Assembly: GCA_018857735.1 (NCBI GenBank)
Contig: JABMCL010002458.1
Location: 86,001 to 150,000, forward strand
Direction of reading: 5' to 3'
DNA from: Alviniconcha marisindica
Taxonomy: Eukaryota; Mollusca; Gastropoda; Provannidae
Length of the DNA stretch: 64,000 nt
Positions 1 through 64,000 of this stretch are shown here, in pieces; position 1 is the stretch's first letter; the number at the start of each line of letters is the position of its first letter. The translations under genes were made by a program, and so were the position numbers. A model generated the notes under the pieces. It was not told the origin of the DNA. It did no database searches and saw only the letters and a list, made by a program, of their open reading frames with translations.

Positions 1-780
1 CTCCTACAGTCACGCACCCTCCGTGTTTCCACTGACAGAAGCCACAATCCTTATCTCGATCAGTCTCCTACAGTCACCACCCTCCGTGTTTCCACTGACA
101 GAAGCCACAATCCTTATCTCGATCAGTCTCCTACAGTCACACACCCTCCGTGTTTCCACTGACAGAAGCCACAATCCTTATCTCGATCAGTCTCCTACAG
201 TCACGACACCCTCCGTGTTTCCACTGACAGAAGCCACAATCCTTATCTCGATCAGTCTCCTACAGTCACGCACCCTCCGTGTTTCCACTGACAGAAGCCA
301 CAATCCTTATCTCGATCAGTCTCCTACAGTCACACACCCTCCGTGTTTCCACTGACAGAAGCCACAATCCTTATCTCGATCAGTCTCCTACAGTCACACA
401 CCCTCCGTGTTTCCACTGACAGAAGCCACAATCCTTATCTCGATCAGTCTCCTACAGTCACACACCCTCCGTGTTTCCACTGACAGAAGCCACAATCCTT
501 ATCTCGATCAGTCTCCTACAGTCACGCACCCTCCGTGTTTCCACTGACAGAAGCCACAATCCTTATCTTGTTCAGCCTCCTACAGTCACACACCCTCCGT
601 GTTTCCACTGACAGAAGCCACAATCCTTATCTCGATCAGCCTCCTACAGTCACGCACCCTCCGTGTTTCCACTGACAGAAGCCACAATCCTTATCTCGAT
701 CAGTCTCCTACAGTCACGCACCCTCCGTGTTTCCACTGACAGAAGCCACAATCCTTATCTTGATCAGTCTCCTACAACCA
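1..780. repeat. 64-bp minisatellite, about 12 copies
   Basis: Unit contains CTCCGTGTTTCCACTGACAG and AGCCACAATCCTTATCTCGA. Copies are nearly identical and the array runs off the left edge; the last copy (from about 760) is degraded. Confidence 0.95.
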
Positions 781-901
781 TGCATCCTCTGCGTTTCCAC
801 TTACATTGCTGGCCGTAAGGCAGGTTAAGAAACCTGAACCAGCATGTCCTTAGCTAGCTGTCGTCACTCGGGGAGAGCGTCTCCTATCACCCAGTTTGAT
901 G

Positions 902-1940
902 CCACGTGACCCGCTGTGTGCTTGCTGTGGGAGGTGACCGCTGTGTGCCTGCTGTGGGTGGTGACCCGCTGTGTGCCTGCTGTGGGAGGTGACCCGCTGT
1001 GTGCCTGCTGTGGGGGTGACCCGCTGTGTGCCTGCTGTGGGAGGTGACCCGCTGTGTGCCTGCTGTGGGAGGTGACCCGCTGTGTGCCTGCGGTGGGAGG
1101 TGACCCGCTGTGTGCCTGCTGTGGGAGGTGACCCGCTGTGTGCCTGCTGTGGGAGGTGACCCGCTGTGTGCCTGCTGTGGGAGGTGACCCGCTGTGTGCT
1201 GCTGTGGGAGGTGACCCGCTGTGTGCATGCTGTGGAGTGACCCGCTGTGTGCATGCTGTGAGGTGACCCGCTGTGTGCCTGCGTGGAAATGACCCGCTGT
1301 GTGCATGCTGTGGGAAGTGACCCGCTGTGTGCATGCTGTGGGAGGTGACCCGCTGTGTGCCTGCTGTGGACAATGACCCGCTGTGTGCATGCTGTGGGAG
1401 GTGACCCGCTGTGTGCATGCTGTGGGAGGTGACCCGCTGTGTGCCTGCTGTGGCAATGACCCGCTGTGTGCTGCTGTGGGAGGTGACCCGCTGTGTGCAT
1501 GCTGTGGGAGGTGACCCGCTGTGTGCTCTGCTGTGGGTGGTGACCCGCTGTGTGCCTGCTGTGGGAGGTGACCCGCTGTGTGCCTGCTGTGGGAGGTGAC
1601 CCGCTGTGTGCCTGCTGTGGGAGGTGACCCGCTGTGTGCCTGCTGTGGGAGGTGACCCGCTGTGTGCCTGCTGTGGGAGGTGACCCGCTGTGTGCTGCTG
1701 TGGGAGTGACCCGCTGTGTGCCTGCTGTGGGAGGTGACCCGCTGTGTGCCTGCGGTGGGAGGTGACCCGCTGTGTGCTGCTGTGGGAGGTGACCCGCTGT
1801 GTGCCTGCTGTGGGAGGTGACCCGCTGTGTGCCTGCTGTGGAGTGACCCCTGGTGCCTGCTGTGGGAGGTGACCCGCTGTGTGCACGCTGTGTGCCTGCT
1901 GTGGAGGTGACCCGCTGGGTGCATGCTGTGGGAGGTGACC
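902..1940. repeat. 28-bp GC-rich minisatellite, about 37 copies
   Basis: Unit GTGACCCGCTGTGTGCCTGC plus TGTGGGAG. Because 28 is not a multiple of three and several copies have indels, long apparent ORFs appear in every minus frame. They are by-products. Confidence 0.95.
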
Positions 1941-2056
1941 CGCTGTGTACAGTGATGGTCTTGCATTCTATGCACAACTCTGCAGGCCATCACACCCTCC
2001 GGAGCGAGCGGTTGTCATGGAAACTTGTTGCTTCCTGTACAAAGCTACCCACCAGA

Positions 2057-2745
2057 CCCCTGTACATAGCAACCAACCCTCTGTACATAGCAACCAGCCC
2101 TCTATACATAGCAACCAGCTCCTGTACATAGCAACCAGCCCTCTATACATAGCAACCAGCTCCTTGTACATAGCAACCAGCCCTCTGTACATAGCAACCA
2201 GCTCCTTGTACATAGCAACCAGCCCTCAGTACATAGCAACCAGCCCTCTGTACATAACAACCAGCCCTCTATACATAGCAACCAGCTCCTTGTACATAGC
2301 AACCAGCCCTCTGTACATAGCAACCAGCTCCTTGTACATAGCAACCAGCCCTCTGTACATAGCAACCAGCTCCTTGAACATAGCAACCAGCCCTCAGTAC
2401 ATAGCAACCAGCCCTCTGTACATAGCAGCCAGCCCTCAGTCCATAGCAACCAGCTCCTTGTACATAGCAACCAGCCCTCTGTACATAGCAACCAGCTCCC
2501 TCTAGCCATAGCAACCAGCCCTCTGTACATAGCAACCAGCCCTCAGTCCATAGCAACCAGCTCCTTGTACATAGCAACCAGCCCTCTGTACATAGCAACC
2601 AGCTCCTTGAACATAGCAACCAGCCCTCAGTACATAGCAACCAGCTCCCTGTACATAGCAACCAGCCCTCAGTACATAGCAACCAGCCCTCAGTACATAG
2701 CAACCAGCCCTCTGTACATAGCAACCAGTCCCTGTACATGACAAC
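2057..2745. repeat. 21-22 bp minisatellite, about 32 copies
   Basis: Unit CTCTGTACATAGCAACCAGC with CTCT/CTCA/CTCCTT variants. The variants alternate in a higher-order pattern (pairs of the CTCT and CTCCTT types). Confidence 0.93.
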
Positions 2746-2805
2746 CACACAATTCATGGCAACACTCTGTAACACCACTCAGACATAGTTATGGTCCAGT
2801 TCCCT

Positions 2806-2955
2806 GTCCACTAGACCATCTGTAACAGTTACAACACCAGCTAGACCATCTGTAACAGTTACAACACCAGCTAGACCATCTGTAACATTTACAACATCCA
2901 CCAGACCATCTGTAACAGTTACAACATCCACCAGACCATCTGTAACAGTTACAAC
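2806..2955. repeat. 30-bp minisatellite, 5 copies
   Basis: Unit contains AGACCATCTGTAACAGTTAC. Two end variants (ACACCAGCT and ACATCCACC). Confidence 0.9.
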
Positions 2956-2989
2956 AGGGTGCCTAGCCAGTGACATAAACTATTGCCCA

Positions 2990-3335
2990 GACTATTCATA
3001 ACTTCACTTCAAAATCAGTCACACAAATTATTGCCTGGTGCAATTCACAACACCACTTCAAATTGAGTCACAGAAAATTATTGCTGGGTGTACCATTACT
3101 TTAAAGTCAGACACACGAAACTAATGCCAGGTGCTCTGTTTGCACCATCACTTTAAAGTCAGACACACGAAACTAATGCCGGGTGCTCTGTTTGCATCAT
3201 CACTTTAAAGTCAGACACACAAAACTAATGCCTGGTGCTCTGTTTGCACAATCACTTTAAAGTCAGACACACAAAACTAATGCCTGGTGCTCTGTTTGCA
3301 CAATCACTTTAAAGTCAGTCACACAAAATGAATGC
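2990..3335. repeat. 52-bp minisatellite, about 6 copies
   Basis: Unit contains CTTTAAAGTCAGACACACAA and CTAATGCCTGGTGCTCTGTT. The leftmost copies are diverged. Confidence 0.88.
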
Positions 3336-3420
3336 TCGGTGCTCAGCCAACCAGACCACTTTAACAACTGTCAGTTCAGTCAAACAACATTTTTGCCACT
3401 TTTCACAACAAAAGACAATG

Positions 3421-3444
3421 CCCCCCCCCCCCCCCCCCCCCCCC
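3421..3444. repeat. Poly(C) tract, 24 bases
   Basis: Uninterrupted cytosine run. Length is uncertain in any assembly. The following 3445-3760 is single-copy sequence with no exon I can support. Confidence 0.9.
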
Positions 3445-3764
3445 ATTCTGCACACAGACCCTGGCTGCCGTGGCAACGGGTTAACTGTCATCTGGCTTCC
3501 TCATTGCTCCTCTCAAGGACGCACACTGGTCTGGAACCCGAGCCATTCTGGCGTCTGTTGGTCTGGCCTTAAGTGCCGGGGACTGAGGTCGGTGCTCCAC
3601 GAGCAGTAAGCTAGCTGAGGAAGTTGGCTGTCGCATTCTGGGAGTGCGAGCCAGTTACAAGCTGCAAAGTCAGCCGTGATGTGACCGCAAGGCTCGCTAC
3701 CACCGCTTGACACCGCTCAAGTCACCATCACTCGTCCGTCTCTTGCTGAGTGGAAGGCTTGGTG

Positions 3765-4000
3765 GCTACACAGCTAGCTAGCTTGGTGGGTTGTTCACTT
3801 ATCTCCAAGTTCTCCACGCCTGTATAGTCTCTCGCAGCATGAACACGCCGACAGCTAGCTAGCTTGGTGGGTTGTTCACTTATCACAGCTAGCTAGCTTG
3901 GTGGGTTGTTCACTTATCTCCAAGGTCTCCACGCCTGTATAGCCTCTCGCAGCATGAACACGCCGACAGCTAGCTCAGCTGCTTCTGAAGCTGCAGCTGT
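3765..4000. repeat. Diverged duplication with AGCTAGCTAGC palindromes
   Basis: Segment ACAGCTAGCTAGCTTGGTGG plus the following TTGTTCACTTATC occurs three times, and the adjacent CTCCACGCCTGTATAG...CGCAGCATGAACACGCCG block twice. Confidence 0.85.
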
Positions 4001-4018
4001 CTTTTCAGCACACACTGG

Positions 4019-4194
4019 CTGGCAGCCAACTTGCTTGGTCGCTAGCTATGCTGTACCAGCCAACTTGCTTGGTCGCTAGCTATGCTGTACCAGCCAACTT
4101 GCTTGGTCGCTAGCTATGCTGTACCAGCCAACTTGCTTGGTCGCTAGCTATGCTGTACCAGCCAACTTGCTTGGTCGCTAGCTATGCTGTACGA
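4019..4194. repeat. 34-bp minisatellite, 5 copies
   Basis: Unit CCAGCCAACTTGCTTGGTCG followed by CTAGCTATGCTGTA. Copies are almost identical. Confidence 0.93.
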
Positions 4195-4261
4195 GGTTCT
4201 GGGTGTGAGCCAAACGACTGCGACCTTACTTCTAGACTGCTCTGAAGTGAGAGTAGCGAGT

Positions 4262-4487
4262 GCTTCATCTGAAAACAGGACAGAAAGATGGTTCATCTGA
4301 AAACAGCAAAGAAAGATGGTGCATCTGAAAACAGGAAAGAAAGATGGTGCATCTGAAAACAGGACAGAAAGATGGTGCATCTGAAAACAGGACAGAAAGA
4401 TGGTGCATCTGAAAACAGGAAAGAAAGATGGTGCATCTGAAAACAGGACAGAAAGATGGTTCATCTGAAAACAGCAAAGAAAGATGA
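4262..4487. repeat. 28-bp minisatellite, 8 copies
   Basis: Unit GCATCTGAAAACAGGACAGA plus AAGATGGT. The array is nearly mirror-symmetric in its variants (TTC and GCAAAG types at both ends). Confidence 0.93.
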
Positions 4488-4514
4488 TTCTTTCACACAT
4501 GCTCAGAGAACCAA

Positions 4515-5245
4515 AGACACAGGTTTGCACTCAGGCAGAAGTGAGGAGTAGAAGAGAGACACCAAAGAGACAGGTTTGCAGTCAGGCAAAGGAGTGGAAG
4601 AGAGACACCAAAGAGACAGGTTTGCAGTCAGGCAAAGGAGTAGAAGAGAGACACCAAAGAGACAGGTTTGCAGTCAGGCAAAGGAGTAGAAGAGAGACCG
4701 AGCATTCATCACAAGAGACACCAAGAGACAGTTTGCAGTCAGGCAAAGGAGTGGAAGAAGACGGGACCAAAAGAAAAACAAAGCTTTGCAGTCAGGCCCA
4801 AGGAGTAATGAAGCAGAGACACCTAAAAGTAGCACATGCTTATCATGTCAGAAAGCATAAGGCATTAACAAAACATTAGCATACCAAAGAGACATGTTTG
4901 CAGTCAGGCAAAGGAGTAGAAGAGAGACACCAAAGAGACAGGTTTGCAGTCAGGCAAAGGAGTAAAAGAGAGACACCAAAGAGACAGGTTTGCAGTCAGG
5001 CAAAGGAGTAGAAGAGAGACACCAAAGAGACAGGTTTGCAGTCAGGCAAAGGAGTAGAAGAGAGACACCAAAGAGACAGGTTTGCAGTCAGGCAAAGGAG
5101 TAGAAGAGACATGGGAGGAGTAAAAGAGAGACACCAAAGAGACAGGTTTGCAGTCAGGCAAAGGAGTGGAAGAGAGACACCAAAGAGACAGGTTTGCAGT
5201 CAGGCAAAGGAGTGGAAGACAGATGGGAGGAGTAAAAGAGAGAAA
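4515..5245. repeat. 46-bp minisatellite, about 14 copies
   Basis: Unit contains ACACCAAAGAGACAGGTTTG and CAGTCAGGCAAAGGAGTA. Interrupted at about 4700-4890 by diverged copies. 5246-5575 is single-copy. Confidence 0.93.
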
Positions 5246-5747
5246 CAAAAGCTTTAAAGTGACGCTCCATATCTAGTCACTGTACACTGCCATGGTATCA
5301 CATGAAACAAATTCACTATAAATCACCATCATCTTCATCCACTGTACAGAAAGATAAGGCATTTAACAAAACATTAGCATCATTTTTTCTTGATGAGCCT
5401 CAATATCAGCACCCTAATAACGAGGCTTTACACTTGCTTCACAATGCAGCTGTTTGTTGTTTTCTATTTCCTGTTATCACACTGACCGCTGTCACTTCTC
5501 CATTGTGAAAGACGTCTTAGCACTAGCATTCTTCCGCTGTTCCCTTCTCTCTCTCCCTCACACACATGCATGCGCGCATGCACACACACACACACACACA
5601 CACATATACAATTCATCCAAAATAAGCACAAAAATGTGGAGGACTTCTCTTCCTTTGGACTCTTTGTGTTCCAGACCCCCCCCCCTCCCACACACACACA
5701 CACACACACATCTGCCCGACCTGAACCCCCCACTCCCTGACTGGTAC

Positions 5748-5868
5748 CTGGTCCAGAAGCTGTATGGTGGTGTGAAGGATCTCCCTCCACTTGGACACCT
5801 CATCCTGGTGAAGGGAGCGCTGCTGTCGAAGCAAGTGGGCCCAGTCCTCCTGACTTCGGGGGTGTTGC
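5748..5868 (-). CDS. GRAMD1: GRAMD1 exon 15, lumenal C-terminal segment
   Basis: Codons 737-777. Reads [17 protein letters not shown] and [15 protein letters not shown], equal to the vertebrate PQSQTEWAQLL...KWREI...LLDQ segment. Acceptor TGTGACAG, donor CAG|GTACCA. About 25-45 further residues and the stop codon are expected in a later exon that I could not identify. Confidence 0.93.
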
Positions 5869-6053
5869 CTGTCACACACACGCAGCAACATACTGACGAC
5901 TGTCACATACACACAGCAACATGCTGACAACTGTCACACACAGAGCAACATACTGACGACTGTCAAATACACACAGCAACATACTGACGACTGTCACATA
6001 CACACAGCAACATGCTGACGACTGTCACACACCCATCAACATACTGACGACTG

Positions 6054-6087
<34 letters not shown>

Positions 6088-9000
6088 CAACATACTGACA
6101 ACTGTTGCACACAGAGCAACATACTGACGACTGTCACACACACATATACACAGCAACATACTGACAACTGTCACACACAGCAACATACTGACGACTGTCA
6201 CACACACAAAGCAACATACAGATGACTGACACACACACAGCAACATACCGATGACTATCACACTCACATCAACAGCAACATACTGACGACTGTCACACAC
6301 ACATCACAGCAACATACTGACGACTGTCACACACAGACAACATACTGATGACTGTCTCACACACACAAGCAACATACGAGACTGTCACCACACACCACAC
6401 ACAACATACCAACACACACACACACACACAACATACTGACGACTGTCACACACACACCAACATACTGACGACTGTCACACCCAGATCAACATACCAATGA
6501 CTGTCACATATATACACAAATCAACATATGGATGACTGTCTCACACACACAAATCAACATACAGAGGACTGTCTCACACACAAATCAATATATTGATGAC
6601 TGTCGTATACACAAATTGACATATTGATGACTGTCACACACACAGGTCAACATACAGATGACTGTCTCACACACACAAATCAACATACAGATGACTGTCT
6701 CACACACACAAATCAACATACAGATGACTGTCTCACACACACAATCAACATACAGATGACTGTCTCACACACACAATCAACATACAGATGACTGTCTCAC
6801 ACACACAAATCAACATACAGATGACTGTACTCACACACACAACATCAACATACAGATGACTGTCTCACACACACAATCAACATACAGATGACTGTCTCAC
6901 ACACACAAATCAACATACAGATGACTGTCTCACACACACAAATCAACATACAGATGACTGTCTCACACACACAAATCAACATACAGATGACTGTCTCCAC
7001 ACACAAATCAACATACAGATGACTGTCTCACACACACAATCAACATACAGATGACTGTCTCACACACAAATCAACATACAGATGACTGTCACACACACAA
7101 ATCAACATACAGATGACTCACACATGCAAACCACATACAAATCAACATGCTGATGACTGTTCCACATGCAAATCAATATACTGATGACTGTCCACACACA
7201 TAAATCAATATACTGATGACTGTCCACACACATAAATCAATATACTGATGACTGTCACACGCATAAATCAACAGACTGATGAATTGGGGGTGTTGACTAT
7301 CACAGGAAAGGAAATAATTTCTTCGCGCCCAGTCATCCATGACAGAAACATCAGGGGACTGTCACAGATGAATGAACATACAGATGACCTTCAGGTGTTG
7401 CCAGCACACAGACAGTGCAACAATGCAGTGAGTGAACACTACTCACAGGAGGTTGTCAATTTCCTGGTCAGTGTGGGCTGAGTACAAGCCTGCTGTTGAC
7501 GCCTCCATCGCCCACAGCTTGTAGAACAGCACAGCGTTGAACATCACCAGCAGTATCAAACTGAAACCAACCAACCAACCAAGTGTTGAACATCACCAGC
7601 AGTATCAAACTGCAACCAACCAACCAACCAAGTGTTGGACATCACCAGCAGTATCCAACTGCAACCAACCAACCAACCGAGTGTTGAACATCACTGCAGC
7701 AGTATCCAACTGAAATGACTAACCAACCAATCACAGCACTGACCACACTCAAACTCGTAATCAAACTGAAATCAACCAATCACTGAATCAACTAACCACA
7801 GCACTGACCACACTCAAACTCGTAATCAAACTGAAATCAACCAACCACAACACTGACCATACTCAAACTCGTAATCAAACTGAAATCAACCAACCACAAC
7901 ACTGACCATACTCAAACTTGTAATCAAACTGAAATCAACCAATCACTGAATCAACCAATCACAACACTGACCACACTCAAACTCGTAATCAAACTGAAAT
8001 CAACCAACCACAACACTGACCATACTCAAACTCGTAATCAAACTGAAATCAACCAACCACAACACTGACCATACTCAAACTTGTAATCAAACTGAAATCA
8101 ACCAATCACTGAATCAACCAATCACAACACTGACCACACTCAAACTCGTAATCAAACTGAAATCAACCAATCACTGAATCAACCAACCACAACACTGCAC
8201 AGCAGAAGGTAAACCACAGCACACTGAACTGAAATTTCAACATCATCAGCAGAATTAAAATGGAATCAGTCAATTAGTGAATGACATCACCAGACCCCCC
8301 CCCCCCAAACGTCTGCTTGAGGACCCCAGACTGATCCCTGGCAGGTCTGTCTAGTTGGTTCATTTCAATCACTGTGGACAGGGACTCTCTTCTTGGTTCA
8401 TTTGAACCACAAGTCTATAAGGACTGCTATCTTGGTTCATTTGAACCACAAGTCTATAAGGACTGCTATCTTGGTTCATTGGAACCACAAGTCTATAAGG
8501 ACTGCTATCTTGGTTCATTGGAAACGGTCTATAAGGACTGCTATCTTGGTTCATTGGAACCACAAGTCTATAAGGACTGCTATCTTGGTTCATTTGAACC
8601 ACAAGTCTATAAGGACTGCTATCTTGGTTCATCGGAACCACAAGTCTATAAGGACTGCTATCTTGGTTCATCGGAACCACAAGTCTATAAGGACTGCTAT
8701 CTTGGTTCATCGGAACCACAAGTCTATAAGGACTGCTATCTTGGTTCATCGGAACCACAAGTCTATAAGGACTGCTATCTTGGTTCATCTGAACCACAAG
8801 TCTATAAGGACTGCTATCTTGGTTCATTCGAACCACAAGTCTATAAGGACTGCTATCTTGGTTCATTTGAACCACAAGTCTATAAGGACTGCTATCTTGG
8901 TTCATTGGAACCACAAGTCTATAAGGACTGCTATCTTGGTTCATTGGAAATGGTCTGTAAGGACTGCTATCTTGGTTCATTTGAAACGGTCTATAAGGAC

Positions 9001-10389
9001 TCTTTGTCTCAGTCTCTTCCTAGTTCATTTGAACCAAACTGTACTGGGACTACCGTCTTGGTTCATTTGGAACAGAAGCCTATAAGGACTACCTTCTGGG
9101 TTCACCTGAGATGGTAATCTACAGGTTTCATTGGAACCAGCAGTCTACAAAGACTACCTTCTGGGTTCACCTGAGATGGTAATCTACAGGTTTCATTGGA
9201 ACCAGCAGTCTACAAAGACTACCTTCTGGGTTCACCTGAGCTGCTAATCTACAGGTTTCATTGGAACCAGCAGTCTACAAAGACTACCTTCAGTGCTTCT
9301 ATGAAGCAGAGGCCCACAAGGACTGCCCCTCCACAGTTCACTTTCTTGGCTCATCACGAAGCAAAAGTCTACAAGGACTACATTTCCGTTCATTTAAACC
9401 AGAAGTCCGTTCCGAAATCACAACCAGAAGCTGATCAGTTCTAAGCAGGCTTCATGTCTGCCCGACAATGAAAATGAGGCTCTGTCACAGGTCAGGCTGA
9501 CATTTGCTTGTGATGCAAAAGGACAAAAGACAGGTTTCAGACCATTTTGCAGCACCTGCCAATCACACTGTAATGAGGCCACAAAGGCTCCTGCCGATCA
9601 CACTGTAATGAGGTCACAAAGGCACCTGCCAATCACACTTTAATGAGGTCACAAAGGCACCTGCCAATCACACTGTAATGAGGCCACAAAGGCTCCCACA
9701 AACACACCACTGTAATGAGGACACAAAGGCTCCTGCAAGCACACCACTGTAATGAGGTCACAAAGGCTCCTGCAAGCACACCACTGTAATGAGGTCACAA
9801 AGGCTCCTGCAAACACACCACTGTAATGAGGTCACGAAGGCTCCTGCAAGCACACCACTGTAATGAGGTCACAAAGGCTCCTGCAAGCACACCACTGTAA
9901 TGAGGTCACAAAGGCTCCTGCAAACACACCACTGTAATGAGGTCGCGAAGGCTCCTGCAAACACACCACTGTAATGAGGTCACAAAGGCTCCTGCAAACA
10001 CACCACTGTAATGAGGTCACAAAGGCTCCTGCAAACACACCACTAAGAAGCATGACTGCAGCTCTGACAAGGAAAGGCCACAGTTACTTACATGATGATG
10101 ATGACTCGAACCAGCGTGTCTGCATTGAGTCTGATCATTCCTTCCTCCTTCAGGCCCGCACCTGCACACAGGTCCGGGTCAGTCATGTGTCACCTCCAGC
10201 CATAAATTAACACATGATGTTGATGAGGAGGTTGATAATAATAACAGATAAGTTTTGTATAGCGCTATTCTCTGGTGTACACAAACTCACTGCAATTTAC
10301 AACATTCTCCAACATTTTCTAAGTGGGGATTTCTTTTTGATGGTAACATGTTCATGAAAGTAATACTTATATGACAATTAACAATGTAT

Positions 10390-10426
<37 letters not shown>

Positions 10427-13400
10427 TGGTGATGATGATAACCAGCATGCACACAGATAACCTGGACCAGCCCTGCAAAGTGATGTTGCCTGTGTCACTC
10501 ATGATGTTGATGATGTTGACAACCAGCATGCACACAGATAACTTAAATCAGCTCTGCAAAGTGACACTGCCTGTGTCACGAATGATGGAGATAATGGTAA
10601 TGATGAACATGACAGTGATGATGAATCTGATTACTCATGGTAATAGTGATGGTGATGATGCTGTAAGATGATGATGGTTACAGTAATGGTAGTAAGGATG
10701 GTGATGATTATGATCAGATTTAAACTAGATCATCTCCCCTCTTTTCAGTGAAGCACGTGTGTATCACCAGTCACAAAAATAACAGTGGTAACAAGTGGAC
10801 AGACAAACCAACCAACAGAATGACTAACAGACAAACCAACCAACAGAGTGACTAACAGACAAACCAACCAACAGACAAACCAACCAACAGAGTGACCAAC
10901 AGACACACTAACCGACAGATAAACCAACAGGGAGACAAATGGACAGACAAACCAACCAACAGACACACCAACCGACAGATAAACCAACAAGCAGACAAAG
11001 TGAGAGCTACACCAGCGAAGCACTAACACAACCAACCAACAGCCTAACCTCTGGTGGGGGAAGGGGGCGTGGACGAGGGCTGCCTGTCGCTCAGGGCGCG
11101 AGCCTGAACCATGGTGTCCGACACGCTGGCGTGCAGCTTCCGTCGGCGGCGCAGTTTCTTCTTGGACAGCTGGTGCTGGTGGCTGGGGTGATGGCTCTCC
11201 TGTCTCTCCGCCTCCCGTCGCAGGTGAGCCGCTGCCACACACCACACCTTGTGTCATTTTTTGTTCATCAGGAACCCTCGGCCACAGGCTCTTACAGGTG
11301 AGCTGTATCATTTTTTGTTCATCAGGAACCCTTGGCCACAGGCTCATAGAGGTGTCCGGAGACAAAGTTCAACCACTTTCAATGCCCCCCTTTTTTTTTC
11401 AAGGACCTAATGAACTTTAAGAAAGAACAAGCAGATTTTTTTAAATCTATAGATGCAACACTCAGTCACTGTCACACGCCTGAACAGGCCACCTTAAGCA
11501 ACCAATAAAAAGGCTGTTGTCATAAGCAACCAATAAAAAGGTTGTTGTCATAAGCAACCAGTAAAAAAGTTGTTCGTCATAAGCAACCAGTAAAAAGGTT
11601 GTCATAAGCAACCAATAAAAAGGTTGCTGCCTTAAGCAACCAGTAAAAAGGTTGCTGCCTTAAGCAATCCATAAAAAGGTTAAAAGACTCATTATTCTCT
11701 CCTCTTTAAATACAGAGGATATATATCACCATAGGAAATGAAATGAAAATGAAAACAATATCATCTCATTAATGGGAAAACAGCCTGCAGATGATATGCA
11801 GGAAAAAGGCCCATGTGAAAGCTGGGACCAAAGACGGCTGCTGGGTGAAATACTCACAGAGGTTCCTGAAGTAATCGGTCAGCCCGTTGACAGCACTTTT
11901 CTCTATCATCCCTGCAGCACAAAGCAACCGCAACCAGTCACACACCACCTGACTCCAACACCTATACCTCATCCCCACCGCAGACTGGCACCACAGGAAC
12001 TGCAGTCTAAGACTTGTCTGTCAACATCCCCACCACAGACTGGCACAACAGGAACTGCAGCCTAAGACTTGTCTGTCAACATCCCCACCACAGACTAGTA
12101 CAACAGGAACTGTAGTCTAAGACTGTCAACATCCCCACTACAGACTGGTACAACAGGAACAGCAGTCTAAGACTTGTCTGTCAACATCCCCACCACAGAC
12201 TGGTACAACAGGAACTGCAGTCTAAGACTTGTCTGTCAACATCCCCACCACAGACTGGTACAACAGGAACAGCAGTCTAAGACTTGTCTGTCAACATCCC
12301 CACTACAGACTGGTACAACAGGAACAGCAGTCTAAGACTTGTCTGTCAACATCCCCACTACAGACTAGTACAACAGGAACAGCAGTCTAAGACTGTCAAC
12401 ATCCCCACCACAGACTTGTAAAACATAAGCTCTTCAGTGTCAGACATCCCTAAACATTCCCATCACAGACATGTGGAACATAATCTACACACACATAGTG
12501 TCAGACTCACCCTTAAACATTCCCATCACAGACTTGTGGAACATAATCTACACACACATGGTATCACTCACCCTTAAACATTCCCATCACAGACATGTGG
12601 AACATAATCTACACACACATGGTGTCACTCACCCTTAAACATTCCCATCACAGACTTGTGGAACATAATCTACACACACATGGTGTCACTCACCCTTAAA
12701 CATTCCCATCACAGACTTGTGGAACATAATCTACACACACGTGATGTCAGACTCACCCTTAAACATTCCCATCACAGACTTGTGGAACATAATCTACACA
12801 CACCTGGTGTCACTCACCCTTAAACATTCCCATCACAGTTTTGTGGAACATAATCTACACACACATAGTGTCAGACTCACCCTTAAACATTCCCATCACA
12901 GACTTGTGGAACATAATCTACACACACATAGTGTCAGACTCACCCTTAAACATTCCCATCACAGACTTGTGGAACATAATCTACACACACATGGTGTCAC
13001 TCACCCTTAAACATTCCCATCACAGACTTGTGGAACATAATCTACACACACGTGATGTCAGACTCACCCTTAAACATTCCCATCACAGACTTGTGGAACA
13101 TAATCTACACACACATGGTGTCACTCACCCTTAAACATTCCCATCACAGACTTGTGGAACATAATCTACACACACGTGGTGTCAGACTCACCCTTAAACA
13201 TTCCCATCACAGTTTTGTGGAACATAATCTACACACACATGGTGTCACTCACCCTTAAACATTCCCATCACAGACATGTGGAACATAATCTACACACACA
13301 TAGTGTCAGACTCACCCTTAAACATTCCCATCACAGACTTGCGGAACTTGAGCTCGCTGGTTACTTGAACCCGACACTTGTTGAGGGAGACGCGGGTGAG

Positions 13401-16400
13401 GCAGTAGCGTAAGACCACATAGAAGGAGTCTCCATAGGGAATGCCGCCGTTGCAGCACTCACAGTCAATGCAGTAGGCCTTGCCCGGCTTGCTGTCCTTG
13501 TAACACACCTGCTCACACACACATCAACACACCTGCTCACATAGCAACACACACATCAACACACCTGCTCACATAGCAACACAGACATCAACACACCTGC
13601 TCACATAGCAACACACACATCAACACACCCGCTCACATAGCAACCCACACATCAACACACCTGATCACATAGCAACACACCCGCTCACATATCAACACAC
13701 CTGCTCACATAGCAACACACACATCAACACACCTGCTCACATAGCAACACACACATCAACACACCCCTCACATAGCAACCCACACATCAACACACCTGAT
13801 CACATAGCAACACACCCGCTCACATAGCAACCCACACATCAACACACCCGCTCACATAGCAACACACACATCAACACACCCGCTCACATCAACACACCCG
13901 CTCACATAGCAACACACATCAACACACCTGCTCACATAGCAACACAGCTGTTCATATAACAACACACACATCAACACACCTGCTCAAACATCAACACACA
14001 CATCAACACACCTGCTCACATAGCAACACACACATCAACACACCCGCTCACATAGCAACCCACACATCAACACACCTGCTCACATAGCAACACACACATG
14101 AACACATCTGTTCACACCTCAACACACACATCAACACACCTGCTCACATAGCAACACACACAGCAACACACACATCAACACACCTGCTGACATAACAACA
14201 CAGCTGTTCATATAACAACACACACATCAACACACCTGCTCACACAGCAACACACACATCAGCACACCTGCTCACATAACAAGACAGATGTCAACCCAGC
14301 TGTTCACATAACAAGACAGAAGTCAATCCACACTGTGTGAAAGACAAAGAGAGGTAGAGCAGTCGTGCAGTGTACTCCCACACTCAGCGACTGACCTGTC
14401 TCTCCGTGGAGGGCGAGGTGCGCGGGCCTATAGAGTTGTTGAGCGTCAAGGTGTAGCTGATGTTCCTCACTCGGTTTCCGTCTTCGTCTGGCTCTTCCTG
14501 CCAGGATGGGAGGTTGAGATCTGGGCCACAGAGCGAGGTAAGTAAGTAGATTGCTTTTTACACCCAGTCAACCAGGGCCACAAAGTAATTTGGTAAAGTG
14601 GGTTTTTACACCCAGTCAACCAGGGCCACAGTGGTTTTTACACTCAGTCAACCCAGGTCATAGTGAGGTAAGTAACTTGGTTTTTGCACCCAGTCAACCA
14701 GGGCCACAGTGGTTTTTACACCCAGTCAACCATGGCCACAGTGGTTTTTACACCCAGTCAACCAGGGCCACAGTGGTTTTTACACCCAGTCAACCAGGGT
14801 CATAGTGAGGTAAGTAACTTGGTTTTTACACCCAGTCAACCAGGGCCACAGTGAGGTAAGTAACTTGGTTTTTACACCCAGTCAACCAGGGTCATAGTGA
14901 GGTAAGTAATTTGATTTTTACACCCAGTCAACCAGGGCCACAGTGAGGTAAGTAACTTGGTTTTTACACCCAGTCAACCAGGGCCACACTGGTTTTTACA
15001 CCCAACCAGTGTCACAGTGATTTTTACAGCCAGTCAACCAGGGCCAGAGTGGTTTTTACACCCAGTCAACCAGCGTCACAGTGGCTGTATTCATACCATA
15101 CAGCAGCCAGCCTACTTCCACTCCAGTCACAGCTGGCTGTATTCATACCATACAGCAGCCAGCCTACTTCCACTCCAGTCACAGCTGGCTGTATTCATAC
15201 CATACAGCAGCCAGCCTACTTCCACTCCAGTCACAGCTGGCTGTATTCATACCATACAGCAGCCAGCCTACTTCCACTCCAGTCACAGCTGGCTGTATTC
15301 ATACCATACAGCAGCCAACCTACTTCCACTCCAGTCACAGTGGCTGTATTCATACCATACAACAGCCAGCCTACTTCCACTCCAGTCACAGCTGGCTGTA
15401 TTCATACCATACAGCAGCCAGCCTACTTCCACTCCAGTCACAGTGGCTGTATTCATACCATACAGCAGCCAACCTACTTCCACTCCAGTCACAGCTGGCT
15501 GTATTCATACCATACAGCAGCCAACCTACTTCCATTTCACTGTCACAGCTGGCTGTATTCATACCATACAGCAGCAGGGGGCAAGTATTCACGTGAACAC
15601 ACATGCATGTACACTTATGGGCACTCACACACACACAAAACCACACCCTACTTGCACACATACTCCCTTCACATACACACACACAACCACACCCCACTTG
15701 CACACATACTCCCTTCACATACACACACACAACCACACCCCACTTGCACACATACTCCCTTCACATACACACACACAACCACACCCACTTGCACACATAC
15801 TCCTTTCACATACACACACACAAAACCACACCTACTTGCACACATACACCCTTCACATACACACACACAACCACACCCCACTTGCACACATACTCCTTTC
15901 ACATACACACACACAAAACCACACCCCACTTGCACACACCCCCCCTTCCCCCCCCCCCTTCCCCCCCCACATACTTAGCCCTCGGAGACTGACCGAATGT
16001 TTTCTGGGAGCCCACAAAGACCCTGAAGAAGGGGGAGTCGGTGAAGATGTTCTCAAACACCTTGTCCACGTTGAGGTTGAACACCTCGTCCAGGTACAGC
16101 TTCTCCAGGTGCTGGTGGCCGCTGCACACCACCTCACCTGTCAAGTCAGTCAACACACAGGCTACAGCAAATCAGCCAACCAGTCTGCCAGTAAATCTAT
16201 CTCCCAGTCAACACTCAGGCTACAGCAAATCAGCCAACCAGTCTGCCAGTAAATCTCTCTCCCAGTCAACACTCAGGCTACTGCAAATCAGCCAACCAGT
16301 AAATCTCTCTCCCAGTCAACACTCAGGCTACTGCAAATCAGCCAACCAGTAAATCTATCTCCCAGTCAACACTCAGGCTACTGCAAATCAGCCAACCAGT

Positions 16401-19064
16401 AAATCTATCTCCCAGTCAACACTCAGGCTACTGCAAATCAGCCAACCAGTAAATCTATCTCCCAGTCAACACTCAGGCTACTGCAAATCAGCCAACCAGT
16501 CTGCCAGTAAATCTATCTCCCAGTCAACACATGCGCCTACTCAGTCAGCTAAGCAGTGTTGAAGAGCCTCATGTCAGTTCAACTGAAGAACTAGCCTCTT
16601 ACTCCAGATCACCTGTAGCATCGTCCCTTGTACCTTTTATCGTTATACAAGCCAAAAAACTGAAACGCTCACCCACCCCTCTACTTATTCCACAACCATT
16701 TCCTCTAAGAGGTTTGCTCTCTCTCCCCATCTCGTTCTTTTGGGGCTGGGGGGTTGGGAGGGTGGGGGGAGCTGGGGGAGGGGGTTTAATGACTGTCATC
16801 AGACACCAGTCAGGCTGGTGGGGGGGGGGGGGGGGGGCAGGGGGAGGGAGTTCAATGACATGTCATCTGACACCAGTCAGGCTGGTGGAGTAGGGTGGGG
16901 GTGGGAAGGGGGTTCAATTGTAATCAGACACCAGTCAGGCTGGGGGTAGAAGAGGGGGGGGGGGGGCAGTGGGAGGGGGGGGTCAGGGGGAGGGGGTTCA
17001 GTGATACTGTCATCAGACAGCAGTCAGGCTGTGGGGGGGGGGGGGGCGTGGGGGGGGGGGGGGGCAGGGAGAGGGGGTTCAGTGATGTCATCAGACAGCA
17101 GTCAGGCTGTGGGGGGGGGGGAGGGGGGGGGCAGGGGGAGGGGGTTCAGTGATACTGTCATCAGACAGCAGTCAGACTGGGGGGGGGAGGTGGGCAGGGG
17201 GAGGGGGTTCAGTGATGTCATCAGACAGCAGTCAGGCTGTGGGGTGGGGGGGGAGGGGGGGGGGCAGGGGGAGGGGGTTCAGTGATACTGTCATCAGACA
17301 GCAGTCAGGCTGTGGGGTGGGGGGGGGGGCAGGGAGGGGGTTCAGTGATGTCATCAGACAGCAGTCAGGCTGTGGGGTGGGGGGGGGGGAGGGGGCAGGG
17401 GAGGGGGTTCAGTGATGTCATCAGACAGCAGTCAGGCTGTGGGGTTGGGGGGGGGGGGGAGGGGAGGGGAGGGGGTTCAGTGATACTGTCATCAGACAGC
17501 AGTCAGGCTGGGGTGGGGGGGTGGGGTGGGGGGCAGGGAGAGGGGGTCAGTGATGTCATCAGACAGCAGTCAGGCTGTGGGGTGGGGGGAGGGGGAGGGG
17601 AGGGGGGGGAGGGGGTTCAGTGAACTGTCATCAGACAGCAGTCAGGCTGTGGGGGGGGGGGGGGGGGCAGGGGAGGGGGTTCAGTGATATGTCATCAGAC
17701 AGCAGTCAGGCTGTTGGGGGGGGGGGGCAGGGGTTCAGTGAACTGTCATCAGACAGCAGTCAGGCTGTGGGGTGGGGGGAGGGGGAGGGGGGGGTTCAGT
17801 GATACTGGCATCAGACAGCAGTCAGGCTGTGGTGTGTGTGTGGGGGGGGGGGGGGGGGCAGGGGGAGGGGGTTCAGTGATACTGTCATCAGACAGCAGTC
17901 AGGCTGGGGAAGGAGCTGTTCACTGAAGTCATGATCAGGGCTCATCTGGGCCCAGTGGCTACAAAAGGTTTGATGAGCCAACTGCTCTCTGTCCCTCCCT
18001 CATCACCCCACTCAACCATGGAACCAGCCAAGCAGTTTCCAGCCAGCCAGCCAGCCAACCAGCCAGCCAGATAGCCAGCCAGCCAGCCAAGTCCCACCAT
18101 CAGAAGCACAAGTCCTTACTGTCACTGTCTTCGGAAGTGTCGCCGTAGTCGGTGGGAGGGGAGCTAGTTGCCAGAAGAGCGGGGGCAGAGAGGACAGAAG
18201 GGGATTGGTTGAACACTTCATCCGACACCAGCGCGTCTGTGTCCTCGTTGCTAGGCACCGCCATGCTGTCGTTGGGCGCCGGGTGATCCGACGAGTCTGT
18301 CAGGTCCTGGAGATGAAAGGGCACCCCGTCAGCATGCTGTAGCCCATCTTGGGCACCAAATGCGCACAACGTCCACAGGCTCCCTGCGTGTCCCAGGGGC
18401 CCCGGTACCACGGACAACTCAGAGCCAGGACACTCTTTAGTGCAGATCTTGGGAATCAAAGCACACCCAGTCACCATTCTCACCTGTGGCTGGTGAATGA
18501 ACGCACGTAAAACAAGCACGTACAGTATGTCTTTGGGACCAAAGTAGGCATGCTATTGTATGTCTTGAAGACCAAGATACACCAAGTCAGCATACTCTTG
18601 TATGTCTTGAAGACCAAGGTACACCAAGTCAGCATGCTTCTGTGTGTGCTGGGGACCAAAGTACACCAAGTCAGAATACTCTTGTATGTATTGGGGACCA
18701 AAGTACACCGAGTCAGCATGCTTCTGTGTGTACTGGGGACCAAAGTACACCGAGTGAGCATGCCTTTGTGTGTATTGGGGACCAAAGTACACCGAGTCAG
18801 CATGCCTTTGTGTGTACTGCGGACCAAGGTAGGCCAGGTCAGTATGATGTATCAGAAGAAGAAAAAAGACAGGTATCTTGTAGAAAAGAACATGAAATCC
18901 AAAAAATCAACCTCTTGATGTGTTACAAACCAGTTATTTATCTCTCTCTCAGATTATACAGTGTTACAAACCAGTTATCTATCTATCTCTCACATTATGC
19001 AGGATGTTACAATCTGTTATCTCTCTCTCTCTCACACACATTATGCAGGGTGTTACAAACCAGT

Positions 19065-19126
<62 letters not shown>

Positions 19127-19195
19127 TTATACAGGGTGTTACAAACCAGTTCTCTCTCTCTCTCTCACACATTATGCAGGGTGTTACAAACCAGT

Positions 19196-19236
<41 letters not shown>

Positions 19237-22200
19237 ACATTATTCAAACGAGAGAAAAAGAACCTGTACCCTTAAGGAAAAGGTGACAGCCAACTTAGAG
19301 TCTGCTCTATTAAAATGAAAATAAACCATGAGACATCCTCTTTGAAGAAATGAAAACAAAGAAGATCACAGCCTTTTTGTCTTTCTTCTTTTCTTTCTTT
19401 CTTTTGGTATCAAAATTCCACATCCACCCCTTCTCCCATTTGATTTGAATTTTCCACTGCCACTGTGATCATCCACCTACGTTGTTTCAACAAAAGATGT
19501 GATCTAAAATAATTGCTTCCTCCATCTCCTTGAATAAGACCTATTTTCTGTTATCAGACCTGGGATTCTGATGGCAAAAACTGGTCCACAATCATTTGGA
19601 ATCTTTTTTCCAGCACACTGCAGTATTGCAATGCCAGGTTTTCACTCTCTTCCGACACTCACAATGGTCACAGAAAAACTCCACACCTGTCAGCATCCAC
19701 ACCTGTCAGCATCACACTGGTCAAGATGGATTGGAGGACAACCTGACAGCATCACACTGGTCAAGATGGATTGGAGGACAACCTGACAGCATCACACTGG
19801 TCAAGATGGATTGGAGGACAACCTGACAGCATCACACTGGTCAAGATGGATTGGAGGACAACCTGACAGCATCACACTGGTCAAGATGGATTGGAGTACA
19901 ATCTGACAGCATCACACTGGTCAAGATGGATTGGAGGACAACCTGACAGCATCACACTGGTCAAGATGGATTGGAGTACAATCTGACAGCATCACACTGG
20001 TCAAGATGGATTGGAGGACAACCTGACAGCATCACACTGGTCAAGATGGATTGGAGGACAACCTGACAGTGTGAGACTAGCACAGGCCCAAGCACTCAGC
20101 GCACTCCAGGCACAGGCCCACACCACGCCTACCTTCTGGCTAACATAAAGCCTGACAGTACCACAGGCACACACCATGCCTACCTTCTGGCTAACATAAA
20201 GCCTGACAGTACCACATCATGCCCACCTTCCGGCTAACATAAAGCCTGAGAGTACCACAGGCACACACCATGCCTACCTTCTGGCTAACATAAAGCCTGA
20301 CAGTACCACATCATGCCCACCTTCTGGCTAACATAAAGCCTGACAGTACCACAGGCACACACCATGCCTACCTTCTGGCTAACATAAAACCTGACAGTAC
20401 CACATCATGCCCACCTTCTGGCTAACATAAAGCCTGACAGTACCACAGGCACACACCATGCCTACCTTCTGGCTAACATAAAGCCTGACAGTACCACATC
20501 ATGCCCACCTTCCGGCTAACATAAAGCCTGACAGTACCACAGGCACACACTATGCCTACCTTCTGGCTAACATAAAACCTGACAGTACCACATCATGCCT
20601 ACCTTCTGGCTAACATAAAGCCTGACAGTACCACATCATGCCTACCTTCTGGCTAACATAAAGCCTGACAGTACCACATCATGCCTACCTTCCGGCTAAC
20701 ATAAAGCCTGACAGTACCACATCATGCCCACCTTCCGGCTAACATAAAGCCTGACAGTACCACATCATGCCCACCTTCCGGCTAACATAAAGCCTGACAG
20801 TACCACATCATGCCCACCTTCCGGCTAACATAAAGCCTGACAGTACCACATCATGCCCACCTTCCGGCTAACATAAAGCCTGACAGTACCACATCATGCC
20901 CACCTTCCGGCTAACATAAAGCCTGACAGTACCACATCATGCCCACCTTCCGGCTAACATAAAGCCTGACAGTACCACATCATGCCCACCTTCGGGCTAA
21001 CATAAAGCCTGACAGTACCACATCATGCCCACCTTCGGCTAACATAAAGCCTGACAGTACCACATCATGCCCACCTTCTGGCTAACATAAAGCCTGACAG
21101 TACCACAGGCACACACCATGCCTACCTTCTGGCTAACATAAAGCCTGACAGTACCACATCATGCCCACCTTCTGGCTAACATAAAGCCTGACAGTACCAC
21201 ATCATGCCCACCTTCTGGCTAACATAAAGCCTGACAGTACCACATCATGCCCACCTTCTGGCTAACATAAAGCCTGACAGTACCACATCATGCCCACCTT
21301 CCGGCTAACATAAAGCCTGACAGTATCACATCATGCCCACCTTCTGGCTAACATAAAGCCTGACAGTACCACAGGCACACACCATGCCACCTTCTGGCTA
21401 ACATAAAGCCTGACAGTACCACATCATGCCCACCTTCTGGCTAACATAAAGCCTGACAGTACCACAGCACACCCATGCCTACCTTCTGGCTAACATAAAG
21501 CCTGACAGTACCACATCATGCCTACCTTCTGGCTAACATAAAGCCTGACAGTACCACAGGCACACACCATGCCTACCTTCTGGCTAACATAAAGCCTGAC
21601 AGTCACGCACATTCATGCCCACCTTCTGGCTAACATAAAGCCTGACAGTACACATCATGCCCCTCTGGCTAACATAACCGACAGTACCACATCATGCCCT
21701 ACCTTCTGGTACAAAACCCCGTACCACTCATTGCCTACCTGCAGTGGCTTACATAAATGCTCTACAGTACCTGGCATTCATGCCTACCTTCTGGTAGACA
21801 TAAGACACTGCACAGTCCCTAGGCACACAGCCACCTACATTGGTACTAACCTGTACCACACCACACATGCCTACTTTCTGCTAACTGGCTATCAGTTAAC
21901 CTGACAGTACCCCAGGACACATCATGCCTTTCCTTTTGGCACACAGACTCTACATACTCTTAGGCACACACCATCAGTTTATGTTCTGTATGCATCCTCA
22001 GGCTTCAGCTTTATCCCCGTGTAGCAGCATGACATCGTCCTCTGTAGGGCCCAGCACTTCAGTATCTCTGTAGGATCACTGACACTCCTGACGTTATCTC
22101 TGCACACAGACACTTCAGTGTATCTCTGTAGCACACTGACACTTCAGTTTATCTCTGTAGTACACTGGCATTTCAGTTTATCTCTGTAGTACACTGGCAT

Positions 22201-25105
22201 TTGTTTATCTCTGTAGCACACAGACATCACACTTTATCTCTGTAGTACACAGCCACCTCAGTTTATCTCTGTAGCACACAAACACCTCACTTTATCTCGT
22301 TAGCACACAGACACCTCAGTCTACCTCTGTAGCACACTGACACTTCAGTTTATCTCTGTAACACAGATACTTCTGTTTAACTCTTAGCACACCACATTTC
22401 AGTTTATCTCTGTAGTGCTCAATGGCATTTCAGTGTATCTCTGTAGCACACTGCCATTTCAGGTTATCTCTGTAGAATAATGATACTTCAGGTTATCTCT
22501 GTAGAATAATGACACTTCAGGTTATCTCTGTAGAATAATGACACTTCAGGGTATCTCTGTAGCACAGTAACACTTCAGTTTGTCTCTGTAGAATAATGAC
22601 ACTTCAGTTTATCTCACACAGTAACACTTCAGTTTGTCACTGTAGAATAATGACACTTCAGGTTATCTCTGTAGAACAATGACACTTCAGTTTATCTCGC
22701 CTTGTAACACTTCAGTTTGTCACTGTAGAATAATGACACTTCAGGTTATCTCTGTAGAATAATGACACTTCAGGTTATCTCTGTAGCACAGTAACACTTC
22801 AGTTTATCTCTGTAACAAAGTGACATTTCTGTTTATCTCTTTAGCACACCAAAACTTCAGCCAATCTCTTTAGTAAGACTTCACCAAACCCAAATTATGG
22901 TTTATTTCTTTAGAATGACTTCAGCTAAACACCAACACTTCAGTTTATCTCTTTAGAAAGACTTAGCTAAACACCAACACTTCAGTTTATCTCTTTAGAA
23001 AGACTTAGCTAAACACCAACACTTCAGTTTATCTCTTTAGAAAGACTTAGCTAAACACCAACACTTCAGTTTATCTCTTTAGTAAGACTTCCCAGCTAAC
23101 ACCAACACTTCAGTTTATCTCTTAGTAAGAGCATTCCTAACTTGAACACTTCAGTTTATCTCTTCAGTATTCAGCACTTCAGTTTTTAAAGCACCACTAC
23201 ACAACACTTCAGTTTATCTCTTCAGTAAGACTTCAGCCAATTTTCTTTAGTAACTTCAGCTAACACCAACATTCAGTTTATCTCTTCAGTAAGACTTCAG
23301 CTAACACCAACACTTCAGTTTATCTCTTCAGCAAGACTTCAGCTAACACCAACACTTCAGTAAGACTTCAGCTAACACCAACACTTCAGTTTATCTCTTC
23401 AGTAAGACTTCAGCTAACACCAACACTTCAGTTTATCTCTTCAGTAAGACTTCAGCTAACACCAACACTTTAGTTTATCTCTTCAGTAAGACTTCAGCTA
23501 ACACCAACACTTTAGTTTATCTCTTCAGTAAGACTTCAGCTAACACCAACACTTCAGTTTATCTCTTCAGCAAGACTTCAGCTAACACCAACACTTCAGT
23601 AAAACTTCAGCTAACACCAACACTTCAGTTTATCTCTTCAGTAAGACTTCAGCTAACACCAACACTTCTACTGATCTCTTTAATATGAGCACCAGTCTAG
23701 TTCGTCTTTTAGTAAGAGACTGACTTGACATAACATACACCTCAAATATCTCTGCAGTAAGGCATGGGCTGCCTTCAGCAAAGGACCAGCTAAACATCGA
23801 CACTTCCACTGATCTCTTTAGTCCGACATCAAATGAGCATCAACACCTCAACTATCTCCTTAGTGAGATTAGTCAGCTGCACACCAGCACTCTACAGCTC
23901 ATCTCTCTGGCCAGTGAAACATGAGACTGACAAGAAGGCGTCACTGACTAGCCAGTGAAACATGAGATTGACAAGAAGGTGTCGCTGACTAGCCAGTGAA
24001 ACATGAGACTGACAAGAAGGCGTCGCTGACTAGCCAGTGAAACATGAGACTGACAAGAAGGCGTCGCTGACTAGCCAGTGAAACATGAGACTGACAAGAA
24101 GGCGTCGCTGACCAGCCAGTGAAACATGAGACAGACAAGAACACCTCACTGACCAGCCAGTGAAACATGAGACGGACAAGAACACCTCACTGACCTGCTC
24201 CATCAGGTTGTTCTGCCAGATGCGGAACAGCATCATGTAGGTTTTGTCGCGAGCGCCGTAAGAAGTGAAGAAATATTTCTCGGTGGTGGTGGTGATCTGG
24301 ATGGCGTTGGGGATGACGCGGGCTGTCCTCTCCTTGGTGATGGCCGTGATGTCCTTGCAGGCAATCGTCAGCTGCAACAGGGCACCACCATCAGCCATGT
24401 TTTCAGTGATTGAAAGAGGTCATGACAGAGCAAAGTGTACAATACTTTACTTGTCAATAATTTTTAAGAGAAAACAAATCTGAGACAAGAGTTGTAGAGT
24501 GAGAAAGAATAGATGGGGGATTACTGATTTTTTAACATGCTGTCATTGTGTAAACTATGACATTTACATTAGGGTGACAGTGAGAGAAAGAGAGAGACAG
24601 AAACAGAATGAGGAACAGAGAGATGAGACGGGAAAAGAGAGAAGAAAAAAAATATAACAAAAAAAGCATGCGACAAAGAGAGATGGGGAGAAAATGGAGG
24701 CAGGACAGAACAAGAGAGAGACAGAGACTCTGAGAGAGAGAGAGAGACAGCGACACAGAGAGTAGAGAAAGGCAGAGAGAGCGAGAGAGATGGAGAAAGA
24801 CTGAAAAAGAGAGAAACAAAAAGAGAACAAGAGAGAGTCCGACAGAAAAAGAATCAGACAAACATGCAGAAAGTGAGAGACTGTCAGACACAGCGAGAAA
24901 CAGACAGAGAGAAAGAGAGACAGACAGAGAGAAAGAGAAACAGACAGAGAGAAAGAGAGACAGACAGACACAGCAAGAAACAGACAGAGAGAAAGAGAAA
25001 CAGACAGAGAGAAAGAGAGACAGACAGAGAGAAAGAGAGACAGACAGACACAGCAAGAACAGACAGAGAGAAAGAGAGACAGACAGACAGTCGGAGAGAG
25101 AGAGC

Positions 25106-25153
<48 letters not shown>

Positions 25154-26607
25154 GACAGAGAGACAGAGAGAGAGCGACAGAGAGACTGAGAGAGACAAAG
25201 AGAGAGAGAGAGAGCAGGGAAAAAAGAAGCCAGAAGAAAGGCCAGAATAAAATGGAAGCAGAGTGCACCGGGCAAAAGCAGAGAGGGCAACTGACCACAG
25301 TCTCCCAGCGGAAGATGTTGGCATAGAAACAGACCCAGTTCTGGGAGATGTACATCCGGCCCTGCACCAAGATGTCCTTCTGCAGCGCGCACGAGTAATC
25401 TGACACAAGCAGGCATGAGGGGGTTAGAGATCGTGTCAACGTACACAGTCCTCTTTTGATTACATCAGCTTCTAGTGTCACCCTCACCTTAAGAACAGCT
25501 AACCAATCTTTTCACACAACACTCCAAGTGGTGACGGTGAACCACAACTTTTGGTCACAAGTTTGAATACTATAGTTCAGAAGATAATTATTATCTGGAC
25601 AAACGGACACATTTCAATATATGCCCCTTTACATTTATTACAGGGGGGTATAGTAATACCAGAATCTAATGAAATACTTCTGAAACAACATCCTCTTAAG
25701 GTATATAACATGAAGCGTCCAAGACTGAAGTAAAATTCCAAGATCAAATTCCAAGTGAAAGTATGACAAATATTCTACTCACCAACAATTAGACGTTCAT
25801 CCTTGGGAATGTCCTTGAAAGTTTTCCTGAAATCTTCGCTGCGTGATTTGTATGTTGGACTCAGCATCTGCGTGCACACACAATCATTTAAAAAAAACAT
25901 TCCCCCATCCCAAGCTCTGGTCATTATGTCAGTGTCCAGTCCTTATTCCAGTGTCCAGTCATGACATCAGTGTCCAGTCCTTACATAATACATACAGTCA
26001 TTACGTCAGTGTCCAGTCATTACATCAGTATCCAGTCATTACACACAGTCACAATGTCAGTGTCCAGTCATTACATACAGTCATTACATCAGTGTCCAGT
26101 CATTACGTCAGTGTCCAGTCATTACATCCAGTCATTACGGCAGTGTCCAGTCATTACGTCAGTGTCCAGTCATACATCAGTGTCCAGTCATTACATCCAG
26201 TCATTATGTCATTGTCCAGTCATTACGTCAGTGTCCAATCACACATCAGTGTCCAGTCATTACATCCAGTCATTACGTCAGTGTGCAGTCCCCCCTTCCC
26301 TGTGGACCGGTCTGGTCATCACACCACAATACCAAGTCTGGCTACAAAGGTGGAGTGGTCCAGAAGACACTGTCCCAACAAAACTCAGACACACCCTATT
26401 ACCATAAGTAAAATATATATGATATTGATAAGTGATTCACGTATTTTATATATGTGCCGGCCACTGCACTTTCTTTTTGAGGGTATAAACAAGACAAATT
26501 CTGTGAAAAATCCACTGTTGCTTGGAGTTATGCTGAGCAGTAAAAATCTACTGCAACAGACCATCCCAGCCCCCCCCCCCCCCCCATCCCATGGTATACA
26601 CATGTGT

Positions 26608-26668
<61 letters not shown>

Positions 26669-29600
26669 ATGCAAGCGTGTGTGGTGTGTGTGCATGTTTG
26701 TGCGTGTGCTCTGTGCATTTAGAGCAGAGAAAATCATTGACTGACCCATCACCTGCTCACAAACTGTCTTGAATTCGCTAACAATGCACTGACCACTGGT
26801 AATGCAGAAAGTGAAAATGCTTAATCTGCTCACCGTGTACCATGCTGCCTTCTTTTTCTTGTCACCTTTTGAGCCCTTGGCTGCTGACAAAGGCATCTGA
26901 TCCAAGGACCTTGACCCTCCCTCCGACATTGCCCCGTTCCATGAATCCACACTTAGGTTCAAGTCCAGGGACTTCTCTGAGCACCTATCCAGAATGTTCT
27001 CCAACGATCGCTCAAACGACCTCTCCCTGGAATGTCTGCCTGTCGACAGCGTGCGAGCCCCGTCCTTTTCCGAAGTGGAATCTGACATGGAGTCTGACTT
27101 CTTGTCCGCCAGCCCCATGATGACGGATGCGCTGTGACTGTGGTGGGGGAAGTCCAGGCCCGAGCCGGCCCCGCCTTCCGACAAGGTCATCTCACTGCGG
27201 CTGCTTTTCTCCGAGCCCGCAGGCAACTTCTCCGGAGACCAGGAGCGGCGAGCGTCCACCCGCTCGTTGACCGGCGATGGTGACCCAAGCCGGAAATCAA
27301 CCTTGTCCCTGGAAATCAAAGGAAGAGTGAAGTCGGGGAGAAAATTACATGAGTTGAACAGGTTAGAGGGATGACCAGCTTTCAAACCTTCACGAGTTAT
27401 AACATGGGCCTGGGTACAAGGCAAAGGAGGAAAACGTTTTTTGTTTTTTTACACATTAACCAGGGTTCAGACATAACTATGTGCAAGATGCACACACGCG
27501 CGTGCACACACACACACACACACACGCACGCACACACATGCACACCCCCACACATGCACACACACACACACACACACACACACCCATGCACACACACACC
27601 CCCACACACACACGCACACGCACACACACACACGCACGCACACACACACACACACGCACACCCCCACACCCACACCCACACACATGCGTGCACACACACA
27701 CACACACACACACACAAACATTGTACAAACTGATATGGGTGAAGGACAATGTCACCAACTCAAATATTCTGAGAAGAGAAATGTCTTGTTTGTTTTTTAA
27801 GGAAGACAGAGTACTAGCAGAGTCTGAGTGCCTGATGTCTTGGGGGGGACTGTGTTCCAGATGTGGAGGCCGCAGTGTGAAAGCCATGGGTTTTGCAGTT
27901 GAAGCGTTGGAGTTTGAGCAGGCATGTGTCTGACAAAAAAGACCAGAATGAGTGGGAAGGACTGTAAAGGTGTAGTAGCTCAGAAATATAAGAGGGGGCA
28001 GAACCTGTGATTGTGTTGTAATGCATACAAGCAGTTTTGTATTTTATTCATTCAGAAATTGGGAGCCAGTGGAGTTGCTGTAGGAGAGGAATAGACATGT
28101 ATGTCTGTTGGAATGAGATGTGTTTTGTACTGAGTGAGCACACATCTGTGTCTGTGTACCATGCTGTGTACCATGCTGTGTGCACTGTTTGTGTGTACAG
28201 TGTGCACACATCTGTGTCTGTGTACCATGCTGTGCGCACTGTTTGTGTGTCTGTGTACCATGCTGTGCGCACTGTTTTTGTGTACAGTGTGCACAGATCT
28301 AATCTCTGTGTCTGTGTCAGTGGGCCTGTTCAACAAGCTGCCAGCACACCCACCCATCCCTGTAGTCTGAAGCGGCCGTCGCCTGCGGGTCCTGGCTGGC
28401 AGTGGTGCCACAGGCATTCAGGGACTCCTGGCTGGACATCACAGTGTCCGTCTGGTGTCTGAAAAACACTCACACCTGTACAGGGAGCATTAGCAACAGT
28501 TCCAGCCATGGCAAAAGGTCACATTTTACTGACCCAACATTTCCAGCCATGGCAAAAGGTCACATTTTACTGACCTAACATTTCCAGCCATGGCAAAAGG
28601 TCAGATTTTACTGACCTAACATTTCCAGCCATGGCAAAAGGTCACATTTTATGACCTAACGTTTCCAGCCAAGGCAAAAGGTCACATTTTACTGACCTAA
28701 TGTTTCCAGCCAGGCAAAAGGTCATGTTTTCCTGACCTAACATTTCCAGCCATGGCTAAAGGTCATGTTTTACTGACCTAACATTTCCAGCCATGGCAAA
28801 AAAACAAAAAAATGTTTTACTGACCTAACATTTCCAGCCATGGCAATAAAATCTGTTTTACTGACCTAACATTTCCAGCCATGGCAATAAAATATGTTTT
28901 ATTGACCTAAGAGTAGGAGTACTAGGACTTGACCTTCAGCACATACTCTAACTCAAACCCCAAAACACCCCATACTCTAACTCAAACCCAAAAAACACCC
29001 CATACTCTAAGTCTAACTCCAGTAAAAAGGTCTCCCATACTCTGTTTCAAGGAAATGGATACTACAACTGCAAGCAGGATGGTCTCATATCTTATTCATA
29101 ACTCAAGTAAAAGGGTACTACAACTGCAAGCAGGATGGTCTCATATCTTATTCTTAACTCAAGTAAAAAGGTACTACAACTGCAAGCAGGATGGTCTCAT
29201 ATCTTATTCTTAACTCAAGTAAAAAGGTCCCCATTATGGGGCCCATACTCTAACTCAAAAGATACCCTTTACTCTAACTCCAGTAAAAAGGTCTCCCATA
29301 CTCTAACTCAGGTACTACAAGTAGAATGGTCTCATACCATAACTCAAGTAAAAAGGTCCCCATTATGGGGCTCATACTCTAGGTCTAATTCAGATAAAAA
29401 GAGGTCCCATACTCTAACTCAAATAAAAAGAGGTCCCATACTCTAACTCAAATAAAAAGAGGTCCCATACTCTAACTCAAATAAAAAGAGGTCCCATACT
29501 CTAACTCTAAATAAAAAGAGGTCCCATACTCTAACTCAAATAAAAAGAGGTCCCATACTCTAACTCAAATAAAAAGAGGTCCCATACTCTGACTCAAATA

Positions 29601-30571
29601 AAAAGAGGTCCCAAATAAAAAGAGGTCCCAACTCCCATACTCTAACTCAAATAAAAAGAGGTCCCATAACTCATATAAAAATAGATCCCATTCTCTAACT
29701 CAGATGGTGAGCCAGTTTGGCCTAGCGGTGAGGCGTTAGGCTGGTAAGCGGAAGGACCTCAGTATGATACCATTTCGACTCTCCTTTCTCTTCAAAAAGG
29801 TTGTGAATTTGTGGACACCGTCTTGTGACTTTGTCCATCACTTCCTACTGAAACATTCAAATGGCTCTCATCGCTGCCCATCTTAATGCAGGAATCATTC
29901 TGGTGGTGACAGTGTTGTGACAGGTATATAATCTCCCTCTTCCCCCACCTCCATACCCCCTTCCCCCCGTCCCTAATAAGCCTTATGGTTTCTGTGGACG
30001 TTAAGCACCATGTTTACTTACTTTACTAACTGAGATAAAAAGGTCTCCAATACTCTAACTCAAGTAAAAAGGTAACTGCAAGCAGGATGGTCTCCTACTT
30101 TAAAGAGGTCCCCATTATGGGGCCCACACTGTAGCTAAATAAAAAGATATCCCATACTCAAGTAAAAATGTATCCCAATTCAAATACTTTATCTCCCGTA
30201 AATAAAAAGGTTCCCCATAGATTTTAAGTTAATTTAAAGTATATAATAAAAAATATAAACACACACACACACACACACAAACTGAAGTAGGTATAGGATG
30301 GTCCCATGCATTTTAACTCAAGCAAAAAGGTCCCCCATATACTCTAGCTCAAATAAGAAAGGTACCCATACTCACTCAAATAAAAATGCCCACTTTACAA
30401 AGGTTGCCGAAATCTTAAGTTAGAGAGCACTGCATACTCATTCAAGTAGGACAATGACTCAGTTGCACTTGACATTTTTCATGCTGATGTGACATCTATA
30501 AGGTGCCAAGGATGGTTTATGTAAACCGGTCAGACAGTTACTGTACTGGTCACATACATGGCCTTATTACC

Positions 30572-30627
<56 letters not shown>

Positions 30628-32127
30628 ACTTTGTATGTACATATACACTCTGTCTCTGTTTTATTTTTTGTTTGTTTTTACCACCGTTTTGTTTAGTTAG
30701 TTTCTTTCTTTTGTTTTGAGAAGCAGTCAAACAAAATAACAGCCAGTACAGCTGACCAACTGCTAACTTCCCCCCAGTATGCACTGATCTTAGTCAGTTA
30801 TTCAGTATCTGCTCATCCAAACCCTGGTAACCCCACCCTTTAATAGTTTGTCAGTAAATTAAAAGATACCTCCTACTGACATAGTCAAACTCAAACAGGG
30901 CACTTCCATTTTATACTTTCACTCAAGTAACAAGGCCCCCATACTCTTATTCTTAAGCAAAAAGGCACCCCACATCCTAACTCCTGTAAAAATATACTCC
31001 ACACCCTGCTGAAGTACCACCTTAACTAAAAAGAACAGAAGACCCCCTAAAACTTAAAGGCTACACTAACTCAAGTAAGCAGGCCCAAAATAACCAACTG
31101 AAAGTGAAAGTAGTCTAGCAAGTAAAATGGCCCTCCATACTCTCCCACAAAAAGGTCCCCTTACTCTAACTCAAGTAAAAAGCCGCCAAACTCTAACTCA
31201 AGTAAAAAAGCCCCCATACTCTAAGTCTAGCTCAAGTAAAAAAGCCTCCATACTCTAAGTCTAACTCAAGTTTATAAAAAAAAAACTCTAAATCTAACTC
31301 AAGTAAAAAAAGCCCCCACACTCTAACAGTCTAAGTCTAACTCAAGTAAAAAAAGCCCCCAAGTCTAACTCAAGTAAAAAAAGCCCCCATACTCTAACAG
31401 TCTAAGTCTAACTCAAGTAAAAAAGCCCCTACACTCTAACTCAGGTAAAAAGGCTTTCATACAGGGTTCACATTAACCAGTAGTTTCTGGTATTTTACTG
31501 GTTAAAAATAAAATCAACATCATACCAGAAAAAAATCAGCAACCACATAGAAGGAGTCTCTAGAGCAACTGGTCAGATACATTTACCACCTGTTATTTGG
31601 TTTGACTAGTTCTAAAAAAATCAATTAAAAAAATCAATAAATTGTGTAAGTAAGATTAAGAGAGACAGCATATCGTGTGGAGTGGTGGGGTGTGTGTGTG
31701 TGTGTGTGTGTGTGGTAGTAGTACTGACCACTGTGTGTCTGATCAGTTACAATGATTATTTGACCGGTTTCCATGAACCGCTTTCACCACATTGTAGTCA
31801 CTGATGTCACACCAGTTTGAAAAATGTTTAGCACAATCACTGTACTTAGTCCTGTTTTGGGGGCTGCTCTGTGCTAAATTCTGGAACTGAGCAAATTCCA
31901 ACTCTGCATGGAACAAAATCGCAAAGTAGGATTACTAGGAATCAGTTAAATTCCACAAAATATATCAAGAACCAACATTTAAAAGGTGGTAAAACTAAAA
32001 GCAATGAGTGTGCCCCATTTATATATACATAATTATGCCAGTAGTCCTGTCACTGACACTGTGACATTGGTCATTGTCAACATATTTAATGAAGATTAAA
32101 ACTGTTGGGTTAGGGTTGCTCATGAAA

Positions 32128-32183
<56 letters not shown>

Positions 32184-33743
32184 AGTTATCTCAACCTGTC
32201 ACAGTGTCTGCAAAAAGCCAACAGTGATTTTTTCAATAGTACTTAGTAGCCTTATCAACATTTATAATTTAAAAAAATAAAGCAAACTGACATGTATACA
32301 TACTAATACAAAACACAGTTTTACCCCTCAGTAAAATTAATTTACATGAAATATTTATTACACTCACAGATCTAGTCACACAAGAATATTCCAACAAGCA
32401 ACATTCCAACTTTGCACCTGAGGCAATTTCAGAATTATGCAGGCAATTCAAGAACTGGTAGTGGTACTGGTAGTAATTTTAGGAATTCACACTTTGAGCT
32501 GCTTAGTTCTGGAACCGAGCAAATTCCAACCTTGCGCAAGTCACGATTATGTGCATAAATGGTGTGTGCCGGCATCCAGATTAATACATCATTATTCTGG
32601 TCCCTACTGGTTCATAGGATTATACTGAAAAGAATTTTATGACCGGCCCTGCATGTCTGAGAATGAATGTTGATATATTTCACGTGGCATCAGCCATGCA
32701 ACAACCACAGAGCGCTACCACTACACCACTTCCGTGGATATTAATAATATGCGCTATAAAAGGATACAGTCACTCATTCAGAATCACATGCCAATGTACA
32801 CAGTGAGTCTGCTCGAGAGCAGAGAATAGCGCTATATAAAAGCTATGAATATGAATAATAATAATTATACATCATCTGATCATGTCAAATGATGAAAATT
32901 CTAAACATAAAAGTTTGCAATTTGTATGTCCCCTTTGCACTACACCACTTCCGTGGATATTAATAATATGCGCTATGAAAGGATACAGTCACTCATTCAG
33001 AATCACATGCCAATGTACACAGTGAGTCTGCTCGAGAGCAGAGAATAGCGCTATATAAAAGCTATGAATAATAATAATAATAATTATACATCATCTGATC
33101 ATGTCAAATGATGAAAATTCTAAACGTAAGTTTGCAATTTTTATGTCCCCTTTGCAGTCACCAGATCCCCCGCAACAAAGTAATAATCACTCGACCATTG
33201 TTTAATAATAAAATAAAATAAAGTGCTGCCCACGTGCTTCGTCCACACTAAGCCCGTCGAAGGCGTTGATTGGCTGCAGATCATCTGTCAGTCAGAGGAC
33301 TGCAAGTGGTCAGTTACTGTCAAAATAGCACGTTCTTTCAGTAATATTCACTCTCATATTTTTGAGTTATTTACAGTAAATAAAAACAATAGTAACACAA
33401 CACTGTGTCGGATCAAATTTTTCGCGTTTTTTGAAACTTTTCTCAGTCAAACTCATTGAACCCCTTGTTGAGGATTCTGATATATATATGGGGCAGCTTA
33501 GCGGCACGTCGCCGAACTATTGCGAAACCCGTCCTCTTGATGTTCTTACCGTGAAGCACCGAGCCGTGGGGAGTTTCTGGGAGACTCAGCAAATGATGTC
33601 ACGCTTGGGGCGGACTCAACATGAAACAGCACAGATTGTTTATGTTTGGTTTCTCTGTTGTTGGTAGGGCTTCCATGGTCGTTATCCACGTACGAACGTC
33701 GGTACTCGACCGTCACAACCCCCCTCTTACCTTGTCGGCTCAT
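5748..33743 (-). CDS. GRAMD1: GRAMD1/Aster-family sterol transfer protein, 15 exons, 3' end not found
   Basis: Spliced minus-strand gene reconstructed from 15 exons whose phases all join (2331 nt, 777 codons). Family knowledge: Aster proteins are ER-anchored; the GRAM domain senses plasma-membrane phosphatidylserine and cholesterol, and the VASt/ASTER domain carries cholesterol to the ER. Visible order: a serine-rich N-terminal region (about 1-258), the GRAM domain (about 262-378, with [15 protein letters not shown] and [11 protein letters not shown]), an acidic linker (381-442), the VASt domain (about 445-613, with FTDSPFF, SYTLTL and GLTDYFRNL), a basic segment KKKLRRRRK, one transmembrane helix (about 692-712) followed by FYKLW, and a C-terminal WREIL...LLDQ segment. 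The order matches vertebrate GRAMD1A/B. The segment that normally follows the GRAM domain (an ELW..VHQCYG-like stretch) was not found, nor was the exon after LLDQ. Which vertebrate paralogue is closest cannot be told; invertebrates probably have one gene. Confidence 0.93.
5869..7265. repeat. Roughly 29-33 bp minisatellite touching GRAMD1 exon 15 acceptor, about 45 copies
   Basis: Units contain CAACATACTGACGACTGTCA followed by a (CA)n run; toward 7265 they become CAGATGACTGTCTCACACAC types. On the minus strand each proximal unit ends TGTGTGTGACAG, the same sequence as the real acceptor of exon 15, which lies at the array edge (5869). Confidence 0.92.
7447..7560 (-). CDS. GRAMD1: GRAMD1 exon 14, transmembrane helix and FYKLW motif
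   Basis: Codons 699-736. Reads [20 protein letters not shown], closely matching the vertebrate LLVxLNxMLFYKLW anchor. Acceptor TTTCAG, donor CCT|GTGAGT. Three copies of its acceptor and first 25 or so nt lie just upstream in the gene (7561-7709). Confidence 0.95.
7561..7709 (-). repeat. 49-bp array copying GRAMD1 exon 14 acceptor and exon start, 3 extra copies
   Basis: The exon 14 start (25 nt ending at 7560) recurs at about 7585-7609, 7634-7658 and 7683-7709 with few changes. The first two copies are preceded on the minus strand by GCAG and the third by TCAG. Spacer is (CCAA)n. Confidence 0.92.
7710..8215. repeat. 48-64 bp minisatellite, about 9 copies
   Basis: Unit contains ACCACACTCAAACTCGTAAT and CAAACTGAAATCAACCAA, with an optional TCACTGAATCAACCAA insert. 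Confidence 0.9.
8365..9300. repeat. 39-bp minisatellite, about 18 copies plus diverged tail
   Basis: Unit CTTGGTTCATTGGAACCACA plus AGTCTATAAGGACTGCTAT. 39 is a multiple of three, so ORFs of 200-250 codons stay open in three frames over both strands. The third-position pattern and setting inside a GRAMD1 intron argue against coding. Confidence 0.93.
9547..10048. repeat. 37-bp minisatellite, about 13 copies
   Basis: Unit CACTGTAATGAGGTCACAAA plus GGCTCCTGCAAACACAC. Confidence 0.93.
10092..10161 (-). CDS. GRAMD1: GRAMD1 exon 13, start of transmembrane helix
   Basis: Codons 676-698. Reads [20 protein letters not shown] followed by isoleucines. Together with exon 14 it makes a 20-residue hydrophobic helix. 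Acceptor GTGCAG, donor AT|GTAAGT. Confidence 0.9.
10205..10345. mobile_element. Fragment of AATAAT-tailed dispersed element
   Basis: Contains GATAATAATAACAGATAAGT then TTTGTATAGCGCTATTCTCT, the signature seen again near 57750 and 62320. This tail type is common on invertebrate SINE/LINE-like elements; family not assigned. Confidence 0.5.
10785..11040. repeat. Short ACCAACCAACAGACAAA tandem repeats
   Basis: Imperfect 16-28 bp units between GRAMD1 exons 13 and 12. Confidence 0.85.
11049..11231 (-). CDS. GRAMD1: GRAMD1 exon 12, basic linker
   Basis: Codons 615-675. Reads [15 protein letters not shown], then [17 protein letters not shown] and STPPSPTR. The polybasic stretch matches the RRRKR segment between the VASt domain and the membrane anchor in the family. 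Acceptor GTGGCAG, donor AGAG|GTTAGG (weaker than the others). Confidence 0.9.
11220..11365. repeat. Two-copy duplication across GRAMD1 exon 12 acceptor
   Basis: CAGGTGAGC (start of exon 12, plus-strand view) plus the CATTTTTTGTTCATCAGGAA segment recurs about 75 bp further on. The second copy has an ACAG where the true acceptor has GCAG. Confidence 0.75.
11495..11690. repeat. 26-29 bp minisatellite, about 7 copies
   Basis: Unit TAAGCAACCAATAAAAAGGT plus TGTTGTCA. Confidence 0.9.
11858..11911 (-). CDS. GRAMD1: GRAMD1 exon 11, end of VASt domain
   Basis: Codons 597-614, reading [18 protein letters not shown]. This equals the vertebrate IEKN..SG.EDYFRHL motif that closes the VASt domain. Acceptor GCTGCAG, donor T|GTGAGT. 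Confidence 0.95.
11935..12425. repeat. 55-bp minisatellite, about 9 copies
   Basis: Unit contains CAACATCCCCACCACAGACT and GGTACAACAGGAACTGCAGT. Lies upstream (gene sense) of GRAMD1 exon 11. Confidence 0.92.
12465..13330 (-). repeat. 61-bp minisatellite carrying GRAMD1 exon 10 3' end and splice donor, 13 decoys
   Basis: Each unit on the minus strand has the last 29 or so nt of exon 10 (TGTGATGGGAATGTTTAAGG preceded by TTCCACAAGTC) followed by the donor GTGAGT. I count 13 such donors before the functional one at 13315. Units differ from the exon by a consistent G-to-A (TTCCACAAG for TTCCGCAAG). Confidence 0.95.
13316..13508 (-). CDS. GRAMD1: GRAMD1 exon 10, VASt domain
   Basis: Codons 533-596. 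Reads [15 protein letters not shown], then [28 protein letters not shown] and SVMGMFK. Acceptor GAGCAG|GTGTGT, donor AAGG|GTGAGT. An upstream GT (after CGCAA) gives the wrong frame into exon 11, so the distal donor is used. Both junctions are copied into flanking minisatellites (12465-13330 and 13509-14320). Confidence 0.96.
13509..14320 (-). repeat. 32-bp minisatellite carrying GRAMD1 exon 10 splice acceptor
   Basis: Minus-strand unit reads GTGAGCAG|GTGTGTTGATG, matching the true junction GTGAGCAG|GTGTGTTACAAG for 16 bases. More than ten units keep the AG; others have GAGCGG, which destroys it. Abuts exon 10 at 13509. Confidence 0.92.
14396..14520 (-). CDS. GRAMD1: GRAMD1 exon 9, VASt domain
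   Basis: Codons 491-532. Reads [17 protein letters not shown], then [11 protein letters not shown] and STERQ, matching the vertebrate W...RELLYT/LTNPL...ETQ segment. Acceptor GTGGCCCAG, donor CAG|GTCAGT. Confidence 0.95.
14553..15080. repeat. 30-45 bp minisatellite next to GRAMD1 exon 9 acceptor, about 14 copies
   Basis: Unit TTTTTACACCCAGTCAACCA plus GGGCCACAGTGAGGTAAGTA. The minus-strand CTTACCTC..TGTGGCCC resembles the sequence leading to the exon 9 acceptor, but the units lack the final AG. Confidence 0.9.
15080..15575. repeat. 52-bp minisatellite, about 10 copies
   Basis: Unit CTGGCTGTATTCATACCATA plus CAGCAGCCAGCCTACTTCCA. High identity between copies. Confidence 0.94.
15635..15945. 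repeat. 44-46 bp CA-rich minisatellite, about 7 copies
   Basis: Unit ACCACACCCCACTTGCACAC plus ATACTCCCTTCACATACACA. Followed by C-rich sequence to exon 8. Confidence 0.92.
15994..16137 (-). CDS. GRAMD1: GRAMD1 exon 8, start of VASt domain
   Basis: Codons 443-490. Contains [18 protein letters not shown] and [10 protein letters not shown], the diagnostic start of the VASt/ASTER cholesterol-binding fold. The donor is TTCG|GTCAGT. A second GT 20 bp further on breaks the frame into exon 9 and was discarded. Confidence 0.96.
16145..16530. repeat. 50-bp minisatellite, about 8 copies
   Basis: Unit GTCAACACTCAGGCTACTGC plus AAATCAGCCAACCAGTAAAT. Starts 8 bp from the exon 8 acceptor but does not contain exon sequence. 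Confidence 0.92.
16741..17910. repeat. G-rich minisatellite, about 17 copies of 60-80 bp
   Basis: Units combine GTCATCAGACAGCAGTCAGG with long G runs (up to 17 G). On the plus strand this is dense G-quadruplex-type sequence; the GRAMD1 transcript carries the C-rich strand. Confidence 0.93.
18120..18306 (-). CDS. GRAMD1: GRAMD1 exon 7, acidic linker
   Basis: Codons 381-442. Reads [14 protein letters not shown], later [10 protein letters not shown], and ends TSEDSD. This matches the acidic linker between GRAM and VASt domains in the family (vertebrate GRAMD1B has LSDSSD here). Acceptor TCTCCAG, donor ACA|GTAAGG. Confidence 0.85.
18540..18850. repeat. 42-bp minisatellite, about 7 copies
   Basis: Unit contains TACTGGGGACCAAAGTACAC and CGAGTCAGCATGC. 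Upstream (gene sense) of exon 7. Confidence 0.92.
18915..19245. repeat. (CT)n microsatellite with GTTACAAACCAGTT spacer repeats
   Basis: Six copies of a unit made of TTATGCAGGGTGTTACAAAC followed by variable (CT)n. 19246-19690 is single-copy with nothing recognised. Confidence 0.92.
19700..20070. repeat. 40-bp minisatellite, about 9 copies
   Basis: Unit CAGCATCACACTGGTCAAGA plus TGGATTGGAGGACAACCTGA. Two copies share the TACAATCTGA variant, indicating duplication of a two-unit block. Confidence 0.94.
20100..21720. repeat. 43-bp minisatellite, about 37 copies
   Basis: Unit CACCTTCCGGCTAACATAAA plus GCCTGACAGTACCACATCAT. An AGGCACACACC variant alternates with ATCATGCC. From about 21600 the copies become irregular, with scattered indels. 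Confidence 0.94.
21720..23690. repeat. Degenerate 29-bp and 42-bp minisatellites
   Basis: Units of the type CACTTCAGTTTATCTCTGTA (to about 22860), then AACACCAACACTTCAGTTTA plus TCTCTTCAGTAAGACTTCAG (to 23690). Both share the CACTTCAGTTTATCTCT core, so one array grades into the other. Many copies are frayed. Confidence 0.88.
23925..24194 (-). repeat. 41-bp minisatellite carrying GRAMD1 exon 6 donor sequence, about 6 copies
   Basis: The true donor is CAG|GTCAGTGAGG. The two nearest units repeat GTCAGTGAGG after CTG; the others have GTCAGCGACG or GTCAGTGACG. The copied segment begins at the intron side of the junction. Confidence 0.85.
24195..24371 (-). CDS. GRAMD1: GRAMD1 exon 6, end of GRAM domain
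   Basis: Codons 322-380. Contains [20 protein letters not shown] and [19 protein letters not shown], ending WQNNLMEQ. Acceptor TTGCAG, donor CAG|GTCAGT. The donor-side intron sequence is repeated in the adjoining 41-bp array (23925-24194). Confidence 0.97.
24580..25245. repeat. Purine-rich (GAGA/CAGA)n satellite
   Basis: About 650 bp of GAGAGA and GACAGACAGAGAGAAAGAGA repeats on the plus strand, pyrimidine-rich in the GRAMD1 transcript. Apparent 300-residue Leu/Ser ORFs here are artefacts. Confidence 0.93.
25296..25399 (-). CDS. GRAMD1: GRAMD1 exon 5, GRAM domain core
   Basis: Codons 287-321. Contains [19 protein letters not shown] and [14 protein letters not shown], among the most conserved GRAM segments in Aster proteins. 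Acceptor GTGTCAG, donor GTG|GTCAGT. Confidence 0.97.
25783..25867 (-). CDS. GRAMD1: GRAMD1 exon 4, start of GRAM domain
   Basis: Codons 259-286. Reads [17 protein letters not shown] and then PKDERLIV, the conserved first helix and strand of the GRAM domain. Acceptor CACGCAG, donor TTG|GTGAGT. Confidence 0.95.
25930..26285. repeat. 19-bp repeat (CATTACGTCAGTGTCCAGT)
   Basis: Imperfect copies with ATCCAGT and ACATCAG variants, between GRAMD1 exons 4 and 3. Confidence 0.9.
26603..26670. repeat. (GT)n microsatellite
   Basis: About 30 GT units preceded by a C run at 26571-26585. Confidence 0.92.
26834..27308 (-). CDS. GRAMD1: GRAMD1 exon 3, serine-rich N-terminal region
   Basis: Codons 100-258, the longest exon of the gene. 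Serine- and charge-rich disordered sequence with RRSWSPEK and several RS/SE phosphosite-like motifs, ending in a lysine run and KAAWYT. That lysine-W-Y-T stretch is the usual lead-in to the GRAM domain in this family. The acceptor is TTTCCAG and the donor is ACG|GTGAGC. Confidence 0.88.
27495..27718. repeat. (CA)n with ACGC and CCCC interruptions
   Basis: About 220 bp of alternating purine-pyrimidine sequence including CACGCGCGTGCAC, a Z-DNA-prone stretch. Confidence 0.9.
27730..28110 (-). mobile_element. LINE 3' remnant (C-terminal end of reverse transcriptase)
   Basis: The minus strand reads [24 protein letters not shown] sequence followed by KTHGF, the well-known C-terminal motif of non-LTR polymerases in animal genomes (…YLSELL..Y.PSR.LRSS…KTHGFR). 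It is frameshifted and 5' truncated. It sits in GRAMD1 intron 2. Confidence 0.8.
28354..28458 (-). CDS. GRAMD1: GRAMD1 exon 2
   Basis: Codons 65-99. The acceptor is TTTTTCAG and the donor is GATGG|GTGGGT. It reads [17 protein letters not shown] and then DYRDG, and enters exon 3 in frame (phase 2 to phase 2). An internal ATG at 28439 could serve as an alternative start. The segment is polar and shows no recognised domain. Confidence 0.75.
28490..28912. repeat. 41-bp minisatellite, about 10 copies
   Basis: Unit CCAGCCATGGCAAAAGGTCA plus CATTTTACTGACCTAACATT. Upstream (gene sense) of GRAMD1 exon 2. Confidence 0.94.
28935..29705. repeat. 26-60 bp minisatellite (CTCTAACTCAAATAAAAAGAGGTCCCATA)
   Basis: About 25 units; the distal half is a regular 29-bp repeat and the proximal half has longer units with GCAAGCAGGATGGTCTCATA. 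The same family resumes at 30015-30210 and 30890-31460. Confidence 0.92.
29706..30015 (+). mobile_element. tRNA-derived SINE
   Basis: The head has an exact pol III A-box (TGGCCTAGCGG, 29718-29728) within AGGCGTTAGGCTGGTAAGCG, and a degenerate B-box (ATTTCGACTC). The body ends with GTGGACGTTAAGCACCATGT, a 3' motif I associate with molluscan SINEs. About 310 bp, inserted within the 29-bp array, which resumes on the far side. Confidence 0.75.
30015..31460. repeat. Degenerate continuation of AACTCAAGTAAAAAGG array
   Basis: Scattered units at 30015-30400 and 30890-31460, separated by single-copy sequence with a (CA)n at about 30575-30625. No gene seen. Confidence 0.8.
31461..32690. other. Single-copy intron sequence with microsatellites
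   Basis: GRAMD1 intron 1. Contains (TG)n at about 31690 and (GA)n at about 32130-32182. A segment GTTCTGGAACCGAGCAAATT at about 32506 has a diverged relative at about 31877 (TTCTGGAACTGAGCAAATTC). No exon supported. Confidence 0.7.
32712..33170. repeat. Tandem duplication of about 225 bp, 2 copies
   Basis: The segment starting CACTACACCACTTCCGTGGA and running through AATAGCGCTATATAAAAGCT and a (TAA)n tract is repeated directly with few changes. The inner GCGCTATATAAA and AATAATAATAAT resemble dispersed-element tails. Confidence 0.9.
33550..33743 (-). CDS. GRAMD1: GRAMD1 exon 1 (start codon)
   Basis: Codons 1-64 plus two bases. It opens with MSRQGKRG and ends SPRLGAS before a good donor (CG|GTAAGA). 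The two leftover bases join the first base of exon 2 to make an arginine codon and keep the frame. The N-terminus is not conserved in the family, so the start rests on it being the upstream ATG of an open exon that abuts the divergent promoter. Splicing from the internal GTAAGA after the fourth codon would put exon 2 out of frame. Confidence 0.75.
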
Positions 33744-34037
33744 TGTCGTTCACGTGAATGTAATAAATTAAGAGAAATACACTTCATAATGCGAAAAATC
33801 GAAGTTCCAATGTTTACCGCATTATGTTGACTATCACGTACGACAGAAGCGGAAGTGTAAATGCTACATCAGTTTCGCATTCTGCTGCAGTAAACGTAAA
33901 TAATTCTGACTTTGTTTCTTGAAAAACACTACACGTAAAGCAATATATTATGGCTAGCATAAAACATTCAAGTAAAAACGAGGTAAAATAAAGGCAGAAT
34001 CCCAACATTCTTTTGAAATACGAAATTATAGGCTATA
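33744..34037. promoter_or_regulatory. Shared divergent promoter region of GRAMD1 and IFT46
   Basis: 294 bp separate the two divergent start codons, so both 5' UTRs and core promoters must lie here unless an untranslated exon exists elsewhere. It is unique sequence with no minisatellite. An E-box CACGTG lies at 33751-33756 and an ETS-like GCGGAAGTG at 33849-33857. I saw no clear TATA box and no good RFX X-box, which ciliary genes often carry. Bidirectional function is inferred from geometry. Confidence 0.7.
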
Positions 34038-34115
34038 ATGGTAGCTCTGCGTAGCGCGCGTTCCAGAGACGAGATCAAAGCAGAGATGGACGAGTTTAGC
34101 GAAGACGACAGGAAA
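34038..34115 (+). CDS. IFT46: IFT46 exon 1 (start codon)
   Basis: Codons 1-26, MVALRSARSRDEIKAEMDEF and SEDDRK, ending at donor AAA|GTAAGC in phase 0. No in-frame ATG is visible closer to exon 2, and the reading frame joins exon 2 cleanly. Confidence 0.82.
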
Positions 34116-37100
34116 GTAAGCGATGAAACTGACTATTTTTCTTGATTGGATTTAGAATTGTGTCATGTTGAAGCTGTGGTTTCATTTGTGTGCTCGATCT
34201 AGGCCTTCGGTCCGATGTGTAAGGTGTTTCTTTGTGCTTATCAGTTTCAGAATGGTTCACAGTCGTTGCTATGTTGGTGACTGTAGACGCTGTCTCCTTT
34301 CTAAGTTTTCGTTGTTTTCATCGTCATATCAGATTTTAGCCTTTTGCCTGCTAATTTGTCTTATGGTTTATATTATGCTCAACATTATTCTTAAGGAGTG
34401 CTGCGTAAATTGACCTGGCTTGTTTTTGTCAGTTACCTTATAATTATATAAAGTTATATGTTTCCAATGTTTATCTAGAAGGTTTTTGAAGTCCTGAGTT
34501 TAGTGTTCCTGCTAATAGTAATTAATACGATGTTGGATGGCAAGCTGTTCCATTTGTTTATAGCTCTGTTAGTAAAAAAAAATGTGCATACTGATTAGTA
34601 AGAACTGCCTTATGTAGTTTGAAAGGATGTCCTCTAGTTCCAGCAGATTCATGTAGCTTAAACAAGGAACAAACACTGAAACAGTCTCGTGTCATGATCA
34701 TAATATTAATAACCATGTATAATTTTAAAAGTTTCAATCATATCCCCTCTTGCTCTTCTGCATTCCAAGCTTGGTAATTTTAGTACCATTAGTCTTTGTT
34801 CATTCTCCAGGTTGTTCATGCCAGTAAATTAGTAATAGACTGATACATTTCGTAAAGCATCTTTGCACATTTTAATAATAATAATGTACATTTATCATGC
34901 GCTCATCAACGCCTGAGTGCTCACATGATACATATTAACCTAAATATGATATTCTATACACATGCAGAGCATAGTTCTACCAAAACAATTTACATAAAGT
35001 ATTATTTATATAAAAAAAAAACGCACTACACACACACACACACACACACACACACTGACTGTAGCAGAAACTGGGTACTGATATTAGTTAGGATGGAAAT
35101 ACCGTGAGAAGAGGAAGGTTTTCAGTTTGGCTTTAAAGGATGACAGGTTTGAGCAGTATCTGAGGTCTTGTGGGAGTGAATTTCAAATGTGGGGTTCGAA
35201 GCAAGAGAAGGCGCGGAAGCCATGAGTCTTGCGTTTGTATTGTTGGATTTCCAGCATGCGGGTGTCAGAAGAAGAGCGTAGTGTACGAGATGGAGTGTAG
35301 ACATGCAGCAGTTCAGAGAGGTAAGCAGGACCAGAACCATTTATAGCACTGAAACACATACAAGCGACTTTATACTTAAACGTTCTGAAATGGGAAGCCA
35401 GTGCAGTTTTTCCAGGAGAGGTGTTGAGTGTTGGTGAGGGGTGCCAAGAGAACAAGTCTTGCAGCAAAGTTCTGAATTTTCTGGAGAGGTTGGATGACAG
35501 AATTAGGTGTACCCATGAGGAGACAGTTGCAGTAGTCAAGCCGTGAAAGGATATAGGAAGTAACAAGAGTACAAGTTATATTTTTTATTAAACAAGGTGC
35601 CCGCACAGCATTACCATATTCTAAAATAGGTCTAACTAATGATTTCAAAAGTGATACCATAATCTCTTTGTGTTTATGGTATAAACTTTATATTGAATGT
35701 TTGTAACGTGTGACCATGCTGCTATTCTATTTTCTTTTCTGACAGTCTCATTTATAAGCTGTTCAGATTTTAGTTCTTTATCAACAAAACTCCCCAAAAG
35801 TAACAAAACACAGACTGGCCAAAACCAGAGCAACTTGATCCAGCCACTGGCCCACAAGCATAACTTCATTCTTCTGACAAAACTCTTGCAGTTGCACATC
35901 TCCAAACGTGTCAGGAAAATATATAAATATTATAAGATGAGCAGCTTGGTGTTATAGTTCCTCTGGTAAACGGTAACTTCATTTTTCTGACAAAACCCAT
36001 GCATACAGATCTCCAAACCTGCCAAGAACTAAGATAGTAAGAAGAGAAGCTTGTTAATGTTACTGTAGTTTGTACCCCCTTCACATAATGTGTAACTTGA
36101 TTTATAGTTCATATAACTGAGAAAAATAATGTAATAATCTGACAGTGAGCAACATTCCAACTTCATGTATGAGGCAATGCAGAAATTGACCAGGTAATTT
36201 GGGCTATTCTGGTATTGCCTGTTGGCACTTGCTTTGGAATTCCCACTTTGAGCAGCTGTTACTTATGTATGCCCCCCCCCCCCCCCCCTTCCATTTAAAG
36301 ATTGAAGCCTTTGTCTTAGTCTTAGTTTGTGTGTGTGTTGTGTTGTGTTGTGTTATAATCTATTCTAATGTTGAGCCCATTACAACTGACCTGCACCTTG
36401 TAGGTTAAAGAGTTATTGATCTGAAATGAATTGGGGGGGAAAAAGAAGATTGAAAGTGATTTCAGTCAGTTCTTAATGTTGTAAAAAAGAAAGAAAATAA
36501 AAAGAAATTTATCCCCCCCCCCCCACCCCCAATGATTTTACCATTGCCTTCATCTGATTGTTGTAAATTGACAGGCCTTGCTTCACCAGAATCAACCCTA
36601 CGATGAGTCACTGGAAGTCCCTGATGCTGAGGAGATTGCCAGCACGTATTCGCCAACCCCGCGTGTTCCAAACCCCTCTGGTGAGAGCTGGCTACAGTAC
36701 CTGTCATTGTACACTGGCAGCTGTGTCACTTATACCTATACTGGATTGATTTAGTTTGAAACAACAGTCAGGCAGGGTTTGGAGGCATGCCTAATCATTG
36801 TGTTGTATCGGGCGATTCAGGCAGGGTTGTTAACTCCCTCGACTTTTGCCCGGCATCGCTTAAGTCCCTTGGATGCTTTTACTTCCGGTGCGTACTTTCT
36901 TCACAATGGTAGACGGTGACAGTGAATTTGCGAATTTTACACTGCCAACTTTAAAGGCATTTTTGGAGGCCCGTAGTCATAATGTATCTGGCAATAAGCA
37001 ATAACTTGTTGCTCATGCTATAGAATGCCCGAAAACACATTTTTTCTACAAACTCGCGACCTTCTGGTCAGCCAAAAAACGACGCAAAGACACTTTTTTC

Positions 37101-40100
37101 CACCATCCACTTTCCATGGTAATTTTTGCAACTGCAACAGTATTGGCATTTGTACTGCTTCACGATTTTAGGTTCAACTTCCACTGTTATACACAGCGTG
37201 AAGCAACACCTACTCAGAAATCGGCCTGGAAGTGCACTGCGACCTCTCACGACTTCTTGTGCGAAAGATTACAAAGCGCATTCACTCTAGCAAACCAGCT
37301 TCGCTGAATCGCCCAATAGAAGGCATCTACAGATAGTCTTTCAGTGTTTCACCAAGGTGGTCATCTCACTGCAGTGCTTATGGCATTACAGTTCTTGTCA
37401 TACAGCTGTCAGTTCTATGGCCAAATCAGCTGTCAGTCAAAATGTGTCAGCTGTCTGTGAACAAGAGACACAGATGCAGACTTCTTGATCATGCTGGCAG
37501 TTCAGTGAGACCTGTGGTGACGTTGTGTCTGGAAGTCTTTCGAGAACAAAAAGTACAATGGCACCTTTTGAAGACAACCTCCTTCAACATGAGATTATGG
37601 AACTTACAAAATGATTTAAATCAATAAATGTAATAATAATAGATAATTCTTATAAAGCACCAGTTCTTCAATGCGAGTTAAAGAACTTGAACTCACTGGG
37701 CTGTACTTGAACCATATTTTAAGACAGAATGATGGTCTGTTTCTTTATTTGAGTGCCACTGTAAATTATTTAAAAAAAAGTTAACATTGATCAATGTGAG
37801 CCTAGGCAACTTTTAAAATGATGTATTCAGCAAACTTTGAGTGAACCTGGTTCAGTTCAAGAATGGTAAGATCTGTCTGTGTGCTCAGAAAAACTTTACG
37901 GATCATTACATGCACTCTACCCCATCTCTCAGGGGTTTCTATAACTTGGTCTTTGAATTCAATTTGAAACATTTCCAGTGTTTGTCTGACTGACAGTGAC
38001 CTTTCAGTGACCTTTCAAGAAAGATTGCCAAGACTCTGATCCCAGAGTGCGTGTAACTTTGTAAGTTGTAAGTTAAATGACATTGTAAGTCTTCTCTTTT
38101 TCAGCTGCTTGAGTTGTTTGTTTCATTTACAATCAGTTTGAAAGAAGAGTTGATACAGTTTATTTACAACTGTGTTTATTTTGGCACAGAACACAGGTTA
38201 TACCTGCTGATATTTCTTTCATGGGACCACCCCATTAAACATGCAGTCCACTGATTATCAGTAAAGTTTTTCTTTTCTTTTAAATGTTGTAAATAAAGAA
38301 GAGTGTGTTAATGCTGTGAGCGATTTGGCACTCCGCCTGCTGACCACTGAACTGTTGACATGAAACTTGATGGGAAGACTCCTTCAGACCCAAGGGTCCT
38401 TTGAACCTGTAGCCTAGGTAACACCTCCTTTCTTAATTAAACAATAACGCTAAAGAGCCAAACACAGAAAAGGTTCAAAAGATGATGCTGTTTCTTATTT
38501 TGACAAAATACAATGCTCTTTTTCAAGCTACAAAACGACACTTAAACAGTGAAATATGATGCAAAATGAGATGGAGAGCTGAGACACATAGACTGTTTTA
38601 GGTTGAGCTGTGTTGTTTTCGTGTGCAGTGCTTGGAAGGTTGTTGAAGGTTATTAAAGCAAAGTGTTCACCGTGTGAAGTAAACAGAGGGTGACACTGAC
38701 AGTGATGTATCAGTAAGTCAGTAAGTGTGGCCCTGTTTGTCAGGTAGCTCTGTGGGCTTATGGCACTCTCAGTCTCACACCAGCAGTCCGGAGTTTAAAT
38801 CTCAGTGGAACCTTTTTCTCTCTCCTTTATCCCCACCCCTTTTTTTTTGGGGGGGGGGGCGGGGGTAGCATCTGAAACACCAGCATCAATAAATGTGTGC
38901 AATGTTTTCTTTCTTTCTCTGTGTGTATTTCTGTATCTGTGTGTCAACATTGACATCATCAGAAATAGCATCAGTGCTGTAGAATAGCTGGCTGAAGTGG
39001 GTGTTCTCAAGTGGGTGTCCTCAAATGGGTGTTCTCAAGTGGGTGTTCTCAAATGAATGTTCTCAAGTGGGTGTTTTATCAGTGTTGTATCTGACATTTC
39101 CCACAGGTCTGTAAAGGTTTTTTTCTTTTCTTTTTCTTCGCACACTTTCCTGTTAACATTTGCTGTCTACAATCCAGTTGTGATCTCTAGTTTGCCCCCC
39201 ACCCCCCACACCCCCATCTGTTTGTCTTTGTCTTGAATTTTGCAAACTATTTTGACTGTTATTGTCTGTAAGTCTAAGTTTTCATGTTGATTAATTTTCT
39301 ACTGACAGTGAAAGCTCGCGAGGCGCTGCAGCTGAATCGACAAGGTGACCATCCCATTGTACAAACCCTGGTTCCTGCACAGTGTCCCCTGTTCACTTTC
39401 TCAGTTCCTTGGTTCGCTTTGTGCATTGGCCATTGCCTTACTATTAGTACTTAGTGTAAAGTTGCTTACCTTGTGTTACCACTACCAGTGTCTGTGTTTT
39501 TTCTGGATGTTGTGTGTTGGAATGTGATTCTGTAAACGTCACAAGCGATCAGAGTTGAGCTGGATCCAGTTTGATTCAAATGCTTGAAGCATGTAGTTTC
39601 TGTTTGTGGGTTGCTGCCACTCGTCCAGTTACCTTAAACCCTTGGTGGGGGGGGGGGGGGGGGTCTACCCCCCAAACCAGGGTCAGTGGGGAGGGTTAAG
39701 GTCTACCCCCAAACCGGGGTTAGTGGGGAGGGTTAAGGTCTATCCCAAAAAAGGGGTTAGTGGGGAGGGTCACGGTCTACCCCCCAAACCAGGGTTAGTG
39801 GGTACGGTTAAGGTCTACCCCGAAACCGGGGTTAGTGGGGAGGGTTAAGGTCTACCCCACAAACCGGGGTTAGTGGGAAGGGTTATGGTCTACCCCCAAA
39901 AAGGGATTAGTGGGGAGGGTTAAGGTGTACCCCCAAAAAGGGTTAATGGGGAGGGTTACGGTCTACCCCCAGAAAAGGGATATTGGGGAGGTTTAAGGTC
40001 TACCTCCAAAAAGGGGTTAGTGAGGAGGGTTAAGGTCTACCCCTAAACCAGGGTTAGTGGGGAGGGTTAAGGTCTACCCCTAAACCAGGGTTAGTGGGGA

Positions 40101-43100
40101 GGGTTAAGGTCTACCCCTAAACCAGGGATATTGGGGAGGGTTAAGGTCTACCCCCCAAACCAGGATTAGTGGGGAGGGTTAAATTCTACCCCTAAACCAG
40201 GGTTAGTGGGGAGGGTTAAGGTCTACCCCCCAAAAGGGGTTAGTGGGGAGGGTTAACTGTAAGGTGTGCATGCAGCCTACAGGCCTAGCGAAGATCTGGC
40301 TGGACTGGCAGTCACGACCTTTCCACTCTGCATGTTCAACTGGCCCTTCCTGTACTCGGGAGTCACACTCTGCATGTTCAACTGGCCCTTCCTGGACTGA
40401 GAGTTACAAACTTTCCACACTTTGCATGTTCAACTGGCCCTTCCTGGACTGGGAGTCGCCTTTCCACTCTCTGCGTGTTGAACTGGCACTTCCCGGTCCT
40501 GTTTCTTTGACACTTTTGGGATCCATGTATTCATTTCTGTTTTTGTTCTCTGTGTGTTGCAAATAGTTGAGTTTTACTGGTTCGCATGTTGATTGTCTGC
40601 ATGATCTGGCACCGGTATCTCTCTTTTTTTCTCATCTATGTGCTGGTGTTTTGTTGTCTATTTTTTGTTGTTGATGTTTTTAACAGTGAGAATAATCATT
40701 ATGGCGCATGACATAACTTTTGTAAGGCAGGGGCGTTTGAGGAGATGTGGTTCACCTGACTTTGATGTGAAGTGTCAAGTCTGTAAAGTGTCAGTAGAAC
40801 ACACATTGTGTAGAGCACATGTGTATAAAAACAACTCTAACAGTAACTCCACATTTATTCAAAATATTTGATTAAAACCTTTCATAAGGGTTACAAAAGC
40901 AAAGAAAAAAAAGAAAAAAATCACACACAGATTGTACATTTTCTGGAACAGGTGGGAATACATTTGTTCATTTTTGAACAGGTAGTTACAGCATGACACT
41001 AACAGTGAAATTACAGATTGTACATTTTCTGGAACAGGTGGGAGTTACAGATTGTACATTTTCTGGAACTGGTGGGAGTTACAGATTGTACATTTTCTGG
41101 AACGGTGGGAGTTACAGATTGTACATTTTCTGGAACTGGTGGGAGTTACAGATTGTACATTTTCTGGAACTGGTGGGAGTTACAGATTGTACATTTTCTG
41201 GAACAGGTGGGAGTACATTTGTTCCATGAGCGTATTGCCTACAGACACTAACAGTCAAACTGTCAGTTATACACGTAGCAAGTTTATATTTGTCATACAA
41301 GATCAGAGTGATCATGTCCCACAAGTCTACACAAAAGCGTGATGATGTCCTATGTGATACACAAAAGAGTGGTCATGTCCCACATGTATACACAAAAGAG
41401 TGATCATGTCCCACATGTATACACAGTCGTGTCTTGCCCAGTACAGGCTATTGTCCTCATCTTCAAACGTCTACACGTGTAGTTGTCTACAGTGTTAGTC
41501 TCTTACCTTCTCTGATGTGACTGCGGCACTTGTGTTGGGCCTGATCAATGTCACAGCAGCTGTCTGCATGATGCTGACTGTGAGGATCTTCATCGATTCT
41601 TGTTTAATTGCTTTTGTAACCACTTCCTGGTGCAGGGGCTCTGCTCTTAGTCCTTCAGACGTTCACACGCCACTGTTCCCTTTGTGTTGTGTGTCAGCCA
41701 ATTCCTGGTGCAGGGGCTCTGCCCTTAGTCCTTCACACGTTCACACGCCACTGTTCCCTTTGTGTTGTGTGTCAGCCAGGTCAGCCTGCGTTGAGTACAG
41801 TTTGATGCATGTTCTTCAGTGGTTGATAGACCGACATGCAGTGTAGCCATGCTACCATCCTGCCTCCTCACTGTTGAACTTGTTAAAGAGGCTGTCACCT
41901 TATTCCTCGGCCCAGTCCCTCACTGGTGCCAGTATGCACAATGCAATTTCTCTCTTTTAAAGATTAGGCTCTGCTTGAAGTGTTTTGAAAACTTTCGAGA
42001 TGAAATTTTGCTTAAGGCTGTGTAACTCTTTGAAGATGAATGTTTTCTTTAACTTGACCCTTGCAATATATGTAAATTATTGTTATTACAATGTGAGGTC
42101 CTCTTTATTAAAAGTACTTTGACTCAGTCTTAAGTGGGACTGTACTCTAACAACTTCTCTTTGACTCTTTTGAGATGAAGTTTAGCTGGAAGAAAAAAAA
42201 AACTTTTTATTTGAAGATGAAATTCTGCTGAAAGTGATTTTACTCTTTTGTTTGTTGTCAAATTTTGCTTAAGATGAAGTAATTTACATGAACAGTTTGT
42301 ACAGTGCTCTCTTTTAAGATAACGTTTTAAAGATAATTTTTTATATTTTGGTTCCAAAAGATAAACTGATTTAAATTTAAAACTTTGGCATAGGCAAAGT
42401 GTTTTAAGTTTCATATGATTGTAATGTTACGGTGGTGGAATTGGTGAAAATAAACTGATTACTAAAGATTTTTAAGACGAACTTTGTTAATTTGCCGTCA
42501 AATTGAATGTGTGGTCTGCAGCACTTTCTTTGTGTTGTAAGATAGTTTTGTGAGGAAAAAGACAATTTTGATGGTGTTACTGTTGCTGTGTTAAGGAAAT
42601 CTATTTGTGATCCCAGCTGCAACTGTCACAAGGGGTATATTCCATGAATCCTCTGTGCCATTCTGTGTAGCGCTCACAGAGATGGGTGAAGTATTGCATG
42701 TTCTGGCCAGTGCAGGCAGAGATGGGCCACTTACACTGTAGTCAAAACAGTTTGTTAACACCTGTAGAGGTTTTAGAATGCTGTTTTTGCTGAAGTGTGC
42801 AGCAACAGAGAGTTCCACAGCTAGAGGTTTTAGAATGCTGTTTTTGCTGAAGTGTGCAGCAACAGAAAGTTACACCTGTAGAGGTTTTAGAATGCTGTTT
42901 TTGCTGAAGTGTGCAGCAACAGAAGTTCACTAGAGGTTTTAGAATGCTGTTTTTCTGTGTGCGCAACAGAGATCCCGTGAGGTTTTGAATGTTTTCTGAA
43001 GTGTGCAGCAAAAGAGAGGGTTATCCTGAATCTTGATGCTTTTTCTGGGGTGCAGCAACAGAGATTACACCTGTAGAGGTTTTAGAATGCTGTTTTTGCG

Positions 43101-46100
43101 AAGTGTGCAGCAACAGAGAGTTCCACAGCTAGAGGTTTTAGAATGCTGTTTTTGCTGAAGTGTGCAGCAACAGAGAGTTACACCTGTAGAGGTTTTAGAA
43201 TGCTGTTTTTGCTGAAGTGTGCAGCAACAGAGAGTTACACCTGTAGAGGTTTTAGAATGCTGTTTTTGCTGAAGTGTACAGCAACAGAGAGGTTTGTAGT
43301 ACATTGTACTGACTGTTTTTGCTGAAGTGTACAGCAACAGAGAGGTTTGTAGTACATTGTACTGACTGTTTTTGCTGAAGTGTACAGCAACAGAGAGGTT
43401 TGTAGTACATTGTACTGACTGTTTTTGCTGAAGTGTACAGCAACAGAGAGGTTTGTAGTACATTGTACTGACTGTTTTTGCTGAAGTGTACAGCAACAGA
43501 GAGGTTTGTAGTACATTGTGCTGACTGTCCCCTGTGGTCCCCACTGAGTGCAGGTCAGCCCCTGCTGACAGATGCTGGGCGCTTTAAGATGCCTGCAGCC
43601 AGGTGACGACGTCATTGTGGGTGTGGATAGCACGCAGCTTGTAGCTTTGTGCAACCTGCAATTTATTGTTGCAGTGGTAATGTGACAGAAGTAGGTGCCT
43701 GTATAATTATGTCTGAGACTGGGCCAGAGAGACCCGTTTGAAGGTCTGCTTGTTTAGTCGGTGACTCAATCAGTGAATGTCAGCTTTGGCTGTCCAGCGC
43801 AGAGGGTCACTTACCGCGAACAAACACCAGCAGATGTCAGTTCACATTCATTGAGCTACAACATCTGTCATTTCAATCTAGATTTATACTATCCAGACAT
43901 GCCCAGAACTTATACCTCCTACCATATCTCATTGTCACAACCCCCAAAAACAGCTCTGCTGTATTATATCTCACTGTCCAGACCCAAAAACATAGCTGTA
44001 CCACATCTCACTGTCCTGACCTAAAAATAGAGCCCTGCCAAATCTCACTGTCCTGACCTAAAAATAGAGCCCTACCATATCTCACTACCCTGACCTAAAA
44101 CTGAAGCCCTACCATATCTCACTGTCCGGACCTTAAAATAGAGCCCTACCATATCTCACTACCCTGACCCAAAACTAAAGCCCTACCATATCTCACTGTC
44201 TGGACCCCAAAATAGAGCCCTACCATATCTCACTGTCTGGACCCCAAAATAGAGCCCTACCATACCTCACTGTCTGGACCCCAAAATAGAGCCCTACCAT
44301 ACCTCACTGTCTGGACCCCAAAATAGAGCCCTACCATATCTCGCTGTCCGGACCTTAAAATAGAGCCCTACCATATCTCATTACCCTGACCCAAAACTAA
44401 AGCCCTACCATATCTCACTGTCTGGACCCCAAAATAGAGCCCTACCATATCTCACTGTCTGGACCCCAAAATAGAGCCCTACCATACCTCACTGTCTGGA
44501 CCCCAAAATAGAGCCCTACTATACGTCACTGTCCGGACCCCAAAATAGAGCCCTACCATACCTCACTGTCTGGACCCAGGCAGGGTCAGTTGCCGCATGT
44601 TCCACTGCTTAGGGACCACACCCCTGTAGACTCCAGCTATGGTGCACCCCTGTAGACCACATGCCCATTTAGAATCCAGTGACCACCCCCCTGTAGACCA
44701 CATGCTCATTTAGACTCCAGTGACCACCCCCCTGTAGACCACATGCCCATTTAGACTCCAGTGACCACCCCCCTGTAGACCACATGCCCATTTAGACTCC
44801 AGTGACCATGCCCCCCTCTAGACACCGACAACCACATGCCCATTTAGATGACCATGCGTCCCTGCAGACACCGACAACCACATGCCCATTTAGACTCCAG
44901 TGACCACCCCCCTGTAGACACCGAGAACCACATGCCCATTTAGACTCCAGTGACCACCCCCTGTAGACACCGAGAACCACATGCCCATTTAGACTCCAGT
45001 GACCACCCCCCTGTAGACACCGACAACCACATGCCCATTTAGACTCCAGTGACCACCCCCCTGTAGACACCGACAACCACATGCCCATTTAGACTCAGTG
45101 ACCATGCCCCCCTGTAGACACCGACAACCACATGCCCATTTAGACTCCAGTGACCACCCCCCTGTAGACACCGACAACCACATGCCCATTTAGACTCCAG
45201 TGACCACCCCCCTGTAGACACCGACAACCACATGCCCATTTAGACTCCAGTGACCACCCCCCTGTAGACACTGACAACCACATGCCCATTTAGACTCCAG
45301 TGACCACCCCCCTGTAGACACCGACAACCACATGCCCATTTAGACTGCAGTGACCATGCCCCCCTGTAGACACCGACAACCACATGCCCATTTAGACTCC
45401 AGTGACCACCCTCCTGTAGACACCGACAACCACATGCCCATTTAGACTCCAGTGACCACCCCCCTGTAGACACCGAGAACCACATGCCCATTTAGACTCC
45501 AGTGACCCTGCAGCCCTGTAAACTCTAGCAGCCCATTTAGACTGCAGTGACCACGCCCCCCTGTAAACACTAGCAGCCCTATCATCTCAGTGTCCCAGGG
45601 TGGTTTCTGTGGCAGTAATAAGGGAAGTAATGACCTGAAATGATAGGATCATGTCCCCTGTTGTACAGCAGGGCGGGCTGTGTGGATCATGTCCCCTGTT
45701 GTACAGCAGGGCGGGCTGCGTGGCTCAGTGTGAAACTGTGTCAACGCTGGCATCGCTGTCAGCTCCGTGCCGACACCGCTAGTCACCAGGGACTCCATTC
45801 TGTGTGTGCCAGTTTTGGGGATTCTTTTCAGGCTCCTTGGATTGGTTTGACCATCGGGTTTTTGTTGTCCTTCCCTTCCTTTATTTGGATTGTATGCCAT
45901 TTGCATTAGTTTCAGCTTCAATCTTGTTAGTTGATGCAAGTTGTTTTTACGTCAACTAATAATCACTTAGGCAGTTGCCTGAGTAGTAGAATGTCAAGTG
46001 CATGTCTGATGATGAAAATCTGATGTTTTTTTATTTTATTTATAAAATCTTAAAAAAATATCTATAATATATAGTTTTTTGCTCAGCCGTCAGGAGAGAA

Positions 46101-49100
46101 AACCCACATAAAGAGACAGTAATTTCTAAGGCGAAACAAGACTACATGACTGATTTCTGTTGATAGCTTGAATTGCATTCATAGCCAGCTTTAGTAGGAT
46201 GGGTAGTGCTGCATGCTGGCTTGCTGGCTTTCCCGGGAAAACTAAACCAGTAGTTACCTCTGTAGCATTGAAGCAGATGCTCAGTTCTAATCTACAGCAA
46301 AAGAGGTTTGAAACTTAATTTTGTCACAAGCAAACTTTATAACACAAGTTTAGCTTTTATAGGGGTTGGGTTTTCACTGCAGCCAAAAGCCCGTTAAAAA
46401 CACCAAAATTCCCAATAAAACAGGGCAAAGTTGGACAATGGTTTCTTTTAAAAAGCCCAGTCAAGACCCTCAGAATTAAATTTTAGGGGGACAACCCCAA
46501 GGAGGGGAAATTGGGAGAGCAAAGCACCTGGTAATTTAATAAAAAATCCAGTCCACTTCTGGGGGTGTGTTTCTCCAGATTTGGGGAACAGTCTTTGGAA
46601 TGGATAAGAAGACGCCCAAAAAGTTGACGTTTCTGTCCTAGTTTTCACAGGGGGATGAAAGACGGCCAAATGTTTTACTGTTTCTGTCCTAGATTTGGGT
46701 CCAGTCTTTCACTTGGATGGAGAGACTGCCACTTGTCCAGAACTGTTGAACGGCCTGATTTAGTCAATTTTAATAACTAAGAAACTAATCAGTTTTACTG
46801 TTTTTTTGTGGTGCTTTTCACAGTCTTGCCCTTTGGATGGACAAAGAAACTGCACTTGGCAGTTTACTGTGAGTTTGTGCTGTTTTCACAGTCGGAACCC
46901 CTATTGAATGACAACAACAAGGAAGTTCGAGCGTTCTGTGGTGCTGTTTCACAGACTGAAACGGCCTATGTGTAATAATAACAACAATAAGTTGAGCGTT
47001 CTGTGGTGCTGTTTCACAGACTGAAACGGCCTATGTGTAATAATAACAACAATAAGTTGAGCGTTCTGTGGTGCTGTTTCACAGACTGAAACGGCCTATG
47101 TGTAATAATAACAACAATAAGTTGAGCGTTCTGTGGTGCTGTTTCACAGACTGAAACGGCCTATGTGTAATAATAACAACAATAAGTTGAGCGTTCTGTG
47201 GTGCTGTTTCACAGACTGAAACGGCCTATGTGTAATAATAACAACAATAAGTTGAGCGTTCTGTGGTGCTGTTTCACAGACTGAAACGGCCTATGTGTAA
47301 TAATAACAACAATAAGTTGAGCGTTCTGTGGTGCTGTTTCACAGACTGAAACGGCCTATGTGTAATAATAACAACAATAAGTTGAGCGTTCTGTGGTGCT
47401 GTTTCACAGACTGAAACGGCCTATGTGTAATAATAACAACAATAAGTTGAGCGTTCTGTGGTGCTGTTTCACAGACTGAAACGGCCTATGCGTAATAATA
47501 ACAACAATAAGTTGAGCGTTCTGTGGTGCTGTTTCACAGACTGAAACGGCCTATGCGTAATAATAACAACAATAAGTTGAGCGTTCTATGGTGCTGTTTC
47601 ACAGACTGAAACGGCCTATGTGTAATAATAACAACAATAAGTTGAGTGTTCTGTGGTGCTGTTTTACAGACTGAAACAGCCTAACAGCATTAACTTAAAC
47701 AGCCTAAATTAGCCTGCTAACTAAAATGACACGATGGGCCAGCAAAGATCATGGTTACAATGTTACTTCTGTAAAGCAGAACGGATTGTCCTGTACATGA
47801 TGACAGTCAGAATTAAAGTTGTACAGCACAACGCCTACAAGTGCGGACGGTATTGGTAGAGCTGGGCCTCTGGTGCCACAGTCTTTGGAATGGATGAAGA
47901 AGACTGCCAGTCCACACTGGTGTGTGTTTCTGTCCTAGATTTGGGTCACAGTCTTTGGAATGGATGAAGAAGACTGCCAGTCCAAACTGTTGACTGTTTC
48001 TGTCCTAGATTTGGGTCACAGTCTTTGGAATGGATGAAGAAGACTGCCAGTCCAAACTGTTGACTGTTTCTGTCCTAGATTTGGGTCACAGTCTTTGCCA
48101 CTTTGGAGTGGACAAAGAAGACTGCCACTTGTACCAGTTTAACTGTTGAGCATTTCTGTCCTAGATTTAGGTCACTGTCTTTGAAGTGGACGAAGCGTTG
48201 AAGAAGACTGTCACTAGTGTCAGTTTAACTGGTGATTGTTTCTGTTGTAGATTTAGGTCTCTGTCTTTGGAGCGGACAAAGAAGACTGTCACTAGTGTCA
48301 GTTTAACTGGTGATTGTTTCTGTTGTAGATTTAGGTCACAGTCGAGGTAATTCTCCTCCTCAGTCTGCGATGTCGGACCAATCAGATGATCCGTATGAGG
48401 ACAAGCCTTCACAGGTAAGGCAGTGTGACTTGCTGACTTTACGTTCTGTGTTTCTGTTGCTCTTTTCCCTTCTTTGTAATGCTGATCACACTTCACCCAT
48501 GGAGTCTCTGTTTTCATCTTCTTTGTAATGCTGATCACACTTCACCCATGGAGTCTCTATTTTCATCTTCTTTGTGATGCTGATCACACTTCACCCATGG
48601 AGTCTCTGTTTTCATCTTCTTTGTAATGCTGATCACACTTCACCCATGGAGTCTCTGTTTTCATCTTCTTTGTAATGCTGATCACACTTCACCCATGGAG
48701 TCTCTGTTTTCATCTTCTTTGTAATGCTGATCACACTTCACCCATGGAGTCTCTGTTTTCATCTTCTTTGTAATGCTGATCACACTTCACCCATGGAGTC
48801 TCTGTTTTCATCTTCTTTGTAATGCTGATCACACTTCACCCATGGAGTCTCTGTTTTCATCTTCTTTGTAATGCTGATCACACTTCACCCATGGAGTCTC
48901 TGTTTTCATCTTCTTTGTAATGCTGATCACACTTCACCCATGGAGTCTCTGTTTTCATCTTCTTTGTAATGCTGATCACACTTCACCCATGGAGTCTCTG
49001 TTTTCATCTTCTTTGTAATGCTGATCACACTTCACCCATGGAGTCTCTGTTTTCATCTTCTTTGTGATGCTGATCACACTTTATGTTTCCACTGCTTCTT

Positions 49101-52100
49101 CTTGTTTGTGATACCGATTCACTTCACCCTTGGAGTCTGTGTTTCCACTGTTTTCATCTTCTTTGTGATGCTGATCACATTTTATGTTTCCCCTCTTGCT
49201 TCTCGTTTGTGATGCTGATCACACTTCACCCATGGAGTCTCTGTGTTCATCTTCTTTGTGATGCCGATGACACCTTATAAAGTGTATATAATATGTCTGA
49301 GCTTGTGAATGATTTTGAGTATGAGTATGGTTGATGCTGTTGCAAGTCTGTGCTTGTTTTGTTAGATTTATTTTTTATTTTTTGATGGACTTCAGAAAAC
49401 CGTGGGGGTGGGGGTAACATAGGTGTGTGAGTTTCTGAAAATGTCTTTATGTGTCACTTTGCTGTTTGGTGAGCAACAGTTGTGGCGTACATGAAAGTTG
49501 GCAGTGGTTGTGGTGTGAGTACCAAGCGGCTGCTTGATTTGGCAGTCAGCTGTCAGATAGTGTCATTTCCACACTACAAGGTGCCTGTGGATGTGAGGCA
49601 CGCACGCTGAAATATGGCTCCAGGGCAAAAGAATCCCCAGAGACGGCAGATCCCTGGTCCAGAACTGGTGGTGGTTGTCGGTGAAGTGCTGTTCAAATAG
49701 GTTGCCATGTAAGATGGGGAGGGTCCTCTCACAGGCAGCTAGTGCTGAACTGCACACTGACTTGTTGAGTTGTTCACCGTTGAATTACAAGGCTCTGCTC
49801 TTGGAGATGAAAAAGTGTGTATTTGAACAGTTATGCTCAGTAAGCGTAAAAGTTGTCTGATCTCTTTCCCATCCTTTGCACCCCACCACCCCCCCCCCCC
49901 CCACACACACACCCCTCCACCCCCACCCCAAACTGTGCCCAACCTGCCATTTCCTACGCTGCATGTTGCTTTACCCCACACTCATCTGACTTTCCCTCTC
50001 CTTCCACACTCCCTGCTCCCCATCATTTCACTTCCCCCCTCCCTCCACTCTCTCCTTACCTCCCCTCCCCACGCGCCCCCCACCCCCACCCCCCACCCCC
50101 CACCAATCTGCAGCCACAGAAAAAGAAGGGAGGTTCCAAGGGGGGCTCCTTGAGGCGGCAGACGCTGCTGTCGGCCAGGTCCCAGAAGAAGGCGGCCAGT
50201 CAGGAAGAGGGAGACCAGGAGGCGCCGGCGCCTAGCAACCAGGTGGTGACCCCCCAGGCTCCCGACGCCGCCCAGCCCCTCCTGCCCCAGCTGGGGCCTC
50301 GACCTCCCCAGGGAGTGGCCGGGCCAGGGGCGGGACAGCCAGCACCCCCTGGGCAGCACCCACCTCAGCAGCAGCAGCAGCCGCAACCCGGCATGCCCCA
50401 GCGCCCGCAGATGATGCCGCAGCAGCAGAGGATGGTGGCTGGGATGCGTGTGCCGCAGGCTCCCACGATGCCCCGCATCCCTTCCCAGCAAATGCCGCCG
50501 CAGCAGCAGGTGCCCCAGATGCGTGCGCAGCAGCAGCAACAGATGACGATGCAGCAGGCGGCTATGCGAGCCCGGGCGCAGATGTACGGCGGTCAGATGC
50601 AGATGGCGCAGATGGCGCAGATGGCCTACATGCAGCGCATGCAGATGATGCAGATGGCGCAGATGGGCTACAGGATGCAGAGACACCCGCAGCCAGCCAC
50701 TGCCCCCGCTGGGGGTGGGAGTGAAGAGGAAGAAGATGATGAGGATGATGACGATGAGGATGACAGTGAGGAAGATGAGGACAGCGATGAGGAGGAGGAA
50801 GAGGAAAGCATGGATGAGGAAGAGGAAGGGGCGGGGCGGGCCGTGATGGAGCCGCCCCAGCCTGACATGGAGGCGGGGGATGGAGAGGAGGAGGCCCCGA
50901 AAGCAGAGGAAGGTGAGCGGCCCCCGGTGCAGCAGACTCCGCCCGAGACCCAGGCGGAGGCGGAGTCCAGGGAGAAGAAAGCGGAGAGCCAGAAGCCCAA
51001 GAAAGAAGGGAAGGAGAAAGAAGAGAAGCCTGCAGAGGAGAAAGATGCCGCGGCGGTCGCCAAGCCCAGCAAGAAGAAGAAAAGCAAGAAGCCCAAGCGT
51101 TCGACGAAGCGTGAAATCCCACCCATCCGAGTGCGGGGCGTGCTGCGCAGCCACACTGACCCTGGGGGCGGCCTGGGAATGCCCAGCCCATTTGGCGCCC
51201 CCCGTGAGGCGCTCCCAGACATTGCTGGCGTCAAGAAGGTACTCCTGTGGTGTCGGGAGCATTTCAAGCTGTTGCGGTGTGTGCTGCGTTTTTCTGCTTT
51301 CTGGACATGGCAGCTTTGGTGAAAGAGCATTGGCAGTGTGTGATGAATTGGTGCCAGAGTTTTAATGAAAGGTAACGGACATTGGCAGTGTGTGATGAAT
51401 TGGTGCCAGAGTTTTAATGGAAGGTAACGGACATTGGTAGTGTGTGATGAACTGGTACCAGAGTTTTAGTGGAAAGTAACGGACATTAGTAGTGTGTGGT
51501 GAACTGGTACCAGAGTTTTAGTAGAAGGTAACTGACATTGGTAGTGTGTGATGAATTGGTGCCAGAGTTTTAATGAAAGGTAACGGACATTGGCAGTGTG
51601 TGATGAATTGGTGCCAGAGTTTTAATGGAAGGTAACGGACATTGGTAGTGTGTGATGAACTGGTACCAGAGTTTTAGTGGAAGGTAACGGACATTAGTAG
51701 TGTGTGGTGAACTGGTACCAGAGTTTTAGTGTAACTGACATTGGTAGTGTGTGATGAACTGGTACCAGAGTTTTAGTGGAAGATAACAGACATTGGTAGT
51801 GTGTGGTGAACTGGTACCAGAGTTTTAGTAGAAGGTAACTGACATTGGTAGTGTGTGATGAATTGGTACCAGAATTTTAGTGGAAGGTAACTGACATTGG
51901 TAGTGTGTGATGAATTGGTACCAGAATTTTAGTGGAAGGTAACTGACGTTGGTAGTGTGTGATGAATTGGTACCAGAATTTTAGTGGAAGGTAACTGACA
52001 TTGGTAGTGTGTGATGAATTGGTACCAGAATTTTAGTGGAAGGTAACTGACACTGGTAGTGTGTGATGAACTGGTACCAGAGTTTTAGTGGAAAGTAACT

Positions 52101-53424
52101 GACATTGGTAGTGTATGAACTGGTACCAGAGTTTTATTAAAAAGGCATGGATAGTGTGTGATGAACTGCTATAAGAGTTTCAGTGGGAGGGTAATGGTGA
52201 TGCAATGAGCTAGCACCAGAACGTTTGATGGAAGAGTGTTTTTAGTCAGATGAGGGGGGTGCACTGCCAGCCGTTTGGTGGAGCAATGGTGTGTGTGACC
52301 GACTGATTGTTTTGTGTGGTGGGAGAGCTGTGGTTGTGTGATAAACTGGCACCACATGTTTGATATAAGAACACTGACAATGGATAAGATGGTGCCAGAT
52401 GTTTGATGTATGATGGTGATGATTTGATAAGACGGCACCAGATGTTTGATGTAAGAGCAGCGACAATGAGTCAAATTGCACCAGAGGTTTCATGATACTG
52501 GAACCAGACGTTTGGGTGGAAGAGTGGTGGTTACATAACAAACTAGTACCAGATGTCAGATGGATGTGTGACGGTATTAATGTGATGAACCAGATGTTGG
52601 GTGGAAGAGTGGTGGTTACATGACAAACTAGTACCAGATGTCAGGTGGATGTGTGACGGTATTAATGTGATGAACCAGATGTTTGGTGGAAGAGTGGTGG
52701 TTACATGACAAACTAGTACCAGATGTCAGATGGATGTGTGACGGTATTAATGTAATGAACCAGACGTTTGGTGGAAGAGTGGTGGTTACATGACAAACTA
52801 GTACCAGATGTCAGATGGATGTGTGATGGTATTAATGTAATGAACCAGGTGCTTGCTGCAAGAGTGAGGGTGGTATGCTGAACGGGTAACGGGAACGCCT
52901 TTGCCGGGTGAAGGGAATAAGAAGGGAGAAGTCGGGGGCTGTGTGGCCATTCCAGAGTGTGACATGGAGTTTGAGACTTCCAGGTTTTTGTGACTAATGG
53001 TTCCTGGTTGTTGCTGTTGTTGTTGTTACCTTTCATCCTGATGTCGTCCTGTGCTGTTGGCTGGACATTAAAATCCACTTACTCACTTCTCAAGTTAAAT
53101 ACATGCATTTATTGTTGACAGTTTCTCTTAATTAGTTAACATAATGAGTTGTAGTGACTCCAGTGATTGCTTTAGATTTTTCACTCTATAGTTTACATAG
53201 GCAACAAGGTGTTCATGAATTACTCTTCATACATCACTAGAAGTAGTTGAAGTTGGTGCACTTTTCTGTGTGTCACGTACTCACAAAGACCATACATATT
53301 GTCAATGTCAGTCAGGTGTAGCAGCATTTTCAGGTTCTTTGTCGTCACTTTAATTTTCCTCTTTTTTCTTCAATACCTTCTCACACATACACACATGCAT
53401 GCACATACACACTCACACATGCAT

Positions 53425-53493
<69 letters not shown>

Positions 53494-56400
53494 AACACAG
53501 AACAACACAACACAGCACACACATGTGCACACACACACACACACACGATTATCTTGCTGGTCATTTGGTGTACGTGTGTGTGCCTGAGTGTTGTTGCTGT
53601 TAGTGTTAAGTGTGGGACGTTACCCTGGGTGTGGAAGCCTGCACTGTATATATATATAAGTTTATCGTTATGATCATCATTGTTGTTTACCCACTCTGTT
53701 GACAGCAGCCCCAGCAACCCATTCCAGCCAGTCGTGGGGCAGCACCGCAGAGTCAGCAGTTCAACTCAGAGGATGACGATGATGATGAAGACGATGAAGA
53801 TGATTCAGATGATGATGATGATGACGATGAGCATCCTCAGGTGGAAGGGTGAGCAGTGACTGTGAGAGGGGAGACTGTGGATGCAGAAATGGGCATGTCG
53901 TCGTTGTCACGTTAGTTGTGAATGTGAGAGTGGAGACTGTCGATACAGAAATGGGCATGTCGTCGTTGTCACGTTAGCTGTGAATGTGAGAGGGGAGACT
54001 GTGGATGCAGAAATGGGCATGTCGTCGTTGTCACGTTAGTTGTGAATGTGAGAGTGGAGACTGTCAATACAGAAATGAGCATGTCATCGTTGTCACGTTA
54101 GTTGTGAATGTGAGAGTGGAGACTGTCAGTACAGAAATGGGCATGTCATCGTTGTCACGTTAGCTGTGAATGTGAGAGGGAAAACAGCTGCCACAGAAGG
54201 AAGATTCGACTGCCGGCACTCTCTGTGACATGGGAGATTCCCCCTCTGATTCCCAAGCCTGGAATTGTAGAGATGGCCATGTTTCAGTCGTGCATGCTTT
54301 TCCTGTGGCCAGGTTTTCTTGCCTGTCTGATACAGTAACAGCTATTGTCGGCCTCGTCGCACAGTCTGCTGTTACAGTGTTAGGCTTCTGCTTCTCCTGT
54401 CCATCTTTGTGTTGTCAGTTTGCTGCCTGTCCAGTAGCCCTCTTGTCCCTCACTGTCTGTCGCCTGCCCAGCACTTCTCAGCAAATACTGTGAACTGCCC
54501 GGCGTGGGACTGGCCGGCGTGGGACTGCCCGGCGTGGGACGTGGGAAAGATCTGGTGATGAACAGGTCAGTCAGTGACCTCTGGCCCGGGTAGCACACAG
54601 ACAGGAGTGGGAGTCAAACTGTTGCTGCAGCTTCTGAAAAGGTTGCCTGTTTTGTGATCGGTAGAAATGCAGTCATTTTACTTCCCTCAGTATCGTATCT
54701 GTTTGATTGGTATTGTTGTTGACGTGTGTGTGTGTGTGTGTGTATGCACTGTACCAATGCAGTTGATTTTCCTACAGTGCCTGTGTGACTGTTTCAGAGC
54801 ATACGACCCAGCAGAGTTTGAGAATCTGTCTGTAACAGCTGAGATCAAGGAGCTGTTCCAGTACATTACCAGGTGGGTGCTGGGTGGAAAGTGTGTGTGT
54901 GCCTCTGTCTGTCTGTCCATCTGTCTGTCTGTCTCTCCCCCTCTCTCTCAGGGTTTCAGTGTGTGTGTATTATGTTGTGTGTGCATTTGTGTGTGTATGT
55001 TTGCATGAGTGTGTGTGAATGCATGCGTGTATGTGTATTGTAGACAGCTGTTTGGTTCGGGCCCCCGCACTGTGTTAGTCTGTCCACAGTACTTTGTCGT
55101 CTGAATCAGTCCATGACACTGTGTTAGTCTGTCCACAGTACTTTGTCGTTTGAATCAGTCCATGACACTGTACTGTTTGAATATGTCGTTTGAATCAGCC
55201 ATGACACTGTACTGTTTGAATATGTCCACAGTACTTTGTCGTCTGAATCAGACCATGACACTGTGTTAGTCTGTCCACAGTACTTTGTCGTCTGAATCAG
55301 TCCATGACACTGTGTTAGTCTGTCCACTGTACTTTGTCGTCTGAATCAGTCCATGACACTGTGTTAGTCTGTGCACAGTACTTTGTCGTCTGAATCAATC
55401 CATGACACTGTGTTAGTCTGTCCACAGTACTTTGTCTCTGAATCAGTCCATGACACTGTACTGTTTGAATATGTCCACTATACCGCATTGTCGTTTCCAT
55501 CTGTCCCACTGCTGTGTGGTGGTTGTAATTAGCCCCAGTGCTGTGTGGGTGTCTCCATCAGTCACAGTGTGTGGTTGTCTCCATCAGTCACAGTGTGTGG
55601 TTGTCTCCATCAGTCACAGTGTGTGGTTGTCTCCATCAGTCACAGTGTGTGGTTGTCTAGCCATCAGTCACAGTGCTGTGTGGGTGTCTCCATCAGTCAC
55701 AGTGTGTGGTTGTCTCCATCAGTCATAGTGTGTGGTTGTCTCCATCAGTCACAGTGTGTGGTTGTCTAGCCATCAGTCACAGTGCTGTGTGGTTGTCTCC
55801 ATCAGTCACAGTGCTGTGTGGTTGTCTGCATCAGTCACAGTGCTGTGTGGTTGTCTCCATCAGTCACAGTGTGTGGTTGTCTAGCCATCAGTCACAGTGC
55901 TGTGTGGTTGTCTAGCCATCAGTCACAGTGCTGTGTGGTTGTCTAGCCATCAGTCACAGTGCTGTGTGGTTGTCTAGCCATCAGTCACAGTGCTGTGCGG
56001 TTGTCTAGCCATCAGTCACAGTGCTGTGCGGTTGCAGGTACACACCTCAGTCCATTGAGCTGGACCACAAGCTGAAACCGTTCATCCCCGACTTCATCCC
56101 ATCAGTCGGCGACATCGACGCCTTCATCAAGGTAACTGCACTGGCTGCCCTTGTAGTAGAGGGGCTGATACATAGTTTAAGATTCAAGAGTACTTTGTTA
56201 TTTCATCAGAGAAATTAAAACATGGCTGAACATTAACGACATCAGAGTGCTCAATAACACATATATTTTATTGAAAATACAAAGATTAAATATTAAACTA
56301 GTGATTTACACACACACACACTGCTCAGACGTTTGAATGGATTTATCTGTTCAGAAATGCTATTGACAGCAGAACAATATTATTATTGTAATAACAATGA

Positions 56401-59400
56401 TGGTAATTACAGGAATGATAGTGATGATAATAAAGGTGATTTTCATGGAGCTTATGGAGCAGTGGAAGTTCAGTGTGGAACAAACAGACGTTGGTCATGT
56501 ATGAAGGGGTAGGCCTGCCCTCTGAGGTCCTCAATCCTTGGTGCTACAGCAATGAGGGTACTGGCCGCCAGTCACCCAGCTTCCTACAGCAATGAGGGTA
56601 CTGGCCGCCAGTCACCCAGCTTCCTACAGCAATGAGGGTACTGGCCGCCAGTCACCCAGCTTCCTACAGCAATGAGGGTACTGGCCGCCAATCACCCCGC
56701 TTCCTACAGCAATGAGGGTACTGGCCGCCAGTCACCCCGCTTCCTACAGCAATGAGGGTACTGGCCGCCAGTCACCCAGCTTCCTACAGCAAGGGAGGGT
56801 ACTGGCCGCCAGTCACCCAGCTTCCTACAGCAAGGGAGGGTACTGGCCGCCAGTCACCCAGCTTCCTACAGCAAGGGAGGGTACTGGCCGCCAGTCACCC
56901 AGCTTCCTACAGCAAGGGAGGGTACTGGCCGCCAGTCACCCAGCTTCCTACAGCAAGGGAGGGTACTGGCTGCCAGTCACCCCGCTTCCTACAGCGATGG
57001 AGGGTACTGGCCGCCAGTCACCCAAGCACTTCAGCCAATCACTATGTCTTGAATGATATTTCGCACAAAAAGCCCAGAGTGGCTGCTGTATTTTTCTCAC
57101 AAAATACAGTGTAACCATCAAATGAAAGCTGGTGGAAACCTTCACAGGTCAAAACATAGCGTAGCCCATGAAGATGGGGTGGTGGAGTCCAAACAAAACC
57201 TTCACAGGTCAAAACATAGCGTAGCCCACAAAGATGGGGTGGTGGAGTCCAAACAAAACCTTCACAGGTCAAAACATAGCGTAGCCCACAAAGATGGGGT
57301 GGTATTTCCACACAAAATATTCACAAACAGCTAGATTTATTAGTTGAATGGAGTATGTGCACATGTATATGGGTCATTCTCCAAGGCTGTGTACCAATAT
57401 CCAAAATGGCTGACAGTTTTTTCCACTTCAGTTCAGTAGTTTGTGAGAAACACCAGTGGGCTGTCAAAGTGGACTAAGCCATGTAACATGTTTAAACACA
57501 AAGAAAAGGGAATGAAAAATTATATTAACTGAAAAAAAGCAGCATATAGATGCCTAAACTTTGGATGCTAAGAACTTAATAACTCAACACTGTCAGTGAG
57601 TGTTGTTTTTAATGTCTCGCACATAGATATACAACAGAGCACAAATGAAAGGTAGACATTACAATGAACGGCTGATTCAAAACAGTTGTTTAATATAGTC
57701 CACCCGTAGTTGTAGGTACTGGTACACAGCTTTGGAGAATGACCCGTATATAATAATAATAATAAAAATGAACTTGTAGAGCGCTTTCAAAAACTCTAAG
57801 CGCTTTACAATTGGACTTAAAGAAAAACATACAATGCGCAAATATACAAGCGTACAAAACATATAAAAATTAACAAACATTTTCATACAAAGCATGGCAA
57901 AAACACAAGCACACAAGATATATATATTTGTGTATATTCCTACAGAGCCAGGTTTATTCAGTTAAATTGAGTGAGCATGTGTATGTATGTTCAGATATCA
58001 CATTCCAAACAGTCAGACTAAGTGACTGATAGGGGGGTTGTGGGGTTGGGGGGGCAGCACATTGTTCACAGTGGACTGGTGCATGTGTGTCTTTAGATAT
58101 CACATTCCAAACAGTCTGACGTGAATGACAGATAGGGGGTGGCGGGGGGTTGTGGGGGTGGGGGGCAACACATTGTTGACAGTGGACTGGTGCGTGCGTG
58201 TGTTCAGATTCCACGTCCAGACAACAAGCCCGACACGCTGGGTCTGACCGTGCTGGACGAGCCGTGTGCCAAGCAGTCCGACCCCACCGTCCTTGACCTT
58301 CAGCTCCGCGCTATCTCAAAGCAAACCACGGCCAAGACTCTGGTAAGTGTCCTGTTGCTGTTCTGTGGGTCTCTGTTTCACTTGAAGCATGCGTGTGTGT
58401 AGATGTTGTTCTGTGGGTCTCTGTTTCACTTGAACCATGCATGTGTGTAGATGTTGTTGTTCTGTGGGTCTCTGTTTCACTTGAACCATGCATGTGTGTA
58501 GATGTTGTTGTTCTGTGGGTCTCTGTTTCACTTGAAGCATGCGTGTGTATAGATGTTGCTGTTCTGTGGGTCTCTGTTTCACTTGAAGCATGCGTGTGTG
58601 TAGATGTTCTTGTTCTGTGGGTCTCTGCGTCGCTTGAAGCAGGTGTGTGTGTGTATGTTGTTGATCTGTGGGTCTCTGTTTCACTTGAAGCAGGTGTGTG
58701 TGTAGATGTTGTTCTGTGGGTCTCTTCGTCGCTTGAAGCAGGTGTGTGTGTGTATGTTGTTGATCTGTGGGTCTGTGTCACTTAATTGTGAATCATGCAT
58801 GTGTGTGTGTGTAGTTGTTCTGTGGGTCTGTGTCGCTTGAAGCAGGTGTGTGTATATCTTGTTGTGCTGTGGGTCTGTGTCTATTGAGGTATGCGTGTAT
58901 GTGTATGTTGTTCTGTGAATCTGTGTCACTTGAAGCTTGCGTGTGTGTGTATGTTGTGAGAAACTGTGTCTTTTGAAGCATGTGTGTGTGTGTATGTATG
59001 CTTGGACCTTAGCTAACAAAGCCATAAAGTTTCATGGAGGTAGTATTTAAATGAGTTATGATTTTGTAACTGGTCAACAGTTTGAAATTTTGACACTTGA
59101 AAACTTGGAACTGGTTGAATGGGTTGTCAGGTTGTTTATTTTGTGTGACTGCTTCACCTGTGTTTTGAAACCAGGACCAAGACAACTGTCTCTCTATGCA
59201 GATTGTCCAGGGAGACAGTAAAGTTACAATACAATAATACAATACAACTTTATTGCCAAGTGTCAGTACACTGATTGCAGGAGGAATGGTATTTTCCCAT
59301 TTTGCTCTTGTTGGATTGCTCAGCACAACTCAGCAGAACTGTACCTCAGAACTACACAGTCCCTGTGCTGTGGGTCTGTAACACGTAACCAGTCAAAAAC

Positions 59401-62213
59401 CCAAGTAAATCACCGCCTTCTCATCGGCAGTAGGCAGAGTGCTTCAAGGGGCTGCCTACCGCAGAGGGGCTGCCGCAGCAAGATGTTTTAAGCCAGCTTT
59501 TCAGCAAGGCCTGCACAACTACAAACTGTACAGACTGTTCCTCTCAGACGTTTATTTCTCCCTTTTCCCACTGCGACAATGACCAGTAGTGGTCAGGGTA
59601 GCCAACAGTCTATGAGTATGACGGTATCCATGGTGACAGAAGCAGAAAAAGGACCCCCCTGCCCTCTGAGTGAGTGCTGTGGAATATGGAGGGTGGAAGT
59701 GGGGTTGTGGTTTGTGGCACATACTGAAGAATCTAAGAAAAATCCTTTAACATACGTCACTTGACCTTGCTCTTGTATTTTGAGGGCTGGCGCTGTACTT
59801 ATTTAGCTATTTGTTAACAGGAGAGTTGGTCTCCCTACTATAGATTTAAGTAAGATGGTTTATCTTGTTGCTTCAAGTTGTTAAATGCGAGGAAAGTTTT
59901 GGTTTGCCCAGTTGAGATGGAAGTCATTAAAGTAACAGTTTTAAACAAATACATGGCGCTAAACTTGGTTGATTATGGCAATATCACACATATATGATAT
60001 ACCTGTCTGTTATATGTGCTCAGAAAGACCCCAGCAATTTTGTCGTGTTTTATTTCCCTTTTCTGTGTTGAGAATTGGGAGCATTTAAAATCAAATTGGA
60101 TTGATTTATGTGTGTAATTACCTCCCTTGGCTGTGTGCTGTTAAACTTCTTTATCTCTCTGTGTCTCTTTCTCTCCTCTCCTCCCCCCCCCCCCCCCTCT
60201 GTTTTCTTCTGTTTTTCTTGTCTTTTTAAATTTAAATTCCAGTTCAGTGTTGTTTATTTAATATAAAACAAAATAAGAAAAAAACGCTTTCTGTCCATTC
60301 AACCTTTGGTGTTGGATTCATAGTGAAAAGGGGCAAACTGTTAGTTTTGCTGATTCGCTTGCAGAAATGTCAGGCAGATTGTTAGTTTTGCTGATTCGCA
60401 TCAAGAAATGTCAGGCAGATTGTTAGTTTTGCTGACTCACATCAAGAAATGTCAGGCTGTTGATCACTGTTAGAACGATGGGCCACCCAGCTGATTGCCC
60501 GTCCTGAAAAAAATAGTTGCAATTTTCTCAGACACTTTGAATATGCATGACAAAGTCTGAATAGTGGTCAGACTCATTGAGCTGTACCCATTCATACCAC
60601 TTAAGACTTTCAGTGACCTGACCATGTTTCAAGGTCAGAACAGCATCAGTCACACACCCAGTCAAATGTCTGCAGTGACTCATCAGTTGGAAGATTGAAT
60701 TGCAAAGGTTCAAGCTTGCAGGTTTCAGTCAATTTGTGTCCGGTCTGTTCTGATTTTGCATGGTTTGTTGAGTACATCTGAGAATGTACAAAAATACAAA
60801 TACAGGAGAAATTTATTATTCATAGTAAATTCATAAAGTGAAAGTTTGTCTTTTGGTCACTGGAGTTCCACAATAAAGAGGCCAAGTAGACAGTTCAACA
60901 CAACAGAGGTAAGAGTATACAAATAAAACGGAGTAAAACATAGTAAAACATCTTTAAATAATCTTGTCAGCTGACCACAGCTGTGTGTGGGTGTTTCAGG
61001 TGGTGAAGAGTTTGGAGAGTGCACCATGATCAAATGATCCCCATGTCAACTGACACCACTGTGTGTGGGTGTGGGTGTTGAACAGTTTGGAGAGTGCACC
61101 ATGATCAAATGATCCCCATGTCAACTGACACCACTGTGTGTGGGTGTGGGTGTTGAACAGTTTGGAGAGTGCACCATGATCAAATGATCCCCATGTCAAC
61201 TGACACCACTGTGTGTGGGTGTGGGTGTTGAACAGTTTGGAGAGTGCACCATGATCAAATGATCCCCATGTCAACTGACACCACTGTGTGTGGGTGTGGG
61301 TGTTAAACAGTTTGGAGAGTGCACCATGATCAAATGATCCCCATGTAAACTGACACCACTGTGTGTGGGTGTGGGTGTTGAACAGTTTGGAGAGTGCACC
61401 ATGATCAAATGATCCCCATGTCAACTGACACCACTGTGTGTGTGTGGGTGTTGAAGAGTTTGGGGAGTGAGCCATGATAAAATGATCATGTAAACAGACA
61501 CCAATGTGTGTGGGTGATTCAGGTGGTGAACAGTTTGGAGAGTGCACCATGATCAAATGATCCCCATGTCAACTGACACCACTGTGTGTGGGTGTTTCAG
61601 GTGTTGAACAGTTTGGGGAGTGAACCATGATCAAATGATCCCCATGTCGACTGACCACCACTGTGTGGGGGTGTTTCAGGTGGTGAACAGTTTGGGGAGT
61701 GAACCATGATCAAATGATCCCCATGTCAACTGACCACCACTGTGTGCGGGTGTTTCAGGTGGTGAAGAGTTTGGAGAGTGCGGAGAAGAACCCCAAGGCC
61801 ATTGAGAACTGGATTGAGAGCATCAGAGACCTGCACCGCTCCAAGCCCCCGCCCAACGTGCACTACTCCAGGTGAATTGTCGGGGGGGGGGGGGGGGGGG
61901 GGGGTCTGTGTGTGCATGTTGTAAAGCCCTCTGCACTCCTGTTTAATGTGGAAGATTGAGCGCTGTTTAAGTCCTCTTTACTGTTGTTATTATAAACTTA
62001 AGACTAGGTTGCATGGTTGCCAACCCCTTTTTAAGTTTCTGTCCAAATTTCCAAAGCGGATGATCATGCCATTCAGTCCCCCCCACACCTTTAGAGCTGT
62101 GTTAAAGCCTTGCCTTTGCAAACAGTACCGCAACAACTTTGTTCATTTCTGTCTTCTCTCTTCTGCATTTGTGTGTGTGTGTGTGTGCGCACACGTGCGT
62201 GCATGTGCAAGTC

Positions 62214-62250
<37 letters not shown>

Positions 62251-63248
62251 ATTCATGTTGTATGTGTTGAATTTCGACAGTATGTATTTGTAAAGAATGT
62301 GTAAGCACTTAGGGCCTGTGCGGGTTAGGCGCTCTAAGTATTCATTATTATTATTATTATTATTATTATTTAGATGCATTCCTTCTGTGGGCCCATGTGT
62401 AGGTGGTGTGTGAGAGCGACACAGTATGCTGTCTGAGGTTTTATGCTTACATTTTGTTGGTTGCCTGAAGCTTGGTGTGGTCCTCTTTGTCAGTGAGATA
62501 CTGCATTGTACAAATGGTTGCAATAACTACTGTGATGATTAATCCCTTAGGAATAGGATCCAGGACATTTTTAGCTTCTTCTTCTTTTTTCTGTCTTGAA
62601 TGGCCAGAGAGGGTGGTCTTTACTTCATTAGGACCAGGGAGTGTTATTTTTCTGTCTAAATGGCCAGAGAGGGTGGTCTTTACTTCAGTAGGATCAGGGA
62701 GTGTTCTTTTTGTGACTGAATGGTCAGAGAGGATGGTCTTTACTTCATTACGATCAAGGAGTGTTATTTTTGTGTCTGAATGGTCAGAGAGGATGGTCTT
62801 TACTTCATTATGATCAAGGAGTGTTATTTTTGTGTCTGAATGGCCAGAGAGGGTGGTCTTTACTTCATTAGGACCAGGGAGTGTTATTTTTGTGTCTGAA
62901 TGGCTAGAGTGGCAGTGTTTGTCTTTGTGTTGTGCAGAAACATGCCAGACATTGACATGTTCATGCAGAGTGGCTGTGTTTGTCTTTGTGTTGTGCAGAA
63001 ACATGCCAGACATTGACATGTTCATGCAGAGTGGCAGTGTTTGTCTTTGTGTTGTGCAGAAACATGCCAGACATTGACATGTTCATGCAGAGTGGCTGTG
63101 TTTGTCTTTGTGTTGTGCAGAAACATGCCAGACATTGACATGTTCATGCAGAGTGGCTGTGTTTGTCTTTGTGTTGTGCAGAAACATGCCAGACATTGAC
63201 ACTCTCATGCAGGAGTGGCCCCCAGAGTTTGAGGAACTGCTCAAAGAG
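34038..63248 (+). CDS. IFT46: Intraflagellar transport protein 46, exons 1-11, 3' end beyond window
   Basis: Spliced plus-strand gene; the 11 exons join in phase (2052 nt, 684 codons). Family knowledge: IFT46 is a core IFT-B subunit of the train that carries cargo into cilia, and it links to outer dynein arm transport. Conserved blocks in order: NQPYDESLEVPDAEEIAS (about 30-47), an acidic tract (about 497-515), GAYDPAEFENLSV and AEIKELFQYITR (523-548), LDHKLKPFIPDFIPSVGDID (about 556-575), PRPDNKPDTLGL and LDEPCAKQSDPTVLDL (about 581-615), EKNPKAIENWIESI (about 633-646), and NMPDIDTLMQEWPPEFEELL (663-682). Human IFT46 is 304 residues. The excess here comes mainly from one 375-residue low-complexity exon (exon 5). 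The C-terminal part is outside the window. Confidence 0.97.
34480..34868 (-). mobile_element. LINE reverse transcriptase C-terminal remnant (outer element, part 2)
   Basis: The minus strand encodes NNLENEQRLMVLKLPSLECR, RRARGDMIETFKI and TRGHPFKLHK-type sequence with stops and shifts. This is the C-terminal part of a non-LTR polymerase. It appears to continue the fragment at 35600-35905, split by another insertion. Confidence 0.8.
34869..35590 (-). mobile_element. 5'-truncated LINE, 3' end, inserted in an older LINE
   Basis: The minus strand encodes CTLVTSYILSRLDYCNCLL, then in another frame SAINGSGPAYLSELLHVYTP, RSSSDTRMLEIQQYKRKTHG and FKAKLKTFLF, and ends with an (ATT)n tail at 34871-34882. 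It is broken by at least one frameshift. A (CA)n lies at about 35029-35055. Confidence 0.85.
35591..35905 (-). mobile_element. LINE reverse transcriptase remnant (outer element, part 1)
   Basis: The minus strand reads LGSFVDKELKSEQLINETVR, ENRIAAW and SLVRPILEYGNAVRAPC, the thumb region of a non-LTR polymerase. Stops and a frameshift make it non-functional. Confidence 0.82.
36575..36680 (+). CDS. IFT46: IFT46 exon 2
   Basis: Codons 27-61. Reads ALLHQNQPYDESLEVPDAEE, then IASTYSPTPRVPNPS. The NQPYDESL motif is typical of animal IFT46 N-termini. Acceptor TTGACAG, donor CTG|GTGAGA. Confidence 0.92.
36810..37313 (+). mobile_element. Short element with 11-bp inverted ends containing a SAP-protein relic
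   Basis: GGGCGATTCAG at 36810-36820 is exactly inverted at 37304-37313 plus one flanking base. Inside, from ATG 36906, the frame reads NFTLPTLKAFLEARSHNVSG and NKQ, then a TAA stop, then LVAHAIECPKTHFF. This looks like a SAP-type DNA-binding motif split by a nonsense mutation. No clear target-site duplication, so the transposon assignment is inferred. Confidence 0.5.
37314..38730. other. Single-copy IFT46 intron 2 sequence
   Basis: AT-rich, with a small AATAATAATAGATAATTCTT fragment near 37630. No exon, RNA or array recognised. Confidence 0.6.
38752..38830 (+). mobile_element. Degenerate tRNA-like SINE head
   Basis: GGTAGCTCTGTGGGC (A-box-like) and GGAGTTTAAATCTCAGTGG (B-box-like) are spaced about as in a tRNA. 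The arms do not pair well enough for a functional tRNA. Confidence 0.5.
39309..39344 (+). CDS. IFT46: IFT46 exon 3 (36-bp micro-exon)
   Basis: Twelve codons, VKAREALQLNRQ, with phase 1 at both ends. Acceptor CTGACAG, donor AAG|GTGACC. Supported by phase continuity with exons 2 and 4. Skipping it would keep the frame. Confidence 0.75.
39627..40262. repeat. 32-36 bp G/C-skewed minisatellite, about 18 copies
   Basis: Unit GGGTTAGTGGGGAGGGTTAA plus GGTCTACCCCCAAACC. Each unit has several GGG/GGGG runs and a CCCCC run. Lies in IFT46 intron 3. Confidence 0.93.
40310..40500. repeat. 47-60 bp repeat, 4 copies
   Basis: Unit contains TGCATGTTCAACTGGCCCTT and CCTGGACTGGGAGTC. Confidence 0.85.
40925..41225. 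repeat. 34-bp minisatellite, 7 copies
   Basis: Unit GTTACAGATTGTACATTTTC plus TGGAACTGGTGGGA. 41226-41410 then holds diverged CATGTCCCACATGTATACAC repeats. Confidence 0.92.
41630..41780. repeat. 71-bp direct duplication
   Basis: TTCCTGGTGCAGGGGCTCTG and the following CTTAGTCCTTCA…CACACGCCACTGTTCCC occur twice. 41780-42750 is single-copy and AT-rich with no exon seen. Confidence 0.85.
42755..43530. repeat. Two related 53-55 bp minisatellites, about 14 copies
   Basis: The first type has GAGGTTTTAGAATGCTGTTT, the second TTTGTAGTACATTGTACTGA; both share TTTTTGCTGAAGTGTGCAGC / TACAGC and AACAGAGAG. One type evidently replaced half of the other's unit. Copies at 42920-43080 are frayed. Confidence 0.92.
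43950..44577. repeat. 37-bp minisatellite, about 17 copies
   Basis: Unit CTGTCTGGACCCCAAAATAG plus AGCCCTACCATATCTCA. Confidence 0.93.
44600..45560. repeat. 48-51 bp minisatellite, about 18 copies
   Basis: Unit CCCCCTGTAGACACCGACAA plus CCACATGCCCATTTAGACTC. Gives 60-100 codon minus ORFs that are by-products. Confidence 0.94.
45640..46870. other. Mostly single-copy IFT46 intron 3 sequence
   Basis: Opens with a 40-bp duplication (GATCATGTCCCCTGTTGTAC plus AGCAGGGCGGGCTG, 45645-45720). From about 46560 diverged fragments of the exon 4 acceptor array appear (CTGTCCTAGATTTGGGT). The 46360-46520 stretch looks noisy, with homopolymer irregularities. No gene supported. Confidence 0.6.
46925..47680. 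repeat. 65-bp minisatellite, about 11 nearly identical copies
   Basis: Unit contains TGAGCGTTCTGTGGTGCTGT, TTCACAGACTGAAACGGCCT and ATAATAACAACAATAAGT. Copies 2-9 show no difference I can see, which implies recent expansion or ongoing homogenisation. Confidence 0.95.
47885..48334 (+). repeat. 70-bp minisatellite leading into IFT46 exon 4 acceptor, about 6 copies
   Basis: Unit has CTGTTTCTGTCCTAGATTTG, GGTCACAGTCTTTGGAATGG and GAAGAAGACTG. The true junction is TAGATTTAG|GTCACAGTCGAGG. Proximal units at 48165-48170 and 48251-48256 keep ATTTAG; distal ones have ATTTGG. Confidence 0.9.
48335..48414 (+). CDS. IFT46: IFT46 exon 4
   Basis: Codons 74-100, reading GHSRGNSPPQSAMSDQSDDP and YEDKPSQ. 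The acceptor ATTTAG at 48331-48334 is needed for phase; the CAG 7 bp later breaks the frame. Donor CAG|GTAAGG. The acceptor sits at the end of a 70-bp minisatellite that carries near copies of it. Confidence 0.82.
48465..49275. repeat. 49-bp minisatellite downstream of IFT46 exon 4, about 15 copies
   Basis: Unit TTTTCATCTTCTTTGTAATG plus CTGATCACACTTCACCCATG. Begins about 50 bp after the exon 4 donor. The last copies are diverged. Confidence 0.94.
49276..50113. other. IFT46 intron 4, single-copy then C-rich
   Basis: No repeat array. 49885-50113 is a long C/T-rich tract that ends in the exon 5 acceptor, an unusually strong polypyrimidine region. Confidence 0.7.
50114..51238 (+). CDS. IFT46: IFT46 exon 5: long low-complexity exon, possible cassette
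   Basis: 1125 nt, 375 codons, open throughout, phase 0 at both ends, acceptor CTGCAG and donor AAG|GTACTC. Four compositional zones: a basic start (PQKKKGGSKGGSLRRQTLL); a P/Q/M-rich zone with QMAQMAQMAYMQ-type repeats (to about residue 200 of the exon); a long acidic run (about 200-250); then alternating E/K sequence ending in KKKKSKKPKRSTKREIPPIR and a glycine/proline-rich tail. Human IFT46 has nothing comparable. Skipping it leaves the frame intact and joins exon 4 directly to the canonical acidic tract of exon 6, so it may be alternatively spliced. No known domain recognised. Confidence 0.72.
51310..52165. repeat. 52-bp minisatellite downstream of IFT46 exon 5, about 16 copies
   Basis: Unit GACATTGGTAGTGTGTGATG plus AACTGGTACCAGAGTTTTAG. 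Variants alternate (GTGCCAG, GTACCAG). Confidence 0.94.
52200..52865. repeat. Diverged repeats including an 85-bp unit, 4 copies
   Basis: Unit contains ACTAGTACCAGATGTCAGAT, GTGACGGTATTAATGTGATG and GTGGAAGAGTGGTGGTTACA (52540-52860). Earlier copies share the ACCAGATGTTTGATG motif with the preceding array. Confidence 0.88.
53405..53560. repeat. (CA)n microsatellite
   Basis: About 32 uninterrupted CA units then ACAAACAAACACAGAACAAC and more CA. 52866-53400 before it is single-copy, nothing recognised. Confidence 0.92.
53706..53848 (+). CDS. IFT46: IFT46 exon 6, acidic tract
   Basis: Codons 476-522. Reads QPQQPIPASRGAAPQSQQF, then a D/E run ending EHPQVEG. The acidic run just before GAYDPA is characteristic of IFT46. 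The acceptor is a tandem CAGCAG (NAGNAG), so the exon could start at 53706 or 53709, adding or removing one glutamine. Donor AAGG|GTGAGC. Confidence 0.93.
53849..54185 (+). repeat. 63-bp minisatellite starting at the IFT46 exon 6 donor, 5 copies
   Basis: Unit TGTGAGAGTGGAGACTGTCG, ATACAGAAATGGGCATGTCG and TCGTTGTCACGTTAGT. The first copy begins at the donor (GTGAGCAGTGACTGTGAGAG). Later copies lack a clear donor. Confidence 0.9.
54798..54872 (+). CDS. IFT46: IFT46 exon 7
   Basis: Codons 523-547. Reads AYDPAEFENLSVTAEIKELF and QYIT, nearly identical to the vertebrate AYDPADYEHLPVSAEIKELF block. Acceptor GTTTCAG, donor AG|GTGGGT. Confidence 0.97.
55070..55490. repeat. 49-bp minisatellite, about 9 copies
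   Basis: Unit CATGACACTGTGTTAGTCTG plus TCCACAGTACTTTGTCGTCT. Confidence 0.92.
55510..56037 (+). repeat. 24-33 bp minisatellite running into IFT46 exon 8 acceptor, about 18 copies
   Basis: Unit CATCAGTCACAGTGCTGTGT plus GGTTGTCTAGC. The last copy changes GGTTGTCTAG to GGTTGCAG, which is the acceptor. Units thus carry TTGTCTAG, itself acceptor-like. Confidence 0.9.
56038..56131 (+). CDS. IFT46: IFT46 exon 8
   Basis: Codons 548-579. Reads RYTPQSIELDHKLKPFIPDF, then IPSVGDIDAFIK, strongly conserved. Acceptor GGTTGCAG, donor AAG|GTAACT. A 31-bp array runs right up to the acceptor. Confidence 0.97.
56132..56540. other. Single-copy IFT46 intron 8 sequence
   Basis: AT-rich with TTATTATTGTAATAACAATG; no element identified. 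Confidence 0.6.
56545..57030. repeat. 40-bp minisatellite, about 12 copies
   Basis: Unit CAGCAATGAGGGTACTGGCC plus GCCAGTCACCCAGCTTCCTA. Two blocks: GCAATGAGG (first six copies) and GCAAGGGAGG (later copies). Confidence 0.95.
57125..57320. repeat. 60-bp repeat, 3 copies
   Basis: Unit AACCTTCACAGGTCAAAACA, TAGCGTAGCCCACAAAGATG and GGTGGTGGAGTCC. Confidence 0.93.
57371..57745. mobile_element. MITE-like DNA element with about 27-bp inverted ends and 6-bp target duplication
   Basis: The left end GGGTCATTCTCCAAGGCTGT…GTACCA is inverted at the right end with two or so mismatches (…TTTGGAGAATGACCC). GTATAT occurs directly on both sides (57365-57370 and 57746-57751). 375 bp, AT-rich, no ORF: a non-autonomous cut-and-paste element. 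Superfamily not assigned. Confidence 0.85.
57752..57930. mobile_element. AATAAT-tailed dispersed element fragment
   Basis: AATAATAATAATAAAAATGA, then TGTAGAGCGCTTTCAAAAAC and TCTAAGCGCTTTACAATTGG. The GAGCGCTTT/AAGCGCTTT pair can form a hairpin and is typical of dispersed repeats in marine invertebrates. Family unknown. Confidence 0.6.
57970..58207 (+). repeat. Two-copy 110-bp duplication leading to IFT46 exon 9 acceptor
   Basis: TTCAGATATCACATTCCAAA…CAGTGGACTGGTGC occurs twice before the true TTCAG|ATTCCACGTCCAGACAA. The repeated TCAGATATCACATTCCAAAC is probably a diverged copy of the acceptor and exon start. Confidence 0.7.
58208..58342 (+). CDS. IFT46: IFT46 exon 9
   Basis: Codons 580-624. 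Reads IPRPDNKPDTLGLTVLDEPC, AKQSDPTVLDLQLR and SKQTTAKTL, equal to the vertebrate VPRPDGKPD...LDEPSTKQSDPTVL block. Acceptor TGTTCAG, donor CTG|GTAAGT. Confidence 0.97.
58343..58990. repeat. 52-60 bp minisatellite after IFT46 exon 9 donor, about 12 copies
   Basis: Unit GTTCTGTGGGTCTCTGTTTC plus ACTTGAAGCATGCGTGTGTG. Later copies have TCGCTTGAAGCAGG. Confidence 0.92.
58991..60970. other. IFT46 intron 9, mostly single-copy, with one element tail
   Basis: 59219-59300 (minus) has an AATAAAGTTGTATTGTATTA tail typical of a non-LTR element 3' end. 60350-60450 has three copies of CAGGCAGATTGTTAGTTTTG. No other gene or element supported. Confidence 0.55.
60985..61758 (+). repeat. 75-80 bp minisatellite copying IFT46 exon 10 acceptor and exon start, about 10 copies
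   Basis: Units have CAGTTTGGAGAGTGCACCAT and GATCAAATGATCCCCATGTC. The unit at about 60993 retains TGTTTCAG|GTGGTGAAGAGTTTGGAGAGTGC, identical to the true junction through 23 exon nt. Those near 61520, 61597 and 61674 keep TTCAGGTG. Central units lost the TTCAG. Confidence 0.94.
61759..61871 (+). CDS. IFT46: IFT46 exon 10
   Basis: Codons 625-661. Reads VVKSLESAEKNPKAIENWIE, SIRDLHRSKPPPNVHYS. Acceptor TGTTTCAG, donor AG|GTGAAT. The first 23 nt and the acceptor recur in the array immediately upstream (60985-61758). Confidence 0.97.
61940..62380 (+). mobile_element. Probable 3' end of a dispersed element with (ATT)n tail
   Basis: Ends GTTAGGCGCTCTAAGTATTC then ATTATTATT, the GCGCT…TATTCATTATT tail type of molluscan non-LTR elements. 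An upstream frame reads FRAVLKPCLCKQ, which resembles the FKS.LKTHLF C-terminus of LINE polymerases. Interrupted by (GT)n at 62170-62250. Confidence 0.5.
62585..62912. repeat. 60-bp minisatellite, about 5 copies
   Basis: Unit GAATGGCCAGAGAGGGTGGT, CTTTACTTCATTAGGACCAG and GGAGTGTTATTTTTGTGTCT. Confidence 0.93.
62914..63181 (+). repeat. 61-bp minisatellite copying IFT46 exon 11 acceptor and exon start, 4 decoys
   Basis: Decoy acceptors TTGTGCAG precede exon-like sequence at 62938, 62999, 63060 and 63121, exactly 61 bp apart; the true exon begins at 63182. Each decoy encodes NMPDIDMFMQSG, the real copy NMPDIDTLMQEW. Confidence 0.97.
63182..63248 (+). CDS. IFT46: IFT46 exon 11
   Basis: Codons 662-684. 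Reads RNMPDIDTLMQEWPPEFEEL and LKE. This is the fifth copy of a 61-bp unit; only this copy continues into the conserved LMQEWPPEFEELL, so it is the functional one. Acceptor TTGTGCAG, donor GAG|GTTGGT. Confidence 0.97.
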
Positions 63249-63249
63249 G

Positions 63250-63267
63250 TTGGTGTGTGTGTGTGCA

Positions 63268-63324
<57 letters not shown>

Positions 63325-63358
63325 ATCTATGTGTGCGTGTGTGTGTGTGTGTGCGTGA
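63250..63358. repeat. (GT)n microsatellite after IFT46 exon 11
   Basis: About 100 bp of GT units starting right after the donor. 63359-63550 then is single-copy, G/A-rich. Confidence 0.9.
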
Positions 63359-63554
63359 GCAGAGATGATAACAATCATTACAATGGCAGCAGACCAATTC
63401 CATATGGTGATGACAACAGACAGGGGCAGAGGTGATGATCACCGAGTACTCTGGATGATGGAGGAGGGAGGGGAGGAGGAGGAGGAGCAGTGTGTTGAAG
63501 GAGGAGGACGGGGAGGGGGCATGCAGGCTGTGACGATGCCCTCAGGCTGCTGTG

Positions 63555-64000
63555 GGAAGGACTTGGAGTAGAGAGGGACTGTGTCCGCTGTATCGTCTCC
63601 GTACTGGGTAGCGAGGGACTGTGTCCGCTGTATCGTCTCCGTACAGGGTAGAGAGGGACTGTGTCCGCTGTATCGTCTCCGTACAGGGTAGAGAGGGACT
63701 GCGTCCGCTGTATCGTCTCCGTACAGGGTAGAGAGGGACTGCGTGCGCTGTATCGTCTCCGTACAGGGTAGAGAGGGACTGCGTCCGCTGTATCGTCTCC
63801 GTACAGGGTAGCGAGGGACTGCGTCCGCTGTATCGTCTCCGTACAGGGTAGCGAGGGACTGCGTCCGCTGTATCGTCTCCGTACAGGGTAGCGAGGGACT
63901 GCGTGCGCTGTATCGTCTCCGTACAGGGTAGCGAGGGACTGCGTGCGCTGTATCGTCTCCGTACAGGGTAGCGAGGGACTGCGTGCGCTGTATCGTCTCC
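63555..64000. repeat. 40-bp minisatellite, 11 copies, truncated by window edge
   Basis: Unit GCGAGGGACTGCGTCCGCTG plus TATCGTCTCCGTACAGGGTA. Contains TCTCCGTACAG, an acceptor-like sequence. The next IFT46 exon should lie just beyond. Confidence 0.94.

Follow-up and report, generated by a model that had tools for sequence, protein, structure and literature searches.

The closest described systems are the 'mirages' of lancelets, the original lancelet Adh paper reportedly being that of Canestro in 2002. Mirages are tandem repeats that lie across an exon-intron boundary, so that part of the exon is repeated as well, at both 5' and 3' exon boundaries (PMC3087553, PMC3902484), and they have been described in Adh3 and the globin genes BflGb6 and BflGb9 (PMC3087553) as well as in TnC and PGBD5 (PMC3902484), with units of 150-160 bp in the globin genes and 10-72 bp in Adh3 (PMC3087553). 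In the passages of the lancelet papers that deal with these repeats, many of the copies, not all, keep their AG or GT, copies homogenise with the edge copy excluded, length or somatic instability is reported and regular splicing is undisturbed, and mirages are considered possibly general in cephalochordates (PMC3087553, PMC3902484). Related cases are known in humans, namely the minisatellite of IFI6 (6-16), in which downstream units act as donors to give three mRNA species (PMC4526556, citing Turri 1995), and segmental duplications whose internal tandem repeats form minisatellite expansions at exon-intron boundaries, described as altering splicing and proposed as a source of new introns (PMC2812944). 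Among molluscs, a paper on Conus introns describes microsatellite-like repeats, boundary copies going unmentioned in its passages on them (PMC3862624). An earlier note on the DNA studied here knew of no description of the pattern as a genome-wide one; for single genes the absence of a description would be wrong, lancelet mirages having been published; neither a mollusc mirage nor a genome-wide survey was found by us in the open-access literature, subscription papers lying mostly outside the search. Here, we describe boundary-spanning arrays in two neighbouring genes of the gastropod Alviniconcha marisindica, which we take, with a probability of about 0.8, to be mirages in the lancelet sense, that is, products of neutral minisatellite growth tolerated because a working splice site is retained in the exon-attached copy.

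The window, meaning the whole 64-kb stretch of DNA analysed, is masked to 52% by tandem arrays found with Tandem Repeats Finder (TRF), which after clustering number 111, 96 of them with units of at least 10 bp (median unit 42 bp). Minisatellites with units of this minimum length cover 34% of the sequence between the two genes (33744-48328), 54% of the GRAMD1 span and 43% of the IFT46 span, so that the arrays are not purely intergenic here, the intergenic cover being below that of both genes. The gene identities, coordinates and exon numbers of the earlier note, whose interval ran from the end of GRAMD1 exon 15 (5748) to the end of IFT46 exon 11 (63248), are upheld by our reconstruction, and Pfam recognizes GRAM and VASt domains in the GRAMD1 product and IFT46_B_C in that of IFT46. 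Among the matches listed, the best relatives of the GRAMD1 protein are those of Babylonia areolata (75% over 100% of the query) and Littorina saxatilis (74%), while IFT46 exons 4 and 6-11 align at about 90% with Babylonia and Littorina IFT46, the model reading in frame with GT..AG junctions as does that of GRAMD1.

Three features of the gene models deserve separate mention. A putative IFT46 exon 5 (50114-51238; 1125 nt) is in frame, rich in glutamine and acidic residues and has splice-like ends; it exceeds the room available in the 360-residue Babylonia IFT46 and may be an alternative exon or a chance open frame. GRAMD1 intron 6 (18307-24194; 5.9 kb) consists to 75% of arrays and is without the conserved linker of about 50 residues, with the core PRELWQWIHYNYGEELGL, present between the flanking exons in Babylonia and Littorina; a tblastn search of both strands of the window with the two linkers produced no hit better than E = 0.036, and that one lay at an unrelated site. 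The missing stretch could reflect either loss in this lineage or an assembly dropout. Within GRAMD1 intron 7, an array of about 67-bp units (16756-17906) carries long runs of G on the plus strand, which are runs of C in the transcript. In Babylonia, Littorina, Pomacea, Lottia, Liolophura, Mya, Candidula, Lingula and Owenia, relatives of both genes also lie on contigs of equal listed length, no more than a proxy for a shared contig, which suggests that the linkage of GRAMD1 and IFT46 is old.

Copying of splice junctions was assessed at 46 junctions, 30 in GRAMD1 and 16 in IFT46 (23 donors and 23 acceptors), with the putative IFT46 exon 5 retained and both of its junctions negative. For each, a 20-mer of 8 exonic and 12 intronic nt was taken, its closest copy was sought in the adjacent intron over a maximum of 1500 nt, and the match was compared with 200 dinucleotide shuffles. 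At P<=0.01, for which about 0.5 junctions are expected by chance, 8/46 are repeated: the exon 6 donor, both sides of exon 10 and the acceptors of exons 14 and 16 in GRAMD1, and the acceptors of exons 4, 10 and 11 in IFT46. The corresponding arrays are collected in the table together with two weaker cases. At three of the eight (the GRAMD1 exon 6 donor and the exon 10 and 16 acceptors) the exon-only stretch is not significant, and these arrays therefore copy the splice signal and hardly any of the exon. TRF places at least 8 nt of exon inside an array at 5/46 junctions, namely 38 nt at IFT46 exon 11, 32 at the GRAMD1 exon 10 donor, 25 at GRAMD1 exon 14, 23 at IFT46 exon 10 and 15 at IFT46 exon 4. 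A bias between donors and acceptors was considered and rejected, counts of 2 and 6 among the eight junctions (P=0.29) and of 1 and 5 among the overlapping arrays (P=0.22) not being significant.

Table. Gene models and junction-adjacent arrays in the window (coordinates on the window, position 1 being its first letter)
Feature	Position	Strand	Units and relation to the exon	Source
GRAMD1/Aster-B gene	33743 to 4182	minus	16 exons, GT..AG introns, one open frame to stop codon	
IFT46 gene as modelled, exon 4 to exon 11 end	48329..63248	plus	exons 4, 6-11 orthologue-supported	
GRAMD1 exon 6 donor array	23910..24194	minus	41-bp units; exon 6 = 24371-24195; TRF start 24182	TRF
GRAMD1 exon 10 acceptor array	13515..14318	minus	GT-rich, repeats GAGCAG/GTGTGTT; TRF end 6 nt before acceptor 13508	TRF
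GRAMD1 exon 10 donor array	12437..13347	minus	61-bp units; exon 10 = 13508-13316, donor after 13316	TRF
GRAMD1 exon 12 array	11250..11354	minus	two copies, beside acceptor 11231; weak evidence of copied exon start	
GRAMD1 exon 14 acceptor array	7536..7730	minus	49-bp units; exon 14 = 7560-7447	TRF
GRAMD1 exon 15 acceptor array	5869..7282	minus	flush with acceptor in raw TRF rows; exon 15 = 5868-5748	TRF
GRAMD1 exon 16 acceptor array	4266..4486	minus	28-bp units; exon 16 = 4268-4182	TRF
IFT46 exon 4 acceptor arrays	47877..48343	plus	70-86-bp units; exon 4 = 48329-48414	TRF
IFT46 exon 10 acceptor array	60965..61781	plus	75-bp units; exon 10 = 61759-61871	TRF
IFT46 exon 11 acceptor array	62906..63219	plus	61-bp units; exon 11 from 63182	TRF

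The earlier note had listed repeated splice sites at these exons other than GRAMD1 exon 16 and, as weaker cases, at IFT46 exons 8 and 9. Its list stands for GRAMD1 exons 6, 10 (both sides) and 14 and for IFT46 exons 4, 10 and 11, and stands more weakly for GRAMD1 exons 15 and 12, where exon-only stretches are significant but the junction 20-mer is not: at the exon 15 acceptor the 20-mer gives P=0.075 and stretches of 12, 16 and 20 nt from the exon start P=0.005 each, and at the weak exon 12 acceptor the 20-mer gives P=0.109 and the exon-only 16-mer P=0.010. For IFT46 exon 9 the sole signal comes from the donor side, in an exon-only 20-mer (P=0.010), and for exon 8 neither the 20-mer nor the exon-only tests gave a significant copy. 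Missing from that list is the array at the acceptor of GRAMD1 exon 16 (position 4268), a site outside the interval then described.

The composition of the units varies from array to array. Those of the GRAMD1 exon 10 donor array hold about 30 nt of the exon end together with the donor and are present in 14 or 15 copies by a longer or shorter query, respectively, and those at GRAMD1 exon 14 join the acceptor to about 25 nt of the exon that encodes a transmembrane segment. The GRAMD1 exon 16 array, which by TRF holds 3 exonic nt only, repeats seven TTTTCAG decoys, and that at GRAMD1 exon 6 begins at the donor and copies its signal with no clear exon content.

Is such copying more frequent than the repeat content of these introns would produce? 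As a baseline, the same 20-mer measure (a copy being a match with at most 3 edits) was applied at set distances from the junctions. On the intron side, copies are found for 27/44 positions at 200 nt, 24/44 at 100, 18/44 at 50, 15/44 at 25 and 13/44 at 12, followed by 8/46 at the junction itself and, on the exon side, by 3/44 at 20 nt and 0/33 at 40 nt; random intronic positions, searched on one side, have a copy in 532/996 cases. Across the 46 junctions of the two genes there is thus no peak at the border, repeat coverage declining monotonically from intron to exon, and the junctions are copied less often than positions 100 nt into the intron (8/44 versus 24/44, Fisher P=0.0008, the two negative junctions of the putative IFT46 exon 5 being dropped on the junction side only).

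A second baseline collapsed each array to one unit, a founder, and placed the founders at random, with overhang into exons allowed. The first simulation, which takes a junction as spanned if no fewer than 8 nt of exon and 12 of intron are included, predicts 5.0 (SD 1.9) spanning junctions, with P(>=8)=0.10 and P(>=9)=0.04, and a second, in which founders do not overlap and are expanded to the observed lengths, predicts 7.1 (SD 2.1), with P(>=8)=0.42 and P(<=5)=0.23; the observed numbers are 5 by TRF overlap (>=8 nt) and 8 by the 20-mer test. Array edges that fall within 12 nt of a junction or beyond it number 11, against 10.1 (SD 2.4) expected in the second simulation, or 12 if anything, because clustering set the exon 15 array 126 nt off its junction, though the raw TRF rows are flush with it. 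The null is approximate, since the second simulation undershoots intron coverage (0.47 versus 0.61 at +200 nt). Against a neutral reading, the 20-mer count of 8 lies toward the upper side of the first simulation, in which one junction more would have given P=0.04. In these two genes, and with a null that is approximate, junction copying goes beyond shuffled sequence and does not go beyond the repeat content of the introns; the earlier note's statement that it is 'too frequent for chance' does not survive this comparison.

The same results bear on the proposal, also made in the earlier note, that exon borders are preferred starting points of tandem duplication; possible causes would include R-loops, pausing or splice-site slippage motifs rich in GT and AG. 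Repetition at 8/46 junctions, far above shuffled sequence, speaks for this proposal, and the arrays at GRAMD1 exons 6 and 15 do begin flush at the splice site; however, under the tests used there is no border excess, with coverage passing monotonically from intron to exon and both the spanning and the edge counts matching random founders. In the six overlapping arrays the exonic share, 0.11-0.62, is likewise not different from uniform (KS P=0.28, of low power at n=6). We therefore regard a preference for exon borders as improbable, and attribute the frequency of mirages in GRAMD1 and IFT46 to introns saturated with minisatellites rather than to any attraction of the border.

The earlier note was right that the arrays multiply decoy splice sites: nine of them contain 121 GT or AG decoys, which were scored with small position weight matrices derived from the junctions of both genes (23 donors, 23 acceptors). 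The GT or AG is kept in all copies at the GRAMD1 exon 10 donor (15/15), GRAMD1 exon 14 (3/3), IFT46 exon 11 (4/4), GRAMD1 exon 16 (7/7) and IFT46 exon 4 (5/5), in 42 of 43 copies at GRAMD1 exon 15 and in 4/10 at IFT46 exon 10. Decoys that score at most 1 bit below the true site, or above it, make up 13/15 at the GRAMD1 exon 10 donor, 4/4 at IFT46 exon 11, 7/7 at GRAMD1 exon 16, 2/3 at GRAMD1 exon 14 and 3/4 at IFT46 exon 10, and 1/5 at IFT46 exon 4, 3/27 at the GRAMD1 exon 10 acceptor, 0/14 at the GRAMD1 exon 6 donor and 1/42 at GRAMD1 exon 15. At GRAMD1 exon 10 the 13 decoy donors equal the score of the true donor, the two further copies being degraded, and at IFT46 exon 11 all four decoy acceptors equal the true acceptor. 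Since decoys there score equally, motif strength leaves the choice of the right copy unexplained at these two exons; our guess is that it is picked through recognition of the whole exon. In the modelled reading frame, use of 116/121 decoys is predicted to bring in a stop codon; of the five stop-free decoys, three would shift the frame at the last exon and two would add an in-frame insertion at exon 6.

Could these decoys have a function? Their copy number might tune productive splicing via nonsense-mediated decay, or they might supply spare splice sites, a 'pool of redundant sites' in the words of the earlier note. The 13 donors at GRAMD1 exon 10, the four acceptors at IFT46 exon 11 and the seven at GRAMD1 exon 16, all about equal to their true sites, and the predicted stop in 116 of the 121 cases would suit such roles, but stop codons are equally expected from random frames, AG is present in less than half of the copies at IFT46 exon 10 and GRAMD1 exon 6 has no decoy within 1 bit of its true site. 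In six aligned arrays, the share of unit blocks conserved at least as well as the splice-site columns is 0.70, 0.43, 0.79, 0.95, 0.08 and 0.71, the 0.08 belonging to IFT46 exon 4, whose site columns are somewhat better kept. Selective preservation of splice sites was accordingly rejected for these arrays, and the decoys look neither maintained nor purged, because their site columns are conserved no better than other blocks. A functional role is less probable still than a border preference, and a benefit from redundant sites also sits poorly with the fact that most decoys would bring a stop. As regards homogenisation with the edge copy set apart, exon-derived columns at IFT46 exon 11 agree at 1.00 among the copies and at 0.84 with the true copy, but the true copy is also under coding constraint, and the other arrays give a mixed picture.

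Least probable of all is an assembly artefact, with misassembled arrays and chimeric exonic copies, for which the missing GRAMD1 linker, a possible dropout in a 75%-repeat intron, could be cited, but against which each site has units of its own, copies vary among themselves by substitutions and small indels, and GRAMD1 keeps an open frame across all 16 exons.

Neutral minisatellite growth, the reading we favour, would proceed as follows. A founding tandem duplication, arising by slippage or unequal exchange, would by chance run from an exon into the neighbouring intron, or the reverse. The splice site would survive, since the first copy (at a donor) or the last copy (at an acceptor) would remain joined to the exon and intact, and the remaining copies would become intronic decoys, free to expand, contract and homogenise in the manner of non-coding repeats. 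Judged by this structure, the arrays would be tolerated because the geometry of duplication leaves the exon-proximal copy intact. The Babylonia and Littorina proteins run ungapped across that copy at GRAMD1 exons 10, 11, 14 and 16 and at IFT46 exons 10 and 11, so that at these six junctions the exon-proximal copy encodes conserved protein. The exon-proximal site is probably the one spliced, and the decoys are probably little used. Both the geometry and the orthologues support the earlier note's suggestion that such arrays persist because a working site is always left in one of the copies.

Decoys of equal score, tens to hundreds of nt from the true site, amount to a natural experiment on splice-site choice, and the arrays bear on models that derive new introns from tandem duplicates. 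The baseline, in which each array is reduced to one unit and the founders are placed randomly, can be used to look for a border excess in any genome. A wider extension, that mirages are pervasive in minisatellite-saturated mollusc genomes and that rapid changes in copy number, giving each allele its own number of equally strong decoys, make splice-site redundancy a heritable, continuous dial, with the share of transcripts lost to stops or gaining introns or exon ends drifting between alleles in many genes, is a long shot.

Set beside the known systems, the arrays of GRAMD1 and IFT46 resemble the human IFI6 minisatellite in repeating a donor at a coding boundary, whereas the IFI6 units are used in mRNA and those here are putative decoys recognized from sequence alone. 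The human repeats of segmental duplications belong to recent paralogues and are often retained in exons, whereas here the decoys are intronic and the genes conserved. The likeness to lancelet mirages is closer: boundary-spanning arrays with 15-38 exonic nt occur at 5/46 junctions, both ends of exons are affected (the acceptors of GRAMD1 exon 14 and IFT46 exons 4, 10 and 11, and the donor of GRAMD1 exon 10), and AG or GT is kept in many, not all, copies, as the array at IFT46 exon 10 illustrates. Unlike the lancelet cases, they are found in a mollusc, several to a gene in two neighbouring genes, with units of about 28-78 bp, and are known from one assembled haplotype. The kind itself is known from lancelets; what is new is the extension of mirages beyond them, to a dense set in a mollusc, described together with a baseline.
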